Below are positions 1 to 64,000 of a stretch of 64,000 nucleotides of DNA, one piece after another. This DNA comes from Isoetes taiwanensis (taxonomy: Eukaryota; Streptophyta; Lycopodiopsida; Isoetales; Isoetaceae). The position numbers and the translations under genes are program-made. Numbering within the stretch: the first letter of the stretch is position 1; each line of letters starts with the position of its first letter. The notes beneath the pieces were generated by a model. That model saw only the letters and a program-made list of their open reading frames with translations, made no database searches and was not told the origin of the DNA. Where the stretch lies: the NCBI GenBank assembly GCA_021234155.1, contig JAJEKV010000005.1, positions 10,100,572 through 10,164,571 on the forward strand, written 5' to 3'.

Positions 1-1634
1 GAGCCAGAGAACACAGAAGCTAAGGGCATATTTCCAGAAGAAGAAAACTATTGCAAAAGGTTGCCTATAAGCAAGAGCCATAGTTTTCAGAAGCTGGAAA
101 CCTTTCGCAAACACTGGGCTCTCTTTTTCTTTAACTCCACAACTTTGCTGGCATATGCAGAAAAAATACTGTTTGTGCCATTTTCAGCAGCAACCAGGGG
201 TTGAATCGACTAAGCAGCTCTTTTTGAAAAAACCCAATCGATGCCTCCTTGGTTGAACCACACCGAAACCAAATGCTGTTATGACTTCTGCCTGCAATTC
301 CTATCCGGCTTCCCTACTGTGAGAATTATGCTAATCTGAGCTGTGATAATGGGCGAAAAACCCTGCTGCGGCCTGCCCTTTGTTCTCAGAAGTCCGCTAA
401 TCTGCTGCGAGGTTACCCTACCAAAAATGACTGCCATAGCCAATTGGTGCAGCACAAGAACACAAAATGTTGTGTTACCTTATGGCGGCGGTGTGCGAGA
501 GCACATGGAACAGAGTTACCGGAGAACACAAGAACCTCAAGGAGAGGATTTGACGGAGCCGATTCCTCCCAAACGTGGCATTGTTCGAAATTTTTTCCCA
601 AATATTTTTCCCTCGCGATTTTTTCCTACACCCAGGAATCTGGGAATCGAATCTTGGTGTGTCTTGATTATATATGTGTAGATGTGTAGATAAGATACTT
701 TACCTATGTGTGCATATTTGCAGCTTTATTGACGTGAATATGGGATTGACATTGAACATTCAACCTCTATATCATTTTTATCTTTTAACCAAACGATAGG
801 TACGCATTGGAGAGCTTTACCATATCAATGTGGTCAAGTGTTTCAACTACTTATTTTCCATTATATTTGCTACTTGCAAAACATGGGAGGGTTATTTTGA
901 TAGAGCACGTATATGTTTAAGACTCAAAATATACCACCTCTATTGTTTATTAGTGACATTAAGACCTAAGCAATAAAATTTAATAATCCCCTTAAAAAAA
1001 ATATAGTGATAATGTCTACTGGTTTGCAAAGCTAGGGGTTTCCACATGACTCGGCGTTTGTGGCGGCAAGAATAAACACAGATTTCTGGTAACCAATTCC
1101 AGTCGGATAACCTGGATCGGTATCCTTCCTTTTCATCTCTCATGTTTCTTAACGGGTGCCTTCCTTTGAGAATATGGTTAGCTTGCAGGTCCTTCTATTG
1201 GGTTTTGGCATTTTTTGGAGTTGGCAACGTTGATCCTTGGCGTGGTAGTCTCCTGACACATAGAGATCGTTCGACATATTGCTGCTGGCTATGTTATTTG
1301 TTGTTGTATGAAGTCTCCCAAGAATACACTATTACTTTCTCTAAAAAGCAATTGTGTATTCTGGGATACACTTTGCTTTACTAGGATAGCAAGCTTGTAT
1401 TCCGAATACACTTTTGCACACATATTGTTCTCTTATTTTTTAATACAGAGTTTTCTTATTTTCTAACAGCCAAAAGAATGTCATTACATGTCAAACATAT
1501 TTGATGGAGCAGTTAAACGTGGAAACCTGGGACAGATGCAAGGAGCTTTATCCTGTTGCCACGTCTACAATACGCTCCTAATTTTGAGGGCTGGTTAAGT
1601 TTGCATGTAACCTTTATCTACATTGTATTAACAG
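1..1634. other. Upstream stretch, no recognised gene (copy A)
   Basis: Only short overlapping open frames occur here and none resembles a family I know. The longest, near 343-690, are interrupted or reshaped in copy B at 34046-34386 by small indels, which argues against coding. Copy B counterpart: 33704-35338. Confidence 0.6.
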
Positions 1635-3046
1635 TTGCAGTATTTCTTCTTCTCACAAAGCAAGAAGGAAAATAAAGATCTTCCTGAGGGCTTCATGCAT
1701 TTGGTTAGAACTGCACAGGAAGAGAGATCATTAGCAGAAAGGAGAATCGACGATGCAGAACCTTCCGACTACGAAAGATTTTGCATGTTTGATCAAAACA
1801 ACTTGTTTTCGATCATTTATGGCGATTACACGAAATTGATTGGGACTGCATGTTTTCTGCTTTTCAAAGAGCAATGCATGTAGAAGAAACTCCTTTTGAA
1901 ATTAGGGATCGTGCAGTTAATAGGTTTTTGCAAGATTATGAGAACAATTCTTCTTACCGGAATAGTATTAACGCTGTGATTAAGAATCTCTATAGCCCAA
2001 ATCTTAGTACTGGCTAGGGAGTTCAGCTTGTTCAGGAAGTAAAGCTTCTTGCCAGGAAAGAAGACAGAGAGACATTAGAATCGGCAATAGAAGAGTTAGT
2101 ACAGGTTGGAATGTTGAGGTGAGCAAGTTTTTTGTATTTCCCCTTTTTATTATGAGTTTCCTTCCCACCATTTTGTATTTATGCTTTGTTTCTATTTCAT
2201 TAGAGAAGAGGCTTCAGAATCTGTGTTTAAGGAGCAATGCATTTCTGTTCAGGATGGACAGTCATGGGTAAAGTATATGTCTACGGCAGGAAATCCTGCA
2301 GATCAATACGATATTATCACGCTGCATTACACAGAGGAGGGGCTTCTTAGCGTTGATTCTAACACTGATGGGCGAGCAGCTGCTTTTGGAGATGATGTTG
2401 TATTGGGATGTTTGGCCACTGAATATGGAAGAGAAGTGTTTGTGGTGAGTTTTTTAGGCTTAGGGTTAGGTCTACTATGCAATGAAGGATTAGGGTTAGG
2501 TCTAACTTGCTGCATATTAGACAGCAGTACATAGATTTGTCCAAAGTTTAGTATTGTGCAACACAGGAAAAATTGATAGCCTTTCAGAGAACTTTTTGCT
2601 GCAAAATTTGGTAATGTCGTGTTACTACAGCTAATGGATGTAATATGTGCTTTTGAACGAAGATGCATTTATTTTGTTTGAGTTTATTATATGGTCGTGG
2701 TTGCATGCAAGACCCCAATTTAGGTACAAGGATTGGAGATGGGGCATCCACGAAATGGGTTGATTAAATACCTTGGAATCCGTAATATTAAGGGAAATGG
2801 CGGAATGGTAATAAGGCAGGATTACATCGCTGTCTTTCAAGCTTTATGTTCGTGCTTTCTTATTTCGATTTGGTGTAGGTCTGGCTGAACGAAAAATAAA
2901 ATGACTTGAGAAAGACATTTTTAAATCCTCTGCTACAAGTTTATGTTGAGAGGCAGATCTTGTGCTTTACTATCGGAGCATCAGTCAAGGCAAACATTAT
3001 GCGGGCTTCCACATTATTCATGCACAAATATATGGAATCAAACCAG
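1635..3046 (+). pseudogene. OTU-like cysteine protease gene, degenerate (copy A)
   Basis: Three exon-like pieces are visible with correct splice signals: one ending at 2118 (GTGAGC donor), 2204-2444 (TAG acceptor, GTGAGT donor) and 2879-3046. Joined in phase, the first two read GMLR followed by EEASESVF. The first piece holds an Asp-x-Asp-Cys stretch (DWDCMFSAFQ, around 1838-1867) followed by RDRAVNRFL, resembling the catalytic-Cys block of OTU deubiquitinases. The second holds DDVVLGCLATEYGREVFV, like the middle of that fold. The third holds QGKHYAGFH, where the C-terminal His would be expected. A stop near 2015, a frame change near 1800-1840 and a stop in the third piece argue for a pseudogene. 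The family assignment is an inference from motif spacing and is not certain. Confidence 0.4.
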
Positions 3047-6000
3047 GTAAATTCCTTGATTGTCTCTGGCAGCCTCTGCGACAATTTACTTTTAAATTTG
3101 TGATTGCAAGGATTGGGATTTACGTTTGCAGGTCATTTTTCTCTATGTTCAACCTTTCTCAAAAGCATTCGATACGATAACTCATACCCTTGGGGCTTGA
3201 AAGGTCGTACAATGGCAGGGTTGTGGAAATTGCATAGCAAAAATGGTTTTTCTTCTTACGTCGTGCAGGCATAGAACACATTGTATATCAAACCATCTTG
3301 AAGAAGTTGGCGCAGATCCGGACTTAAGAAGAAGTATAGTAAGATACCAAGTGTCTAGGCCTATATCAAATTGTGAAGAAAAGTTCGATCGTCCACCTTT
3401 GTCTGTAGTAATGTAAGATCGATTGAATCTAAGAACAGGAGCAAGAAAATTATAGTTCAGATTTGCACATCTATTAGGAAGTAAGGTATTTGCCAAAAGG
3501 GAAATACGTCCATGTTGATATCATGAAAGGTAGTCTGTTACTTGGACTGTAGCATTGGTTGTGACAAATACAATGTTGCTTCGTGAAGTTTTATGCTGGT
3601 AAGCCCACATAAAAAATGATGGCCACATCCTCCTTAAAATACCCCCTTTTGGAACCTTAATAACAGGTGAAAATGGTAGTAGCACTAGCTTAAAGGTGAG
3701 ATATTTGGAAATCCAACTCAGAGAATGATGCATTTTATGGTCCTTCAATGGATAGAAAGCACAAAACAACAGGTAATTGTTTATAGAGGAGAAACATTGC
3801 ACAATTAGAATGGAATTGTCTACCATTCAAGTTCACCCAAGCATTCCACAGCTACTCTAAAAAACTACAAAATAATAGAAATTAGAACTGTGGGCATCCC
3901 ATTTCTGCAATAATCCTCATATTAAAAATCAGGCCCTTCCATTGATCTGCATGCCCTCATATAGAAGAGCCATTGCCTGCAAGAAAGGTTCATCTCAAAT
4001 AAGGATCATGAGCGGGATGTAAAGATGTGCAAAAACGTCACAATGTGCAAAAAGACTGCTTAGATCAAGTATGGAAGAATAGAAAAATAATCAATAGCAT
4101 GAGAAATGAATGTTCTAAAATATGTGAGCATCATAAAAGTTTACCTTTTCCATCTGTGATGTACATAGATCAGACCTTTCTTTGTTTGTGATCGCCACTT
4201 TGGGAAGATAAGTTGGTCTCCTATAAAGAAAAACTAAGATGGAGATGGAAGATAACATTGCAGCCTGCTCCAACTTGATTTCCTTGCCATTAGCATAAAT
4301 AAAAGCAATTATAAGGGCCAAGTGGGTTCTAACGAACCTGGATCATGTTCTCCTTCTGTCCTGGGAAAGAGAGGAACCAAAAGCATCAGATTACATATGA
4401 CCAAATCCGAAGCAAGACAACACCTACAACATATTCTGAAATTTGATTAGAGTAGACGTCAAGTTAGAACAAAGCAATCAAAGATATCATATAAGCAAAA
4501 AATCTGGTGATTTTTATATGGAGCACACAGAAATGGAAGAAAAATGGACTGTCAAAGGTCACCTACAAAGATGAACTGTGTAACTTTTGTTTGCTTTCAA
4601 GAGCATCATAAAGATAGAACACTCAAATAAGCATGCAATTAGGATTGTAGCCAACGTTCCTTAAAATAGATGACTGTCAGTAGAGGAAAAATCAACATTT
4701 GATAATATGCCATTGCATATATTCCGCTTATGGTTATATCCAGATGAATATGGTACCCAAAGACTTCAAAACACGTTGCATTTAAAGACTTACACGAATA
4801 TGCCAACATTCACCATTGAACAGGATGTCAATACAGGGTTGTATACTACATAAACTTGTATGGCATGTAGTCTCTAGAAACTTTTCTTCAGCTCTAGAAA
4901 GAATCTTTGTCCGAGAAAAACCTATGTTTTGTTGTTGCAGTAAAACATGATTGCTCAACAGATTGATCTATAAATGAAGCATAAGGAATGTCATGTTGAA
5001 AATGACATTATTCTTGCTTGCAATGCCATTATTCTCCTGTTTATACATTTTCGAGTATTCCTTTAACAGATGCTTATGTGATATTTGCAAAAAAACAGTG
5101 TCCGAGATTTGTACTACGAAGAACATCCAGATTAAAAAGCAACAGCTATTTGAACAACACACTCCTAGCTGTAATCATTCTAGCATTCCTGCCGAGAGAA
5201 TGAAGCAGGGAAGGATTGATGGCAGGTTGCAGGATGTCAATTGTTGTTGTAAAAACACGGTTACATCAAATACATTTAAGCATAAGAGCCAATGGCAAAA
5301 GTGAGTTTTCAGCCCGGCAGGACAAAAGGTTGTTTCTCTGAGATTTTATGTCTGTCGTTTTCCTAAGTGAATGCATGTGCATGCATAACCTAGGTTGACA
5401 GGCTATGGATTTCAAATTTGCTGGAAGTTTAAAACATTAGTCTAATAGATTTTTTCCTGATCAAATAGTCATCCAAGGCTTTATATTTCTTACCTTTAGA
5501 TTTAGTGGTCTGGGTGCTTAAATGAATGCGTGCAAAATGTCTCAAATTTACTCCTTTGAAAGATGATTGGGACCAACCTCTAGCTTGATGTTGCCCAATC
5601 AAGGTGTTGTTTAAAATGCCAGACACTACGATTGTGTACTTATAGTACCTTGGGTAGTGTACGCTATTCACGCCTTGTACCTCTAAAGTGTAGGGTCAAA
5701 AAAAAAAAATAAAAAAATTTATGAGTTTAAATCATATCCTCAAGACAATTTTGTGCCTCCCTAATGTCTAATGTCAACTTCAAGGCTAAAAAACTCTAAT
5801 TATATGTTTCTCGCCATGTAGTGTTTGACAAAGAGCGTGTAAAAGTTTTGTGCTTATATTTCTTTGCTTTTAGTACTAATTTCAATCCATTTACATGAAC
5901 TTCTTATTGTGGGTTCTTTTTTGACCAGCCAAATCTCTTAACCAACTCCTTATAGTTCAGATCTTATAGAAAATTCTCAAAAAACTCTAACCTCAAGTGC

Positions 6001-6950
6001 AAATTTGCAAAATTTACATAAAGAACTTTATATTTTTCCCAGACGTGAACGTCTCGCACGCATTATACATAAAACAAAAACAAAGACATGGAAAAACGCA
6101 TATAACGCATCAAAAAACTCTAAAGTACATAAAAGGTACAAGATCTTTGAAGACGATCGCACAAGTATTGTACACTAAGTACGTGACAACACTGTGCCCA
6201 ATTCAAGTTCTATCCCCTTGTATGTATGTAATTGCATAAAGTCGCCTACAAAGACCGCCATAAGAGTTACCTTGTGCATCATCTATTTCTAAAGAAAAGG
6301 ACCCAAGGACCTTTTTCAAACTAACTTAAGAAATATATATATTGAGGTTCTGATATTTATCCATGACTAATTTTAAATTTGCAGGCCAAGTTTGGTAGGC
6401 CGCTGCCCACAATTTTCGTTACCAAATGATGTAGAATCTATCGCTATAAGTTTAGCCTCCAAATTTTGAACATGCTATCACATAGAAAGCGTAAAAGCCC
6501 ATCAATTGTGGGACCGAAACTTGCAACAAGCAACTAAGATAATGAGGAGGATATGAGCCGCTCGTGACAAGGTATTATTTCTATTCAAGAGCCTCTAATG
6601 TTTAACCGCATAACGCCATCATTCAATAACATGTCATTGGAAACAGAGCAAAGAAGTGCCTACGGAGTCTATGAACTTTGCATTAAGCCGCCCTCTCTTG
6701 GTACCCATTTAAAAGAGGGTGGCAAAATTTTCCGCACTCAAGTAACGACGCCGCCTTTAGAATCAAGCTATTGCGGGCTAGTATCGGTCCTAGATTAGAT
6801 ATCATCTTTAAAGTACACGCCATTTAGACGCTACTCAAGTAGTTTCTCCCCCCGACCATTATTTTAGCCTCGCGAAATTACCGTATTGTCACTTGGAGGG
6901 GAGGAAGTTACCGCAAGGTGATCCACGCTGGAAAAAGGGTCTTTGATGGG
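3047..6950. other. Intergenic stretch, no recognised gene (copy A)
   Basis: AT-rich DNA without a recognisable gene. One 76-nt piece on the minus strand (4145-4220) is bounded by TATAG and a GTAAAC donor and stays open in both copies, but I cannot assign it to a family. A run of A sits near 5699-5718. Around 5990-6230 copy A has scrambled versions of a GTAC-rich block that is clean in copy B. Copy B counterpart: 36754-40640. Confidence 0.6.
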
Positions 6951-7094
6951 CAAAAAAGACTAGGGTCGGTGACACCCGGTTTCAGCCGATGCCCCTAGAC
7001 TTGCCCCTAGGATCCCCGCAAAAAACTTCCTCAAGGTGGGATTGTATCCCTGCCTACAAAGTGTGCATGTATGGCCAAAGTTTTGCCCAACGGA

Positions 7095-7190
7095 TGTGTG
7101 GTGAGTTGGTATAGGTCTAGTAATGTAAAAAATATTATGGGTTCAAATCTTGCCAATGTCACTTATATTTGGAAGTTGGTTACTAGGGGT
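7095..7190 (+). mobile_element. tRNA-derived SINE-like unit 1 (copy A)
   Basis: A box A-like stretch (GAGTTGGTATAGGTCTAGTAATG, from 7103) is followed after about 30 bp by a box B-like GGGTTCAAATCTTGCC. This is the spacing of an internal RNA polymerase III promoter of a tRNA-derived SINE. A real tRNA is unlikely, because the flanks do not form an acceptor stem. Confidence 0.55.
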
Positions 7191-7639
7191 ATACGATGAT
7201 GATCCCTGACGTGGTAGAACTTAAAAACTTATACATGTCCTCCACTTTGGTCGCTCGCTGGCAAAGGGGACAAAACTAGCTAGTTTGTAAAAAGACTAGT
7301 CTAGACCAAGAAAAAGTTGGTTTTACGACATCGTGGCTAGTTTATCGTGGTTACCGTAAAAAGCCCTCTAGTCATAGGATGCCCAAAAGTCATAATGCGG
7401 CAAAGCGCACTAGGGTCGGGTGAAATTACGTGGCTAGTTTATTGGTTAGTGTAAAAAGCCCTCTGGTCCTAGGATGCCCAAAAAGTCATACGTGGCAGGC
7501 GGCAAGAGGGGTCGGTGACGCTTAGTTTCAGCCGATGCCCCTAGAGTTGCACCTAGGATCCCAAAAACTTCCTCAAGGTGGGATTGTATCCCCGCCTACA
7601 AAGTGTGCATGTATGGCTAAAGTTTTGCCCAACCGATAT

Positions 7640-7712
7640 GTCGTGAGTTGGTATAGGCCTAGTAATGCCAAAAATAAGTGTTCATTTGGTCATGGGTTCA
7701 AACCTTGCCAAT
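7640..7712 (+). mobile_element. tRNA-derived SINE-like unit 2 (copy A)
   Basis: Second occurrence of the same unit, with GAGTTGGTATAGGCCTAGTAATG and GGGTTCAAACCTTGCC. It lies in the second half of the local tandem duplication. The box B match is better here than in unit 1. Confidence 0.55.
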
Positions 7713-7854
7713 GTTATTTATATTTGAAGTTGGTTACTAGGGGCATAATGATGATGATCCCCGACGGGTAGAACTTAAAAGCCTATGCATGTTCTCCACT
7801 TTGGCTGCTCGCTACAAAGTGGGACAAAAAACTAGCTAAATAATCCAAAAACCT

Positions 7855-8095
7855 TGCCCCCAAGAATGGTTGGAGGGCTTTGCCATTTGAGGTCGCCATA
7901 GCCGATGCTCGCCTGCTTTTGCCGCTATCCGCTCAAACATCAAGGGCCCACAACGCAGTGACCGCCAGCGCCAGGAACAATAGGTTTGAGCAGCCACCAA
8001 AGATATCCAGTATATTCCAAAGATATACTTAGGATATGCCACAAACCATATAAGCGGTTTTATCACTCTAGGGGGCAATCCAAAAGAATTATGTT
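7855..8095 (-). repeat. Dispersed repeat family member 1 (copy A)
   Basis: Read on the minus strand, it begins TTTTGGATTGCCCCCTAG, continues through GGTTTGTGGCATATCC and a TATTC/TATAC segment, and extends into CTATTGTTCC and the region around 7900. The same head and order occur at 8641-8768 and 12400-12605. Variable far ends with a shared head suggest a retroposon (SINE-like) family. Copy B counterpart: 40985-41230. Confidence 0.5.
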
Positions 8096-8640
8096 CTTTT
8101 GTTCTTCCCATCAAAATTATTTGAGCATAATGGGCCACTATAAAAAATAAATCTACAAATAAAGAGTAGTTCTTTGCGCATCTAAACTTGAAAGACCTCA
8201 CGCATTTAACTAGCCTTGGCTATGGTTGTGCGGTTAGAGGCCGATAGAAGAAGCACTAGAAATCGACGCCATCTCCTATCTCCTGATCTATTTTTGGGGG
8301 TCTTTTGATAGGCTAGAATTGTAAGAAAAGGTCAGAGGCTTGTTGCTTTGTGATTGCATTCATAGAGTAGACCTTGATAACCAATGTCAAGAGCCAAGAC
8401 GTTGGCTTAAACTGCCACTCTAAACTGCTAATTGTGTTTTATGATGGCTAAACGTCCCACTTATTTAATGAAAGAATACAAGGGTTTTCTTATCTACCTT
8501 GTTCCAAGTCATTTTCTCAAGGATAAAGGGATGAAACGAATTAACAAATTGGAAGTTTTCTATGGGATTGTAGTGGAGTTTCATGTAGTTATGGACATAT
8601 TCGAATTGTTATAAACATACAATTAGAATAAGATGATAAT

Positions 8641-8768
8641 AGAAATAATAATAATAATAATAATAAGATAATTCATTTCTGGTAACCTGGGTATATTCTA
8701 GCATATACCCAGGATATGCCACAAACCCACATAAGCCAGGGTTTGCCCCCCTAGGGGCAACCCAAAAA
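8641..8768 (-). repeat. Dispersed repeat family member 2 with (ATT)n tail (copy A)
   Basis: On the minus strand this short member starts TTTTTGGGTTGCCCC and carries the hairpin formed by GGGTTTGCCCC and GGGGCAACCC. It then has the palindrome GGGTATATTC...GCATATACCC and ends in an (ATT)n tract (8641-8665 on the plus strand). A head plus a simple-repeat tail is typical of short retroposons. Confidence 0.55.
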
Positions 8769-8910
8769 TTGGTTGAGTCATCATACATAACCATAATTGT
8801 ACTTATCAACGGTAACTTTTTTTATTGTTCTTTTTTGAGGCAGTCTAGGGCAAGCAAAGTTAGAAGGCATCATTTCTCTTAGTGTCTATATTAATGAGAC
8901 ATTTTCTTGT

Positions 8911-9633
8911 AGCAACTGGAGCCATCAAGAGTTTACTCAAGTTCAAGAGTGGCAAGTAGCAATGGGGATAGCCTTGAACGTAGCAATGGGAGTAACCTTG
9001 ATCTGGAGTCATGTGCTTTGCTTCTACGACAAAACCCTGCATGGAAAAACATCTAAGAAGTATTTCTAAAATGTAAATAGTTGACATCCCAATGACGCTT
9101 CTAGACAATCTTGTACTAGGTAATTCCCATGAGGATTTCCATTATGCCATGTAAAGGACTCAAATTCGCTAGAATTTTTACGCATTTAATGACCCACCGA
9201 CATAATACAGCCATTCACATCCATTATTCGATATAGAATTCTCTAGATTTAGGTTTAGGGATGAATATGTAGCAAATCGATTCATCAAGAGATTACTCAA
9301 GCCTCAAGAGTGGCGGTGTAGCAATTGGGAATAGCCTTGAATGTAGCAATGGAATGGCCTTGATCTAGAGGCATGTGCTTTGCTTCTACGACAAAACCCT
9401 TCATGGAAAAACATCTAAGAAGTATTTCTAATATGTAAATAGTTGACATCCCAATGACGCTTCTAGACAATCTTGTACTAGGTAATTCGATGAGGAGGTC
9501 CATTATGCCATGTAAAGAACTCCTAAATGCTGCTAGAACCCTTTATAGACGTAATGACCTAACGGACATAATAGCCATTCACATCCATTATTCGATATAT
9601 AATTTTCTAGATTTAGATGTAGGGATGAATATG
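8911..9633. repeat. 360-bp tandem duplication (copy A)
   Basis: Two direct units of about 360 bp (8911-9270 and 9271-9633) share ATCAAGAG, CTCAAGAGTGGC, GTGCTTTGCTTCTACGAC, AACATCTAAGAAGTATTTCT and GACAATCTTGTACTAGGTAATTC. The units differ by scattered substitutions and are present as a pair in both large copies, so this duplication is older than the 33-kb one. No coding function is seen. Confidence 0.85.
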
Positions 9634-10266
9634 AAGCAAGAAGCCTAAATCAAAATCAATTTCTAATCTAGAAAAAACATTCCCCTTGATTTCCATCAAA
9701 ATTGGGCTTAAAAATGTCATAATCTCCATCTAAATTGGGTTCATGACAACGACGCCACCACCTACAACAGATAGAACAATGACATACAATATCATCAACA
9801 AGATATCTTACTAATTTCTAGTCCGCAACAAAAACATCTCAATTATTATCTCCCAAATGGCAACACTTGAATTAAGCGTGGTTGGCCCCCCCAAATTCCT
9901 CAGATCCCGAGTAAGGTTAATTGCAAAGAAAAAAACTTGTAATGTTTGTTGATGGATCCTTTAGGCACCAAATCCAAAGACCAAATCGCATTACACAAAA
10001 TTTTTATATACAGAGCATAATGCTCCAAATCCACGTAATTGAGCTTACAATATCTCAAAATATAATGTACATGATAAGGCAAAATTTGAATTTCATGTGA
10101 CATGAATAAAAGGCCTCATTCTGGCCTCCTTGCCATACTTTACCTTCCGAATCAGAGAAATACTTTGAATAAGTTTGCAACAATATATAAGACTCGTAGA
10201 AACAGCCAACTCAATTAACTATGTTCATGATATTTGAATTTTAATCAATAGTTAAATGCTACATAC
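9634..10266. other. No recognised gene (copy A)
   Basis: AT-rich spacer downstream of the METTL14 fragment. I searched the minus strand for the family's C-terminal tail and did not find it. Copy B counterpart: 42785-43424. Confidence 0.5.
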
Positions 10267-11165
10267 CTGTATTATAGTTTGATGAAGTGAGCCCCTTTCC
10301 AATGGTCACCCAACCAGCACGAATATTATGGTCTCTCCCAAACAGTTCAAGATGCCATTGACCAAGTGCAAAACGTTCAATTATGTGATAGAGCTCTTCC
10401 GCTTTGTCACCGCATTCGTAGAACCATGCAAAGTTGTTCGTACATAGATTGTAAAATTCAAAGCGCCTTAACGGTTTTTTTGCAAAGATAAAAGTATACC
10501 ATATGAAGGTTCTCCGAGATATTATCACATCCGTGTCAACATTCACGCAGTATGATATGCCCATCCGGATCGCCAATAATACGCTCCCCTTAATATCCAT
10601 CAAACAATGTTCCCCGAAAAGAAGTGCTATACCCTTTTATCCAAAACCTAAAGGCAATGTCTTGTAAATCATAGCAATACTATGTCTAATATTTGCAAAG
10701 ATTACGATGCCAACCGTGAATACTCCTTCGTGATGATTGATCCCTTTATCTCGCAATGCCAAGACGCCCATCTTGCAGAACATGCTAGATGTAAAAAATG
10801 AAATGACATTGGCACATAAAACTTATTGTTAGGCAAAGATAAGACTAAAACAACTAAAGATCTAAAAGCACAAAAAAAAACCTAAAAGTAACAATTTCTA
10901 TCTTTTCAAGCACAAGAAAAGGCACCGGTACAAAAACTTATTGTTAAGCAAAGAGAAGATTAAAAACCAACCAATGATGTAAGGCACGAGAAAAAGACTA
11001 AATATGACAACTTCTGACTTTTGAAACAAGGTTTCCAATTACTTTACATGGCGTGATTCACACAAGACTTCAATGCGAAAAAGGGTGTTTGAATCATTTC
11101 AAAGGCAGAGATGGATTTTCCTTATCCAAAGATATATCTTCATACCGCCGAAAACCCCACCATGT
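10267..11165 (-). pseudogene. METTL14/MTB-like methyltransferase gene fragment (copy A)
   Basis: On the minus strand, three exon-like pieces encode the C-terminal half of an MT-A70 family protein of the METTL14 (plant MTB) type. These are WGFRRYEDI near 11150, NVDTDVIIS near 10540, and a stretch with ELYHIIERFALGQWHLELFG and DHNIRAGWVTIGKGL at 10267-10405. METTL14 proteins pair with METTL3 in the mRNA N6-adenosine methyltransferase. The family's HCLMGIKGTV and EEPPYGS blocks are corrupted here (DIKGSVLLAIR, SRRTF), although copy B reads them nearly perfectly. I see neither the N-terminal half nor the catalytic-core exons upstream (towards 12 kb), nor the C-terminal tail, so this is a partial gene. 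Confidence 0.75.
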
Positions 11166-11179
11166 AAAAAATATCATGC

Positions 11180-12399
11180 CATCAGAAGTTAGAAATCGCA
11201 CCCGAAAAGTCGGGTGAAAATAAGCACCTGACTTTGATTGTGCAGCGCCCACCATCGCCGCGCAGTTGTTACCTAACCCTGCATAGAATAGCAAGGCACG
11301 AAAATGGCGCAGAAAGCAAAATGCTTGTGGAAATAAAACATAGAATAAGACACCTAGTTGAGAATTCATCCTCGCAGTGGAATCTAGCCAAGGCACGTGA
11401 AATGGCTCGAGCAAAATGTGGTGTAGAAGCCGCTGTATGGAAGTAAGGCCACAATTAGTGAGACATAAATGGAAATAAAACATAGAATAGGACATCTAAT
11501 GAGAATTCATCTCAGACAATATAGACAAATACTAGAACATATAAGTATCTACATGATGATTAAACATCACGAAAAAGCCGTACCATGTAAAGAGCTTTCG
11601 GACGTCGGGATTCATCTCTGCACACACATCGTATGATTATGATGTCCAGATGGTCTCACCGCAATGCCTCGCCACGATGCAATTCAATACTAAACAAAAA
11701 TAACACAGTTTTGCTAAGGTTATGCAAATGCTGCTAGCTCATGAAAAGACGCCAGATAAGGTTACTCTAAAAAGGAATTCTTATCATATAATCCTTCCAT
11801 TGTTAACCATTGAAAGAACAATTCGAAGAAGAAAGGGGCAGAAAACAATAAACTTGTAAACTAGAACATGAGAGAACAAAGAATTTGTTAAGAATTGTGG
11901 AACGAAGAGGAGGAAGCGTATCTTGGAAGAACACGATGCTGAAACGGAAGTTCAAAGCTGAGATGCAAAGTGAACAGAAGATATTTCCTCCACGCGTTCG
12001 GATCCCTAAATAAATAGGTCTTTTGCATAGAATATAAATCGAAATCACCAGAATGAGAGGATGCATAGAGCTTATAGTTCTGAGAATCTCAAAGCTAGAT
12101 GCCTTGAAGCTAGATGCCTTCAGAAGAGAAGAAGAAAGGTGGTGGCAGGCCCATCAGAAGATCTATGCAAAACAGAACAAATGGATTAGAACATGAAATA
12201 GGATGCTAGCATCTACAGCCAGATATCTGGCCTTTAGGGCTCTTTTCATCGTCAGATTTTTATTAACCTAAAATCTGACTGGCCAATGCACCATCTCTGA
12301 TGAGAACCGGACATAATCAGGCCTTGAAAAAGAAAAGGTTTCTACAAATATGGCTTCGAAAGGCACCAGGAGCCGGAATGCACCAGGAGCCTGATGATT
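11180..12399. other. No recognised gene; short internal repeats (copy A)
   Basis: Contains two occurrences of a ~35-bp piece (GGCACG, AAAATGGC, GCAAAATG) at about 11296 and 11393. It also has two of AAATAAAACATAGAATA plus GAGAATTCATC at about 11332 and 11470, and a doubled GCTAGATGCCTTGAA near 12090-12118. The upstream METTL14 exons would be expected here on the minus strand but are not recognisable. Copy B counterpart: 44320-45539. Confidence 0.5.
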
Positions 12400-12605
12400 C
12401 AAAAGCTCGCCACTTTCAATCTGCCTTGCCAGTTACCCGGTTGCAACATCGGCGATACAGAACACAGGTGAACGCCAGTTTACAGGGAACAATGGGTTTA
12501 TAGCAGTCACAAGCATATCTTGGGTATATTCTAGCATATACCCAAAATATGCCACAAACCCACATAAACCAAGGTTTGCACCCCCCTAGGGGCAACCCAA
12601 AAAAC
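12400..12605 (-). repeat. Dispersed repeat family member 3 (copy A)
   Basis: The longest well-preserved member. It shares the CCTAGGGGCAACCC hairpin, the ATATGCCACAAACCCACATAA block and the GGGTATATTC/GCATATACCC palindrome. It then shares with member 1 the segment containing GAACAATGGG and TTTACAGGG. Copy B counterpart: 45540-45742. Confidence 0.55.
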
Positions 12606-12904
12606 TATACGTTGAGCTGATTTTGGGATTTTTGTGATGTACTAATGAAACTTTTTCTGCCATGTTGTATTTTTTTTTGCATTTATGCTTCATAAATTCC
12701 TAATTAATGCATAGTATGACATTAAATTCTGAATTTTTGTCAGCTGGCTTCCTAAGACATCATCACTGCACAAACCAATTTTCAGAAATTTCAGATAAAA
12801 TTTAGATCAAAGATTTAGCATTAGAATTGTCCGAGCAGCCTGCTGTTGAGCTGGCAACCTTCTCCAAGTTGTTGAGCTGGCAACCTTCTCCAAGTCAAAC
12901 AAGA

Positions 12905-13100
12905 CTAGGACTTTCTAGGCCGCCCCACCATATGGGGGAGAGTCCGCACTGTGATCGGTTGGTCGCATTTGAACCCGTGACTTCGAGCAATGGATTTTAA
13001 GATCCCCATTACTTGATCAATGTTGGCTATGTTTGAAACCCTAACGTCGGGTGTGGCGCTTAAGGTCCCGCTACTAGACCATGCCCTTATCTTCTTTTGG
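12905..13100 (-). mobile_element. tRNA-derived SINE, minus strand (copy A)
   Basis: On the minus strand, GGGCATGGTCTAGT resembles box A and TCACGGGTTCAAATGCGACC resembles box B, about 100 bp apart. This suggests a tRNA-related head with inserted sequence, or a rearranged SINE. Just outside, at about 12838-12895, a 29-bp unit (GTTGAGCTGGCAACCTTCTC) is directly doubled. Confidence 0.45.
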
Positions 13101-16100
13101 TTAGGCATAGCATCATGAATTTTCTCTAGAGCACTCGACCTAGATAATTGCCTTTTTTGCATGCATGGTATTCTTTGCAAGTCTGGGCAGAAGACTACAG
13201 AACAACCACATTTGTTTGCCTATTTCAAATGCAACACCAGTTTTTCAGTGGATGCATGCCAAGAGAAATCCAACAACTCTCCTTGCCTATTCAATGGTCG
13301 AGTTTAGATATCCTAAGTGTTCTAGCATATTGTCATCATTTGCAAATTTGGATGAGACAAATGCAACATTCAAAAGCTAGTTTATCTATAGGGTAGGCTT
13401 GGGGCAGGGGTGGAAAGGAAAGGGTATAAACGAAGAAAAGAAAAGAAAAATACAATAATTAATGAATGTAAAGTAGATTAAATTGAATAAGTGTAGAAGG
13501 TAACTTTTAAAGCTTTTTATTTTTATTTTTGTAACCATTTATTTATTTTTTTTTCTGCTTCTATACAACATTTTCAACATAACTAAGAACCTATACAAAC
13601 ATTTTCCATTGATAGTTTTTTCAAAAGCATTCTCAGGCTCTCATCAAGTGTGCCATGATATGAAATTTTATGTCTAGTTGCAAGTTCGAGGCTACAGTCC
13701 TGCTAATAATTGTATGAAAAAAAGCATTTGAATCGTCTGCATGGAGATCAAGAGGGCAAACATACTTGTATTAGTTGACGCAGAACACAAATCCACTTTG
13801 ATTTTTATGTCAGTTGATTGCGGACATGTAACAGTAATGATGCAAGAACATGCAAAGAATAGAAGGATTCAATCATACGTAGTTCATAATATGTGCATGC
13901 CATATCAAATAGGCACGACCTACTTGTGCACATTCTGCGCAAAACATTCTGCAAAATCTGCAAAGATATTTGAAGAAATGAAAGAAGGGGTTCACCTCCT
14001 TGTGAGCCCGTTATTAACCAAGCAGTTGTCTGTTCCCGCCTCTCACAGGTCTGCTAATCTAAAGCTAATCTGATAATTTGTTCACAGATTGAAGCTTGGA
14101 AGAGAGATAATCTGAAGTATCCAACCAAATAAGATTTAGCCATATCTCAATAGCTCGCCTATATGTGACTACAAAATCGTGCACAAGCTCTTCCACAGAA
14201 AGAATAAAAAGGTTACCAATTATTTTTCGGACCTAAGATTCACAGACAAGTCTTGTTGCTCTATCCAAAAATATAAGCTTCGGTGCAGAGAAAGAAAAGA
14301 GAGGAAGAGGGAAAGCTTTGTAGCTATGAAACTAAGAAAGAATTTGGAAGGAAAAAAAGGGGGACGAATCGAAGACGACAAACAGATATTTTGGAGTTCT
14401 TTCTAATTTTCGTGACCGTAGATGCGAACATAGAGAGATCCAATGGCATGAAATTAATATGGCCTATGGTGCTATACACGTGGATACTCTAGAATTGCAG
14501 CAAATGTCGTAAGGGATGTTAGGCAAGCCTGCTAATAATTATATACACAAGAAATCGATCGCGACGGCCAAGGCCGCCGCGACATTTCTCTCCTCGACTT
14601 ATTCCTGCAAAGACGGATTTGTATACCATTGCAAAAGATGTTCTTGAACTTAATACTGCAGAATTTATATGGGAAGGTTGAGGACATGGGTTTTGTTCGA
14701 TAATCATCTCCTCAAATAGGCCATTGTAGTGAAGCATTTTGGTAATAAGGGTCTTGTCATATATTTGTAAGTATACCAGTATGGTTGCTCATTCACCATA
14801 TTAATTTAACATTCTTACCCCCTCAACTTTTGTCGTTAAAGTAACATCTTATAATAATCAAGAGAACCATAGATCAATTTAATATGGATAGCATACATGC
14901 AAAAAAAGAAAAGCAACTTTGGTTCATCTTTACCATGGTACAATACACTCCAAATAGTTGATGATTTATATAGTCATTGAAAGATCTTAAAGGTCTGAGT
15001 TATTAATGGTGTAAACGCCATTTAAAAAAAAAAAAAAAAAAAAAAACCTTGCACCACAAATAAATAGCAGGGGTTTGGGCAAAGGTCATGTGAGCATTAG
15101 CAAGATCTACCATTACATTGCCGAGATCCCACATCGCTGTCCCCAAATAGCCGAGATCCAATATCATGAGCACCCTAAATAGCCGAAATTCAGACCGCTA
15201 TTGTTTCTTTCTTGCCCATACGCGAAACATTCCAAATTCAATCGATGGGTGCATCGTAGACTCCGAGCCGTCACATTGGTATCGAGCATGGTTTTGGTGG
15301 ACCAAAATCATTGCGGCGCCATAGTCTAACTCATTAGTTGATGGCATAAAACCCTTGGGGATCTTTGCTTCTCCTCTTAATATGGCACCATCCGTGATTT
15401 GGCCCCATTACGCATTTTATTCTCGCTCAAAAAAATGAACTATTTGTTGCCTTTTTCTAATCATTTTTTCGGTTTCTCAATCTTTTTGCCACAAATTAGC
15501 CTTCCAACGACGATTTGTGGCTAGATTTTTGTAAAACTCCTCTTTTTCGCCTCCCAAACGGAAGTTTTCTTTTCCCTTCCCATTGCGTGCGCCTTTATTT
15601 ATTGCCAAAAGCTAATAATTGAAATCCTCTCATTCAAAGGTTCAAACACTTAAAAACGGATGCCCAATCACGTCGGTGGTCAATTATCACTAAAAAATTC
15701 TTGAGAATTGTTACGGAGAAAACAGAGTCCAAATGGCATCGTGATTTTTCTTCAATGTTAAGTTGCCGATCGAATTGGCCGATCTGAGATGTTTGCAACG
15801 ATCATTGCAAAGAAATTCAGGCTTACATGATGCCCAAAATGCATCTTCCACGTAAAATTTCAATTCTTGGAAAAGTTTATGGCTTACCGATGATCATGCG
15901 ATAAGAAAAATCAGAAATAAGAAAAGTCTAGCTTCGCTTCAAATGGTTTGGACTTTGGACATTGCCCCGTTGCAAGCTTCCACACTTAATCAAAACCTAG
16001 CAGAGGGTATTCACGACCTCTCATACAGAAATATGACACATTTTATTTCCAACATCAGATAATGCCAAATTGAAAAAATGCAGGAAAGATGGGTCCATTT

Positions 16101-16504
16101 TGTTCTTCTGAAGTTCGAACGAAAAAAACAGAGCACAAAGAAACCAGAACGAAAATGGCAATTACATATGAAGGATATTCACCTCGAAATAAATTAATTT
16201 ATTTCCTCCTTTTATTTAAATGGATATAAAACTATTATCATATGATGGAGGATCACATAGAATGACTCCAATCCTCATAGTGGTAGATAAAATTTATACT
16301 TCAATGAGAAAGTGCAACAACCTTTTGTTAACTACTGCAATAAAGTATTTATATTCTTCCCGAATGAAGGGATGAATGCAACAATGAATTTATAATTATT
16401 AAAGATCCAATTTCGTACGTATCAAGTTTGAAGAACTGAAAGCAAGATTATACTACACTTCATCCAAAACGCCTCCTTCAGGTCTAAGCAAGCACACGGC
16501 TTTT
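13101..16504. other. No recognised gene (copy A)
   Basis: Holds a 110-residue open frame at 13741-14073 with no recognisable family, whose copy-B version differs by one residue. A purine-rich tract lies at 14283-14370 and a run of about 22 A at 15025-15046, which is much shorter in copy B. A ~42-bp segment near 14690-14735 (containing TTTTGTTCGATAATCATC) is missing from copy B. Nothing supports a gene strongly. Copy B counterpart: 46241-49611. Confidence 0.5.
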
Positions 16505-19500
16505 CTAACAAGCCTCACTTTTTGGGATATGATTGCGATCAAGGAATAACTTAAACCAATATGCCGATTGCTTTGGATATCTTTTCAAGTCTTGACTTCG
16601 TTCTATGTGAAACAACCCAAATCTTCTAGTGTATCCAGCATTGAATTCCCAATTATCTGTAATTGCCCAATGAAAATATCCCTTTACAGGTGATCCGTCC
16701 CTAATAGACACAATGTTAGTCAAAATATAAGATACTGAATATCTTGAAAATATGGACATACCTAATAGCATGTAGCAAATTTTGAAGATGGGCATTAAAA
16801 TACTTCATTCGCAAATTGTCTTCGACTGCTGTGGGAAGTTTGGAATCATGAAGATCCATGTTCCCTAGAGAAAAATGTCAAATTAGAGAAGACTAATACC
16901 AATACAAAGGTACTTGAATATAAAGCATACCATTTTCAGTGATGTAAATCTTTTCAGGGTTGTATTTTTTTCCAATGTATTGAAGTAGACTACGAATTCC
17001 CCAAGGGGCGAGGTTGAAACTACCATTCTGCAACAAACTTATTCAAGAGCCAATAAGAACACTTTCAATTGAGGGGTTTACAAAGAATGCTTACCTCTAG
17101 GCCAATTCTCTCTCCTTTTGTGTTAAAGGCTGTAAAGACAATTTGAAATATGGAAAGGTTTAATACGTGATAAAATCTTATATCCGTATATATAGAGTCA
17201 ATATTCTCCATTTGTACAACATAAAAAATCTTACGTGTGCCATAGACTCGATGATCGGGACCATAAGCCATGATGAAATTGGGGTGGTTTTTGTCGTTAG
17301 CATCAGTTGCACTAGAGTAATAATTAATGCCTAGGAAATCAATTGACCCCTTGATTTGGCTTGATTCTGCTCCACTAAATGTTGGTAATCGTGATCCAAC
17401 CCTATCCTTCATTATACGAGGGTAATCTCCATTTACAATGGGATTCAACAACCTAAAGAAACCCAAATTAGTCACATAAGCAATGAGGAAGAAAACTAGG
17501 CAAGTAAGGGGGTTTTACCATCCAAGCTCAAAATCTAGGGCTCTAGACTGAGCTGCAACATCTTCTTTTGAGTCAGTCAAGGGCTCATACGAAATAGAAT
17601 CTAGCGTGATGCCAATTTGCCCTTTTTGAGAAGCCTACATGGGCAAGGTTAAAAAGATGATCCATGTTAGTATAGCAAATTCTTAATTCTCGAAGTAAAG
17701 AATCCAGGAAGGGAAAAGCTATCTTATCTATATCTAGCTCTAGCTTATGGAAAGAAAGTGATATTCCCTTAAAACTATAATTCCAAAGAGACAAATTTTT
17801 TTGTTGTTGATACCTCTATTCTAATATTGCTTCATATTTGTGGTACTTTAAGAAGCACGAATTCCTGTCGCAGGGGTCCACTTCAATAATCAAAACCAAT
17901 CAACAAAATACTCCGACGACTTTTGATATTTAAAATTAGTTATCTTATATAAAAGAAAATTATGATTATCATTCCCTGAGAATGTTCAATAATATCGAAT
18001 ACTATGTCATCCTTCTAGAAACAACCATGAGCTGTTTTAAGAAGCATGCTTTAATTGTCAAATTTGACACATGACAAGATCTTGCGGTATGAGTCTAGAG
18101 ATGACTATCATACCTGAAATTCCTTCTTGTACACTATGAACTCCCCTAAAATAAATTAGCAATTAAAGAGAGGTGCCTTGGCCTTTGGTCTAGTGGTAAC
18201 AACTAGTGCTAGAAGAAATATGTCTCAAGTTTGAGACCACCCGAGCCGCACTATGTAGAGACCATCCAGAGTCGCACTATGTATAGTTCTGCCTCATGGC
18301 CCCATATGGTCTTTGGCATCATCCGATGTACTAATTATACTTGGTCGTCTATATGGTCTTTGACGCCTATCCGCATAATTTGATGCGTATGTGGTCTTTA
18401 CGAATATGGCATATTTGATGTACTAATTATACTTGGGAGGGGTATCTGCGGACATGGCATAACTTGACGTCCTAATTATAATTCATAGGGGAGACTTGGC
18501 TAATAATTATTTTGACGTATAAGACACAACAATTATATTTTAATTCTAACATGATTAATAAATAAATATGGTGGCATATGGTAGGCTATGTGGTCTTTGA
18601 TGCCTATCCCCAATATTTTGATGTCCATGTGGTTTTTGGGGACGTGGCATATTTGACGTCCTAAATATACTTGGGAGGGCTCTATGCGGACATGGCATAA
18701 TTTGATGTGCTAAATTATGATTGGTAGGGAGACTTGGCTAACAATTATTTTGACATATGAGGTACGACAATTATATTTTAATTCTAACGCGATTAATAAA
18801 TACCATTTGGTTGGCCTAAAGATGCTTTTCTATCGGTTGGATGTGGGTGCTTTTATAACCATTGGATGGTCTTTGACGCGTATTTGCGGATGTGGCATAT
18901 GGTTGCTTATATGGTCTTTGACGCCTATTCGCACAAGTTGATGCCTATGTGGTCTCTACAGACGTGGAATTATTTGACGTACTATTTATACTTGGAAGAG
19001 GTCTCTGCAAACGTGGCATAATTTGACGCACTAAACCCAAGGTTCGACTAGTCTGACAGTTTGCATGGGAACAAATCCAAGAGATATAAATAAGCAAATG
19101 ACACAGTTGTGGCAATTCCACTCCAGGGTGGAAGTCTTTGACATGAGGCAGATATCAGAGAATTTTGTGACATATCAGAGATTTTTGTGATGGGGGAGCT
19201 TGTCCGAGAGATGGATCAAGATCTTGCCACCTGAGTTGAGTAGAGCTTCAATCCACGAACTTCCAGGAATGTAATAAAATGCCAATTCCGATAACTGCCT
19301 CTGATTTCTTGCCAAGAACCTGGTAGTTGTTGTGGTCGAGCTTTCAACTTGGTGCCATAATGGAATCTGGGCCTAATTATACTTGGGAGAAGTCTATGCA
19401 GATGTGGCATAATTTGACATATAAGAGAAAGCCCCTCCGGGCTTGATTCCGGAGGGTCATGCAGGCCGACACGCGCCGGAATCAAGCCCAGAGGGGCTTT

Positions 19501-21601
19501 CACCTAACATAAAAATCGACTACTCTACTTTCAGCCGCTGATCAGATCTTGTCTAATGGCCTTGATTTGATTATGCAAGAATACACTTCAAAAAGAAGGG
19601 TAAAAACGTGCAGTTGTCAGAATCACAGGGTAGAAAAATCAGAAAAGAGAGTGAAAATTGTCTGGTCGGTTTTCTTGAATTGAATCTCTGCCAGGTGGCG
19701 AGATATGATTGGCAGATTGGGCTAAAAGTAGAGTAGGCGGTTTTTACGAAGTAATTATAATTGGTAAATTGGTATGGGAGACTCCATCACGGTAAATGTC
19801 GGACGTGGACATGTTATAGCCAGCCTTAAATGGCAAAAAATCTATTTGGTTAGCAGAAGTTGCTTTTCTAACAGCTGGACGTGGGTGCGTTTGTAACCGT
19901 TGGATGTGACACGTGGCAAAATGGGTCGAGTTTTCACAAAGACATACCTGGAATTCCTTCTTGTACGCTGCAACGGCGGAAGAATGTGCTCGGAGCATGT
20001 TGTGAACAACAATATAGGGTTCCGTTTTGGAGTCTCCAACAAGGCAAACAGGGGAATCGAAGCCGGCCGGTATAGCTTGGAATTGCTCCAACCCAACAGA
20101 ATCAGCTGGCTTGTTGCATCGTCCAGGTGCCCAGTTGCCCAATAAATATCCCTGAATTGCGTTCATATGTGGCTCGTTTAACGTGCACCAATTCTTCACT
20201 CTGTCTCCGAATGTCTTGTAGCAGAATCTGGCATACGCTGTGAAATCTTCCCTGTTTTTTTTTTCCATCCCTAACAGTTTAGTAAAATGAATTTTCATTT
20301 GGTGAACAATTTTGTTCCATTTGTTTTTACTTACACAACTTGGTCGTCCATCCAGCCTAGGTATTTGCAATGTAGTGCCAATGGCATGTCAAAGTGGTGC
20401 AGTGTTACAAAAGGCTGGATTCCTGAGATCGAGGAACGAAAAGGTCAGAAAAATATATTAAGTTTGGAAAAGAAAATCTGGATAGAATTTTAGAATGCCT
20501 TTGGCAAGCAATGCATCAATCAGATTGTTGTAATATTGGACCCCTTCTTGGTTCACATTCCCAGTACCATCTGCAAAAGTCCAAACCAGAACAGGGCCAA
20601 GGAGTTCAAAAAAGAAAACAAACGTTCTACAAATCTTTTTTCTTGAAAGAGAATCACAAATGCTGCACGCAAGCACTTACTAGGGAATATCCTTGCCCAG
20701 GAAATAGAGAACCTGTAGGAGTCTACATCCAAATACTTCAGACATTTATCTATGTCTTCCTGCATACAAGTGATTAATCAGCTACAGGATGCTGCTAAGA
20801 GTATTTATGAGCTACACAATAAACCTTATAACGGTGGTATGTATCAGCAGCAACAAAGGGGTTTCCATTATCTGGGATATTGCTATCACTTTGGATTTTG
20901 CCTGTTAATCAGAAAGCATTGTGAGAAAAAAAAAGGGCAGCAGATTGCAAGGTTTATAGGGGCAAGTCAGGACCTGAATCTCTGACAAAAGCATCCCACA
21001 CAGTTTGCCCTTTGCCTCCAGTAAATGCAGCACCTTCAAACTGCACCAAGTGTTTGCATTGCAGAGTATGGTGTTATATAAACATATCAGCAGACATATG
21101 CTTTTTGTGTTTACATATTACTGAATCAGTATACATATCAGTAGACATATTCAGTAGGGAACCTACCTGCATAGCAGATGATCCCACCCCGAATACAAAG
21201 TCTTCGGGAAACGCAGATCTGTGCAAACCCTCATTGAACACAATGGGACTGGTCGGATTCGCCGCGGTTGGACCACAAATTTCGGTTGCAGGAACAGAAG
21301 CAGCACAGCAGAACACCTTCACTGCAAATTACAAATGGCACAGTTATTAGCACCAAATTAGCATCTCAGATTACAGTAGAGTTTGTCTATGAATGAATAA
21401 AGAACCTCCTGTGCTTCTTTTGATCCCCACACTTTGGCAGGACACTAAAGGTAACCTGATATCAAGATGGATCAGCAACAGAAAAAGCAAAGAACAAAAT
21501 AAGGTTATGCATTCTAATTACCTTGGCATGTAAGCATTGCCATTTCTTGGAAGGAACTCCGATGGAGAAAGTGAAGAAGAGAGCATGCTAGACATAGCCA
21601 T
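16505..21601 (-). CDS. GH1 beta-glucosidase, probably plastid-targeted (copy A)
   Basis: Fifteen exons join in phase into about 578 residues: 21522-21601, 21406-21455, 21167-21321, 20974-21040, 20825-20901, 20681-20759, 20499-20570, 20335-20422, 19948-20251, 17519-17634, 17235-17452, 17095-17129, 16931-17027, 16762-16864, 16505-16700. The N-terminus is Ser-rich, ends in KVFCCAAS and looks like a plastid transit peptide. Family landmarks follow: [38 protein letters not shown] (acid/base near Glu249), GINYYS, and IYITENG (nucleophile near Glu478). Both catalytic Glu are present. GH1 enzymes hydrolyse beta-glucosides; plastid plant members often activate stored defence glucosides, but the substrate here cannot be read. 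Oddities are HHFDMP for the usual HWDxP, DNWEF for DNFEW, SISYEP where copy B keeps the consensus WYEP, and a GC-AG intron after 20499. Confidence 0.92.
18171..18262 (+). mobile_element. tRNA-derived SINE in GH1 intron 9 (copy A)
   Basis: GGCCTTTGGTCTAGTGGTAAC is a close box A match, and CTCAAGTTTGAGACCACCC resembles box B about 35 bp later, the spacing of a tRNA-derived head. It sits antisense to the beta-glucosidase gene inside its longest intron. Confidence 0.6.
18330..19030. repeat. Imperfect ~240-bp tandem repeats in GH1 intron 9 (copy A)
   Basis: A block with TGGTCTTTGACGCC, GGCATATTTGA, CTAATTATACTTGG, GCGGACATGGCATAA and CTTGGCTAA...ATTATTTTGAC recurs at about 18360-18540, 18590-18790 and, more degenerate, 18860-19030. 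A stray unit lies near 19370-19420. These inflate intron 9 to about 2.3 kb while the other introns are mostly about 80-250 bp. Copy B counterpart: 51440-52140. Confidence 0.75.
19427..19501. repeat. 26-bp GC-rich inverted repeat in GH1 intron 9 (copy A)
   Basis: Arms 19427-19452 and 19476-19501 are reverse complements at 25 of 26 positions (GAAAGCCCCTC, then GGGCTTGATTCCGG), separated by 23 bp. The block is much richer in GC than its surroundings. It could be a tiny fold-back element or an RNA hairpin within the intron. Confidence 0.85.
19511..19745. mobile_element. MITE-like element in GH1 intron 9 (copy A)
   Basis: A 235-bp segment is bounded by inverted repeats: the left end AAAAATCG, ACTACTCTACTTTCAGCC matches the reverse complement of the right end at 23 of 26 positions. 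I could not find a convincing target duplication, so the superfamily is unknown. It lies directly beside the 26-bp hairpin. Confidence 0.5.
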
Positions 21602-21647
21602 GATGCTCTTCTTCTTGTGCTATGCATATAAGACTTGTTGTAGAGGT

Positions 21648-21655
21648 TATATAGA
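21648..21655 (-). promoter_or_regulatory. Putative TATA box of GH1 gene (copy A)
   Basis: On the minus strand CTATATAA lies about 47-54 bp upstream of the chosen ATG at 21601, leaving a short leader. The ATG is the first in frame, and a second follows two codons later. Confidence 0.5.
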
Positions 21656-22113
21656 TGGTAGCACGTTTTAGGTGCAAATAGCGCGTTTTATATTGTAGAG
21701 GTGCAAATTTTTACATGGCTAAGGCACATCTATATACTTCTCATAGAGACTGTCCACATCGCCAAGACTTTTTTAAGCTTGTTTTCCAAGTAGGCCTATA
21801 TTGTATATATGCTGAGATTGCAAAGTCGCCGATGATCTCTTTACGTTGTATTTTAACTCTTTTTACCTACTCTTCAAATTCAAATTGTTCAAACAACACG
21901 TGGTGGGTACTTAAAAGTACTCTAAACTTTCATTTAGCCTCTATAGGAAATTTTCCTTCTGTAAACCATGGTTCTCATTTACAATCCTCAAGAATTTTTT
22001 CCTATTAATGGTTCCCCAGTTAGCTCCTTAACATTTAATTTTGGTAGATATGAGACAAATACTCCTTCCATTAACAAAGTGTACTATTCTCTTTCTTTAA
22101 GAATCTATTAAAG
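21656..22113. other. GH1 upstream region to transposon (copy A)
   Basis: The promoter-side spacer differs from copy B (54769-55174) by indels: a repeated GCGTTTTA piece near 21664-21690 and a ~30-bp segment near 21800-21850 are missing in copy B. The 100 bp next to the Harbinger element are nearly identical again. No other element is recognised. Confidence 0.5.
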
Positions 22114-22116
22114 TAA

Positions 22117-22500
22117 GGGTCCATTCAGACCTATGGTTAAGTTAAGTTAAGTTAAGAAAAAATTAACTAGCTAGTTTAACTTAACTATAACAATTGTATT
22201 CGCACCCAAAAGGGTTAACTTTCTATTAAATACTAAACTTAACTAAGACAAGCAAAATATCTTCACACCCACAATAGTTAAATTAATAATTTTAACCTAA
22301 CTAAACAACATGGGTTGTTGTTCAGACATTGTCCTATTAAGTTAGTAGTTAACCAAAATGCCTTCACACACGCCATTAGTTAAGTTATAAAATTAACGTA
22401 ACTAGAATGCCTTCAGACCATTCTAGTTAAGTTTATTATTTTAAACTTAACCAATTGCCCTCACACATGTTCTAGTTAAATTATCTACCTATTTCAAAGA
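22117..22500. promoter_or_regulatory. Subterminal motif array of the Harbinger element (copy A)
   Basis: The first 380 bp repeat a pattern of TTCAGAC or TTCACAC followed 10-20 bp later by AGTTAA, about seven times at 40-60 bp spacing: near 22123, 22200, 22261, 22321, 22363, 22410 and 22451. Repeated subterminal motifs are commonly transposase-binding sites in class II elements; that role here is inferred. The same array is in copy B at 55178-55560. Confidence 0.5.
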
Positions 22501-22709
22501 TTTTGCTTTATTTACCTACCTTTAGATATAAAATTACAATGGTATAAAGTCTATATGCCAAACAAAATACACCATACTACGTTTTGAGCATATTAAAGAA
22601 ATATAGATATCTTTTTATGGCATAAAGTTAGCATACAATTACAATGAGTTCGTATGACGAAAACGTATACCATACGTTATAAACTTACGAGTAAAAGCAG
22701 TTTCTAGAT

Positions 22710-24258
22710 TCATGTAAATACCAAGTACTCTTTCAAGGATTCTCGAATATTAAGACCCTCTTGAATCTCAAGACTCTCTATTGTGCCGCTCTCAACTTCA
22801 TTAGTATCTTCAAGGCCCTCTACCATAGAAGTTCCACTCTCAACTTCATTGTCATCATCATTATTCTCAACTTCATGATCATTATCATTCCCTTCAAGTT
22901 GTCGAAGTCTTAATTGTTCCAACTCCTCATCCACATTAGCTTCACCAATATCAATTAGCAGATTGTGAAGGATGCAACATGCATGTGCAACTGTTGGAAC
23001 ATACATGGGCTTCATCCGCAATCTTGTATCAAGACATTTGAACTTGCCTTTTAAGAGCCCAAATGCTTGCTCGATGTATAAGCGTCCACGTTTCAACTTC
23101 TTGTTAAATATAGCCTCTACAAATACAACAATGTTATTTAAATATTCAAAAAGACAATAGAAAGAACTAACTTCTTACCCGCAATAGTTAATTGCCTAGG
23201 ATCCTTCTGATATGGTACCATCAACCATGAAGAACATTTATAACCATTATCTCCCAACAAGTATGGTTTTAGCTCCCTCCTAAAGACAATATCCACAGTA
23301 GGTGCTTGCAATAGTTGGCATTCTTCAATCCTTTTCTTGAGACTTGAATTTCTCAATACTCTAACATCATGTACAGATCCAGGATATCCACAAAATATGT
23401 CCAGGAATCTTCGCTTTGTATCACATACTGCTTGCATAATGATGTTTGAATCGCATTTTCTATCGTAGTAATCAAATCCAAATTTGGACTGCAGGTTGTA
23501 TGATTTCAAAGTGGGTACAATCGATTGCAATCAAAGCAAAAGCAAAAAAGTGTTAGTCATGAGTTGTTTTGCTGGTTCATCCTTCACACAAGATCATCAT
23601 ATCTATAAGTTATCCTAATTCCATTCAAGCTCATCTCATCCTTGAATTCTATAACTCAAGCATAAATCAACAACAAATTTGACAAAATTGAAATCAACAA
23701 CAAAATTGACAAAAGCATAGATCACTTAGATCAAACTCGGCCAACATTTGGCAATTTCAAACTTGTTGAAATCCAAAGATCGATCTCCTCTAAGTCTGCA
23801 CCTGATGGGAATTTTATTTTATGTCCAAACACTTCCACAATAGCTTTGCAAACTTCCATCACTATCATATGTGTCTCCCCTATACCAAATTTCTCCGATA
23901 GGATCAAATAATCCGACCCTCTAAACGATTTTAGCAGGCAACATCCTACTCTAACATCCACAGGGATAGCCTTTCTATAATGCGTATCTTGCTGTTCAAT
24001 CTCATTACTCAAACTGTTGCATAAAAACTCAAAGCAATCCTTTGACATCCTAAAGGTCCTCTTCCACCTTGCATCATCGTAATATCCCTTTACGAAGCGA
24101 TCAAACCAAGTAAAGCTTCTTGGCTTCACCCACCACTCGCCTAAACGATGTCCACAAATGTTCTCATACCCTAAAGCTTGCAATGTGGTAACCTCATCTT
24201 GTACTAGCTTGCCGATGGAGTTATCTTCATTTTGTTGTAGCAGCAGATTGTGATACAT
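22710..24258 (-). pseudogene. Harbinger DDE transposase, interrupted reading (copy A)
   Basis: Three exons are visible: 23750-24258 (RWKRTFRMSKDCFEFLC, RVGCCLLKSFRGSDYLILSE), 23179-23534 (DIFCGYPGSVHDVRVLRNSS, YLLGDNGYKC) and 22710-23116 (LYIEQAFGLLKGKFKCLDTR). The second Asp (GDNGY) and the Glu (IEQAF) of the DDE triad are present. The first Asp block, AIDCTH, is broken by a frame change near 23450-23540, where copy B is clean. An 8-bp difference at about 24245 also shifts the N-terminus. The C-terminus is acidic (repeats with NDDDNEVE and EVESGT). Confidence 0.8.
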
Positions 24259-24650
24259 CCAGCCATTACTATCATCAATCCTTGTACTAGTTGATCTTGG
24301 TCCTCATTATAAAGCTGCATAAAAATCTCATTAGACGTCAAGTTATTTTATCAAATTCCAAATTATAGGATAATAAAAAATATTCTAAATTATAAGATAA
24401 TAAAAATATTCTAAATCAAATTAACGCTGGATATGACCAGTTGACGGATCACATATGAGTCTATATGGCTAGTTTCAAGGAAATGACACGAAGCTGTATG
24501 GGCTGGAAAACCAATGGGCATCTCAAGGTATGAATGGAGGATATGAACAAGATGGACCTTGGATAATATAATGGTCTATCAAATTAACGCCGAAATGACC
24601 AAATAGATGGATCATATTAGTGCCTACAAAACAAGTCTTTAGAAAGGGGC

Positions 24651-24755
24651 AAAGATACACATGAGAACAAGGCTTTATGGATTGGGGGAACCATGGGGCT
24701 TCAAAGATACATGTGAGAACAAGGCTTTATGGAGTGGTGGAACCATGGGGCTTCT
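24651..24755. repeat. 52-bp tandem duplication inside Harbinger element (copy A)
   Basis: AAAGATACA, ATGAGAACAAGGCTTTATGGA and GGAACCATGGGGCTTC occur twice with a 52-bp period (24651 and 24703). Also present in copy B near 57713-57817. The rest of 24300-25045 holds nothing recognisable. Confidence 0.7.
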
Positions 24756-25045
24756 CACTATATGTATGGCATTAAAAACTACAAACAAAGGATATTAAGA
24801 GTACAGGTCATAAAGAAAAATAAAAATCGATGAAGGATGTCACATATTGCCTAAAGGGGGTGCATGCCTTCTATAGGAATAAAACGTTAAGGTGTTCTGG
24901 GAAGGCAGCTCAATGGCAAGACCATATGGTAAGTCTGAACTGGTTTGTCAACATATGGGTAAAATAGCTTTAAGTAAGGTTGTAATTCATGTGTAAGAAT
25001 GGAGGCTACTGGATCAAATATGTACCTACAAGGCAGGTTTCAAAA

Positions 25046-25216
25046 GATTGTGCTTCCATTCTCAAGCTCTACCATCTTAGATACTAATCCAACTGACCGG
25101 AACTTAAACCTGCATAGTATGTTAAGCACATATGCAAGATCTATTCCAAAACAAGCCATCACGAACTTATGCAATTCCAACTCCACAGAAATGTTTGAGG
25201 TTTATAGGATTTTGGT
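25046..25216 (+). repeat. 171-bp inverted repeat, arm 1 (copy A)
   Basis: Reverse complement of 26319-26489, with no mismatch by eye. The two arms are separated by 1.1 kb and form a large potential foldback within the Harbinger element. It may mark a nested transposon or a local inverted duplication. A transcript through it would form a long duplex. Confidence 0.85.
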
Positions 25217-26318
25217 CAAAACAACAAGTTTAAAACAGCAAATTTAAAATCAGAATTTTTTCCGATCGTGGTGAAGATCTGCTGCATTCATGGGGATCAA
25301 AGCGGCCAGCCTCGTTCGAGGCGGTATATTTAGTGCAGCCAAACGTGGGTCGGGTCTCACTCCATAGAAGGCCTAAGCCATATGAGGACTGGATGTAGAA
25401 GAAGAGCCGCACCAAAATGATGGTTCTCTTCTTAGCATATACAATGTAATATAAATTTGGGTAGTGAAATTTGCCCTTTTATGTTGGTAAATGCCGAGCT
25501 CACTAAATAATGGCTTGTCCAATGCTACCAGCTTTGCTAATAATTGAGCAAGTCTATGTATATAATATGAGAAAGTAACGCCCAGGAAAAATATTTTAAA
25601 ACTTAGATTTTGCATAAACAATAATGTAACTGTGAACTTCTTTCTTCTCTTTTTTTCTTAACCCACGAGTAACACAACTTGTTATGTGCCTTATATTACA
25701 TTATGCAAGGATGCTACATCACTATAAGACTTAAGTGACAAGTGCACAACCATTGTCGAATTATCGAAGAACCTTCATTACAAATTTTCATCCTCTTCTA
25801 AAAGCATCATAAGTAGCATGACTTATCCATACACATTTTATGTGCACAATATATCATCCAAGAATGCAAGATGAATTTTGTTCTTTGTTATTAATTGAAT
25901 ATTCAAATCGGTTCCATTGAACTTACAACACAGAGAAGAATCAAACGTGTATGAAAGAAAAATGCATGCTATGGTCCCATAGGATTAGATTAGTACATGC
26001 AACCTGTTGCTCATAACAAAAGCATTCAAAATACAAACATTCAAAATAAATAGTAGTGGTGTATGAATTTCTTCAATCACTTACGTGTGCATGTGCCCAA
26101 TTCATAATTATCCAAAAAGAATTCAGACAAAGGTACACACAAGTGGCATGGATCCTATTGACTAGTTTGGTATACAATCCATAGGAGATTAGTTGTTGGA
26201 GAAGGGACAAATTGCCAGACGTATGAGTTTATTTCATAAAATTTCTCATGTGGAATTGGTCACCTAACAATGGCGGCAAGGAACCTTCGGGCTGGAAAGC
26301 CAGGAAACATTGGCAAGC

Positions 26319-26489
26319 ACCAAAATCCTATAAACCTCAAACATTTCTGTGGAGTTGGAATTGCATAAGTTCGTGATGGCTTGTTTTGGAATAGACCTTG
26401 CATATGTGCTTAACATACTATGCAGGTTTAAGTTCCGGTCAGTTGGATTAGTATCTAAGATGGTAGAGCTTGAGAATGGAAGCACAATC
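26319..26489 (-). repeat. 171-bp inverted repeat, arm 2 (copy A)
   Basis: Second arm of the foldback, identical in reverse complement to 25046-25216. The 1.1-kb spacer (25217-26318) has no recognisable gene. Confidence 0.85.
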
Positions 26490-26518
26490 CATTGCAAGTT
26501 TAAAACAGCAAGTTTAAT

Positions 26519-26705
26519 CAGCCGTAATTCTGCCACAAGTCTGTAGCCATAATTCTGCCACAAGTCTGTAGCCATAAGTCTGTAGCCATAATTCTGCCAC
26601 AAGTCTGTAGCCATAATTCTGCCACAAGTCTGTGAGCCATAAGTGCAGTAGCCATAATTGCTCGCCACAAGTCTCAGAGCCATAATTCTCGCCACAAGTC
26701 CGGAT
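26519..26705. repeat. 25-bp minisatellite inside Harbinger element (copy A)
   Basis: About seven head-to-tail units of TAGCCATAATTC, TGCCACAAGTCTG, some truncated. The later units (from about 26630) carry CTCGCCAC and CAGAGCC variants. Confidence 0.85.
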
Positions 26706-27117
26706 GCAGGGCATTTTGCTTGAGGATTTAGAAAAGCCCCTAGTCTGTGCCCCCTCCACATACCAAAATCTCTCAAATACTAACCCCAGATTCGCTAGCA
26801 ATGGTAGCATGACAGATGATCCTGCAGAAGGGTAGCACCTTGGCTCCCCTGGAATTGTAGGGTATTCTTGCAATATTCTGTTTTTGTTATAATCAAATCT
26901 GATAGAATCCCTATTTGCAAAGATGAAGAGTGAACCATCTGGTAGCAGATGAATATAAGGGCATAACAGATGAATATAAGAATCCCTAAGAATGAATCCG
27001 TAAGAAAGAACTTAAGCTCTGTCCTACATAACTTAAGCTAAGAATGATGCATCCCAAAAATGAACTTAGCTCTGTCCTACAGAAACAGAAAGGATAAATG
27101 CTTCAGATATAAAGTTT

Positions 27118-28060
27118 TTGAAAGATCAATGGTTTACAAATTATCATTGCATTGTCACAAAATATGCAATGTCGAATCATATTGCAATTGTCAAATCATT
27201 GTCACATGTGGATGTCTTTAGTTTTGGGGTAGTATGTTCCCAAATTCTTGCGGGTCAGAAGAAACTTCGGCCAGTTACACAACTAATGCATATTAGGCAA
27301 GTAAGAGATGAGCTGAGACAAAAAGTTTTGGAAATGGACATTCCTAAAGAACTGAAGGATTTGGTAGACTCTTGTTGGGAGCAGGAGAAGCATAGGCATC
27401 CTACTTTTGCTTATACCTGTGACCTGCTATGGTTTGTCAAAGAAAAGCTCTTGAATCTAACAAATGAAACCAAACATGCAATTTGGCTGCACCAAGCCAT
27501 GGACTTATTTCTAAGGTTTCACTATATCGATATCTCAGAAAAAAAATACACATACAGAGGAACATTGCCAAGTGATGGATCTAAGGTTGAAGTGCGATGT
27601 ATGTTGCTAACAGACGTTGATGACATAATAGATTTTTTCAGTGTGATTGCACGTGTTAGGCACAAGAATTTGTTGGGATTAAGGGGTTTCTGTTATAATG
27701 AGAATGAAAATAAACTGTTTCTAGTATACGAGTACATGGAAGGGAGTTTGCATGAACATCTTTTTTCAGGAGATGGGCTACTCTCGTGGAGACAGTGGAG
27801 ACAGAGATACGAGATAGTGAAGGGAGTTGCAGATGGACTGGCATTCTGAATTTGAATTCTGGATTTGGCATTTTAGATTCTGAATTTGGGGCACATTTAG
27901 CCGCCTTATTTTTGAAGTGCCGATTCCGGAGAGTACCTAAGTACTGAAACCTTGGTGTCCGAAAGAGGTACCGGCACCCCGAATACGTGGCCCCCAATAG
28001 TGAAGACACAGAATATAGAAATGACAAGGGTGAAACACCAATGTTATCCCTTAAACTAAA
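27118..28060 (+). pseudogene. Tandem protein kinase fragment inside transposon (copy A)
   Basis: A 243-codon open frame (27118-27849) encodes the end of one kinase domain: HVDVFSFGVV (subdomain IX, residues 31-39) and LVDSCWEQEKHRHPTF (subdomain XI, residues 82-97). It then encodes the front of a second: VRHKNLLGLRGFC (residues 180-192), KLFLVYEYMEGSLHEHLF (199-216) and YEIVKGVADGLAF. A TGA stops it where GLAFLH...HRD would follow. The next bases in another frame resemble the DFG-to-APE region, but the HRD catalytic-loop segment is missing and this part is scrambled in copy A. The first domain lacks its N-lobe and the second its catalytic loop, so it is not an active kinase. It lies antisense to the transposase and is probably a captured host gene fragment. 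Confidence 0.8.
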
Positions 28061-28849
28061 CTAACTGGAAGGAAGTTGGAAATAATGAGCCATTGTCTTT
28101 ATCATGACTGTGACAGACCATTAAAGACCATGTACCAAATAGGGTATTGGTACCACCGGGTATTGGACCTAATACATCGTGGCTTACAAGCCCGGTGATT
28201 AGAGTGCAGGTGCCGGTTCTAATACCAAGTTGGAAGATAAGGATGCTCCATGTACCACCGGGTATTGGCGTGCTTACAAGCCCATTGATTAGAGTGCCAG
28301 TGCCTATAGTTTACACTCTTGAGATATAATAGCGCAGTAGATATAACAAGTGGAAAGCAAGTGGACACTGCTGAGATATAACAGAGAGAGGCCAACCTAT
28401 ATCTTGATGACATATCTTTTAAGCAAGGCAAGACAAGGAAATTTAAATTCAAAAATTATGATTGAAATACTGCTCATCTCCATCCGCATGGTCATTCAAT
28501 CCATTTCCTCCACATCCAAAGATGCCCTCCATGTCCCAAGAAGATCTCCACGCCCACGCTCCTGCAAGTATATGATATACATGAACAATGAAATATGAGC
28601 TCAGAAATATTTGCTAAATATTTGACTAGAATTCTTTGAGAACAGCAATGAATAATGCTAGCCTGTCACAAACGTGTGGGATCCACAACCCCATGTGCAA
28701 TTGGGCAATAATTTACAAGCCAATCTTACTTAATAGTAGATTCCAAATGGGGTTCAATTTTTAATGGATTGGGGTTGTCATTTGCATAATTTTCACTAGT
28801 ATGGCATTGTCCTTATTGCTGAAAACCTTTGTATTCTGCAGAGATTTGG

Positions 28850-29110
28850 ATGCCAATCATCACTAGTCATTGTCTGATGCGTCTGGAGAACGTGCAGTGC
28901 AGAACTGGTCTATAAAAACCGTTCTCGTTGTTGAGATCTGGAGCACATCAAGGTCTGCCTGCAGGGAGTACGTTGTGTAGTTCAAGGGCACTGGTGTTTA
29001 TCTAGAGTGGTTTTCTTGAGATCTGGAGTCGAGAAATCACTTGGGTTGCTAGTGTTTTGTCTGTTGCTGAGGGTTAGAGCTCCAGTTTCTCTAATCTTTT
29101 CAATGCATGA
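28850..29110 (+). promoter_or_regulatory. Possible TATA-containing leader on plus strand (copy A)
   Basis: CTATAAAA near 28911 is followed by a GC-richer, open-reading-poor stretch with a doubled GAGATCTGGAG. It resembles a promoter plus leader, or a solo-LTR remnant. No downstream plus-strand gene is recognised. The copy B equivalent near 61980-62150 is altered around the TATA. Low confidence. Confidence 0.2.
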
Positions 29111-29172
29111 ATGCGTGCAATGCAGCAATGCATTATTAAGAGCAAAGAGTTAAAACTCTGGAAAAAATTTAC

Positions 29173-29292
29173 CTGTTCCTCCCTATCTGAAGAGCTCCGA
29201 TTCCCTCCATCACGACCTCCATCACGACCTCCACGCCCACGAACTCGGCCGCGCCCTCGAGCCCCTCGATCCATTTCTGCCCGTCGAGGCAT
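29173..29292 (-). CDS. Gly/Arg-rich first exon of a Harbinger internal gene (copy A)
   Basis: A 40-codon minus-strand exon starts at ATG 29292 with MPRRAEMDRGARGRGRVRG, continues with RDGG repeats and ends DREEQ before a GTAAAT donor at 29172. It lies 270 bp inside the right end of the transposon, where the second protein of PIF/Harbinger elements could begin. RGG-rich segments bind nucleic acid in general; the function here is unknown. The second exon (about 28460-28556) is altered in copy A but clean in copy B. Confidence 0.45.
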
Positions 29293-29568
29293 TCAAGAAG
29301 TTCTTAACTGGAGTTATTGTGACCTCAACGAGGTCACAATATTTTGTAACATAAAGTTAACGTTACAGTTAAAATTACGTTAACAGCTTGTTAACTACGA
29401 TGTCAGGTATGAAGATGATTTGGTTAAAGTTTTTAGTTTAAAAAAAAAAGTTAACCACAACTAACCAAATATTATAATATTATGTTAACTTAACTGGTGG
29501 TGTGAAGTGCGTTGCAGTTAAAAATGCTAACTTAACCTAACTTAACGGTGGGTCTGAATAGACCCTAA

Positions 29569-30560
29569 TATAAATTGTCGTTATATTAGAACGTACATCT
29601 AATATTTGTGTCCGATTCATTGGTTGTTATTTTCTTGGGATTACCCTCAACCAGAGTCCCTCCCATGAGAAGTACATCATATAGTTAAAAAGAAAATCAA
29701 TAATTCCCCTCATTTTTCGTGTTACCATTCCCCTTTTTTTCGTTTTGCCAAACAATCATCAAAACTACATATGACTACAGGTTGCATCAAAATCTTCAAA
29801 AGTCTTTTTCCTTGTTTTATTGTTTTTGCCCAAGGAGACAAATAATAAAAGAAAATGCCTTTTCTACTAATAAATGGTTGATGAATCTTTAGGCTCCCTA
29901 ATTTCAACTTTGAGCACGGATTTATCCCCCTACACAATTCTACCCAAGTTCCTAGCCCTTTCTAGCCACTTTCTCTCTATTGTTTCCTCGAGTTTCTCTA
30001 GAAGGCTCCTTATGCTATTTGGCTCCCCAATTTCAAATTTGAGCAATCAATACGCAACTCCTCCCTATAGGCCAATTGGTCTCTTGGGACAATAAAAAAT
30101 CTATTCTATTCTATTCTATTCTATTCTTCCTAGCCTATTTTTAGCCCCTTTGCCACAATTTATGCATTCCCAAATAGCCATATGCCCCAAAACAACTATG
30201 GCAACTCATGGGTCCCTTCCCAAGTCCCAAGAATGGGCATGCCGATGGCGACATCCATCAAACTCTAGACTAGACCTTAGTCACGACACCGTCCCAACGG
30301 CACCTTGCTCGCCCAAATCCCCTTTGGGAAATACACAGACGACCCATCACGAAATGGCCCAAATCAAAATCGAGTTGCAAAAAGTAAATACCTCTACCAT
30401 GAGAAAAGAGGCCCGCAAAGGATCAATCAACAAACTAGGGCTCTAAAGCTAATGGTCAGTTTGCCAAACCCGGCAACAAGCTAAACACATTGGGAAGATT
30501 GGAAGCAGATCCAACAACAAATGTGCTAAGAGTAACACTTCTATAATTGTCACCCCAGCG
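29569..30560. other. No recognised gene; (CTATT)n microsatellite (copy A)
   Basis: After the transposon the only clear feature is a perfect (CTATT)n run at about 30100-30127. The rest is without a recognised gene. Copy B counterpart: 62640-63640, with the same microsatellite near 63177-63203. Confidence 0.6.
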
Positions 30561-30579
30561 TAAGAGATATAGTCCCTCG

Positions 30580-30927
30580 ATGCTCCGGTTGCTCAATAAG
30601 CATGTGGCTATCGAGAACAAAGATGCCACAAGCATGAAGGCCCGCGATGCAAATGACGAAGACAACCTCTATTTAGCACGCTTTGAAAGGCAAATAGATA
30701 CGCCTGGTGCCTTGTCACCTACATGCCTATCCGGCACCATGTCCACCAGTACCGCCACGCTGAAAGCCAGCCAGAAGCTCCACCTCCTTCGCATCGTGAT
30801 TAACATTCTCGAGGCAACCTCATCGCAAGGGATACTCGATTAACTCTAGGCTACGAGAGGTTGGAGCATAGCATTGGCATCTGATCTAGGATATGCAAGA
30901 GTTAGCGCAATCATCGCCAACAGATAA
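30580..30927 (+). pseudogene. Coiled-coil-like coding remnant (copy A)
   Basis: Counterpart of the better copy at 63652-64000. Here the frame is broken at several sites where copy B has CAG or CTG, although SMKAR, DNLYLARFERQ and INILEATSS remain readable. Unrecognised family. Confidence 0.35.
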
Positions 30928-30960
30928 AGGCCTTCATCTCGGCGCTCTGGCGTGTACTTG

Positions 30961-32632
30961 GGATCAAAGGCATCCAAAAACTAAATGGACCACAGTCTAT
31001 TGTCAAACCAAGGGCGATCGTGTTCGGTGTTAAGAACACCATGAATAAAGACCATGCCTTGCCACTTTCTTATTAGTACACCAGTAGATTCTACGACTTC
31101 AGCTAACCAAGCTGCAAAAACAAACCATGTCAAGTTGTTTAGATGAGTGAACCATACATGGGCAACTATGACTAAACCTTTAAGAAATCCAAATCAAAAG
31201 TTGAGAAGAGCATAAATAATGAGAGGAGCATACGTAAGCTTCGACAAGTCCACTTGACTCTCCTTTTAGAATCTCAGAGCTAGAGGTTCGCCTGAATTTG
31301 CATTGTTATCATTTTTAATAGACACATCCCTCCAAACATTGAGATGCATTCGTTTTCTCCTTTGCCATAAAACCTAAATGCCAGAAATACTCGCTCCCAT
31401 TCTAGACGATCGATATTAGCTCCCATTCTGGATGATCGATGCTACCTAAATGTGAAACAAAGATCCACTTACATTTGTCTGCCATTTCCTTTTCCGTAAT
31501 CCTTAAGCGCATCAATGCATTATAACATACTTATATCTCTTGTATAACTACCTTTTAACTTCTTTAATTTGTTTGGGACATGTTGTGGCTCAATATTTTC
31601 AACGTTTTAACTTGTATGTTTGTTGAGGTGTATATATATATCTTATAGTAACGTAGACCTTACATAGACCATGCCATTGTTTGTTGCATATTGTTATGGT
31701 GGTGGTGATGATGGTGGTGGTGGTAGTGACCTTGTCAAACCTCATGAGACACCTCGACCCCTGCCACCCGGACCATTCTAAAAGGGGCAAGCAGAACAGG
31801 AAGCTCCTCAAAATCTTGAGGAAGATTTAAGGGATTATTGGGCACAGGTCTCTCCACAATATGAAAGTGCAGCATATTTTATTTTCAAATCCCTATCCCA
31901 ACTCATAATGAGGATGAGGAAGCCTGACGAATCTTCTAACATTTATCACCTAAAGTTAGGGAACAACTTGCATGTCAGCAGAGTCTAACTCCATCGGTAA
32001 TGGTGGACCCTCCTCGATATTCTTTGCAAGTATTCTCATCATGGGAATGGCCAATCATTTCCCCTTGAAGAAGTTTTTTTGGGGTGGGAGGGTGGGGGGT
32101 GGGGGGCTTCTTATTCTCATCATCGTACCCCTTCTCATTCTGTGCATGAGCTAGCACAACATAATTTCATTGTTGAGTACATTCATTTTGGTGTTATGTC
32201 CTTGCCTTGGTATGTGCAGACGTCTTTAAAAGATTTCTGATGAGGTCATTCAAGAATGCACAAGGGAGAGTGGACATTGCATCTCTATGACATAGAAATG
32301 ATCAACTTAGGATACAGCATGAATACATCTAGGTTGCTGGCAGCATGATCTTGTGGGAACATTGTACATCATACATTGGGAAACAGATATGAGCACAAAC
32401 CCACCATTCGTATTGCTTATCATTGTAGTAGCCTCGTCCTTACTGACCATTTATACTATACAAACGTTCCTTGCGCAAAAAGGCTACAAATCGATTGACC
32501 AAGACCTATAAAAACGGCATTCAAACTATGGACCGACCATAATTTATGAGTGAATAGGTTTTTGAAGTACATCTATGCTTTATGGAAGTTATATGTCGTG
32601 ATAAATGTACTTATAATATGTTGTATATTGCA
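30961..32632. other. Single-copy interval between the duplicates, no recognised gene
   Basis: There is no counterpart elsewhere in the window. It holds a (TGG/TGA)n microsatellite at about 31694-31731 and a G-rich run (GGGTGGGAGGGTGGGGGGTG) at 32082-32106 that could form a G-quadruplex. Short open frames show no recognisable domains. Confidence 0.6.
32082..32106 (+). other. G-quadruplex-prone G-rich run
   Basis: At least five runs of three or more G are separated by one or two bases. This fits the usual G4 consensus. No gene is next to it. Confidence 0.5.
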
Positions 32633-32640
32633 TTGTATAT

Positions 32641-33269
32641 CAGGGATAGGTTCTATACGTACAAAATTAAAATTCCTGACGTATAAAGTCAAAAAATACA
32701 TATTTTTTAATAAAATAACATGATTTAACATATTAAAACCTCAGCCGTGGGAAAAAAAATTCGGCGTCTGTGAAACCTACCGGAGGCGTCTGTGAAAATT
32801 TTTCACAGCGTCGTAAATAAAAATAATAATAATAATTTTTTTTTTTTCGCATCTATAAAACCACATCTAGCGTCTGCGAAAAAATTTTCGGCGTCACGGC
32901 TTTTTCGTTGTTTCGGCGTCTGTGAAATTTTTTTTTTTAAAAAGTAAAAAAAATTTGAATTTCAGCGTCGTGGAATCGCTTTCAGATCGGCGTCTGCCGA
33001 AAATACTTTCACGTGATCTGATCTGAAGGTTTAGCGTCTGTGAAAAAAAAAAAAAATAAAAATTTCGCGTTCGGCGTAGCGATTTTCATTTCGGCGCCGC
33101 GAAAAATTTCAGCATCACGCTTTCCGTTGTTTTCCGCGCGCGAAAATCTTCCGGCGCGGATTTTTTTTTTTCTTGGTATTTTTTACGTTTTATCACGGTA
33201 AATATGTGCGTATCATACAATTCATCGTATTCCAGGTATAAAAGCGTCTGATATTGAACCTATCCACTG
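32641..33269. mobile_element. hAT-type miniature element (629 bp) with 8-bp target duplication
   Basis: The ends are CAGGGATAGGTTC and, on the other strand, CAGTGGATAGGTTC: short inverted repeats beginning CAG as in hAT elements. The flanks are a perfect 8-bp direct repeat TTGTATAT (32633-32640 and 33270-33277). The inside has no coding capacity. It is built from degenerate copies of GGCGTCTGTGAAA separated by long A or T runs. Confidence 0.85.
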
Positions 33270-33277
33270 TTGTATAT

Positions 33278-33703
33278 GCATGGGGCGAAAACTAGGGTCC
33301 ACAAATCGCATTAATGAGAACAAGGCTACCTCTGCGACAAGTCTTACAAATGACGTCGACATTGGGCCTCGATGTTGGAATCTAGAAGCGAGAAACACTT
33401 AACCCAAATTCTATAAGTACATGTGATTGTCTAATTTATCACGATGTATACAAAATACTAACTAAAGCTAATAAACATCTTTGTTTCATCGATCGTCCGA
33501 TGCCAACGAAAAGTTCATTGCCACGACATATGGCGCGGGAGGTACTATTCCAACACACATTTTATCCAAACAAACCATTGGACCAGTGGTTTTCTTTACA
33601 ATCATTTTTTCTTGTGATCTTTTGGAAATCATAGCTTCTTCGTTTAAAGTTGAAACTAATATCTGAAACCACTAAGAAGGATAATCCTGCACGGTATCAT
33701 TTG
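33278..33703. other. Spacer before copy B, no recognised gene
   Basis: A 61-codon open frame (33481-33666) has no recognisable domain. If the duplication is a true tandem, the copy-A equivalent of this stretch would lie upstream of the window. Confidence 0.5.
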
Positions 33704-35338
33704 GAGCCAGAGAACACAGAAGCTAAGGGCATATTTCCAGAAGAAGAAAACTATTGCAAAAGGTTGCCTATAAGCAAGAGCCATAGTTTTCAGAAGCTGG
33801 AAACCTTTCGCAAAATACTTGGGCTCTCTTTTTCTTTAACTCCACAACTTTTTGGCATATGCGAGAAAAATCTTGTTTGTGCCATTTTCAGCAGCAACCA
33901 GGGGTTGAATCGACTAAGCAGCTCTTTTTGGAAAAACCCAATCGATGCCTCCTTGGTTGAACCACACCGAAACCAAATCTTTGTTATGACTTACGCCGCA
34001 ATTCCTATCAGGCTTCCCTCTTGTGAGAATTATGCTAATCGGTTTGTGATAATGGGCGAAAAACCCCCGCTGCGGTTTGCCCTTTGTTCTCGAAGTCCGG
34101 CTTAATGTCTTGCTGAGGTTACCCTACCAAAAATGACTGCCATAGCCAATTGGTGCAGCACAAGAACACAAAATGTTGTGTTACCTTATGGCGGCGGTGT
34201 GCGAGAGCACATGGAACAGAGTTACCGGAGAACACAAGAACCTCAAGGAGAGGATTTGACGGAGCCGATTCCTCCCAAACGTGGCATTGTTCGAAATTTT
34301 TTCCCAAATATTTTTCCCTCATGATTTTTCCTACACCCGGGAATGCGGGAATGAATCTTTGGTGTGTCTTGATTATATATGTGTAGATGTGTAGATAAGA
34401 TACTTTACCTATGTGTGCATATTTGCAGCTTTATTGACGTGAATATGGGATTGACATTGAACATTCAACCTCTATATCATTTTTATCTTTTAACCAAACG
34501 ATAGGTACGCATTGGAGAGCTTTACCATATCAATGTGGTCAAGTGTTTCAACTACTTATTTTCCATTATATTTGCTACTTGCAAAACATGGGAGGGTTAT
34601 TTTGATAGAGCACGTATATGTTTAAGACTCAAAATATACCACCTCTATTGTTTATTAGTGACATTAAGACCTAAGCAATAAAATTTAATAATCCCCTAAA
34701 AAATATAGTGATAATGTCTCTTGGTTTTTGCAAAGCTAGGGGTTTCCACATGACTTCGGCGTTTGTGGCGGCAAGAATAAACCACGATTTACGGTAACCA
34801 ATTCGGTCGGATAACCCTGGATGGTATCCTTCCTTTTCATCTCTCATGTTTCTTAGCAGATTGCCTTCCTTTGAGAATATGGTTAGCTTGGGTCCTTCTA
34901 TTGGGTTTTGGCATTTTTTGGAGTTGGCAGCGTTGATCCTTGGCGTGGTAGTCTCCTGACACATAGAGATCGTTCGACATATTGCTGCTGGCTATGTTAT
35001 TTGTTGTTGTATGAAGTCTCCCAAGAATACACTATTACTTTCTCTAAAAGCAATTGTGTATTACGGGATACACTTTAACTTTACTAGGATAGCAAGCTTG
35101 TATTCGAATACACTTTGCACACATATTGTTCTCTTATTTTTTATCTGAGTTTTCTTATTTTCTAACAGCCAAAAGAATGTCATTACATGTCAAACATATT
35201 TGATGGGCGGTTAAGCGTGGAAACACAGGGACGGATGCAAAGGAGCTTTATCTGTTGCCACGTCTACAATGCGGCGCCCTAATTTTGAGAAATTTTGGTT
35301 AAGTTTGCATGTAACCTTTATCTACATTGTATTACTTG

Positions 35339-36753
35339 ATTTGCGATATTTCTTCTTCTCACAAAGCAAGAAGGAAAATAAAGATCTTCGAGGGCTTCAT
35401 GCATTTGGTTAGAAGCGCACGGGAAGAGATCATTAGCGAGAAAGGAGAATCGACGATCGCGGAACCTTCCGACTACGAAAGATTTTGCATGTTTGATCAA
35501 AACAACTTGTTTTCGATCATTTATGGCGATTACACGAAATTGATTGGGACTGCATGTTTTCTGCTTTTCAAAGAGCAATGCATGTAGAAGAAACTCCTTT
35601 TGAAATTAGGGATCGATGCGGTTAATAGGTTTTGCAAGATTATGAGAACAATTCTTCTTACCGGAATAGTATTATTATTTGTGATTAAGAATCTCTATAG
35701 CCCAAATCTTGAAATTGGCTAGGGAGTTCGGCTTGTTCGAGGAAGTAAAGCTTCTTGCCAGGAAAGAAGACAGAGAGACATTAGAATCGGCAATAGAAGA
35801 GTTAGTACAGGTTGGAATGTTGAGGTGAGCAAGTTTTTTGTATTTCCCCTTTTTATTATGAGTTTCCTTCCCACCATTTTGTATTTATGCTTTGTTTCTA
35901 TTTCATTAGAAGAGGCTTGAGAATGCGTGTTTAAGGAGCAATGCATTTTGTTCGGAGATGGACAGTCATGGGTAAAATATATATCTCACCAACGAAATCC
36001 TACTTGAGATCAAACGATATTATCACTTTTGCATTACGGAGGAGGGGCTTCTTAGCGTTGATTCTAACTGCTTGATGGGCTGGCATTTGCTTTTGGAGAT
36101 GATGTTGTATTGGGATGTTTGGCCACTGAATATGGAAGAGAAGTGTTTGTGGTGAGTTTTTTAGGCTTAGGGTTAGGTCTACTATGCAATGAAGGATTAG
36201 GGTTAGGTCTAACTGGCATATTAGGCATGACGGTACATAGATTTGTCCAAAGTTTAGTATTGTGCAACACAGGGAAAAATTGATAGCCTTTCGAGAGAAC
36301 TTTTTCTTTGCAAAATTTGGTAATGTCGTGTTACTGACTAATGGATGTAATATGTGCTTTTGAACGAAGATGCATTTATTTTGTTTGAGTTTATTATATG
36401 GTCGTGGTTGCATGCAAGACCCCAATTTAGGTACAAGGATTGGAGATGGGGCATCCACGAAATGGGTTGATTAAATACCTTGGAATCCGTAATATTAAGG
36501 GAAATGGCGGAATGGTAATAAGGCAGGATTACATCGCTGTCTTTCAAGCTTTATGTTCGTGCTTTCTTATTTCGATTTGGTGTAGGTCTGGCTGAACGAA
36601 AAATAAAATGACTTGAGAAAGACATTTTTAAATCCTCTGCTACAAGTTTATGTTGAGAGGCAGATCTTGTGCTTTACTATCGGAGCATCAGTCAAGGCAA
36701 ACATTATGCGGGCTTCCACATTATTCATGCACAAATATATGGAATCAAACCAG
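35339..36753 (+). pseudogene. OTU-like cysteine protease gene, degenerate (copy B)
   Basis: This is the duplicate of the piece at 1635-3046. It has the same exon layout, but more disruptions in the first two pieces: a frameshift just after the RDR of the Cys block and altered bases around 35630-36080, where copy A has CAG or CTG. The third piece (36586-36753) is identical to copy A. It is not readable as a continuous protein. It may be a pseudogene, or a gene obscured by consensus errors. Confidence 0.35.
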
Positions 36754-39734
36754 GTAAATTCCTTGATTGTCTCTGGCAGCCTCTGCGACAATTTACTTTT
36801 AAATTTGTGATTGCAAGGATTGGGATTTACGTTTGCAGGTCATTTTTCTCTATGTTCAACCTTTCTCAAAAGCATTCGATACGATAACTCATACCCTTGG
36901 GGCTTGAAAGGTCGTACAATGGCAGGGTTGTGGAAATTGCATAGCAAAAATGGTTTTTCTTCTTACGTCGTGCAGGCATAGAACACATTGTATATCAAAC
37001 CATCTTGAAGAAGTTGGCGCAGATCCGGACTTAAGAAGAAGTATAGTAAGATACCAAGTGTCTAGGCCTATATCAAATTGTGAAGAAAAGTTCGATCGTC
37101 CACCTTTGTCTGTAGTAATGTAAGATCGATTGAATCTAAACGAGGAGCAAAAAATTATAGTTGATTTGCACATCTATTAGGAAGTAAAGGTATTTGCCAA
37201 AAGGAAAAATCGTCCATGTTGATATCATGAAAGGTAGTCTGTTACTTGGACTGTAGCATTGGTTGTGACAAATACAATGTTGCTTCGTGAAGTTTTATGC
37301 TGGTAAGCCCACATAAAAAATGATGGCCACATCCTCCTTAAAATACCCCCTTTTGGAACCTTAATAACGGTGAAAATGGTAGTAGCACTAGCTTAAAGGT
37401 GAGATATTTGGAAATCAACTCGAGGAGAATGATGCATTTTATGGTCCTTCAATGGATAGAAAGCACAAAACAACGGTAATTGTTTATAGAGGAGAAACAT
37501 TGCACAATTAGAATGGAATTGTCTACCATTCAAGTTCACCCAAGCATTCCCCGGCCTACTCTAAAAACTACAAAATAATAGAAATTAGAAGCTGTGGGCA
37601 TCCCATTTACGCAATAATCCTCATATTAAAAATCAGGCCCTTCCATTGATCGCATGCCCTCATATAGAAGAGCCATTGCCACGCAAGAAAGGTTCATCTC
37701 AAATAAGGATCATGAGCGGGATGTAAAGATGTGCAAAAACGTCACAATGTGCAAAAAGACTGCTTAGATCAAGTATGGAAGAATAGAAAAATAATCAATA
37801 GCATGAGAAAGGAATGTTCTAAAATATGTGAGCATCATAAAAGTTTACCTTTTCCATCTGTGATGTACATAGATCAGACCTTTCTTTGTTTGTGATCGCC
37901 ACTTTGGGAAGATAAGTTGGTCTCCTATAAAGAAAAACTAAGATGGAGATGGAAGATAACATTGCAGCCTGCTCCAACTTGATTTCCTTGCCATTAGCAT
38001 AAATAAAAGCAATTATAAGGGCCAAGTGGGTTCTAACGAACACGGATCATGTTCTCCTTACGTCACGGGAAAAGAGGAACCAAAGCATCAGATTACATAT
38101 GACCAAATCCGAAGCAAGACAACACCTACAACATATTCTGAAATTTGATTAGAGTAGACGTCAAGTTAGAACAAAGCAATCAAAGATATCATATAAGCAA
38201 AAAATCTGGTGATTTTTATATGGAGCACACAGAAATGGAAGAAAAAATGGTATCAAAAGGTCACCTACAAAGATGAACTTTGTAACTTTTGTTTGCTTTC
38301 AAGAGCATCATAAAGATAGAACACTCAAATAAGCATGCAATTAGGATTGTAGCCAACGTTCCTTAAAATAGATGACTGTCAGTAGAGGAAAAATCAACAT
38401 TTGATAATATGCCATTGCATATATTCCGCTTATGGTTATATCCAGATGAATATGGTACCCAAAGACTTCAAAACACGTTGCATTTAAAGACTTACACGAA
38501 TATGCCAACATTCACCATTGAACAGGATGTCAATACAGGGTTGTATACTACATAAACTTGTATGGCATGTAGTCTCTAGAAACTTTTCTTCAGCTCTAGA
38601 AAGAATCTTTGTCCGAGAAAAACCTATGTTTTGTTGTTGCAGTAAAACATGATTGCTCAACAGATTGATCTATAAATGAAGCATAAGAAATGTCATGTTG
38701 AAAATGACATTATTCTTGCTTGCAATGCCATTATTCTCCTGTTTATACATTTTCGAGTATTCCTTTAACAGATGCTTATGTGATATTTGCAAAAAGAGTT
38801 TCCGAGATTTGTACTACGAAGAACATCCAGATTAAAAAGCAACAGCTATTTGAACAACACACTCCTAGCTGTAATCATTCTAGCATTCTGCCAGAGAATG
38901 AAGCGAGGGAAGGATTGATGGCGAGGTTGCAGGATGTCAATTGTTGTTGTAAAAACACGGTTACATCAAATACATTTAAGCATAAGAGCCAATGGCAAAA
39001 GTGAGTTTTCAGCCCGGCAGGACAAAAGGTTGTTTCTCTGAGATTTTATGTCTGTCGTTTTCCTAAGTGAATGCATGTGCATGCATAACCTAGGTTGACG
39101 GGCTATGGATTTCAAATTTGCTGGAAGTTTAAAACATTAGTCTAATAGATTTTTTCCTGATCAAATAGTCATCCAAGGCTTTATATTTCTTACCTTTAGA
39201 TTTAGTGGTCTGGGTGCTTAAATGAATGCGTGCAAAATGTCTCAAATTTACTCCTTTGAAAGATGATTGGGACCAACCTCTAGCTTGATGTTGCCCAATC
39301 AGTGTTGTTTAAGTACCCGTACACTACGATTGTGTACTTATAGTACCTTGGGTAGTGTACAGTTACGTCTTGTACCTCTAAAGTGTAGGGTCAAAAAAAA
39401 AAAATAAAAAAATTTATGAGTTTAAATCATATCCTCAAGACAATTTTGTGCCTCCCTAATGTCTAATGTCAACTTCAAGGCTAAAAAAACTCTAATTATA
39501 TGTTTCTCGCTCATGTAGTGTTTGACAAAGAGCAGGTAAAAGTTTTGTGCTTATATTTCTTTGCTTTAGTACTAATTTCAATCCATTTACATGAACTTCT
39601 TATTGTGGGTTCTTTTTTGACCAGCCAAATCTCTTAACCAACTCCTTATAGTTCAGATCTTATAGAAAATTCTCAAAAAACTCTAACCTCAAGTGCAAAT
39701 TTGCAAAATTTACATAAAGAACTTTATATTTTTC
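36754..39734. other. Intergenic stretch, no recognised gene (copy B)
   Basis: Counterpart of 3047-6000. It contains the same unassigned 76-nt exon-like piece on the minus strand near 37850-37925 and the same A-rich run near 39393-39412. Nothing else is recognisable. Confidence 0.6.
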
Positions 39735-39925
39735 CCGTACGTAACGTACTGTACGTACTATACATAAAACAAAACAGCACATGGAAAACGTACATAACGT
39801 ACTAAAAAACTCTAAAGTACATAAAAGGTACAGTACCTTGGAAGACGTACTGTACAAGTATTGTACACTAAGTACGTGACAACACTGTGCCCAATTCAAG
39901 TTCTATCCCCTTGTATGTATGTACA
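39735..39925. promoter_or_regulatory. Dense GTAC motif cluster (copy B)
   Basis: About fourteen GTAC tetramers occur in under 200 bp, several as back-to-back CGTAC or TGTAC, with five more near 39315-39380. GTAC is the core of copper-response elements bound by SPL-type factors in plants, but a palindromic tetramer can also pile up in a simple repeat. No gene start is visible next to it. In copy A (5990-6235) most of these sites read as GCAT, GATC or CGCAC instead. A regulatory role is speculative. Confidence 0.25.
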
Positions 39926-40779
39926 GGTATAAAGCTGTCTACAGCACTGCCATAAGAGTTACCTTGTGCATCATCTATTTCTAAAGAAAAGGACCCAAGG
40001 ACCTTTTTCAAACTAACTTAAGAAATATATATATTGAGGTTCTGATATTTATCCATGACTAATTTTAAATTTGCAGGCCAAGTTTGGTAGGCCGCTGCCC
40101 ACAATTTTCGTTACCAAATGATGTAGAATCTACTGCTATAAGTTTAGCGCCTCCAGCTCTTGAACATGCTATCACATAGAAAGCAGAAAGCCCATCAATT
40201 GTGACTGGAAACTTGCAACAAGCAACTAAGATAATGAGGAGGATATGAGCTGCTCAGACAAGGTATTATTTCTATTCAAGAGCCTCTAATGTTTAACCAG
40301 ACAACGTCATCATTCAATAACATGTCATTGGAAACAGGAGCAAAGAAGTGCCTACGGAGTCTATGAACTTTGCATTAAGCGTCCTCTCTCTTGGTACCCA
40401 TTTAAAAGAGGGTGGCAGCTTTCCAGACTCAAGTAACGACGTCGCCTTAGAATCTGCTATTGCAGGGCTAGTACTGGTCCTAGATTAGATATCATCTTTA
40501 AAGTACACGTCATTTAGACGTTACTCAAGTAGTTTCTCCCTGCACCATTATTTTAGCCTGCGAAATTACTGTATTGTCACAGGGAGGGGAGGAAGTTACT
40601 GCAAGGTGATCCACGTTGGAAAAAGGGTCTTTGATGGGCAGGCAGCACTAGGCTGGTGACACTGGTTTCAGCGATGCCCCTAGACTTGCCCCTAGGATCC
40701 GAAAACTTCCTCAAGGTGGGATTGTATCCTGCCTACAAAGTGTGCATGTATGGCTAAAGTTTTGCCCAACGGATATGTC

Positions 40780-40845
40780 GTGAGTTGGTATAGGCCTAGT
40801 AATGCCAAAAATAAGTGTTCATTTGGTCATGGGTTCAAACCTTGC
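40780..40845 (+). mobile_element. tRNA-derived SINE-like unit (copy B)
   Basis: Single copy-B counterpart of the two units at 7095 and 7640, with the same box A-like (TTGGTATAGGCCTAGTAATG) and box B-like (GGGTTCAAACC) sequences. Confidence 0.55.
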
Positions 40846-40984
40846 CAATGTTATTTATATTTGGAAGTTGGTTACTAGGGGTATACGATGATGATCCCCG
40901 ACGTGGTAGAACTTAAAAGCCTATGCATGTTCTCCACTTTGGCTGCTCGTTGGCAGTGGGACAAAAACTAGCTAAATAATCCAA

Positions 40985-41230
40985 AAACCTTGCCCCCCAA
41001 GAATGGTTGGAGGGCTTTGCCATTTGGAGGTCGCCATAGCCAGATGCTCTGTCTGTTTTGCCAGTTATCCAGTTCAAACATCAGTGGCCCACAACGCAGG
41101 TGACCGCCAGTTTACAGGGAACAATAGGTTTGGAGCAGTCACCAGCATATCCAGGTATATTCCAGCATATACTTAGGATATGCCACAAACCATATAAGCG
41201 AGGGTTTACCGCCCTAGGGGCAATCCAAAA
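40985..41230 (-). repeat. Dispersed repeat family member 1 (copy B)
   Basis: Counterpart of 7855-8095. Copy B keeps the CCAG and CAGC triplets (for example CACCAGCATATCCAGG) where copy A reads CACCAAAGATATCCAG, so copy B matches member 3 better and is probably the correct reading. Confidence 0.5.
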
Positions 41231-41791
41231 GAATTATGTTCTTTGTTCTTCCCATCAAAATTATTTGAGCATAATGGGCCACTATAAAAAATAAATCTAC
41301 AAATAAAGAGTAGTTCTTTTGCAGACGAAACTTGAAAGACTCACAGACAGAACTAGCCTTGGCTATGGTTGTGCGGGTTAGAGGCCAGGATAGAAGAAGC
41401 ACTAGAAATCGACGTCATCTCCTATCTCCGGATCTATTTTTGGGGTCTTTTGGATAGGCTAGAATTGTAAGAAAAGGCTGTAGGCCCGATAGGCTTGCTT
41501 GTGATTGCATTCATAGAGTAGACCTTGATAACCAATGTCAAGAGCCAAGACGTTGGCTTAAACTGCCACTCTAAACTGCTAATTGTGTTTTATGATGGCT
41601 AAACGTCCCACTTATTTAATGAAAGAATACAAGGGTTTTCTTATCTACCTTTGTTCCAAGTCATTTTCTGTGATAAAGGGATGAAACGTAATTAACAGTT
41701 GGAAGTTTTCTATGGGATTGTAGTGGAGTTTCATGTAGCCATGGACATATTCGAATTGTTATAAACATACAATTAGAATAAGATGATAATA

Positions 41792-41919
41792 GAAATAATA
41801 ATAATAATAATAATAAGATAATTCATTTCTGGTAACCTGGGTATATTCTAGCATATACCCAGGATATGCCACAAACCCACATAAGCCAGGGTTTGCCCCC
41901 CTAGGGGCAACCCAAAAAT
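41792..41919 (-). repeat. Dispersed repeat family member 2 (copy B)
   Basis: Matches 8641-8768 throughout, including the (ATT)n tail and both palindromes. Confidence 0.55.
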
Positions 41920-42060
41920 TGGTTGAGTCATCATACATAACCATAATTGTACTTATCAACGGTAACTTTTTTTATTGTTCTTTTTTGAGGCAGTCTAGGG
42001 CAAGCAAAGTTAGAAGGCATCATTTCTCTTAGTGTCTATATTAATGAGACATTTTCTTGT

Positions 42061-42784
42061 AGCAACTGGAGCCATCAAGAGTTTACTCAAGTTCAAGAGT
42101 GGCAAGTAGCAATGGGGATAGCCTTGAACGTAGCAATGGGAGTAACCTTGATCTGGAGTCATGTGCTTTGCTTCTACGACAAAACCCTGCATGGAAAAAC
42201 ATCTAAGAAGTATTTCTAAAATGTAAATCGTTGACATCCCAATGATGCTTCTAGACAATCTTGTACTAGGTAATTCCCATGAGGATTTCCATTATGCCAT
42301 GTAAAGGACTCCGAAATTCTGCTAGAATTCTTTACAGACGTAATGACCTACTGGACATAATAGCCATTCACATCCATTATTCGATATAGAATTCTCTAGA
42401 TTTAGGTTTAGGGATGAATATGTAGCAACTGGATTCATCAAGAGATTACTCAAGCTCAAGAGTGGCAGGTAGCAATTGGGAATAGCCTTGAATGTAGCAA
42501 TGGGAATGGCCTTGATCTAGAGGCATGTGCTTTGCTTCTACGACCAAACCCTACATGGAAAACCATCTAAGAAGTATTTCTAAGATGTAAATAGTTGACA
42601 TCCCAATGACGCTTCTAGACAATCTTGTACTAGGTAATTCGATGAGGAGGTCCATTATGCCATGTAAAGAACTCCTAAATGCTGCTAGAACCCTTTATAG
42701 ACGTAATGACCTACTGGACATAATAGCCATTCACATCCATTATTCGATATATAATTTTCTAGATTTAGATGTAGGGATGAATAT
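42061..42784. repeat. 360-bp tandem duplication (copy B)
   Basis: Counterpart of 8911-9633, with the same two direct units. Confidence 0.85.
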
Positions 42785-43424
42785 GAAGCAAGAAGCCTAA
42801 ATCAAAATCAATTTCTAATCTAGAAAAAACATTCCCCTTGATTTCCATCAAAATTGGGCTTAAAAAATGTCATAATCTCCATCTAAATTGGGTTCATGAC
42901 AACGACGACCACCACCTACAACAGATAGAACAATGACATACAATATCATCAGTCATCATATCTTACTAATTTCTAGTCTGCAACAAAAACATCTCAATTA
43001 TTATCTCTGCAGCGGCAACACTTGAATTGCGTGTTGGCCCCAGCGTCAGTACTCAGCCGGAGTAAGGTTAATTGCAAAGAAAAAAACTTTGTAATGTTTG
43101 TTGATGGATCCTTTAGGCACCAAATCCAGCACCAAATCGTACACAAAATTTTTATATACAGAGCATAATGCTCCAACTACAGAATTGAGCTTACAATATC
43201 TCAAAATATAATGTACATGATAAGGCAAAATTTGAATTTCATGTGACATGAATAAAAGGCCTCATTCTGGCCTCCTTGCCATACTTTACCTTCCGAATCA
43301 GAGAAATACTTTGAATAAGTTTGCAACAATATATAAGACTCAGAGAACAGCCAACTCTGAATTAACTATGTTCATGATATTTGAATTCTTAATCAATAGT
43401 TAAATGCTACATACCTGTGTATTA

Positions 43425-44313
43425 TAGTTTGATGAAGTGAGCCCCTTTCCAATGGTCACCCAACCAGCACGAATATTATGGTCTCTCCCAAACAGTTCAA
43501 GATGCCATTGACCAAGTGCAAAACGTTCAATTATGTGATAGAGCTCTTCTGGCTTTGTCACCGTACCTGGTAGAACCATGCAAAGTTGTTCGGTACATAG
43601 ATTGTAAAATTCAGTGCGTTCTTAACGTGTTTTCGTGCAGTATAAAAGTATACCATATGAAGGCTCCTCTGATATTATCACATCTGTGTCAACATTCACG
43701 TGTATGATATGCCCATCTGTACTGCGACACACAGTGCCCTTAATATCCATCAAACAATGTTCCTGAAAAGAAGTGCTACCCTTTTTATCCAAACCCTAAA
43801 GGCAATGTCTTGTAAATCATAGCAATACTATGTCTAATATTTGCAAAGATTACAGATGCCAACTGTGAATACTTCCTTCAGATGATTGATCCCTTTATCT
43901 GCAATGCCAAGACGTCCATCTTGCAGAACATGCTAGATGTAAAAAAATGAAATGACATTGGCACATAAAACTTATTGTTAGGCAGTATAAGACTAAAACT
44001 AACTAAAGATCTAAAGCACAAAAAAAAACACTGAAAAGTAACAATTTCTATCTTTTCAAGCACAAGAAAAGGCACTGGTACAAAAACTTATTGTTAAGCA
44101 GTAGAAGATTAAAACTAACCACAGATGTAAGGCACGAGAAAAAGACTGAAATATGACAACTTCAGTGACTTTGAAACAAGGTTTCCAATTACTTTACATG
44201 GCAGGATTCACACAGTACCTTCGAATGCGGAAAAAGGGTGTTTGAATCATTTCGCAGTGCAGGAGATGGATTTTCCTTATCCAGCATATATCTTCATACC
44301 GTCGAAAACCCCA
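43425..44313 (-). pseudogene. METTL14/MTB-like methyltransferase gene fragment (copy B)
   Basis: The better-preserved duplicate. Exon-like pieces on the minus strand are 44219-44313 (WGFRRYEDICW, then a one-base frame change before ALRNDSNTLFPHSK), 43654-43762 ([30 protein letters not shown]) and 43566 down to 43425 (TVTKPEELYHIIERFALG, LELFGRDHNIRAGW). Boundaries obey GT-AG with matching phases: the SYG codon is split across the second intron exactly as the family sequence requires. The frameshift in the first piece and the missing N- and C-terminal exons indicate a remnant rather than a working subunit. It may be a captured gene fragment, because nothing else of the locus is visible. Confidence 0.8.
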
Positions 44314-45539
44314 CGACAGAAAATATCATGCTACTGTAGTTAGAAATCAGACCCGAGTGCTGGTGAAAATAAGCACGGACTTTGATTGTGCAAAGCAGCT
44401 TCCACTGCTGCAGGTTGTACCTAACCCTTGCATAGAATAGCAAGGCACGTAAAATGGCGCAGAGCAAAATGCTTGTGGAAATAAAACATAGAATAAGACA
44501 CCTAGCTGAGAATTCATCTGCAGGTGGAATCTAGCCAAGGCACGTAAAATGGCTCAGAGCAAAATGCTGGTGTAGAAGCGTTGCATGGAAGTAAGGCCAC
44601 AATTAGTGAGACATAAAATGGAAATAAAACATAGAATAGGACATCTAGCTGAGAATTCATCTGTACAATATAGACAAATACTAGAACATATAAGTATCTT
44701 ACATGATGATTAAACATCACGAAAAAGCCAGACCATGTAAAGAGCGGACGTCGTGGATTCATCTGTTGCACACATCAGGTATGATTATGATGTCTGTATG
44801 GTCTCACTGCAATGCCTGTCACGATGCAATTCAATACTAAACAAAAATAACACAGTTTTGCTAAGGTTATGCAAATGCTGCTAGCTCATGAAAAGACGCC
44901 AGATAAGGTTACTCTAAAAAGGAATTCTTATCATATAATCCTTCCATTGTTAACCATTGAAAGAACAATTCGAAGAAGAAAGGGGCAGAAAACAATAAAC
45001 TTGTAAACTAGAACATGAGAGAACAAAGAATTTGTTAAGAATTGTGGAACGAAGAGGAGGAAGCGTATCTTGGAAGAACACGATGCTGAAACGGAAGTTC
45101 AAAGCTGAGATGCAAAGTGAACAGAAGATATTTCCTCCACGCGTTCGGATCCCTAAATAAATAGGTCTTTTGCATAGAATATAAATCGAAATCACCAGAA
45201 TGAGAGGATGCATAGAGCTTATAGTTCTGAGAATCTCGAAGCTAGATGCCTTGAAGCTAGATGCCTTCAGAAGAGAAGAAGAAAGGTGGTGGCAGGCCCA
45301 TCAGAAGATCTATGCAAAACAGAACAAATGGATTAGAACATGAAATAGGATGCTAGCATCTACAGCCAGATATCTGGCCTTTAGGGCTCTTTTCATCGTC
45401 AGATTTTTATTAACCTAAAATCTGACTGGCCAATGCACCATCTCTGATGAGAACCGGACATAATCAGGCCTTGAAAAAAAAAAAAGGTTTCTACAAATAT
45501 GGCCGAAAGGCACCGGGGGCCGGAATGCACCAGAGCACG

Positions 45540-45742
45540 ATGATTCAAAAGCTCGCCACTTTCAATGCGCCTTGCCGGTTACCCGGTTGCAACATCGGCG
45601 ATACAGAACACAGGTGAACGCCAGTTTACAGGGAACAATGGGTTTATAGCAGTCACAAGCATATCTTGGGTATATTCTAGCATATACCCAAAATATGCCA
45701 CAAACCCACATAAACCAAGGTTTGCACCCCCCTAGGGGCAAC
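45540..45742 (-). repeat. Dispersed repeat family member 3 (copy B)
   Basis: Counterpart of 12400-12605. Identical over the hairpin half. A few CAG/CTG-site differences from copy A occur near 45500-45590. Confidence 0.5.
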
Positions 45743-46054
45743 CCAAAAAACTATACGTTGAGCTGATTTTGGGATTTTTGTGATGTACTAATGAAACTTT
45801 TTCTGCCATGTTGTATTTTTTTTTGCATTTATGCTTCATAAATTCCTAATTAATGCATAGTATGACATTAAATTCTGAATTTTTGTCAGCTGGCTTCCTA
45901 AGACATCATCACTGCACAAACCAATTTTCAGAAATTTCAGATAAAATTTAGATCAAAGATTTAGCATTAGAATTGTCCGAGCAGCCTGCTGTTGAGCTGG
46001 CAACCTTCTCCAAGTTGTTGAGCTGGCAACCTTCTCCAAGTCAAACAAGACTAG

Positions 46055-46240
46055 GACTTTCTAGGCCGCCCCACCATATGGGAGAGTCCAGACCAGGATC
46101 GGTTGGTCGTACTTGAACCCGTGACTTCAGAGCAATGGATTTTTAAGATCCCCATTACTTGATCAATGTTGGCCATGTTTGAAACCCTAACGTCGGGTGT
46201 GGCAGTTTAAGGTCCTGTCACTAGACCATGCCCTTATCTT
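46055..46240 (-). mobile_element. tRNA-derived SINE, minus strand (copy B)
   Basis: Counterpart of 12905-13100 with the same box A-like and box B-like sequences (GTCACGGGTTCAAGT). Here copy A differs mainly at CAG, CTG and GTAC sites. Confidence 0.45.
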
Positions 46241-49200
46241 CTTTGGTTAGGCATAGCATCATGAATTTTCTCTAGAGCACTGACCTAGATAATTGCCTTT
46301 TTTTGCATGCATGGTATTCTTTGCAAGCTGGCAGGAAGACTACAGAACAACCACATTTGTTTGCCTATTTCAAATGCAACACCAGTTTTTCAGTGGATGC
46401 ATGCCAAGAGAAATCCAACAACTCTCCTTGCCTATTCAATGGTCGAGTTTAGATATCCTAAGTGTTCTAGCATATTGTCATCATTTGCAAATTTGGATGA
46501 GACAAATGCAACATTCAAAAGCTAGTTTATCTATAGGGTAGGCTTGGGGCAGGGGTGGAAAGGAAAGGGTACAAACGAAGAAAAGAAAAGAAAAATACAA
46601 TAATTAATGAATGTAAAGTAGATTAAATTGAATAAGTGTAGAAGGTAACTTTTTAAAGCTTTTTTATTTTTATTTTTTGTAACCATTTATTTATTTTTTT
46701 CAGTGCTTCTATACAACATTTTCAACATAACTAAGAACCGATACAAACATTTTCCATTGATAGTTTTTCAAAAGCATTCTGTGCCTCATCAAGTGTGCCA
46801 TGATATGAAATTTTATGTCTAGTTGCAAGTTCGAGGCTACAGTCCTGCTAATAATTGTATGAAAAAAAGCATTTGAATCGTCTGCATGGAGATCAAGAGG
46901 GCAAACATACTTGTATTAGTTGACGCAGAACACAAATCCACTTTGATTTTTATGTCAGTTGATTGCGGACATGTAACAGTAATGATGCAAGAACATGCAA
47001 AGAATAGAAGGATTCAATCATACAGAGTTCATAATATGTGCATGCCATATCAAATAGGCACGACCTACTTGTGCACATTCTGCGCAAAACATTCTGCAAA
47101 ATCTGCAAAGATATTTGAAGAAATGAAAGAAGGGGTTCACCTCCTTGTGAGCCCGTTATTAACCAAGCAGTTGTCTGTTCCCGCCTCTCACAGGTCTGCT
47201 AATCTAAAGCTAATCTGATAATTTGTTCACAGATTGAAGCTTGGAAGAGAGATAATCTGAAGTATCCAACCAGCAGCATTTAGCCATATCTCAATAGCTC
47301 TGCCTATGTGACTACAAAATCGTGCACAAGCTCTTCCACAGAAAGAATAAAAAGGTTACCAATTATTTTTCGGACCTAAGATTCACAGACAAGTCTTGTT
47401 GCTCTATCCAAAAATATAAGCTTCGGTGCAGAGAAAGAAAAGAGAGGAAGAGGGAAAGCTTTGTAGCTATGAAACTAAGAAAGAATTTGGAAGGAAAAAA
47501 AAGGGGGACGAATCGAAGACGACAAACAGATATTTTGGAGTTCTTTCTAATTTTCGTGACCGTAGATGCGAACATAGAGAGATCCAATGGCATGAAATTA
47601 ATATGGCCTATGGTGCTATACACGTGGATACTCTAGAATTGCAGCAAATGTCGTAAGGGATGTTAGGCAAGCCTGCTAATAATTATATACACAAGAAATC
47701 GATCGCGACGGCCAAGGCCGCCGCGACATTTCTCTCCTCGACTTATTCCTGCAAAGACGGATTTGTATACCATTGCAAAAGATGTTCTTGAACTTAATAC
47801 TGCAGAATTTATGTGGGAAGGTTGAGGACATGGGGTGAAGCATTTTGTTAATTGGGGTCTAGTCATATATTTGTAAGTATACCACTATGGTTGCTCATTC
47901 ACCATATTAACTTAGCATCCTTACCCCCTCAACTTTTGTCGTTAAAGTAACATCTTAATAATCAAGAGAATCATAGATCAATTTAATATCGATAGCATAC
48001 ATGCAAAAAAGGAAAAGCAACTTTGGTTCATCTTTACCATGGTACAATACACTCCAAATAGTTGAAATGATTTAGTATAGTCATTGAAAAATCTTAAAGG
48101 TTGAGTTATAAATTAATGGTGTAAAAGCCATTAAAAAAAAAAACCTTGCACCACAAATAGCAGGGCTTGGGCAGTGTCATGTGAGCATTAGCAAGATCTA
48201 CCATTACATTGCCGAGATCCCACATCGTTGCCCCAAATAGCCGAGATCCAATATCATGAGCACCCTAAATAGCCGAAATTCAGACCGCTATTGTTTCTTT
48301 CTTGCCCATACGTGAAACATTCCAGCTCCACCGATGGGTGCATCGTGTAGACTCTGGGAGCGTCACAGTGGTATCAGAGCATGGTTTTGGTGGACCAAAA
48401 TCATTGCACTGGCCATAGTCTAACTCATTAGTTGATGGCATAAAACCCTTGGGGGATCTTGCTTCTCAGTCTTAATATGGCACCATCCGTATTTGGCCCT
48501 GCCATTACGCATTTTATTCTGTTCAAAAAAATGAACTATTTGTTGCCTGCCTTTTCTAATCATTTTTTCAGTTTCTCAATCTTTTGCCACAAATTAGCCT
48601 TCCAACGACGATTTGTGCTTAGATTTTTGTAAAAACTCCTCTGTTTCTGCCTCCAAACGAAGCTTTTCTTTCCCTTCCCGCTGCGTCTGCCTTGCGCTGC
48701 TGCAAAAGCTAATAATTGGAAATCCTCTCATTCCGAAGGTTCAAACACTTAAAAAACAGGATGCCCAATCACGTCGAAGTGGTCAATTATCACTTCGAAA
48801 AATTCTTGAGAATTGTTACAGAGAAACAGAGTCCAAATGGCATCAGGATTTTTCTTCAATGTTAAGTTGCCAGATCGAATTGGCCGATACAGATGTTTGC
48901 AACGATCATTGCAAAGAAATTCAGGCTTACATGATGCCCGAAACAGAATCTTCTCCACGTAAAAATTTCAATTCTTGGAAAAGTTTATGGCTTACCGATG
49001 ATCATGCGATAAGAAAAATCAGAAATAAGAAAAGTCTAGCTTCGCTTCCAAATGGCTGGACTCGGACATTGCCCGGCGTTGCAAGCTTCCACGGAATCAA
49101 AACCTAGCAGAGGGTATTCACGACCTCTCATACAGAAATATGACACATTTTATTTCCAACATCAGATAATGCCAAATTGAAAAAATGCAGGAAAGATGGG

Positions 49201-49611
49201 TCCATTTTGTTCTTCTGAAGTTCGAACGAAAAAAACAGAGCACAAAGAAACCAGAACGAAAATGGCAATTACATATGAAGGATATTCACCTCGAAATAAA
49301 TTAATTTATTTCCTCCTTTTATTTAAATGGATATAAAACTATTATCATATGATGGAGGATCACATAGAATGACTCCAATCCTCATAGTGGTAGATAAAAT
49401 TTATACTTCAATGAGAAAGTGCAACAACCTTTTGTTAACTACTGCAATAAAGTATTTATATTCTTCCCGAATGAAGGGATGAATGCAACAATGAATTTAT
49501 AATTATTAAAGATCCAATTTCGTACGTATCAAGTTTGAAGAACTGAAAGCAAGATTATACTACACTTCATCCAAAACGCCTCCTTCAGGTCTAAGCAAGC
49601 ACACGGCTTTT
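46241..49611. other. No recognised gene (copy B)
   Basis: Counterpart of 13101-16504. An open frame at 48613-49107 (164 residues) is present only in this copy, because copy A differs at several CAG/CTG sites and has indels. It has no recognisable domain and is probably incidental. Confidence 0.5.
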
Positions 49612-52600
49612 CTAACAAGCCTCACTTTTTGGGATATGATTGCGATCAAGGAATAACTTATACCAAAATGCTGATTCCTTTGGATATCTTTTCAAGTTTT
49701 CACTTCGTTCTATATGAAACAACCCAAATCTTCTAGTGTATCCAGCATTGAATTCCCAATTATCTGTAACTGACCAATGAAAATATCCCTTTACAGGAGC
49801 ACCATCCCTAAAAAACAAAATGTTAGTCAAGATAAGATCTTGAATAATTAAAAAAATATAGACAAACCTAATAGCATGTAGCAAGTTCTGAAGATGGGCA
49901 TTAAAATACTTCATCCGCAAATTGTCTTTGATTGCTGTGGGAAGTTTGGAATCATGAAGATCCATGTTTCCTGGACAATGCTAAATCAGAGAAGACTAAC
50001 TAAAATTATTCCAAAGTACTTGAATATGAAGCATACCATTTTCAGTGATGTAAATCTTTTTAGGGTTGTATTTTTTTCCAATGTACTGGAGTAGACTATG
50101 AATTCCCCAAGGGGCCAGGTTGAAACTACCATTCTGTAAAAGAAATTATTCGACGGCAAACAAGAACATCTTCAATTAATGAGTTTATAAAGAATGCTTA
50201 CCTCTAGACCAATCCGTTCCCCCTTTGTGTTATAGGCTGAAAAAGACAGTGAAATATAGAAACATATAAATATATGAAATAAACTTATATGTATAGAGTG
50301 CATTTTCTCCATGTATGCAACATCAAAACTTACGTGTGCCATAAACTTGATGGTCTGGACCATAAGCCATGATGAAATTTGGGTGTTTCGTTTCGTCCGC
50401 ATCAGTTGCATAATGACTAGAGTAATAATTAATCCCTAGGAAGTCAATCGAGCCCTTGATTTGGCTTGATTCTGCTGCACTAAATGTTGGCAATCGCGAT
50501 CCAACCCTGTCCTTCATTACTTGAGGGTAATCTCCATTTATGATGGGATTCAACAACCTAAAGAAACTCAAATTAGTCACATTAGTAATGAGGAAGAAAA
50601 CCAAGTGGATATGAGGGCTTTTTACCATCCAAGCTCAAAATCCAGGGCTCTAGATTGAGCTGCAGCATCTTCTTTTGAGTCAGTCAAGGGTTCATACCAA
50701 CTAGAATCTAGCGTGATTCCAATTTGCCCTTTTTGGGAAGCCTACAAGGGCAAGGTTAAAAAGATGATCCATGTTAGTATAGCAAATTCTTAATTCTCGA
50801 AGTAAAGAATCCAGGAAGGGAAAAGCTATCTTATCTATATCTAGCTCTAGCTTATGGAAAGAAAGTGATATTCCCTTAAAACTATAATTCCAAAGAGACA
50901 AATTTTTTTGTTGTTGATACCTCTATTCTAATATTGCTTCATATTTGTGGTACTTTAAGAAGCACGAATTCCTGTCGCAGGGGTCCACTTCAATAATCAA
51001 AACCAATCAACAAAATACTCCGACGACTTTTGATATTTAAAATTAGTTATCTTATATAAAAGAAAATTATGATTATCATTCCCTGAGAATGTTCAATAAT
51101 ATCGAATACTATGTCATCCTTCTAGAAACAACCATGAGCTGTTTTAAGAAGCATGCTTTAATTGTCAAATTTGACACATGACAAGATCTTGCGGTATGAG
51201 TCTAGAGATGACTATCATACCTGAAATTCCTTCTTGTACACTATGAACTCCCCTAAAATAAATTAGCAATTAAAGAGAGGTGCCTTGGCCTTTGGTCTAG
51301 TGGTAACAACTAGTGCTAGAAGAAATATGTCTCAAGTTTGAGACCACCCGGAGCCGCACTATGTAGAGACCATCCAGAGTCGCACTATGTATAGTTCTGT
51401 CTCATGGCCCTATGTGGTCTTTGGCATCATCTGATGTACTAATTATACTTGGTCGTCTATATGGTCTTTGACGCCTATCCGCATAATTTGATGCGTATGT
51501 GGTCTTTACGAATATGGCATATTTGATGTACTAATTATACTTGGGAGGGGTATCTGCGGACATGGCATAACTTGACGTCCTAATTATAATTCATAGGGGA
51601 GACTTGGCTAATAATTATTTTGACGTATAAGACACAACAATTATATTTTAATTCTAACATGATTAATAAATAAATATGGTGGCATATGGTAGGCTATGTG
51701 GTCTTTGATGCCTATCCCCAATATTTTGATGTCCATGTGGTTTTTGGGGACGTGGCATATTTGACGTCCTAAATATACTTGGGAGGGCTCTATGCGGACA
51801 TGGCATAATTTGATGTGCTAAATTATGATTGGTAGGGGAGACTTGGCTAACAATTATTTTGACATATGAGGTACGACAATTATATTTTAATTCTAACGCG
51901 ATTAATAAATACCATTTGGTTGGCCTAAAGATGCTTTTCTATCGGTTGGATGTGGGTGCTTTTATAACCATTGGATGGTCTTTGACGCGTATTTGCGGAT
52001 GTGGCATATGGTTGCTTATATGGTCTTTGACGCCTATTCGCACAAGTTGATGCCTATGTGGTCTCTACAGACGTGGAATTATTTGACGTACTATTTATAC
52101 TTGGAAGAGGTCTCTGCAAACGTGGCATAATTTGACGCACTAAACCCAAGGTTCGACTAGTCTGACAGTTTGCATGGGAACAAATCCAAGAGATATAAAT
52201 AAGCAAATGACACAGTTGTGGCAATTCCACTCCAGGGTGGAAGTCTTTGACATGAGGCAGATATCAGAGAATTTTGTGACATATCAGAGATTTTTGTGAT
52301 GGGGGAGCTTGTCCGAGAGATGGATCAAGATCTTGCCACCTGAGTTGAGTAGAGCTTCAATCCACGAACTTCCAGGAATGTAATAAAATGCCAATTCCGA
52401 TAACTGCCTCTGATTTCTTGCCAAGAACCTGGTAGTTGTTGTGGTCGAGCTTTCAACTTGGTGCCATAATGGAATCTGGGCCTAATTATACTTGGGAGAA
52501 GTCTATGCAGATGTGGCATAATTTGACATATAAGAGAAAGCCCCTCCGGGCTTGATTCCGGAGGGTCATGCAGGCCGACACGCGCCGGAATCAAGCCCAG

Positions 52601-54715
52601 AGGGGCTTTCACCTAACATAAAAATCGACTACTCTACTTTCAGCCGCTGATCAGATCTTGTCTAATGGCCTTGATTTGATTATGCAAGAATACACTTCAA
52701 AAAAGAAGGGTAAAACGTGCAGTTGTCAGAATCACAGGGTAGAAAAATCAGAAAAGAGAGTGAAAATTGTCTGGTCGGTTTTCTTGAATTGAATCTCTGC
52801 CAGGTGGCGAGATATGATTGGCAGATTGGGCTAAAAGTAGAGTAGGCGGTTTTTACGAAGTAATTATAATTGGTAAATTGGTATGGGAGACTCCATCACG
52901 GTAAATGTCGGACGTGGACATGTTATAGCCAGCCTTAAATGGCAAAAAATCTATTTGGTTAGCAGAAGTTGCTTTTCTAACAGCTGGACGTGGGTGCGTT
53001 TGTAACCGTTGGATGTGACACGTGGCAAAATGGGTCGAGTTTTCACAAAGACATACCTGGAATTCCTTCTTGTACGCTGCAACGGCGGAAGAATGTGCTC
53101 GGAGCATGTTGTGAACAACAATATAGGGTTCCGTTTTGGAGTCTCCAACAAGGCAAACAGGCGAATCGTGGCCTTCCGGTGTAGCTTGGAATTGCTCCAA
53201 TCCAACAGAATCAGCTGGCTTGTTGCATCGTCCAGGTGCCCAGTTGCCCAATAAATAGCCCTGAATTGTGTTCATATGTGGCTCGTTTAATGTGCACCAA
53301 TTCTTCACTCTGTCTCCGAATGTCTTGTAGCAGAATCTGGCATAAGCTGTGAAATCTTCCCTGTTTTTTTTTTCCATTTCTAACAGTTTAGCAAACTGAA
53401 CTTTTCAATTGGTGAACAGTTTTCGTTTACTTTTTTTTGTACTTACACAACTTGGTCGTCCATCCAGCCTAGATATTTGCAATGCAGCGCCAATGGCATG
53501 TCAAAGTGGTGCAGTGTTACAAAAGGCTTGATTCCTGAGACCGAGGAACGAAAAGGTCAGAAATGTATATTAAACTTGGAAAGAATCTGGATAGAATTTT
53601 AAAATGCCTTTGGCAATCAATGCATCAATCAGATCATTGTAGTACTGGACCCCTTCTTGGTTAACCTTCCCGGTGCCCTCTGCAAAGGTCCAAATCAGAA
53701 CAGGGCCAAGGAGTTCAAAAAAGAAAACAAACGTTCTACAAATCTTTTTTTTTTTCTTGAAAGAGAATCACAAATGCTGCACGCAAGCACTTACGAGGGA
53801 ATATCCTTGCCCAGGCAATAGAGAACCTGTAGGAGTCTACATCCAAATACTTGAGACATTGATCTATGTCTTCCTGCATACAAGTGATTAATCAGCTACA
53901 GGATGCTGCTAAGAGTATTTATGAGCTACACAATAAACCTTATAACGGTGGTATGTATCAGCAGCAACAAAGGGGTTTCCATTATCTGGGATATTGCTAT
54001 CACTTTGGATTTTGCCTGTTAATCAGAAAGCATTGTGAGAAAAAAAAAGGGCAGCAGATTGCAAGGTTTATAGGGGCAAGTCAGGACCTGAATCTCTGAC
54101 AAAAGCATCCCACACAGTTTGCCCTTTGCCTCCAGTAAATGCAGCACCTTCAAACTGCACCAAGTGTTTGCATTGCAGAGTATGGTGTTATATATACATA
54201 TCAGCAGACATATGCTTTTTGTGTTTACATATCAGTGAATCAGTATACATATCAGTAGACATATTCAGTAGGGAACCTACCTGCATAGCAGATGATCCCA
54301 CCCCGAATATAAAGTCTTCGGGAAACGCAGATCTGTGCAAACCCTCATTGAACACAATGGGACTGGTCAGATTCGCCGCGGTTGGACCACAAATTTCGAT
54401 TGCAGGAACAGAAGCAGCACAGCAGAACACCTTCACTGCAAATTACAAATGGCACAGTTATGAGCACCAAATTAGCATCTCAGATTACAGTAGAGTTTGT
54501 CTATGAATGAATAAAGAACCTCCTGTGCTTCTTTTGATCCCCACACTTTGGCAGGACACTAAAGGTAACCTGATATCAAGATGGATCAGCAACAGAAAAA
54601 GCAAAGAACAAAATAAGTTTATGCATTCTAATTACCTTGGCATGTAAGCATTGCCATTTCTTGGAAGGAATTCTGATGGAGAAAGTGAAGAAGAGAGCAT
54701 GCTAGACATAGCCAT
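49612..54715 (-). CDS. GH1 beta-glucosidase, probably plastid-targeted (copy B)
   Basis: Same exon layout as the gene at 16505-21601 and open in all exons I could follow, giving about 580 residues. It keeps the transit-peptide-like start, [24 protein letters not shown], the consensus SSWYEP segment (copy A has SISYEP), [10 protein letters not shown] (two residues longer than copy A), YITENG and [14 protein letters not shown]. Differences from copy A are mostly single substitutions, many conservative ([15 protein letters not shown] against [15 protein letters not shown]), in the last six exons and in exons 6-9. This suggests two functional alleles or paralogues rather than a gene and a pseudogene. 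The second Trp of the DNFEW glycone-binding motif is Phe in both copies. It is probably expressed from the short promoter with a TATA box at 54761-54768. Confidence 0.92.
51280..51372 (+). mobile_element. tRNA-derived SINE in GH1 intron 9 (copy B)
   Basis: Counterpart of 18171-18262 with both boxes conserved. Confidence 0.6.
51440..52140. repeat. Imperfect ~240-bp tandem repeats in GH1 intron 9 (copy B)
   Basis: Counterpart of 18330-19030 and nearly identical to it, in contrast with the clearly diverged exons on both sides. Confidence 0.75.
52536..52610. repeat. 26-bp GC-rich inverted repeat in GH1 intron 9 (copy B)
   Basis: Same hairpin as 19427-19501, unchanged. Confidence 0.85.
52620..52854. 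mobile_element. MITE-like element in GH1 intron 9 (copy B)
   Basis: Counterpart of 19511-19745, with the same inverted ends and length. Confidence 0.5.
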
Positions 54716-54760
54716 GATGCTCTTCTTCTTGTGCTATGCATACAAGACTTGTTGTAGAGG

Positions 54761-54768
54761 TTATATAG
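54761..54768 (-). promoter_or_regulatory. Putative TATA box of GH1 gene (copy B)
   Basis: Same CTATATAA at the same distance from the ATG at 54715. It is conserved although the sequence just beyond it (54775-54930) diverges from copy A. Confidence 0.5.
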
Positions 54769-55769
54769 ATGGTAGCACGTTTTATATTGTAGAGGTGTAA
54801 ACTTTCACATGGCTAAGGCCACATGTATATACTTCTCATGGAGACTGTCCACATCGCCAAGACGTTTTCAAGCTTGTTTTCCAAGTATATAGTATATGCT
54901 GAGGTTGCAGAGTCGCTCTTTTTTAACTCTTTTTACCTACTCTTCAAATTCAAATTGTTCAAACAACACGTGGTGGGTACTTAAAAGTATTTCATTTAGC
55001 CTCTATAGGAAATTTTCCTTCTGTAAACCATGGTTCTCATTTACAATCCTCAAGAAATTTTTCCTATTAATGGTTCCCCAGGTAGCTCCTTAACATTTAA
55101 TTTTGGTAGATATGAGACAAATACTCCTTCCATTAACAAAGTGTACTATTCTCTTTCTTAAGAATCTATTAAAGTAAGGGTCCATTCAGACCTATGGTTA
55201 AGTTAAGTTAAGTTAAGAAAAAATTAACTAGCTAGTTTAACTTAACTATAACAATTGTATTCGCACCCAAAAGGGTTAACTTTCTATTAAATACTAAACT
55301 TAACTAAGACAAGCAAAATATCTTCACACCCACAATAGTTAAATTAATAATTTTAACCTAACTAAACAACATGGGTTGTTGTTCAGACATTGTCCTATTA
55401 AGTTAGTAGTTAACCAAAATGCCTTCACACACGCCATTAGTTAAGTTATAAAATTAACGAACTAGAATGCCTTCAGACCATTCTAGTTAAGTTTATTATT
55501 TTAAACTTAACCAATTGCCCTCACACATGTTCTAGTTAAATTATCTACCTATTTCAAAGATTTTGCTTTATTTACCTACCTTTAGATATAAAATTACAAT
55601 GGTATAAAGTCTATATGCCAAACAAAATACACCATACTACGTTTTGAGCATATTAAAGAAATATAGATATCTTTTTATGGCATAAAGTTAGCATACAATT
55701 ACAATGAGTTCGTATGACGAAAACGTATACCATACGTTATAAACTTACGAGTAAAAGCAGTTTCTAGAT

Positions 55770-57404
55770 TCATGTAAATACCAAGTACTCTTTCAAGGAT
55801 TCTCGAATATTAAGACCCTCTTGAATCTCAAGACTCTCTATTGTGCCGCTCTCAACTTCATTAGTATCTTCAAGGCCCTCTACCATAGAAGTTCCACTCT
55901 CAACTTCATTGTCATCATCATTATTCTCAACTTCATGATCATTATCATTCCCTTCAAGTTGTCGAAGTCTTAATTGTTCCAACTCCTCATCCACATTAGC
56001 TTCACCAATATCAATTAGCAGATTGTGAAGGATGCAACATGCATGTGCAACTGTTGGAACATACATGGGCTTCATCCGCAACCTTGTATCAAGACATTTG
56101 AACTTGCCTTTTAAGAGCCCAAATGCTTGCTCGATGTATAAGCGTCCACGTTTCAACTTCTTGTTAAATATAGCCTCTACAAATACAACAATGTTATTTA
56201 AATATTCAAAAAGACAATAGAAAGAACTAACTTCTTACCCGCAATAGTTAATTGCCTAGGATCCTTCTGATATGGTACCATCAACCATGAAGAACATTTA
56301 TAACCATTATCTCCCAACAAGTATGGTTTTAGCTCCCTCCTAAAGACAATATCCACAGTAGGTGCTTGCAATAGTTGGCATTCTTCAATCCTTTTCTTGA
56401 GACTTGAATTTCTCAATACTCTAACATCATGTACAGATCCAGGATATCCACAAAATATGTCCAGGAATCTTCGCTTTGTATCACAAACTGCTTGCATAAT
56501 GATGCTGAATCTGCATTTTCTATCGTAGTAATCAAATCCAGCTGGACCTGCAGGTTGTATGATTTCAAAGTGGGTACAATCGATTGCACCAGCTGCAAAA
56601 GCAAAAGTGTTAGTCATGAGTTGTTTTGCTGGTTCATCCTTCACACAAGATCATCATATCTATAAGTTATCCTAATTCCATTCAAGCTCATCTCATCCTT
56701 GAATTCTATAACTCAAGCATAAATCAACAACAAATTTGACAAAATTGAAATCAACAACAAAATTGACAAAAGCATAGATCACGAGACTGAAACTCAGCAA
56801 CATTTGGCAATTTCGAAACTTGTTGAAATCCAGCACTGATCTCCTCTAAGTCTGCACCTGATGGGAATTTTATTTTATGTCCAAACACTTCCACAATAGC
56901 TTTGCAAACTTCCATCACTATCATATGTGTCTCCCCTATACCAAATTTCTCCGATAGGATCAAATAATCCGACCCTCTAAACGATTTTAGCAGGCAACAT
57001 CCTACTCTAACATCCACAGGGATAGCCTTTCTATAATGCGTATCTTGCTGTTCAATCTCATTACTCAAACTGTTGCATAAAAACTCAAAGCAATCCTTTG
57101 ACATCCTAAAGGTCCTCTTCCACCTTGCATCATCGTAATATCCCTTTACGAAGCGATCAAACCAAGTAAAGCTTCTTGGCTTCACCCACCACTCGCCTAA
57201 ACGATGTCCACAAATGTTCTCATACCCTAAAGCTTGCAATGTGGTAACCTCATCTTGTACTAGCTTGCCGATGGAGTTATCTTCATTTTGTTGTAGCAGC
57301 AGCGTTAAGATTGTGATACATCCAGCCATTACTATCATCAATCCTTGTACTAGTTGATCTTGGTCCTCATTATAAAGCTGCATAAAAATCTCATTAGACG
57401 TCAA
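55770..57404 (-). CDS. PIF/Harbinger DDE transposase (HARBI1-like) (copy B)
   Basis: This catalyses element excision and insertion through an RNase H-like DDE domain (DDE_Tnp_4 type). Exons: about 56805-57404, 56239-56592 and 55770-56176. The first carries the N-terminal helical region (RWKRTFRMSKDCFEFLC, FGIGETHMIVMEV). The second has the first catalytic Asp (AGAIDCTHFE), GYPGSVHDVRVLRNS and the second Asp (LLGDNGYKCSSWLMVPY). The third has the Glu (YIEQAFGLLKGKF), CILHNLLIDIGE and an acidic tail ending at 55770. All three DDE residues are present. The acceptor before the second exon is clear (TTTTGCAG), but the first exon's donor near 56805 is not canonical as written, so the gene may be slightly damaged or misread there. 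Activity also needs a Myb-like partner, which I do not see. Confidence 0.82.
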
Positions 57405-58108
57405 GTTATTTTATCAAATTCCAAATTATAGGATAATAAAAAATATTCTAAATTATAAGATAATAAAAATATTCTAAATCAAATTAACGCTGGATATGAC
57501 CAGTTGACGGATCACATATGAGTCTATATGGCTAGTTTCAAGGAAATGACACGAAGCTGTATGGGCTGGAAAACCAATGGGCATCTCAAGGTATGAATGG
57601 AGGATATGAACAAGATGGACCTTGGATAATATAATGGTCTATCAAATTAACGCTGGAAATGACCAGCAGATGGATCATATTAGTGCCTACAAAACAAGTC
57701 TTTAGAAAGGGGCAAAGATACACATGAGAACAAGGCTTTATGGATTGGGGGAACCATGGGGCTTCAAAGATACATGTGAGAACAAGGCTTTATGGAGTGG
57801 TGGAACCATGGGGCTTCTCACTATATGTATGGCATTAAAAACTACAAACAAAGGATATTAAGAGTACAGGTCATAAAGAAAAATAAAAATCGATGAAGGA
57901 TGTCACATATTGCCTAAAGGGGGTGCATGCCTTCTATAGGAATAAAACGTTAAGGTGTTCTGGGAAGGCAGCTCAATGGCAAGACCATATGGTAAGTCTG
58001 GAACTGTTTGTCAACATATGGGTAAAATAGCTTTAAGTAAGGTTGTAATTCATGTGTAAGAATGGAGGCTACTGGATCAAATATGTACCTACAAGGCAGG
58101 TTTCAAAA

Positions 58109-58279
58109 GATTGTGCTTCCATTCTCAAGCTCTACCATCTTAGATACTAATCCAACTGACCGGAACTTAAACCTGCATAGTATGTTAAGCACATATGCAA
58201 GATCTATTCCAAAACAAGCCATCACGAACTTATGCAATTCCAACTCCACAGAAATGTTTGAGGTTTATAGGATTTTGGT
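58109..58279 (+). repeat. 171-bp inverted repeat, arm 1 (copy B)
   Basis: Identical to the copy-A arm at 25046-25216. Confidence 0.85.
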
Positions 58280-59391
58280 CAAAACAACAAGTTTAAAACA
58301 GCAAATTTAAAACTGTAACTTTTTCCAGATCTGTGGCTGAAGATCTGCTGCCGATTCATGGGGGATCAAAGCAGGGCGCCAGTTCAGGGGCAGGCAGAAG
58401 GCTTAGTGCAGCCAAAACGTGGCTGGGTCTGCACCATAGAAGGCCTAAGCCATATGAGGACTGGATGTAGAAGAAGAGCTGGCACCAAAATGATGGTTCT
58501 CTTCTTAGCATATACAATGTAATATAAATTTGCGGGTAGTGAAATTTGCCCTTTTTATGTTGGTAAATGCCGAGCTCACTAAATAATGGCTTGTCCAATG
58601 CTACCAGCTTTGCTAATAATTGAGCAAGTCTATGTATATAATATGAGAAAGTAACGCAGGGAAAAATATTTTAAAACTTAGATTTTGCATAAACAATAAT
58701 GTAACTGTGAACTTCTTTCTTCTCTTTTTCTTAACCCACGAGTAACACAACTTGTTATGTGCCTTATATTACATTATGCAAGGATGCTACATCACTATAA
58801 GACTTAAGTGACAAGTGCACAACCATTGTCGAATTATCGAAGAACCTTCATTACAAATTTTCATCCTCTTCTAAAAGCATCATAAGTAGCATGACTTATC
58901 CATACACATTTTATGTGCACAATATATCATCCAAGAATGCAAGATGAATTTTGTTCTTTGTTATTAATTGAATATTCAAATCGGTTCCATTGAACTTACA
59001 ACACAGAGAAGAATCAAACGTGTATGAAAGAAAAATGCATGCTATGGTCCCATAGGATTAGATTAGTACATGCAACCTGTTGCTCATAACAAAAGCATTC
59101 AAAATACAAACATTCAAAATAAATAGTAGTGGTGTATGAATTTCTTCAATCACTTACGTGTGCATGTGCCCAATTCATAATTATCCAAAAAGAATTCAGA
59201 CAAAGGTACACACAAGTGGCATGGATCCTATTGACTAGTTTGGTATACAATCCATAGGAGATTAGTTGTTGGAGAAGGGACAAATTGCCAGACGTATGAG
59301 TTTATTTCATAAAATTTCTCATGTGGAATTGGTCACCTAACAATGGCGGCAAGGAACCTTCGGGCTGGAAAGCCAGGAAACATTGGCAAGC

Positions 59392-59565
59392 ACCAAAATC
59401 CTATAAACCTCAAACATTTTCGTGGAGTTGGAATTGCATAAGTTCGTGATGGCTTGTTTTGGAATAGACCTTGCATATGTGCTTAACATACTATCATGTG
59501 TTTAAGTTCCTGGTCCGCTTGGATTAGTATCTAAGATGGTAGAGCTTGAGAATGGAAGCACAATC
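59392..59565 (-). repeat. 171-bp inverted repeat, arm 2, altered (copy B)
   Basis: This arm alone of the four differs, and only where the others have CTG, GCAGG or GGTCAG: here TTTTCGTGG, ATCATGTG and TGGTCCGC. Three arms agree against one, so this arm is either mutated or miscalled. Confidence 0.8.
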
Positions 59566-59596
59566 CATTGCAAGTTTAAAACAAAGAAGTTTAATC

Positions 59597-59790
59597 ACCG
59601 TAATTCTCGCCACAAGTCCAGTAGCCATAATTCTCGCCACAAGTCTCAGAAATATAAGTTCAGAGCCATAATTCCGCCACAAGTCTCAGAGCCATAATTC
59701 TCGCCACAAGTCTCAGAGCCATAGTCCCAGAGCTAGCCATACCCGCCACAAGTCTCAGAGCCATAATTCGCCACAAGTCCGGGATGCGTG
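59597..59790. repeat. 25-bp minisatellite inside Harbinger element (copy B)
   Basis: Counterpart of 26519-26705 with a different unit composition: most units read CTCGCCACAAGTCTCAGAG instead of CTGCCACAAGTCTGTAG. Again the changes lie at the CTG positions. Confidence 0.8.
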
Positions 59791-60194
59791 CATTTTTGCT
59801 TGAGGATTTAGAAAAAGCCCCTAGTCAGGCCCTCCACATACCAAAAATCTCACAGACTAAACCCTCAGATTCGCTAGCAATGGTAGCATGACGGATGATG
59901 ATCGTAAGGGTAGCACCTTGGCTCCCCGAATTGTAGGGTATTCTTGCAATATTTTCGCTTTTGTTATAATCAAATCTGATAGAATCCCTATTTGCAAAGA
60001 TGAAGAGTGAACCATCCGTAGCGGATGAATATAAGGGCATAACAGATGAATATAAGAATCCCTAAGAATGAATCCAGAAGAAAGAACTTAAGCTCGGCCC
60101 TACATAACTTAAGCTAAGAATGATGCATCCCAAAAATGAACTTAGCTCATCCCTACGTAAAACGTAAAGGATAAATGCTTCAGATATAAAGTTT

Positions 60195-61138
60195 TTGAAA
60201 GATCAATGGTTTACAAATTATCATTGCATTGTCACAAAATATGCAATGTCGAATCATATTGCAATTGTCAAATCATTGTCACATGTGGATGTCTTTAGTT
60301 TTGGGGTAGTATGTTCCCAAATTCTTGCGGGTCAGAAGAAACTTCGGCCAGTTACACAACTAATGCATATTAGGCAAGTAAGAGATGAGCTGAGACAAAA
60401 AGTTTTGGAAATGGACATTCCTAAAGAACTGAAGGATTTGGTAGACTCTTGTTGGGAGCAGGAGAAGCATAGGCATCCTACTTTTGCTTATACCTGTGAC
60501 CTGCTATGGTTTGTCAAAGAAAAGCTCTTGAATCTAACAAATGAAACCAAACATGCAATTTGGCTGCACCAAGCCATGGACTTATTTCTAAGGTTTCGCT
60601 ATATCGATATCTGTAGCGAAAAATACACATACAGAGGAACATTGCCAAGTGATGGATCTAAGGTTGAAGTGCGATGTATGTTGCTAACAGACGTTGATGA
60701 CATAATAGATTTTTTCAGTGTGATTGCACGTGTTAGGCACAAGAATTTGTTGGGATTAAGGGGTTTCTGTTATAATGAGAATGAAAATAAACTGTTTCTA
60801 GTATACGAGTACATGGAAGGGAGTTTGCATGAACATCTTTTTTCAGGAGATGGGCTACTCTCGTGGAGACAGTGGAGACAGAGATACGAGATAGTGAAGG
60901 GAGTTGCAGATGGACTGGCATTCTGAATTTGAATTCTGGATTTGGCATTTTAGATTCTGAATTTGGGGCACATTTAGCCAGTTCTGGATTTGAAGTGCTG
61001 ATTCCAGAGTACCTAAGTACAGAACCTTGGTGTCCAGTAGCAGCTGGCACCTGGGAATACGTGGCCCCCAATAGTGAAGACACAGAATATAGAAATGACA
61101 AGGGTGAAACACCAATGTTATCCCTTAAACTAAACTAA
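60195..61138 (+). pseudogene. Tandem protein kinase fragment inside transposon (copy B)
   Basis: Duplicate of the copy-A fragment. The 243-codon part (60195-60926) differs at a few residues around 138-142. The downstream frame (60863-61138) is cleaner than in copy A. It reads ILDSEFGAHLASSGFEVL, where a kinase would have NILLDSEF...LADFG, and then AAGTWEYVAPNSEDTEY, matching the activation segment and APE motif. So the second kinase continues to subdomain VIII after a frameshift and loss of the HRD loop, and the DFG is SSG. This supports decay of a tandem kinase gene of the receptor-like/TKL type. Confidence 0.8.
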
Positions 61139-61199
61139 CTGGAAGGAAGTTGGAAATAATGAGCCATTGTCTTTATCATGACTGTGACAGACCATTAAA

Positions 61200-61385
61200 G
61201 ACCATGTACCAGCCGGGTATTGGTACCAGCTGGGTATTGGACCTAATACATCGTGCTTACAAGCCCAGTGATTAGAGTGCCAGGTGCCAGGTTCTAATAC
61301 CAAGTTGGAAGATAAGGATGCTCCATGTACCAGCTGGGTATTGCGTGCTTACAAGCCCATTGATTAGAGTGCCAGGTGCCTATAG
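61200..61385. repeat. Imperfect ~110-bp direct repeat in Harbinger element (copy B)
   Basis: ATGTACCAG, GGGTATTG, CGTGCTTACAAGCCCA, TGATTAGAGTGCCAGGTGCC occurs twice, at about 61203 and 61325. Copy A (28130-28310) has the same pair with CAGC and CTGG sites altered. Confidence 0.65.
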
Positions 61386-61546
61386 TTTACACTACTGAGA
61401 TATAATAGCAGAGATATAACAAGTGGAAAGCAAGTGGACACTGCTGAGATATAACAGCAGAGAGAGGCCAACCTATATCTTGATGACATATCTTTTAAGC
61501 AAGGCAAGACAAGGAAATTTAAATTCAAAAATTATGATTGAAATAC

Positions 61547-61639
61547 CTGTTCATCTCCATCTGCATGGTCATTCAATCCATTTCCTCCACATCCAGCATG
61601 CCCTCCATGTCCGCAAAGATCTCCACGCCCTCCACGTTC
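61547..61639 (-). CDS. Gly-rich second exon of a Harbinger internal gene (copy B)
   Basis: 31 codons (ERGGRGDLCGHGGHAGCGG, ending in GDEQ) lie between a TTGCAG acceptor and a GTATTT donor, in the same phase as the DREEQ exon upstream. In copy B the upstream exon (62255-62349) has lost its donor dinucleotide in a patch that differs from copy A. A longer product cannot be assembled. I see no Myb/SANT domain further on. Confidence 0.4.
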
Positions 61640-63651
61640 CTGCAAGTATATGATATACATGAACAATGAAATATGAGCTCAGAAATATTTGCTAAATATT
61701 TGACTAGAATTCTTTGAGAACAGCAATGAATAATGCTAGCCTGTCACAAACGTGTGGGATCCACAACCCCATGTGCAATTGGGCAATAATTTACAAGCCA
61801 ATCTTACTTAATAGTAGATTCCAAATGGGGTTCAATTTTTAATGGATTGGGGTTGTCATTTGCATAATTTTCACTAGTATGGCATTGTCCTTATTGCTGA
61901 AAACCTTTGTATTCTGCAGAGATTTGGATGCCAATCATCACTAGTCATTGTCCGATGCGCGCCGGAGAACGGCAAAGGCGTAATCGGTCTATAAAACCGT
62001 TCGTTGTTGAGATCTGGAGCACATCAAGGTCTGCCTGCAGGGAGTACGTTGTGTAGTTCAAGGGCACTGGTGTTTATCTAGAGTGGTTTTCTTGAGATCT
62101 GAGGTCGAGAAATCACTTGGGTTGCTAGTGTTTTGTCTGTTGCTGAGGGTTAGAGCTCCAGTTTCTCTAATCTTTTCAATGCATGAATGCGTGCAATGCA
62201 GCAATGCATTATTAAGAGCAAAGAGTTAAAACTCTGGAAAAAATTTTTGTTCCTCCCTATCCGAAGAGCTCCGATTCCTCCATCGACCTCCATCACGACC
62301 TCCACGCCCACGAACTCGGCCGCGCCCTCGAGCCCCTCGATCCATTTCTGCCCGTCGAGGCATTCAAGAAGTTCTTAACTGGAGTTATTGTGACCTCAAC
62401 GAGGTCACAATATTTTGTAACATAAAGTTAACGTTACAGTTAAAATTACGTTAACAGCTTGTTAACTACGATGTCAGGTATGAAGATGATTTGGTTAAAG
62501 TTTTTAGTTTAAAAAAAAAAGTTAACCACAACTAACCAAATATTATAATATTATGTTAACTTAACTGGTGGTGTGAAGTGCGTTGCAGTTAAAAATGCTA
62601 ACTTAACCTAACTTAACGGTGGGTCTGAATAGACCCTAATATAAATTGTCGTTATATTAGAACGTACATCTAATATTTGTGTCCGATTCATTGGTTGTTA
62701 TTTTCTTGGGATTACCCCTCAACCAGAGTCCCTCCCATGAGAAGTACATCATATAAGTTAAAAGAAAATCAATAATTCCCCTCATTTTTCGTGTTACCAT
62801 TCCCCTCTTTTTTCGTGTTTGCCAAACAATCATCAAAACTACATATGACTACAGGTTGCATCAAAATCTTCAAAAGTCTTTTCCTTGTTTTATTGTTTTT
62901 GCCCAAGGAGACAAATAATAAAAGAAAATGCCTTTTCTACTAATAAATGGTTGATGAATCTTTAGGCTCCCTAATTTCAACTTTGAGCACGGATTTATCC
63001 CTACACAATTCTACCCAAGTTCCTAGCCCCTTTCTAGCCACTTTCTCTCTCTATTGTTTCGAGTTTCTCTCTCTAGGAAGGCTCCTTATGCTATTTGGCT
63101 CCCCAATTTCAAATTTGAGCAATCAATACGCAACTCCTCCCTATAGGCCAATTGGTCTCTGTGGACAATAAAAAATCTATTCTATTCTATTCTATTCTAT
63201 TCTTCCTAGCCTATTTTTAGCCCCTTTTGCCACAATTTATGCATTCCCAAATAGCCATATGCCCCAAACAACTATGGCAACTCTCATGGGTCCCTTCCCA
63301 AGTCCCAAGAATGGGCATGCTGATGGCGACATCCATCAAACTCTAGACTAGACCTAGTCACAGACACGTCCCAACGGCACCTTGCCTGTCCAAATCCCCT
63401 TGGGGGAATACACAGACGACCCATCACGAAAATGGCCCAGTCCAAACAGGAGTTGCAAAGTAAATACCTCTACCATGAGAAAAGAGGCCCGTGCAAAGGA
63501 TCAATCAACAAACTAGGCTCGGCAAGCTAATGGCTGCTGCTCAAACCTGGCAACAAGCTAAACACATAGGGAAGATTGGAAGCAGATCCAAACAACAGTT
63601 AAGAGTAACACTTCTATAATTGCCTGCCTAGCAGAAGAGATATAGTCCTCG

Positions 63652-64000
63652 ATGCTCCAGTTGCTCAATAAGCATGTGGCTACTGAGGAACAGCATGCCA
63701 CAAGCATGAAGGCCCGCATGCAACAGCTTGAAGACAACCTCTATTTAGTACAGTTTGAAAGGCAACAGGATACGCTGGGTCTTGCTGACCTACATGCCCA
63801 TCTGGGCACCATGTCCACCAGCACTGCAAGCCAATGTTGAAAGCCAGTTGTAGCTCCACCTCCTTCAGGACAGGATTAACATTCTCGAGGCAACCTCATC
63901 GGCAAGGGATACTCTGATTAACTCTAGGCTACAGAGGTTGGAGCATAGCATTGCTACTCCGGATCTAGATATGCAAGAGTTACGGGCAATCATCGCTCAA
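63652..64000 (+). pseudogene. Coiled-coil-like coding remnant, open at window end (copy B)
   Basis: A 62-codon frame starts MLQLLNKHVATEEQHATSMK and continues RMQQLEDNLYLVQFERQQD. After a frame change and one stop comes LLQDRINILEATSSARDTL, then LINSRLQRLEHSIATPD, running to the window edge. Heptad-like Leu spacing suggests a coiled coil. It could be part of a retroelement gag-like protein or a host gene. I cannot name it. Confidence 0.35.

Follow-up and report, generated by a model that had tools for sequence, protein, structure and literature searches.

Stereotyped differences at CAG and CTG sites between the copies of a tandem duplicate in Isoetes taiwanensis as probable assembly errors

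A tandem duplicate with an alternating odd copy

The window, the whole stretch of 64,000 nucleotides of Isoetes taiwanensis DNA that was analysed, carries a tandem duplicate. Copy A lies at 1-30920 on the + strand and starts at or before the window edge, and copy B lies at 33704-64000, also on the + strand, and reaches the window edge at its end. Both were delimited by self-blast, which matched 1-7282 with 33704-40974, 7494-14690 with 40637-47834 and 14729-30920 with 47835-64000, each at approximately 95% identity. When 1-31000 was aligned with 33704-64000, 609 short difference blocks separated the two copies. CAG and CTG were in surplus in copy B in 188 of these blocks and in copy A in 106, while the remaining 315 were equal. 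We refer to the copy that keeps more of these trimers as the better copy and to its counterpart as the odd one. The 294 better-copy labels fell into 55 runs along the duplicate, compared with a mean of 136.6 and a minimum of 108 in 5000 shuffles. Polarity is thus clustered, and the odd copy changes over along the duplicate, being A in some patches and B in others, as an initial annotation of this DNA had noticed.

Copy B is odd from 33704 to 39100 (A 1-5400), and copy A is odd from 5600 to 12000 and from 12700 to 16000. Odd patches of copy A follow at 23000-25600, 27500-28500 and 30000-30900; copy B is odd again at 59073-60377 (A 26000-27300) and in patches at 61626-62271 (A 28550-29200), the B ends of these last two being approximate. 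The ranges given in the initial annotation agree with ours, to which we add two stretches of copy B, one spanning 33.7 to about 39.1 kb, the other near 61.6-62.3 kb. The patches at 23000-25600 lie within and adjoining a DDE_Tnp_4 transposase reading frame; the corresponding frames are longer in copy B (150 and 219 aa) than in copy A (130 and 190 aa), and the Pfam score is 70.5 bits in B versus 57.3 in A. Two segments of ordinary A/B divergence served as controls, namely 16500-17600, which has fewer gaps, lacks the CAG/CTG concentration and contains a GH1 glucosidase reading frame, and 20000-20700. Gaps made up 24-48% of the differing columns in the eight odd ranges versus 17-19% in the two control ranges.

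Motif dependence and edit styles

The differences depend on sequence motif. Aligning the copies and tabulating the changes by trinucleotide, a check proposed in the initial annotation, bore out its claim of stereotyped differences at CAG and CTG: 347 of the 594 CAG/CTG sites of the better copy (58%) were touched by a difference, compared with 13% of all trimers. Other trimers of the better copy were touched at 49/127 (CCG/CGG), 32/965 (ATG/CAT) and 37/1168 sites (AAT/ATT). Both examples quoted in that annotation are present: copy A reads ACCAAAGATATCC near 8000 where copy B, near 41145, has ACCAGCATATCC, and copy B reads GTTCGAGG near 35740 where copy A, near 2033, has GTTCAGG. Since the segments and the better-copy labels were chosen by CAG/CTG counts, the tallies of motif, style, composition and distance from CHG share that choice. 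A placement test in which no better copy is chosen is free of it, as is the comparison with third copies described below. By this test, 336 of the 609 blocks held CAG or CTG in at least one copy, while random placement gave a mean of 90.4 and a maximum of 114 in 500 trials. Within the eight segments of clear polarity, the better copy held CAG or CTG in 284/466 blocks (random mean 68.9, maximum 95, 2000 trials), a count that does depend on the choice by CAG/CTG numbers.

Differing columns were concentrated around this modifiable motif, 1048 of 1393 (75%) lying no more than 3 bases away from a CHG site, in zones that cover 27% of bases. In the two control segments the corresponding counts were 38/219, with zones covering 22%, when A was the reference, and 58/219, with zones covering 28%, when B was the reference. 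The other 345 columns lay beyond 3 bases of CHG, and 233 of these were also away from CG. We also counted motifs that were changed with no other CHG within 8 bases. These were CAG in 95/185 cases, CTG in 102/170 and CG in 39/164, compared with 2/82 for TGCA, 12/383 for CAA and 1/31 for GATC, which was accordingly rejected as an independent motif; AAA was changed away from CHG in 70/560. The motif list of the initial annotation therefore holds for CAG and CTG and is incomplete, because CCG and CG sites are affected too. Its third motif, GTAC, proved to be a bystander, changed away from CHG in only 5/29 cases, four of them CGTAC.

The edits occur in two styles, M and P. One is the reverse complement of the other, and both are clustered along the window. 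Style P marks copy B at 33704-39100, with CTG changed to CTTTG, CTTG or ACG and CAG to CGAG, CGG or CG. Style M predominates in copy A at 5600-12000 (CAGC to CAAAG, CAGA to CGTA, CAGG to CGTG, CTG to CCG or TCG), prevails with some P labels at 12700-16000 and is found in copy B at 59073-60377. The patches at 27500-28500 are mixed, those at 30000-30900 received 7 M and 3 P labels by rule while their exact edits do not settle the style, and the edits at 61626-62271 are too few to place it. The 100 labelled blocks formed 25 runs (shuffled mean 48.9, with 0/20000 shuffles as low) under labelling rules that were written after the edits had been seen. Matching of exact edits is free of this limit, and between A 1-5400 and 5.6-12 kb it gave 14 matches as reverse complements and 3 direct ones. 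Strand-specific reverse-complement forms are therefore present in the window, above all between these two segments, and are not clear for 27.5-30.9 kb. The possibility that style is fixed by local sequence alone was ruled out, as GCAGAAA yields both styles in the window.

Third copies and ribosomal RNA genes

At two test places, other copies in the genome identify which of A and B is wrong. For A 7850-8650, we used nine of the 11 other places matching 8000-8600 at E below 1e-110. These favoured B in 154/172 blocks (85 exactly, 69 as the nearer form) and A in 6, with 12 ties; agreement with the odd copy came from L057 (5/20 blocks) and L052 (1/19). For A 1450-2450, four of the 40 further listed matches were extracted, and one of these, L064, was left out since it matched best at the place already represented by L063. 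The three remaining copies favoured A in 56/62 blocks (44 exactly, 12 as the nearer form) and B in 4, with 2 ties. At both test places, therefore, the other genomic copies agree with the copy that keeps CAG and CTG, and the odd copy is in error. A plastid comparison, tried as a negative control, was rejected: the two best rbcL places differ by 147 mismatches over 1445 columns, substitutions of ordinary appearance, and are not near-identical copies, so they are uninformative on methylation.

The same kind of error recurs in ribosomal DNA. A stretch of 42 kb holds 93 5S units, 10 of them identical. At one 5S site, tallied in units with intact pattern flanks and split by hand into arrays and elsewhere, the expected form was intact in 13/58 units of the C13 array, 5/12 of the C907 array and 20/27 units elsewhere. 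It was altered at a far higher rate in the arrays (45/58 and 7/12) than elsewhere (7/27, with the stereotyped form in 1, C1032), so that at this site errors are common in near-identical copies and rare in dispersed ones. Intact and altered units alternate inside one array. In 59 scored altered units, a set that leaves out intact units, units under 45 bits and those in L015 and L016, TCAGA>TCGA occurred 37 times and TAGTACTG changed to TAATCTTG or TAATCTTTG 34 times. Frequent edits away from CAG and CTG were GGCCG>GGCG (35), GTCCC>GTCC (28), GCGC>GCGGC (23), TTAA>TTAAA (22) and CTCCC>CTCC (19), of 472 edits in all. Although the CTG forms of the 5S units look like style P, their edits matched those of the M segment at 5.6-12 kb directly 62 times and reversed 6 times, and the assignment of the 5S arrays plainly to P was dropped. 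Three 5S places outside the arrays (C90, C1035, C1071) carry GTATTGGG, a C>T change at CTG.

Of seven fetched rDNA stretches, four contain 18S. At sites which we take to be universal primer sites, GCAAGTCTGGTGCCAGCAGCC and GAGGCAATAACAGGTCTGTGATGC were each altered in 4/4 copies, while AACTTAAAGGAATTGACGGAAG was intact in 4/4. Among sites lacking CAG and CTG, GTACACACCGCCCGTC, which contains CCG and CG, was altered in 3/4 copies and GTAGTCATATGCTTGTCTC in 1/2. The error forms are thus contradicted by independent sequence, from third copies at two places, from the 5S arrays and from four 18S copies compared with the primer sequences. At the one 45S site compared, TGCAGAAC, all 10 altered sites had style M, 4 on + copies and 6 on - copies. 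Style at this site tracks the rRNA sense independently of orientation, which rules out the contig strand as its determinant. The strand styles seen in the window do not carry over to rDNA in a simple way. Of 40 listed 5.8S places 25 were fetched and 23 compared (L019 and L023 were left out); TGTAGAAC was present in 3/23 copies.

Origin of the errors and their meaning

We consider the stereotyped A/B differences to be assembly errors, with a probability of approximately 0.93 as judged from sequence: nanopore reads would have been miscalled at methylated cytosine in CHG and some CG sites, and one copy only would have been repaired. The apparent divergence of the copies would then be mostly data error, since the sequencer seemingly misread modified cytosines and one copy was corrected. 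Native DNA would have carried 5-methylcytosine at CHG (CAG and CTG, less so CCG) and at some CG sites, and a nanopore base-calling model untrained for CHG methylation would have made fixed, strand-specific miscalls there. Accurate reads would afterwards have repaired most of the genome. In near-identical copies, these reads would have been placed on whichever copy already matched better, so that errors were removed from one and persisted in the other, and the winning copy would have switched patch by patch along the duplicate. The base-calling or polishing error at modified CHG cytosines that the initial annotation put forward gains support from motif context, third copies, 5S, 18S and the reverse-complement styles, and must be widened to CG sites, which are hit too. 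The nanopore platform, the causal role of methylation, the polishing step based on accurate reads and the contest of the copies for those reads are our inferences.

A variant of this artefact, with odds that overlap those of the reading just given, holds that draft segments came from single one-strand long reads without polishing competition. We think it unlikely: the run-clustered strand styles of the window would fit it, but 45S copies on both contig strands share the rRNA-sense style, and the alternation of intact and altered 5S units within one array fits selective repair. Base-caller or consensus error intrinsic to the sequence, requiring no base modification, is highly improbable. Human telomeres do show strand-specific stereotyped miscalls arising from similar current profiles (PMC9414165, passages cited), and changes off CHG exist here (AAA, several 5S edits); however, the contexts hit hardest are CHG and CG, in which plants methylate symmetrically, and TGCA, GATC and CAA are nearly untouched. 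Genuine mutations are likewise highly improbable, for example a CHG-targeted mutational process that followed methylation, with gene conversion mixing the outcome: mutation at methylated CHG cytosines does occur, with C>T at the three 5S places outside the arrays and TGTAGAAC in 5.8S as instances, and the segments at 16.5-17.6 and 20-20.7 kb have the look of true divergence, but third copies contradict the odd forms and multi-base edits with indels recur at unrelated loci (the 5S array units, universal 18S sites), while deamination yields C>T or G>A only, a misfit already recognized in the initial annotation.

Assembly error by miscalling at methylated cytosine has partial precedents, cited here from passages of the respective papers. 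Bacterial Dcm sites (CCWGG) acquire systematic consensus errors when the base-calling model has had no training on such sites (PMC6591954), as proposed here; our case differs in involving CAG, CTG, CCG and some CG sites of a eukaryotic genome, seen in near-identical repeats. In Listeria, modification-mediated nanopore errors at GCAGC and GCTGG, ascribed to untrained modifications (PMC10687267), likewise fall on motifs containing CAG or CTG, but they concern two pentamers, whereas general CHG context and multi-base edits are found here. Telomere repeats share stereotyped miscalls that differ between strands; there they are ascribed to the current profiles of simple repeats (PMC9414165), whereas ours lie at CHG and CG sites in ordinary sequence. 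For plants, nanopore accuracy is lower with general models, and DNA methylation is named as a likely cause (PMC9749173), in line with our reading; the passages of that paper hold no catalogue of CHG edits, such as is given here, and the term CHG is absent from its main text. A literature search among open-licence papers, which is no proof of absence, found no description of such a catalogue for plant assemblies.

In this assembly, recent duplicates and rDNA arrays, and probably further near-identical repeats, would seem more diverged than they are because of errors that mimic clustered substitutions and indels, and any dates or estimates of selection derived from that divergence would be inflated with it. 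A tentative idea, which we rate as rather unlikely, is that the CHG methylation of the molecules that were sequenced can be read off the uncorrected patches, each strand having its own fixed code of edits. On this idea, the coherent strand style at some loci, as in the long runs of the window and in 45S rDNA at one site, may mean that one strand's reads or modification dominates each repeat locus. If so, public nanopore plant assemblies could be screened from their letters alone for methylated repeats and falsely inflated duplicate divergence. CAG/CTG in random background stretches varied too much to yield a genome-wide rate (observed/expected 0.69-1.27 in the 7/8 that were readable, the eighth reading N). 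Loss of CAG/CTG together with gain of CG in one of two near-identical copies offers a read-free screen: in the odd copies, CAG plus CTG fell from 28.3 to 15.3 per kb and CG rose from 17.4 to 24.4 per kb.

Context of the differences between the duplicate copies

The window, G000:C1056:10100572-10164571, contains a tandem duplicate. Its two copies, A (1-30920) and B (33704-64000), align in three blocks of ~95% identity each, and their identity is very patchy, many 250-column bins being at 100% and others down to 82-90%. The initial annotation had proposed that an odd, error-bearing copy differs from its partner in stereotyped ways at CAG, CTG and GTAC motifs and alternates along the duplicate; both A/B sequence examples that it quoted were found in the window. 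Among 609 short difference blocks, CAG/CTG was richer in B in 188, richer in A in 106 and equal in 315, and the 294 direction labels formed 55 runs (shuffled mean 136.6, minimum 108 in 5000 shuffles), which bears out the alternation. Counted without choosing the better copy (the one retaining CAG/CTG), 336 of the 609 blocks contained CAG or CTG on one side or both; 500 random placements gave 90.4 on average and never more than 114. Within blocks, CAG/CTG was the trimer most often confined to one copy (281/609), with AAA/TTT second (198).

We aligned the copies and tabulated their differences by trimer in eight segments where one copy was clearly richer in CAG/CTG (picked from those counts, a choice that the context numbers share): 347 of 594 CAG/CTG trimers were touched in the better copy, as against 13% of all trimers, with CCG/CGG at 49/127, CGC/GCG at 38/112, ACG/CGT at 67/257 and ATG/CAT at 32/965. 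At isolated sites, defined as having no second CHG site within 8 bases, changes were seen in CAG (95/185), CTG (102/170), CCG (12/34), CGG (12/27) and CG (39/164), and in AAA (70/560), GATC (1/31), TGCA (2/82) and CAA (12/383). These counts uphold CAG and CTG as motifs but not GTAC, which was changed at 5 of 29 isolated sites. Since four of these five were CGTAC (three becoming CGCAT, one gaining CAT) and the fifth was GTAC>GTAT, the GTAC changes are mostly tied to CHG or CG sites. With gaps of at least 15 columns omitted, 1393 columns differed, and 1048 of them lay no more than 3 bases from a CHG site, a zone that covers 27% of bases. CAG+CTG density was 15.3 per kb in the odd copy and 28.3 in the better one, and CG density 24.4 and 17.4 per kb, respectively.

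Two segments, 16500-17600 (versus about 49607-50707) and 20000-20700 (versus about 53109-53809), are ordinarily diverged. Used as a control, they had 38/219 (A as reference) and 58/219 (B as reference) near-CHG columns, which is not above coverage. They lie around GH1 glucosidase reading frames and show identity down to about 82% per 250 columns, fewer gaps and no CHG concentration, the rest being nearly identical; gene conversion or a separate source may perhaps account for this patch.

Third copies and the correct sequence

A search of the genome (1.66 Gb, 1110 contigs) supplied further copies of two stretches. At 7850-8650, nine other copies were compared over 172 blocks: they favoured B in 154 (identical in 85, nearer in 69) and A in 6, with 12 ties. 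At 1450-2450, three other copies (L064 was excluded as the same place as L063) favoured A in 56 of 62 blocks (44 identical, 12 nearer) and B in 4, with 2 ties. The CAG/CTG-retaining copy is therefore the correct one at both places, even though this is B at the first and A at the second. Transposase frames are longer in copy B (56.2-57.4 kb) than in copy A (23.1-24.3 kb), with DDE_Tnp_4 scores of 70.5 and 57.3 bits.

Further copies of the 1450-2450 stretch, with 90-97% identity, are located on the same contig some 67-87 kb upstream (G000:C1056:10032961-10033604 and 10013413-10014475) and on another contig (C907:28501971-28502576), so the duplicate may be a piece of a larger array.

Strand styles in the window and in rDNA

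The edits fall into two catalogues. Style P (copy A positions 1-5400, copy B odd) turns CTG into CTTTG, CTTG or ACG and CAG into CGAG, CGG or CG; style M (5.6-12 kb, copy A odd) comprises CAGC>CAAAG, CAGT>CAAG, CAGA>CGTA, CAGG>CGTG and CTG to CCG or TCG. The reverse complement of P is M, which is what miscalls on two strands would look like. By rules set after the edits had been inspected, 100 blocks were labelled M (60) or P (40) and formed 25 runs (shuffled mean 48.9; 0 of 20000 shuffles reached 25). We also used a rule-free test, the exact matching of whole edits between segments. Segment 1-5400 matched 5.6-12k in 14 edits by reverse complement and 3 directly; 5.6-12k matched 12.7-16k in 13 direct and 3 reversed, and 26-27.3k in 6 direct and 2 reversed. 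For 12.7-16k against 1-5400 the direct and reversed matches were 2 and 2, and for 27.5-30.9k they were 3 and 3 against 5.6-12k and 3 and 5 against 1-5400. The test agrees with the rule-based styles for the larger segments. Style is independent of which copy is odd, since copy B is odd at 59.1-60.4 kb in style M.

The same edits occur in rDNA. In 42 kb of fetched 5S array and neighbouring DNA, 10 of 93 units were mutually identical. The 472 edits in 59 scored altered units included TCAGA>TCGA (37), CCAGC>CCGGC (11), TAGTACTG>TAATCTTG (18) and TAGTACTG>TAATCTTTG (16), and, away from CAG/CTG, GGCCG>GGCG (35), GTCCC>GTCC (28), GCGC>GCGGC (23), TTAA>TTAAA (22) and CTCCC>CTCC (19). The 5S CTG forms resemble style P. 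Exact 5S edits matched 5.6-12k, an M segment, in 62 direct and 6 reversed cases, and 27.5-30.9k in 3 direct and 37 reversed. A 5S pattern with fixed flanks and a free centre was found at 97 places (array and other places split by hand), intact at 13/58 in the C13 array, 5/12 in the C907 array and 20/27 elsewhere. The 7 changed non-array places comprised one stereotyped form (contig C1032) and six other changes, including four single C>T or G>A.

Four fetched 45S rDNA copies contained 18S. We take GCAAGTCTGGTGCCAGCAGCC, GAGGCAATAACAGGTCTGTGATGC, the 3'-end site, AACTTAAAGGAATTGACGGAAG, GTACACACCGCCCGTC and GTAGTCATATGCTTGTCTC to be universal 18S primer sites, at which working rRNA genes are expected to show no changes. 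Sites with CAG/CTG were altered in 4/4 copies (GCAAGTCTGGTGCCAGCAGCC), 4/4 (GAGGCAATAACAGGTCTGTGATGC) and 3/4 (3'-end site); AACTTAAAGGAATTGACGGAAG, which lacks both, was intact in 4/4. Two more sites that lack CAG/CTG were nevertheless altered: GTACACACCGCCCGTC, with CCG and CG, in 3/4 copies, and GTAGTCATATGCTTGTCTC, present in two copies, in one of them. The 5.8S site TGCAGAAC was altered in 10 of 23 compared copies (L018, L020, L022, L025-L028, L030, L031 and L038), every one in the M form (CGTA) in rRNA sense. As these lie on both contig strands (4 plus, 6 minus), 45S style tracks rRNA sense, and control by contig strand is ruled out. Some loci may perhaps lose reads of the worse strand; PMC9414165 describes such a loss for one telomere strand under a fast model.

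Probable origin of the errors and minor observations

The stereotyped differences are an artefact of a known kind. Sequence context and third copies support the earlier reading of base-calling or polishing error at putatively modified cytosines, and the sites hit hardest fall in the symmetric contexts of plant methylation. Published reports place about 70% of consensus errors in one Klebsiella genome in Dcm motifs under then-current models untrained for the modification (PMC6591954), describe systematic nanopore errors at GCAGC and GCTGG in Listeria (PMC10687267), and name plant methylation as a likely cause of lower nanopore accuracy in plants (PMC9749173). Nanopore models that have had no training on a cytosine modification thus produce systematic consensus errors where it occurs, and putative CHG/CG methylation read with such a model would give the edits seen here. 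The CG gain of odd copies suggests that the model had encountered 5mC mostly ahead of G and writes G behind it. Since non-array 5S is mostly right and array 5S mixed, accurate reads probably polished the assembly, settling among near-identical copies on one already matching; the losing copy would keep its errors, and the winner would switch along the duplicate. The finding serves as a warning and a screen.

Copy A carries a direct repeat of ~330 bases (6963-7282 and 7509-7838, 85% identity; B counterpart about 40637-40974), where it exceeds copy B by 547 columns; error-type sites account for part of the difference between its units. A 171-base inverted repeat has arms 99.4% identical in copy A (25046-25216 and 26319-26489) and 94.9% identical in copy B (58109-58279 and 59392-59565), one of the latter inside an error patch. 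Between the copies, two 500-base bins in 32500-33500 have a CG observed/expected ratio near 2 (54 and 72 CG per kb), far exceeding their neighbours (bins compared: 30000-34500). Elsewhere, a 34.6 kb contig, C840 (L065, G000:C840:16500-24500), carries an open rbcL frame differing by 10% over 1445 columns from that in C1052 (L066, C1052:5412700-5420700), and is perhaps a foreign plastid contig.
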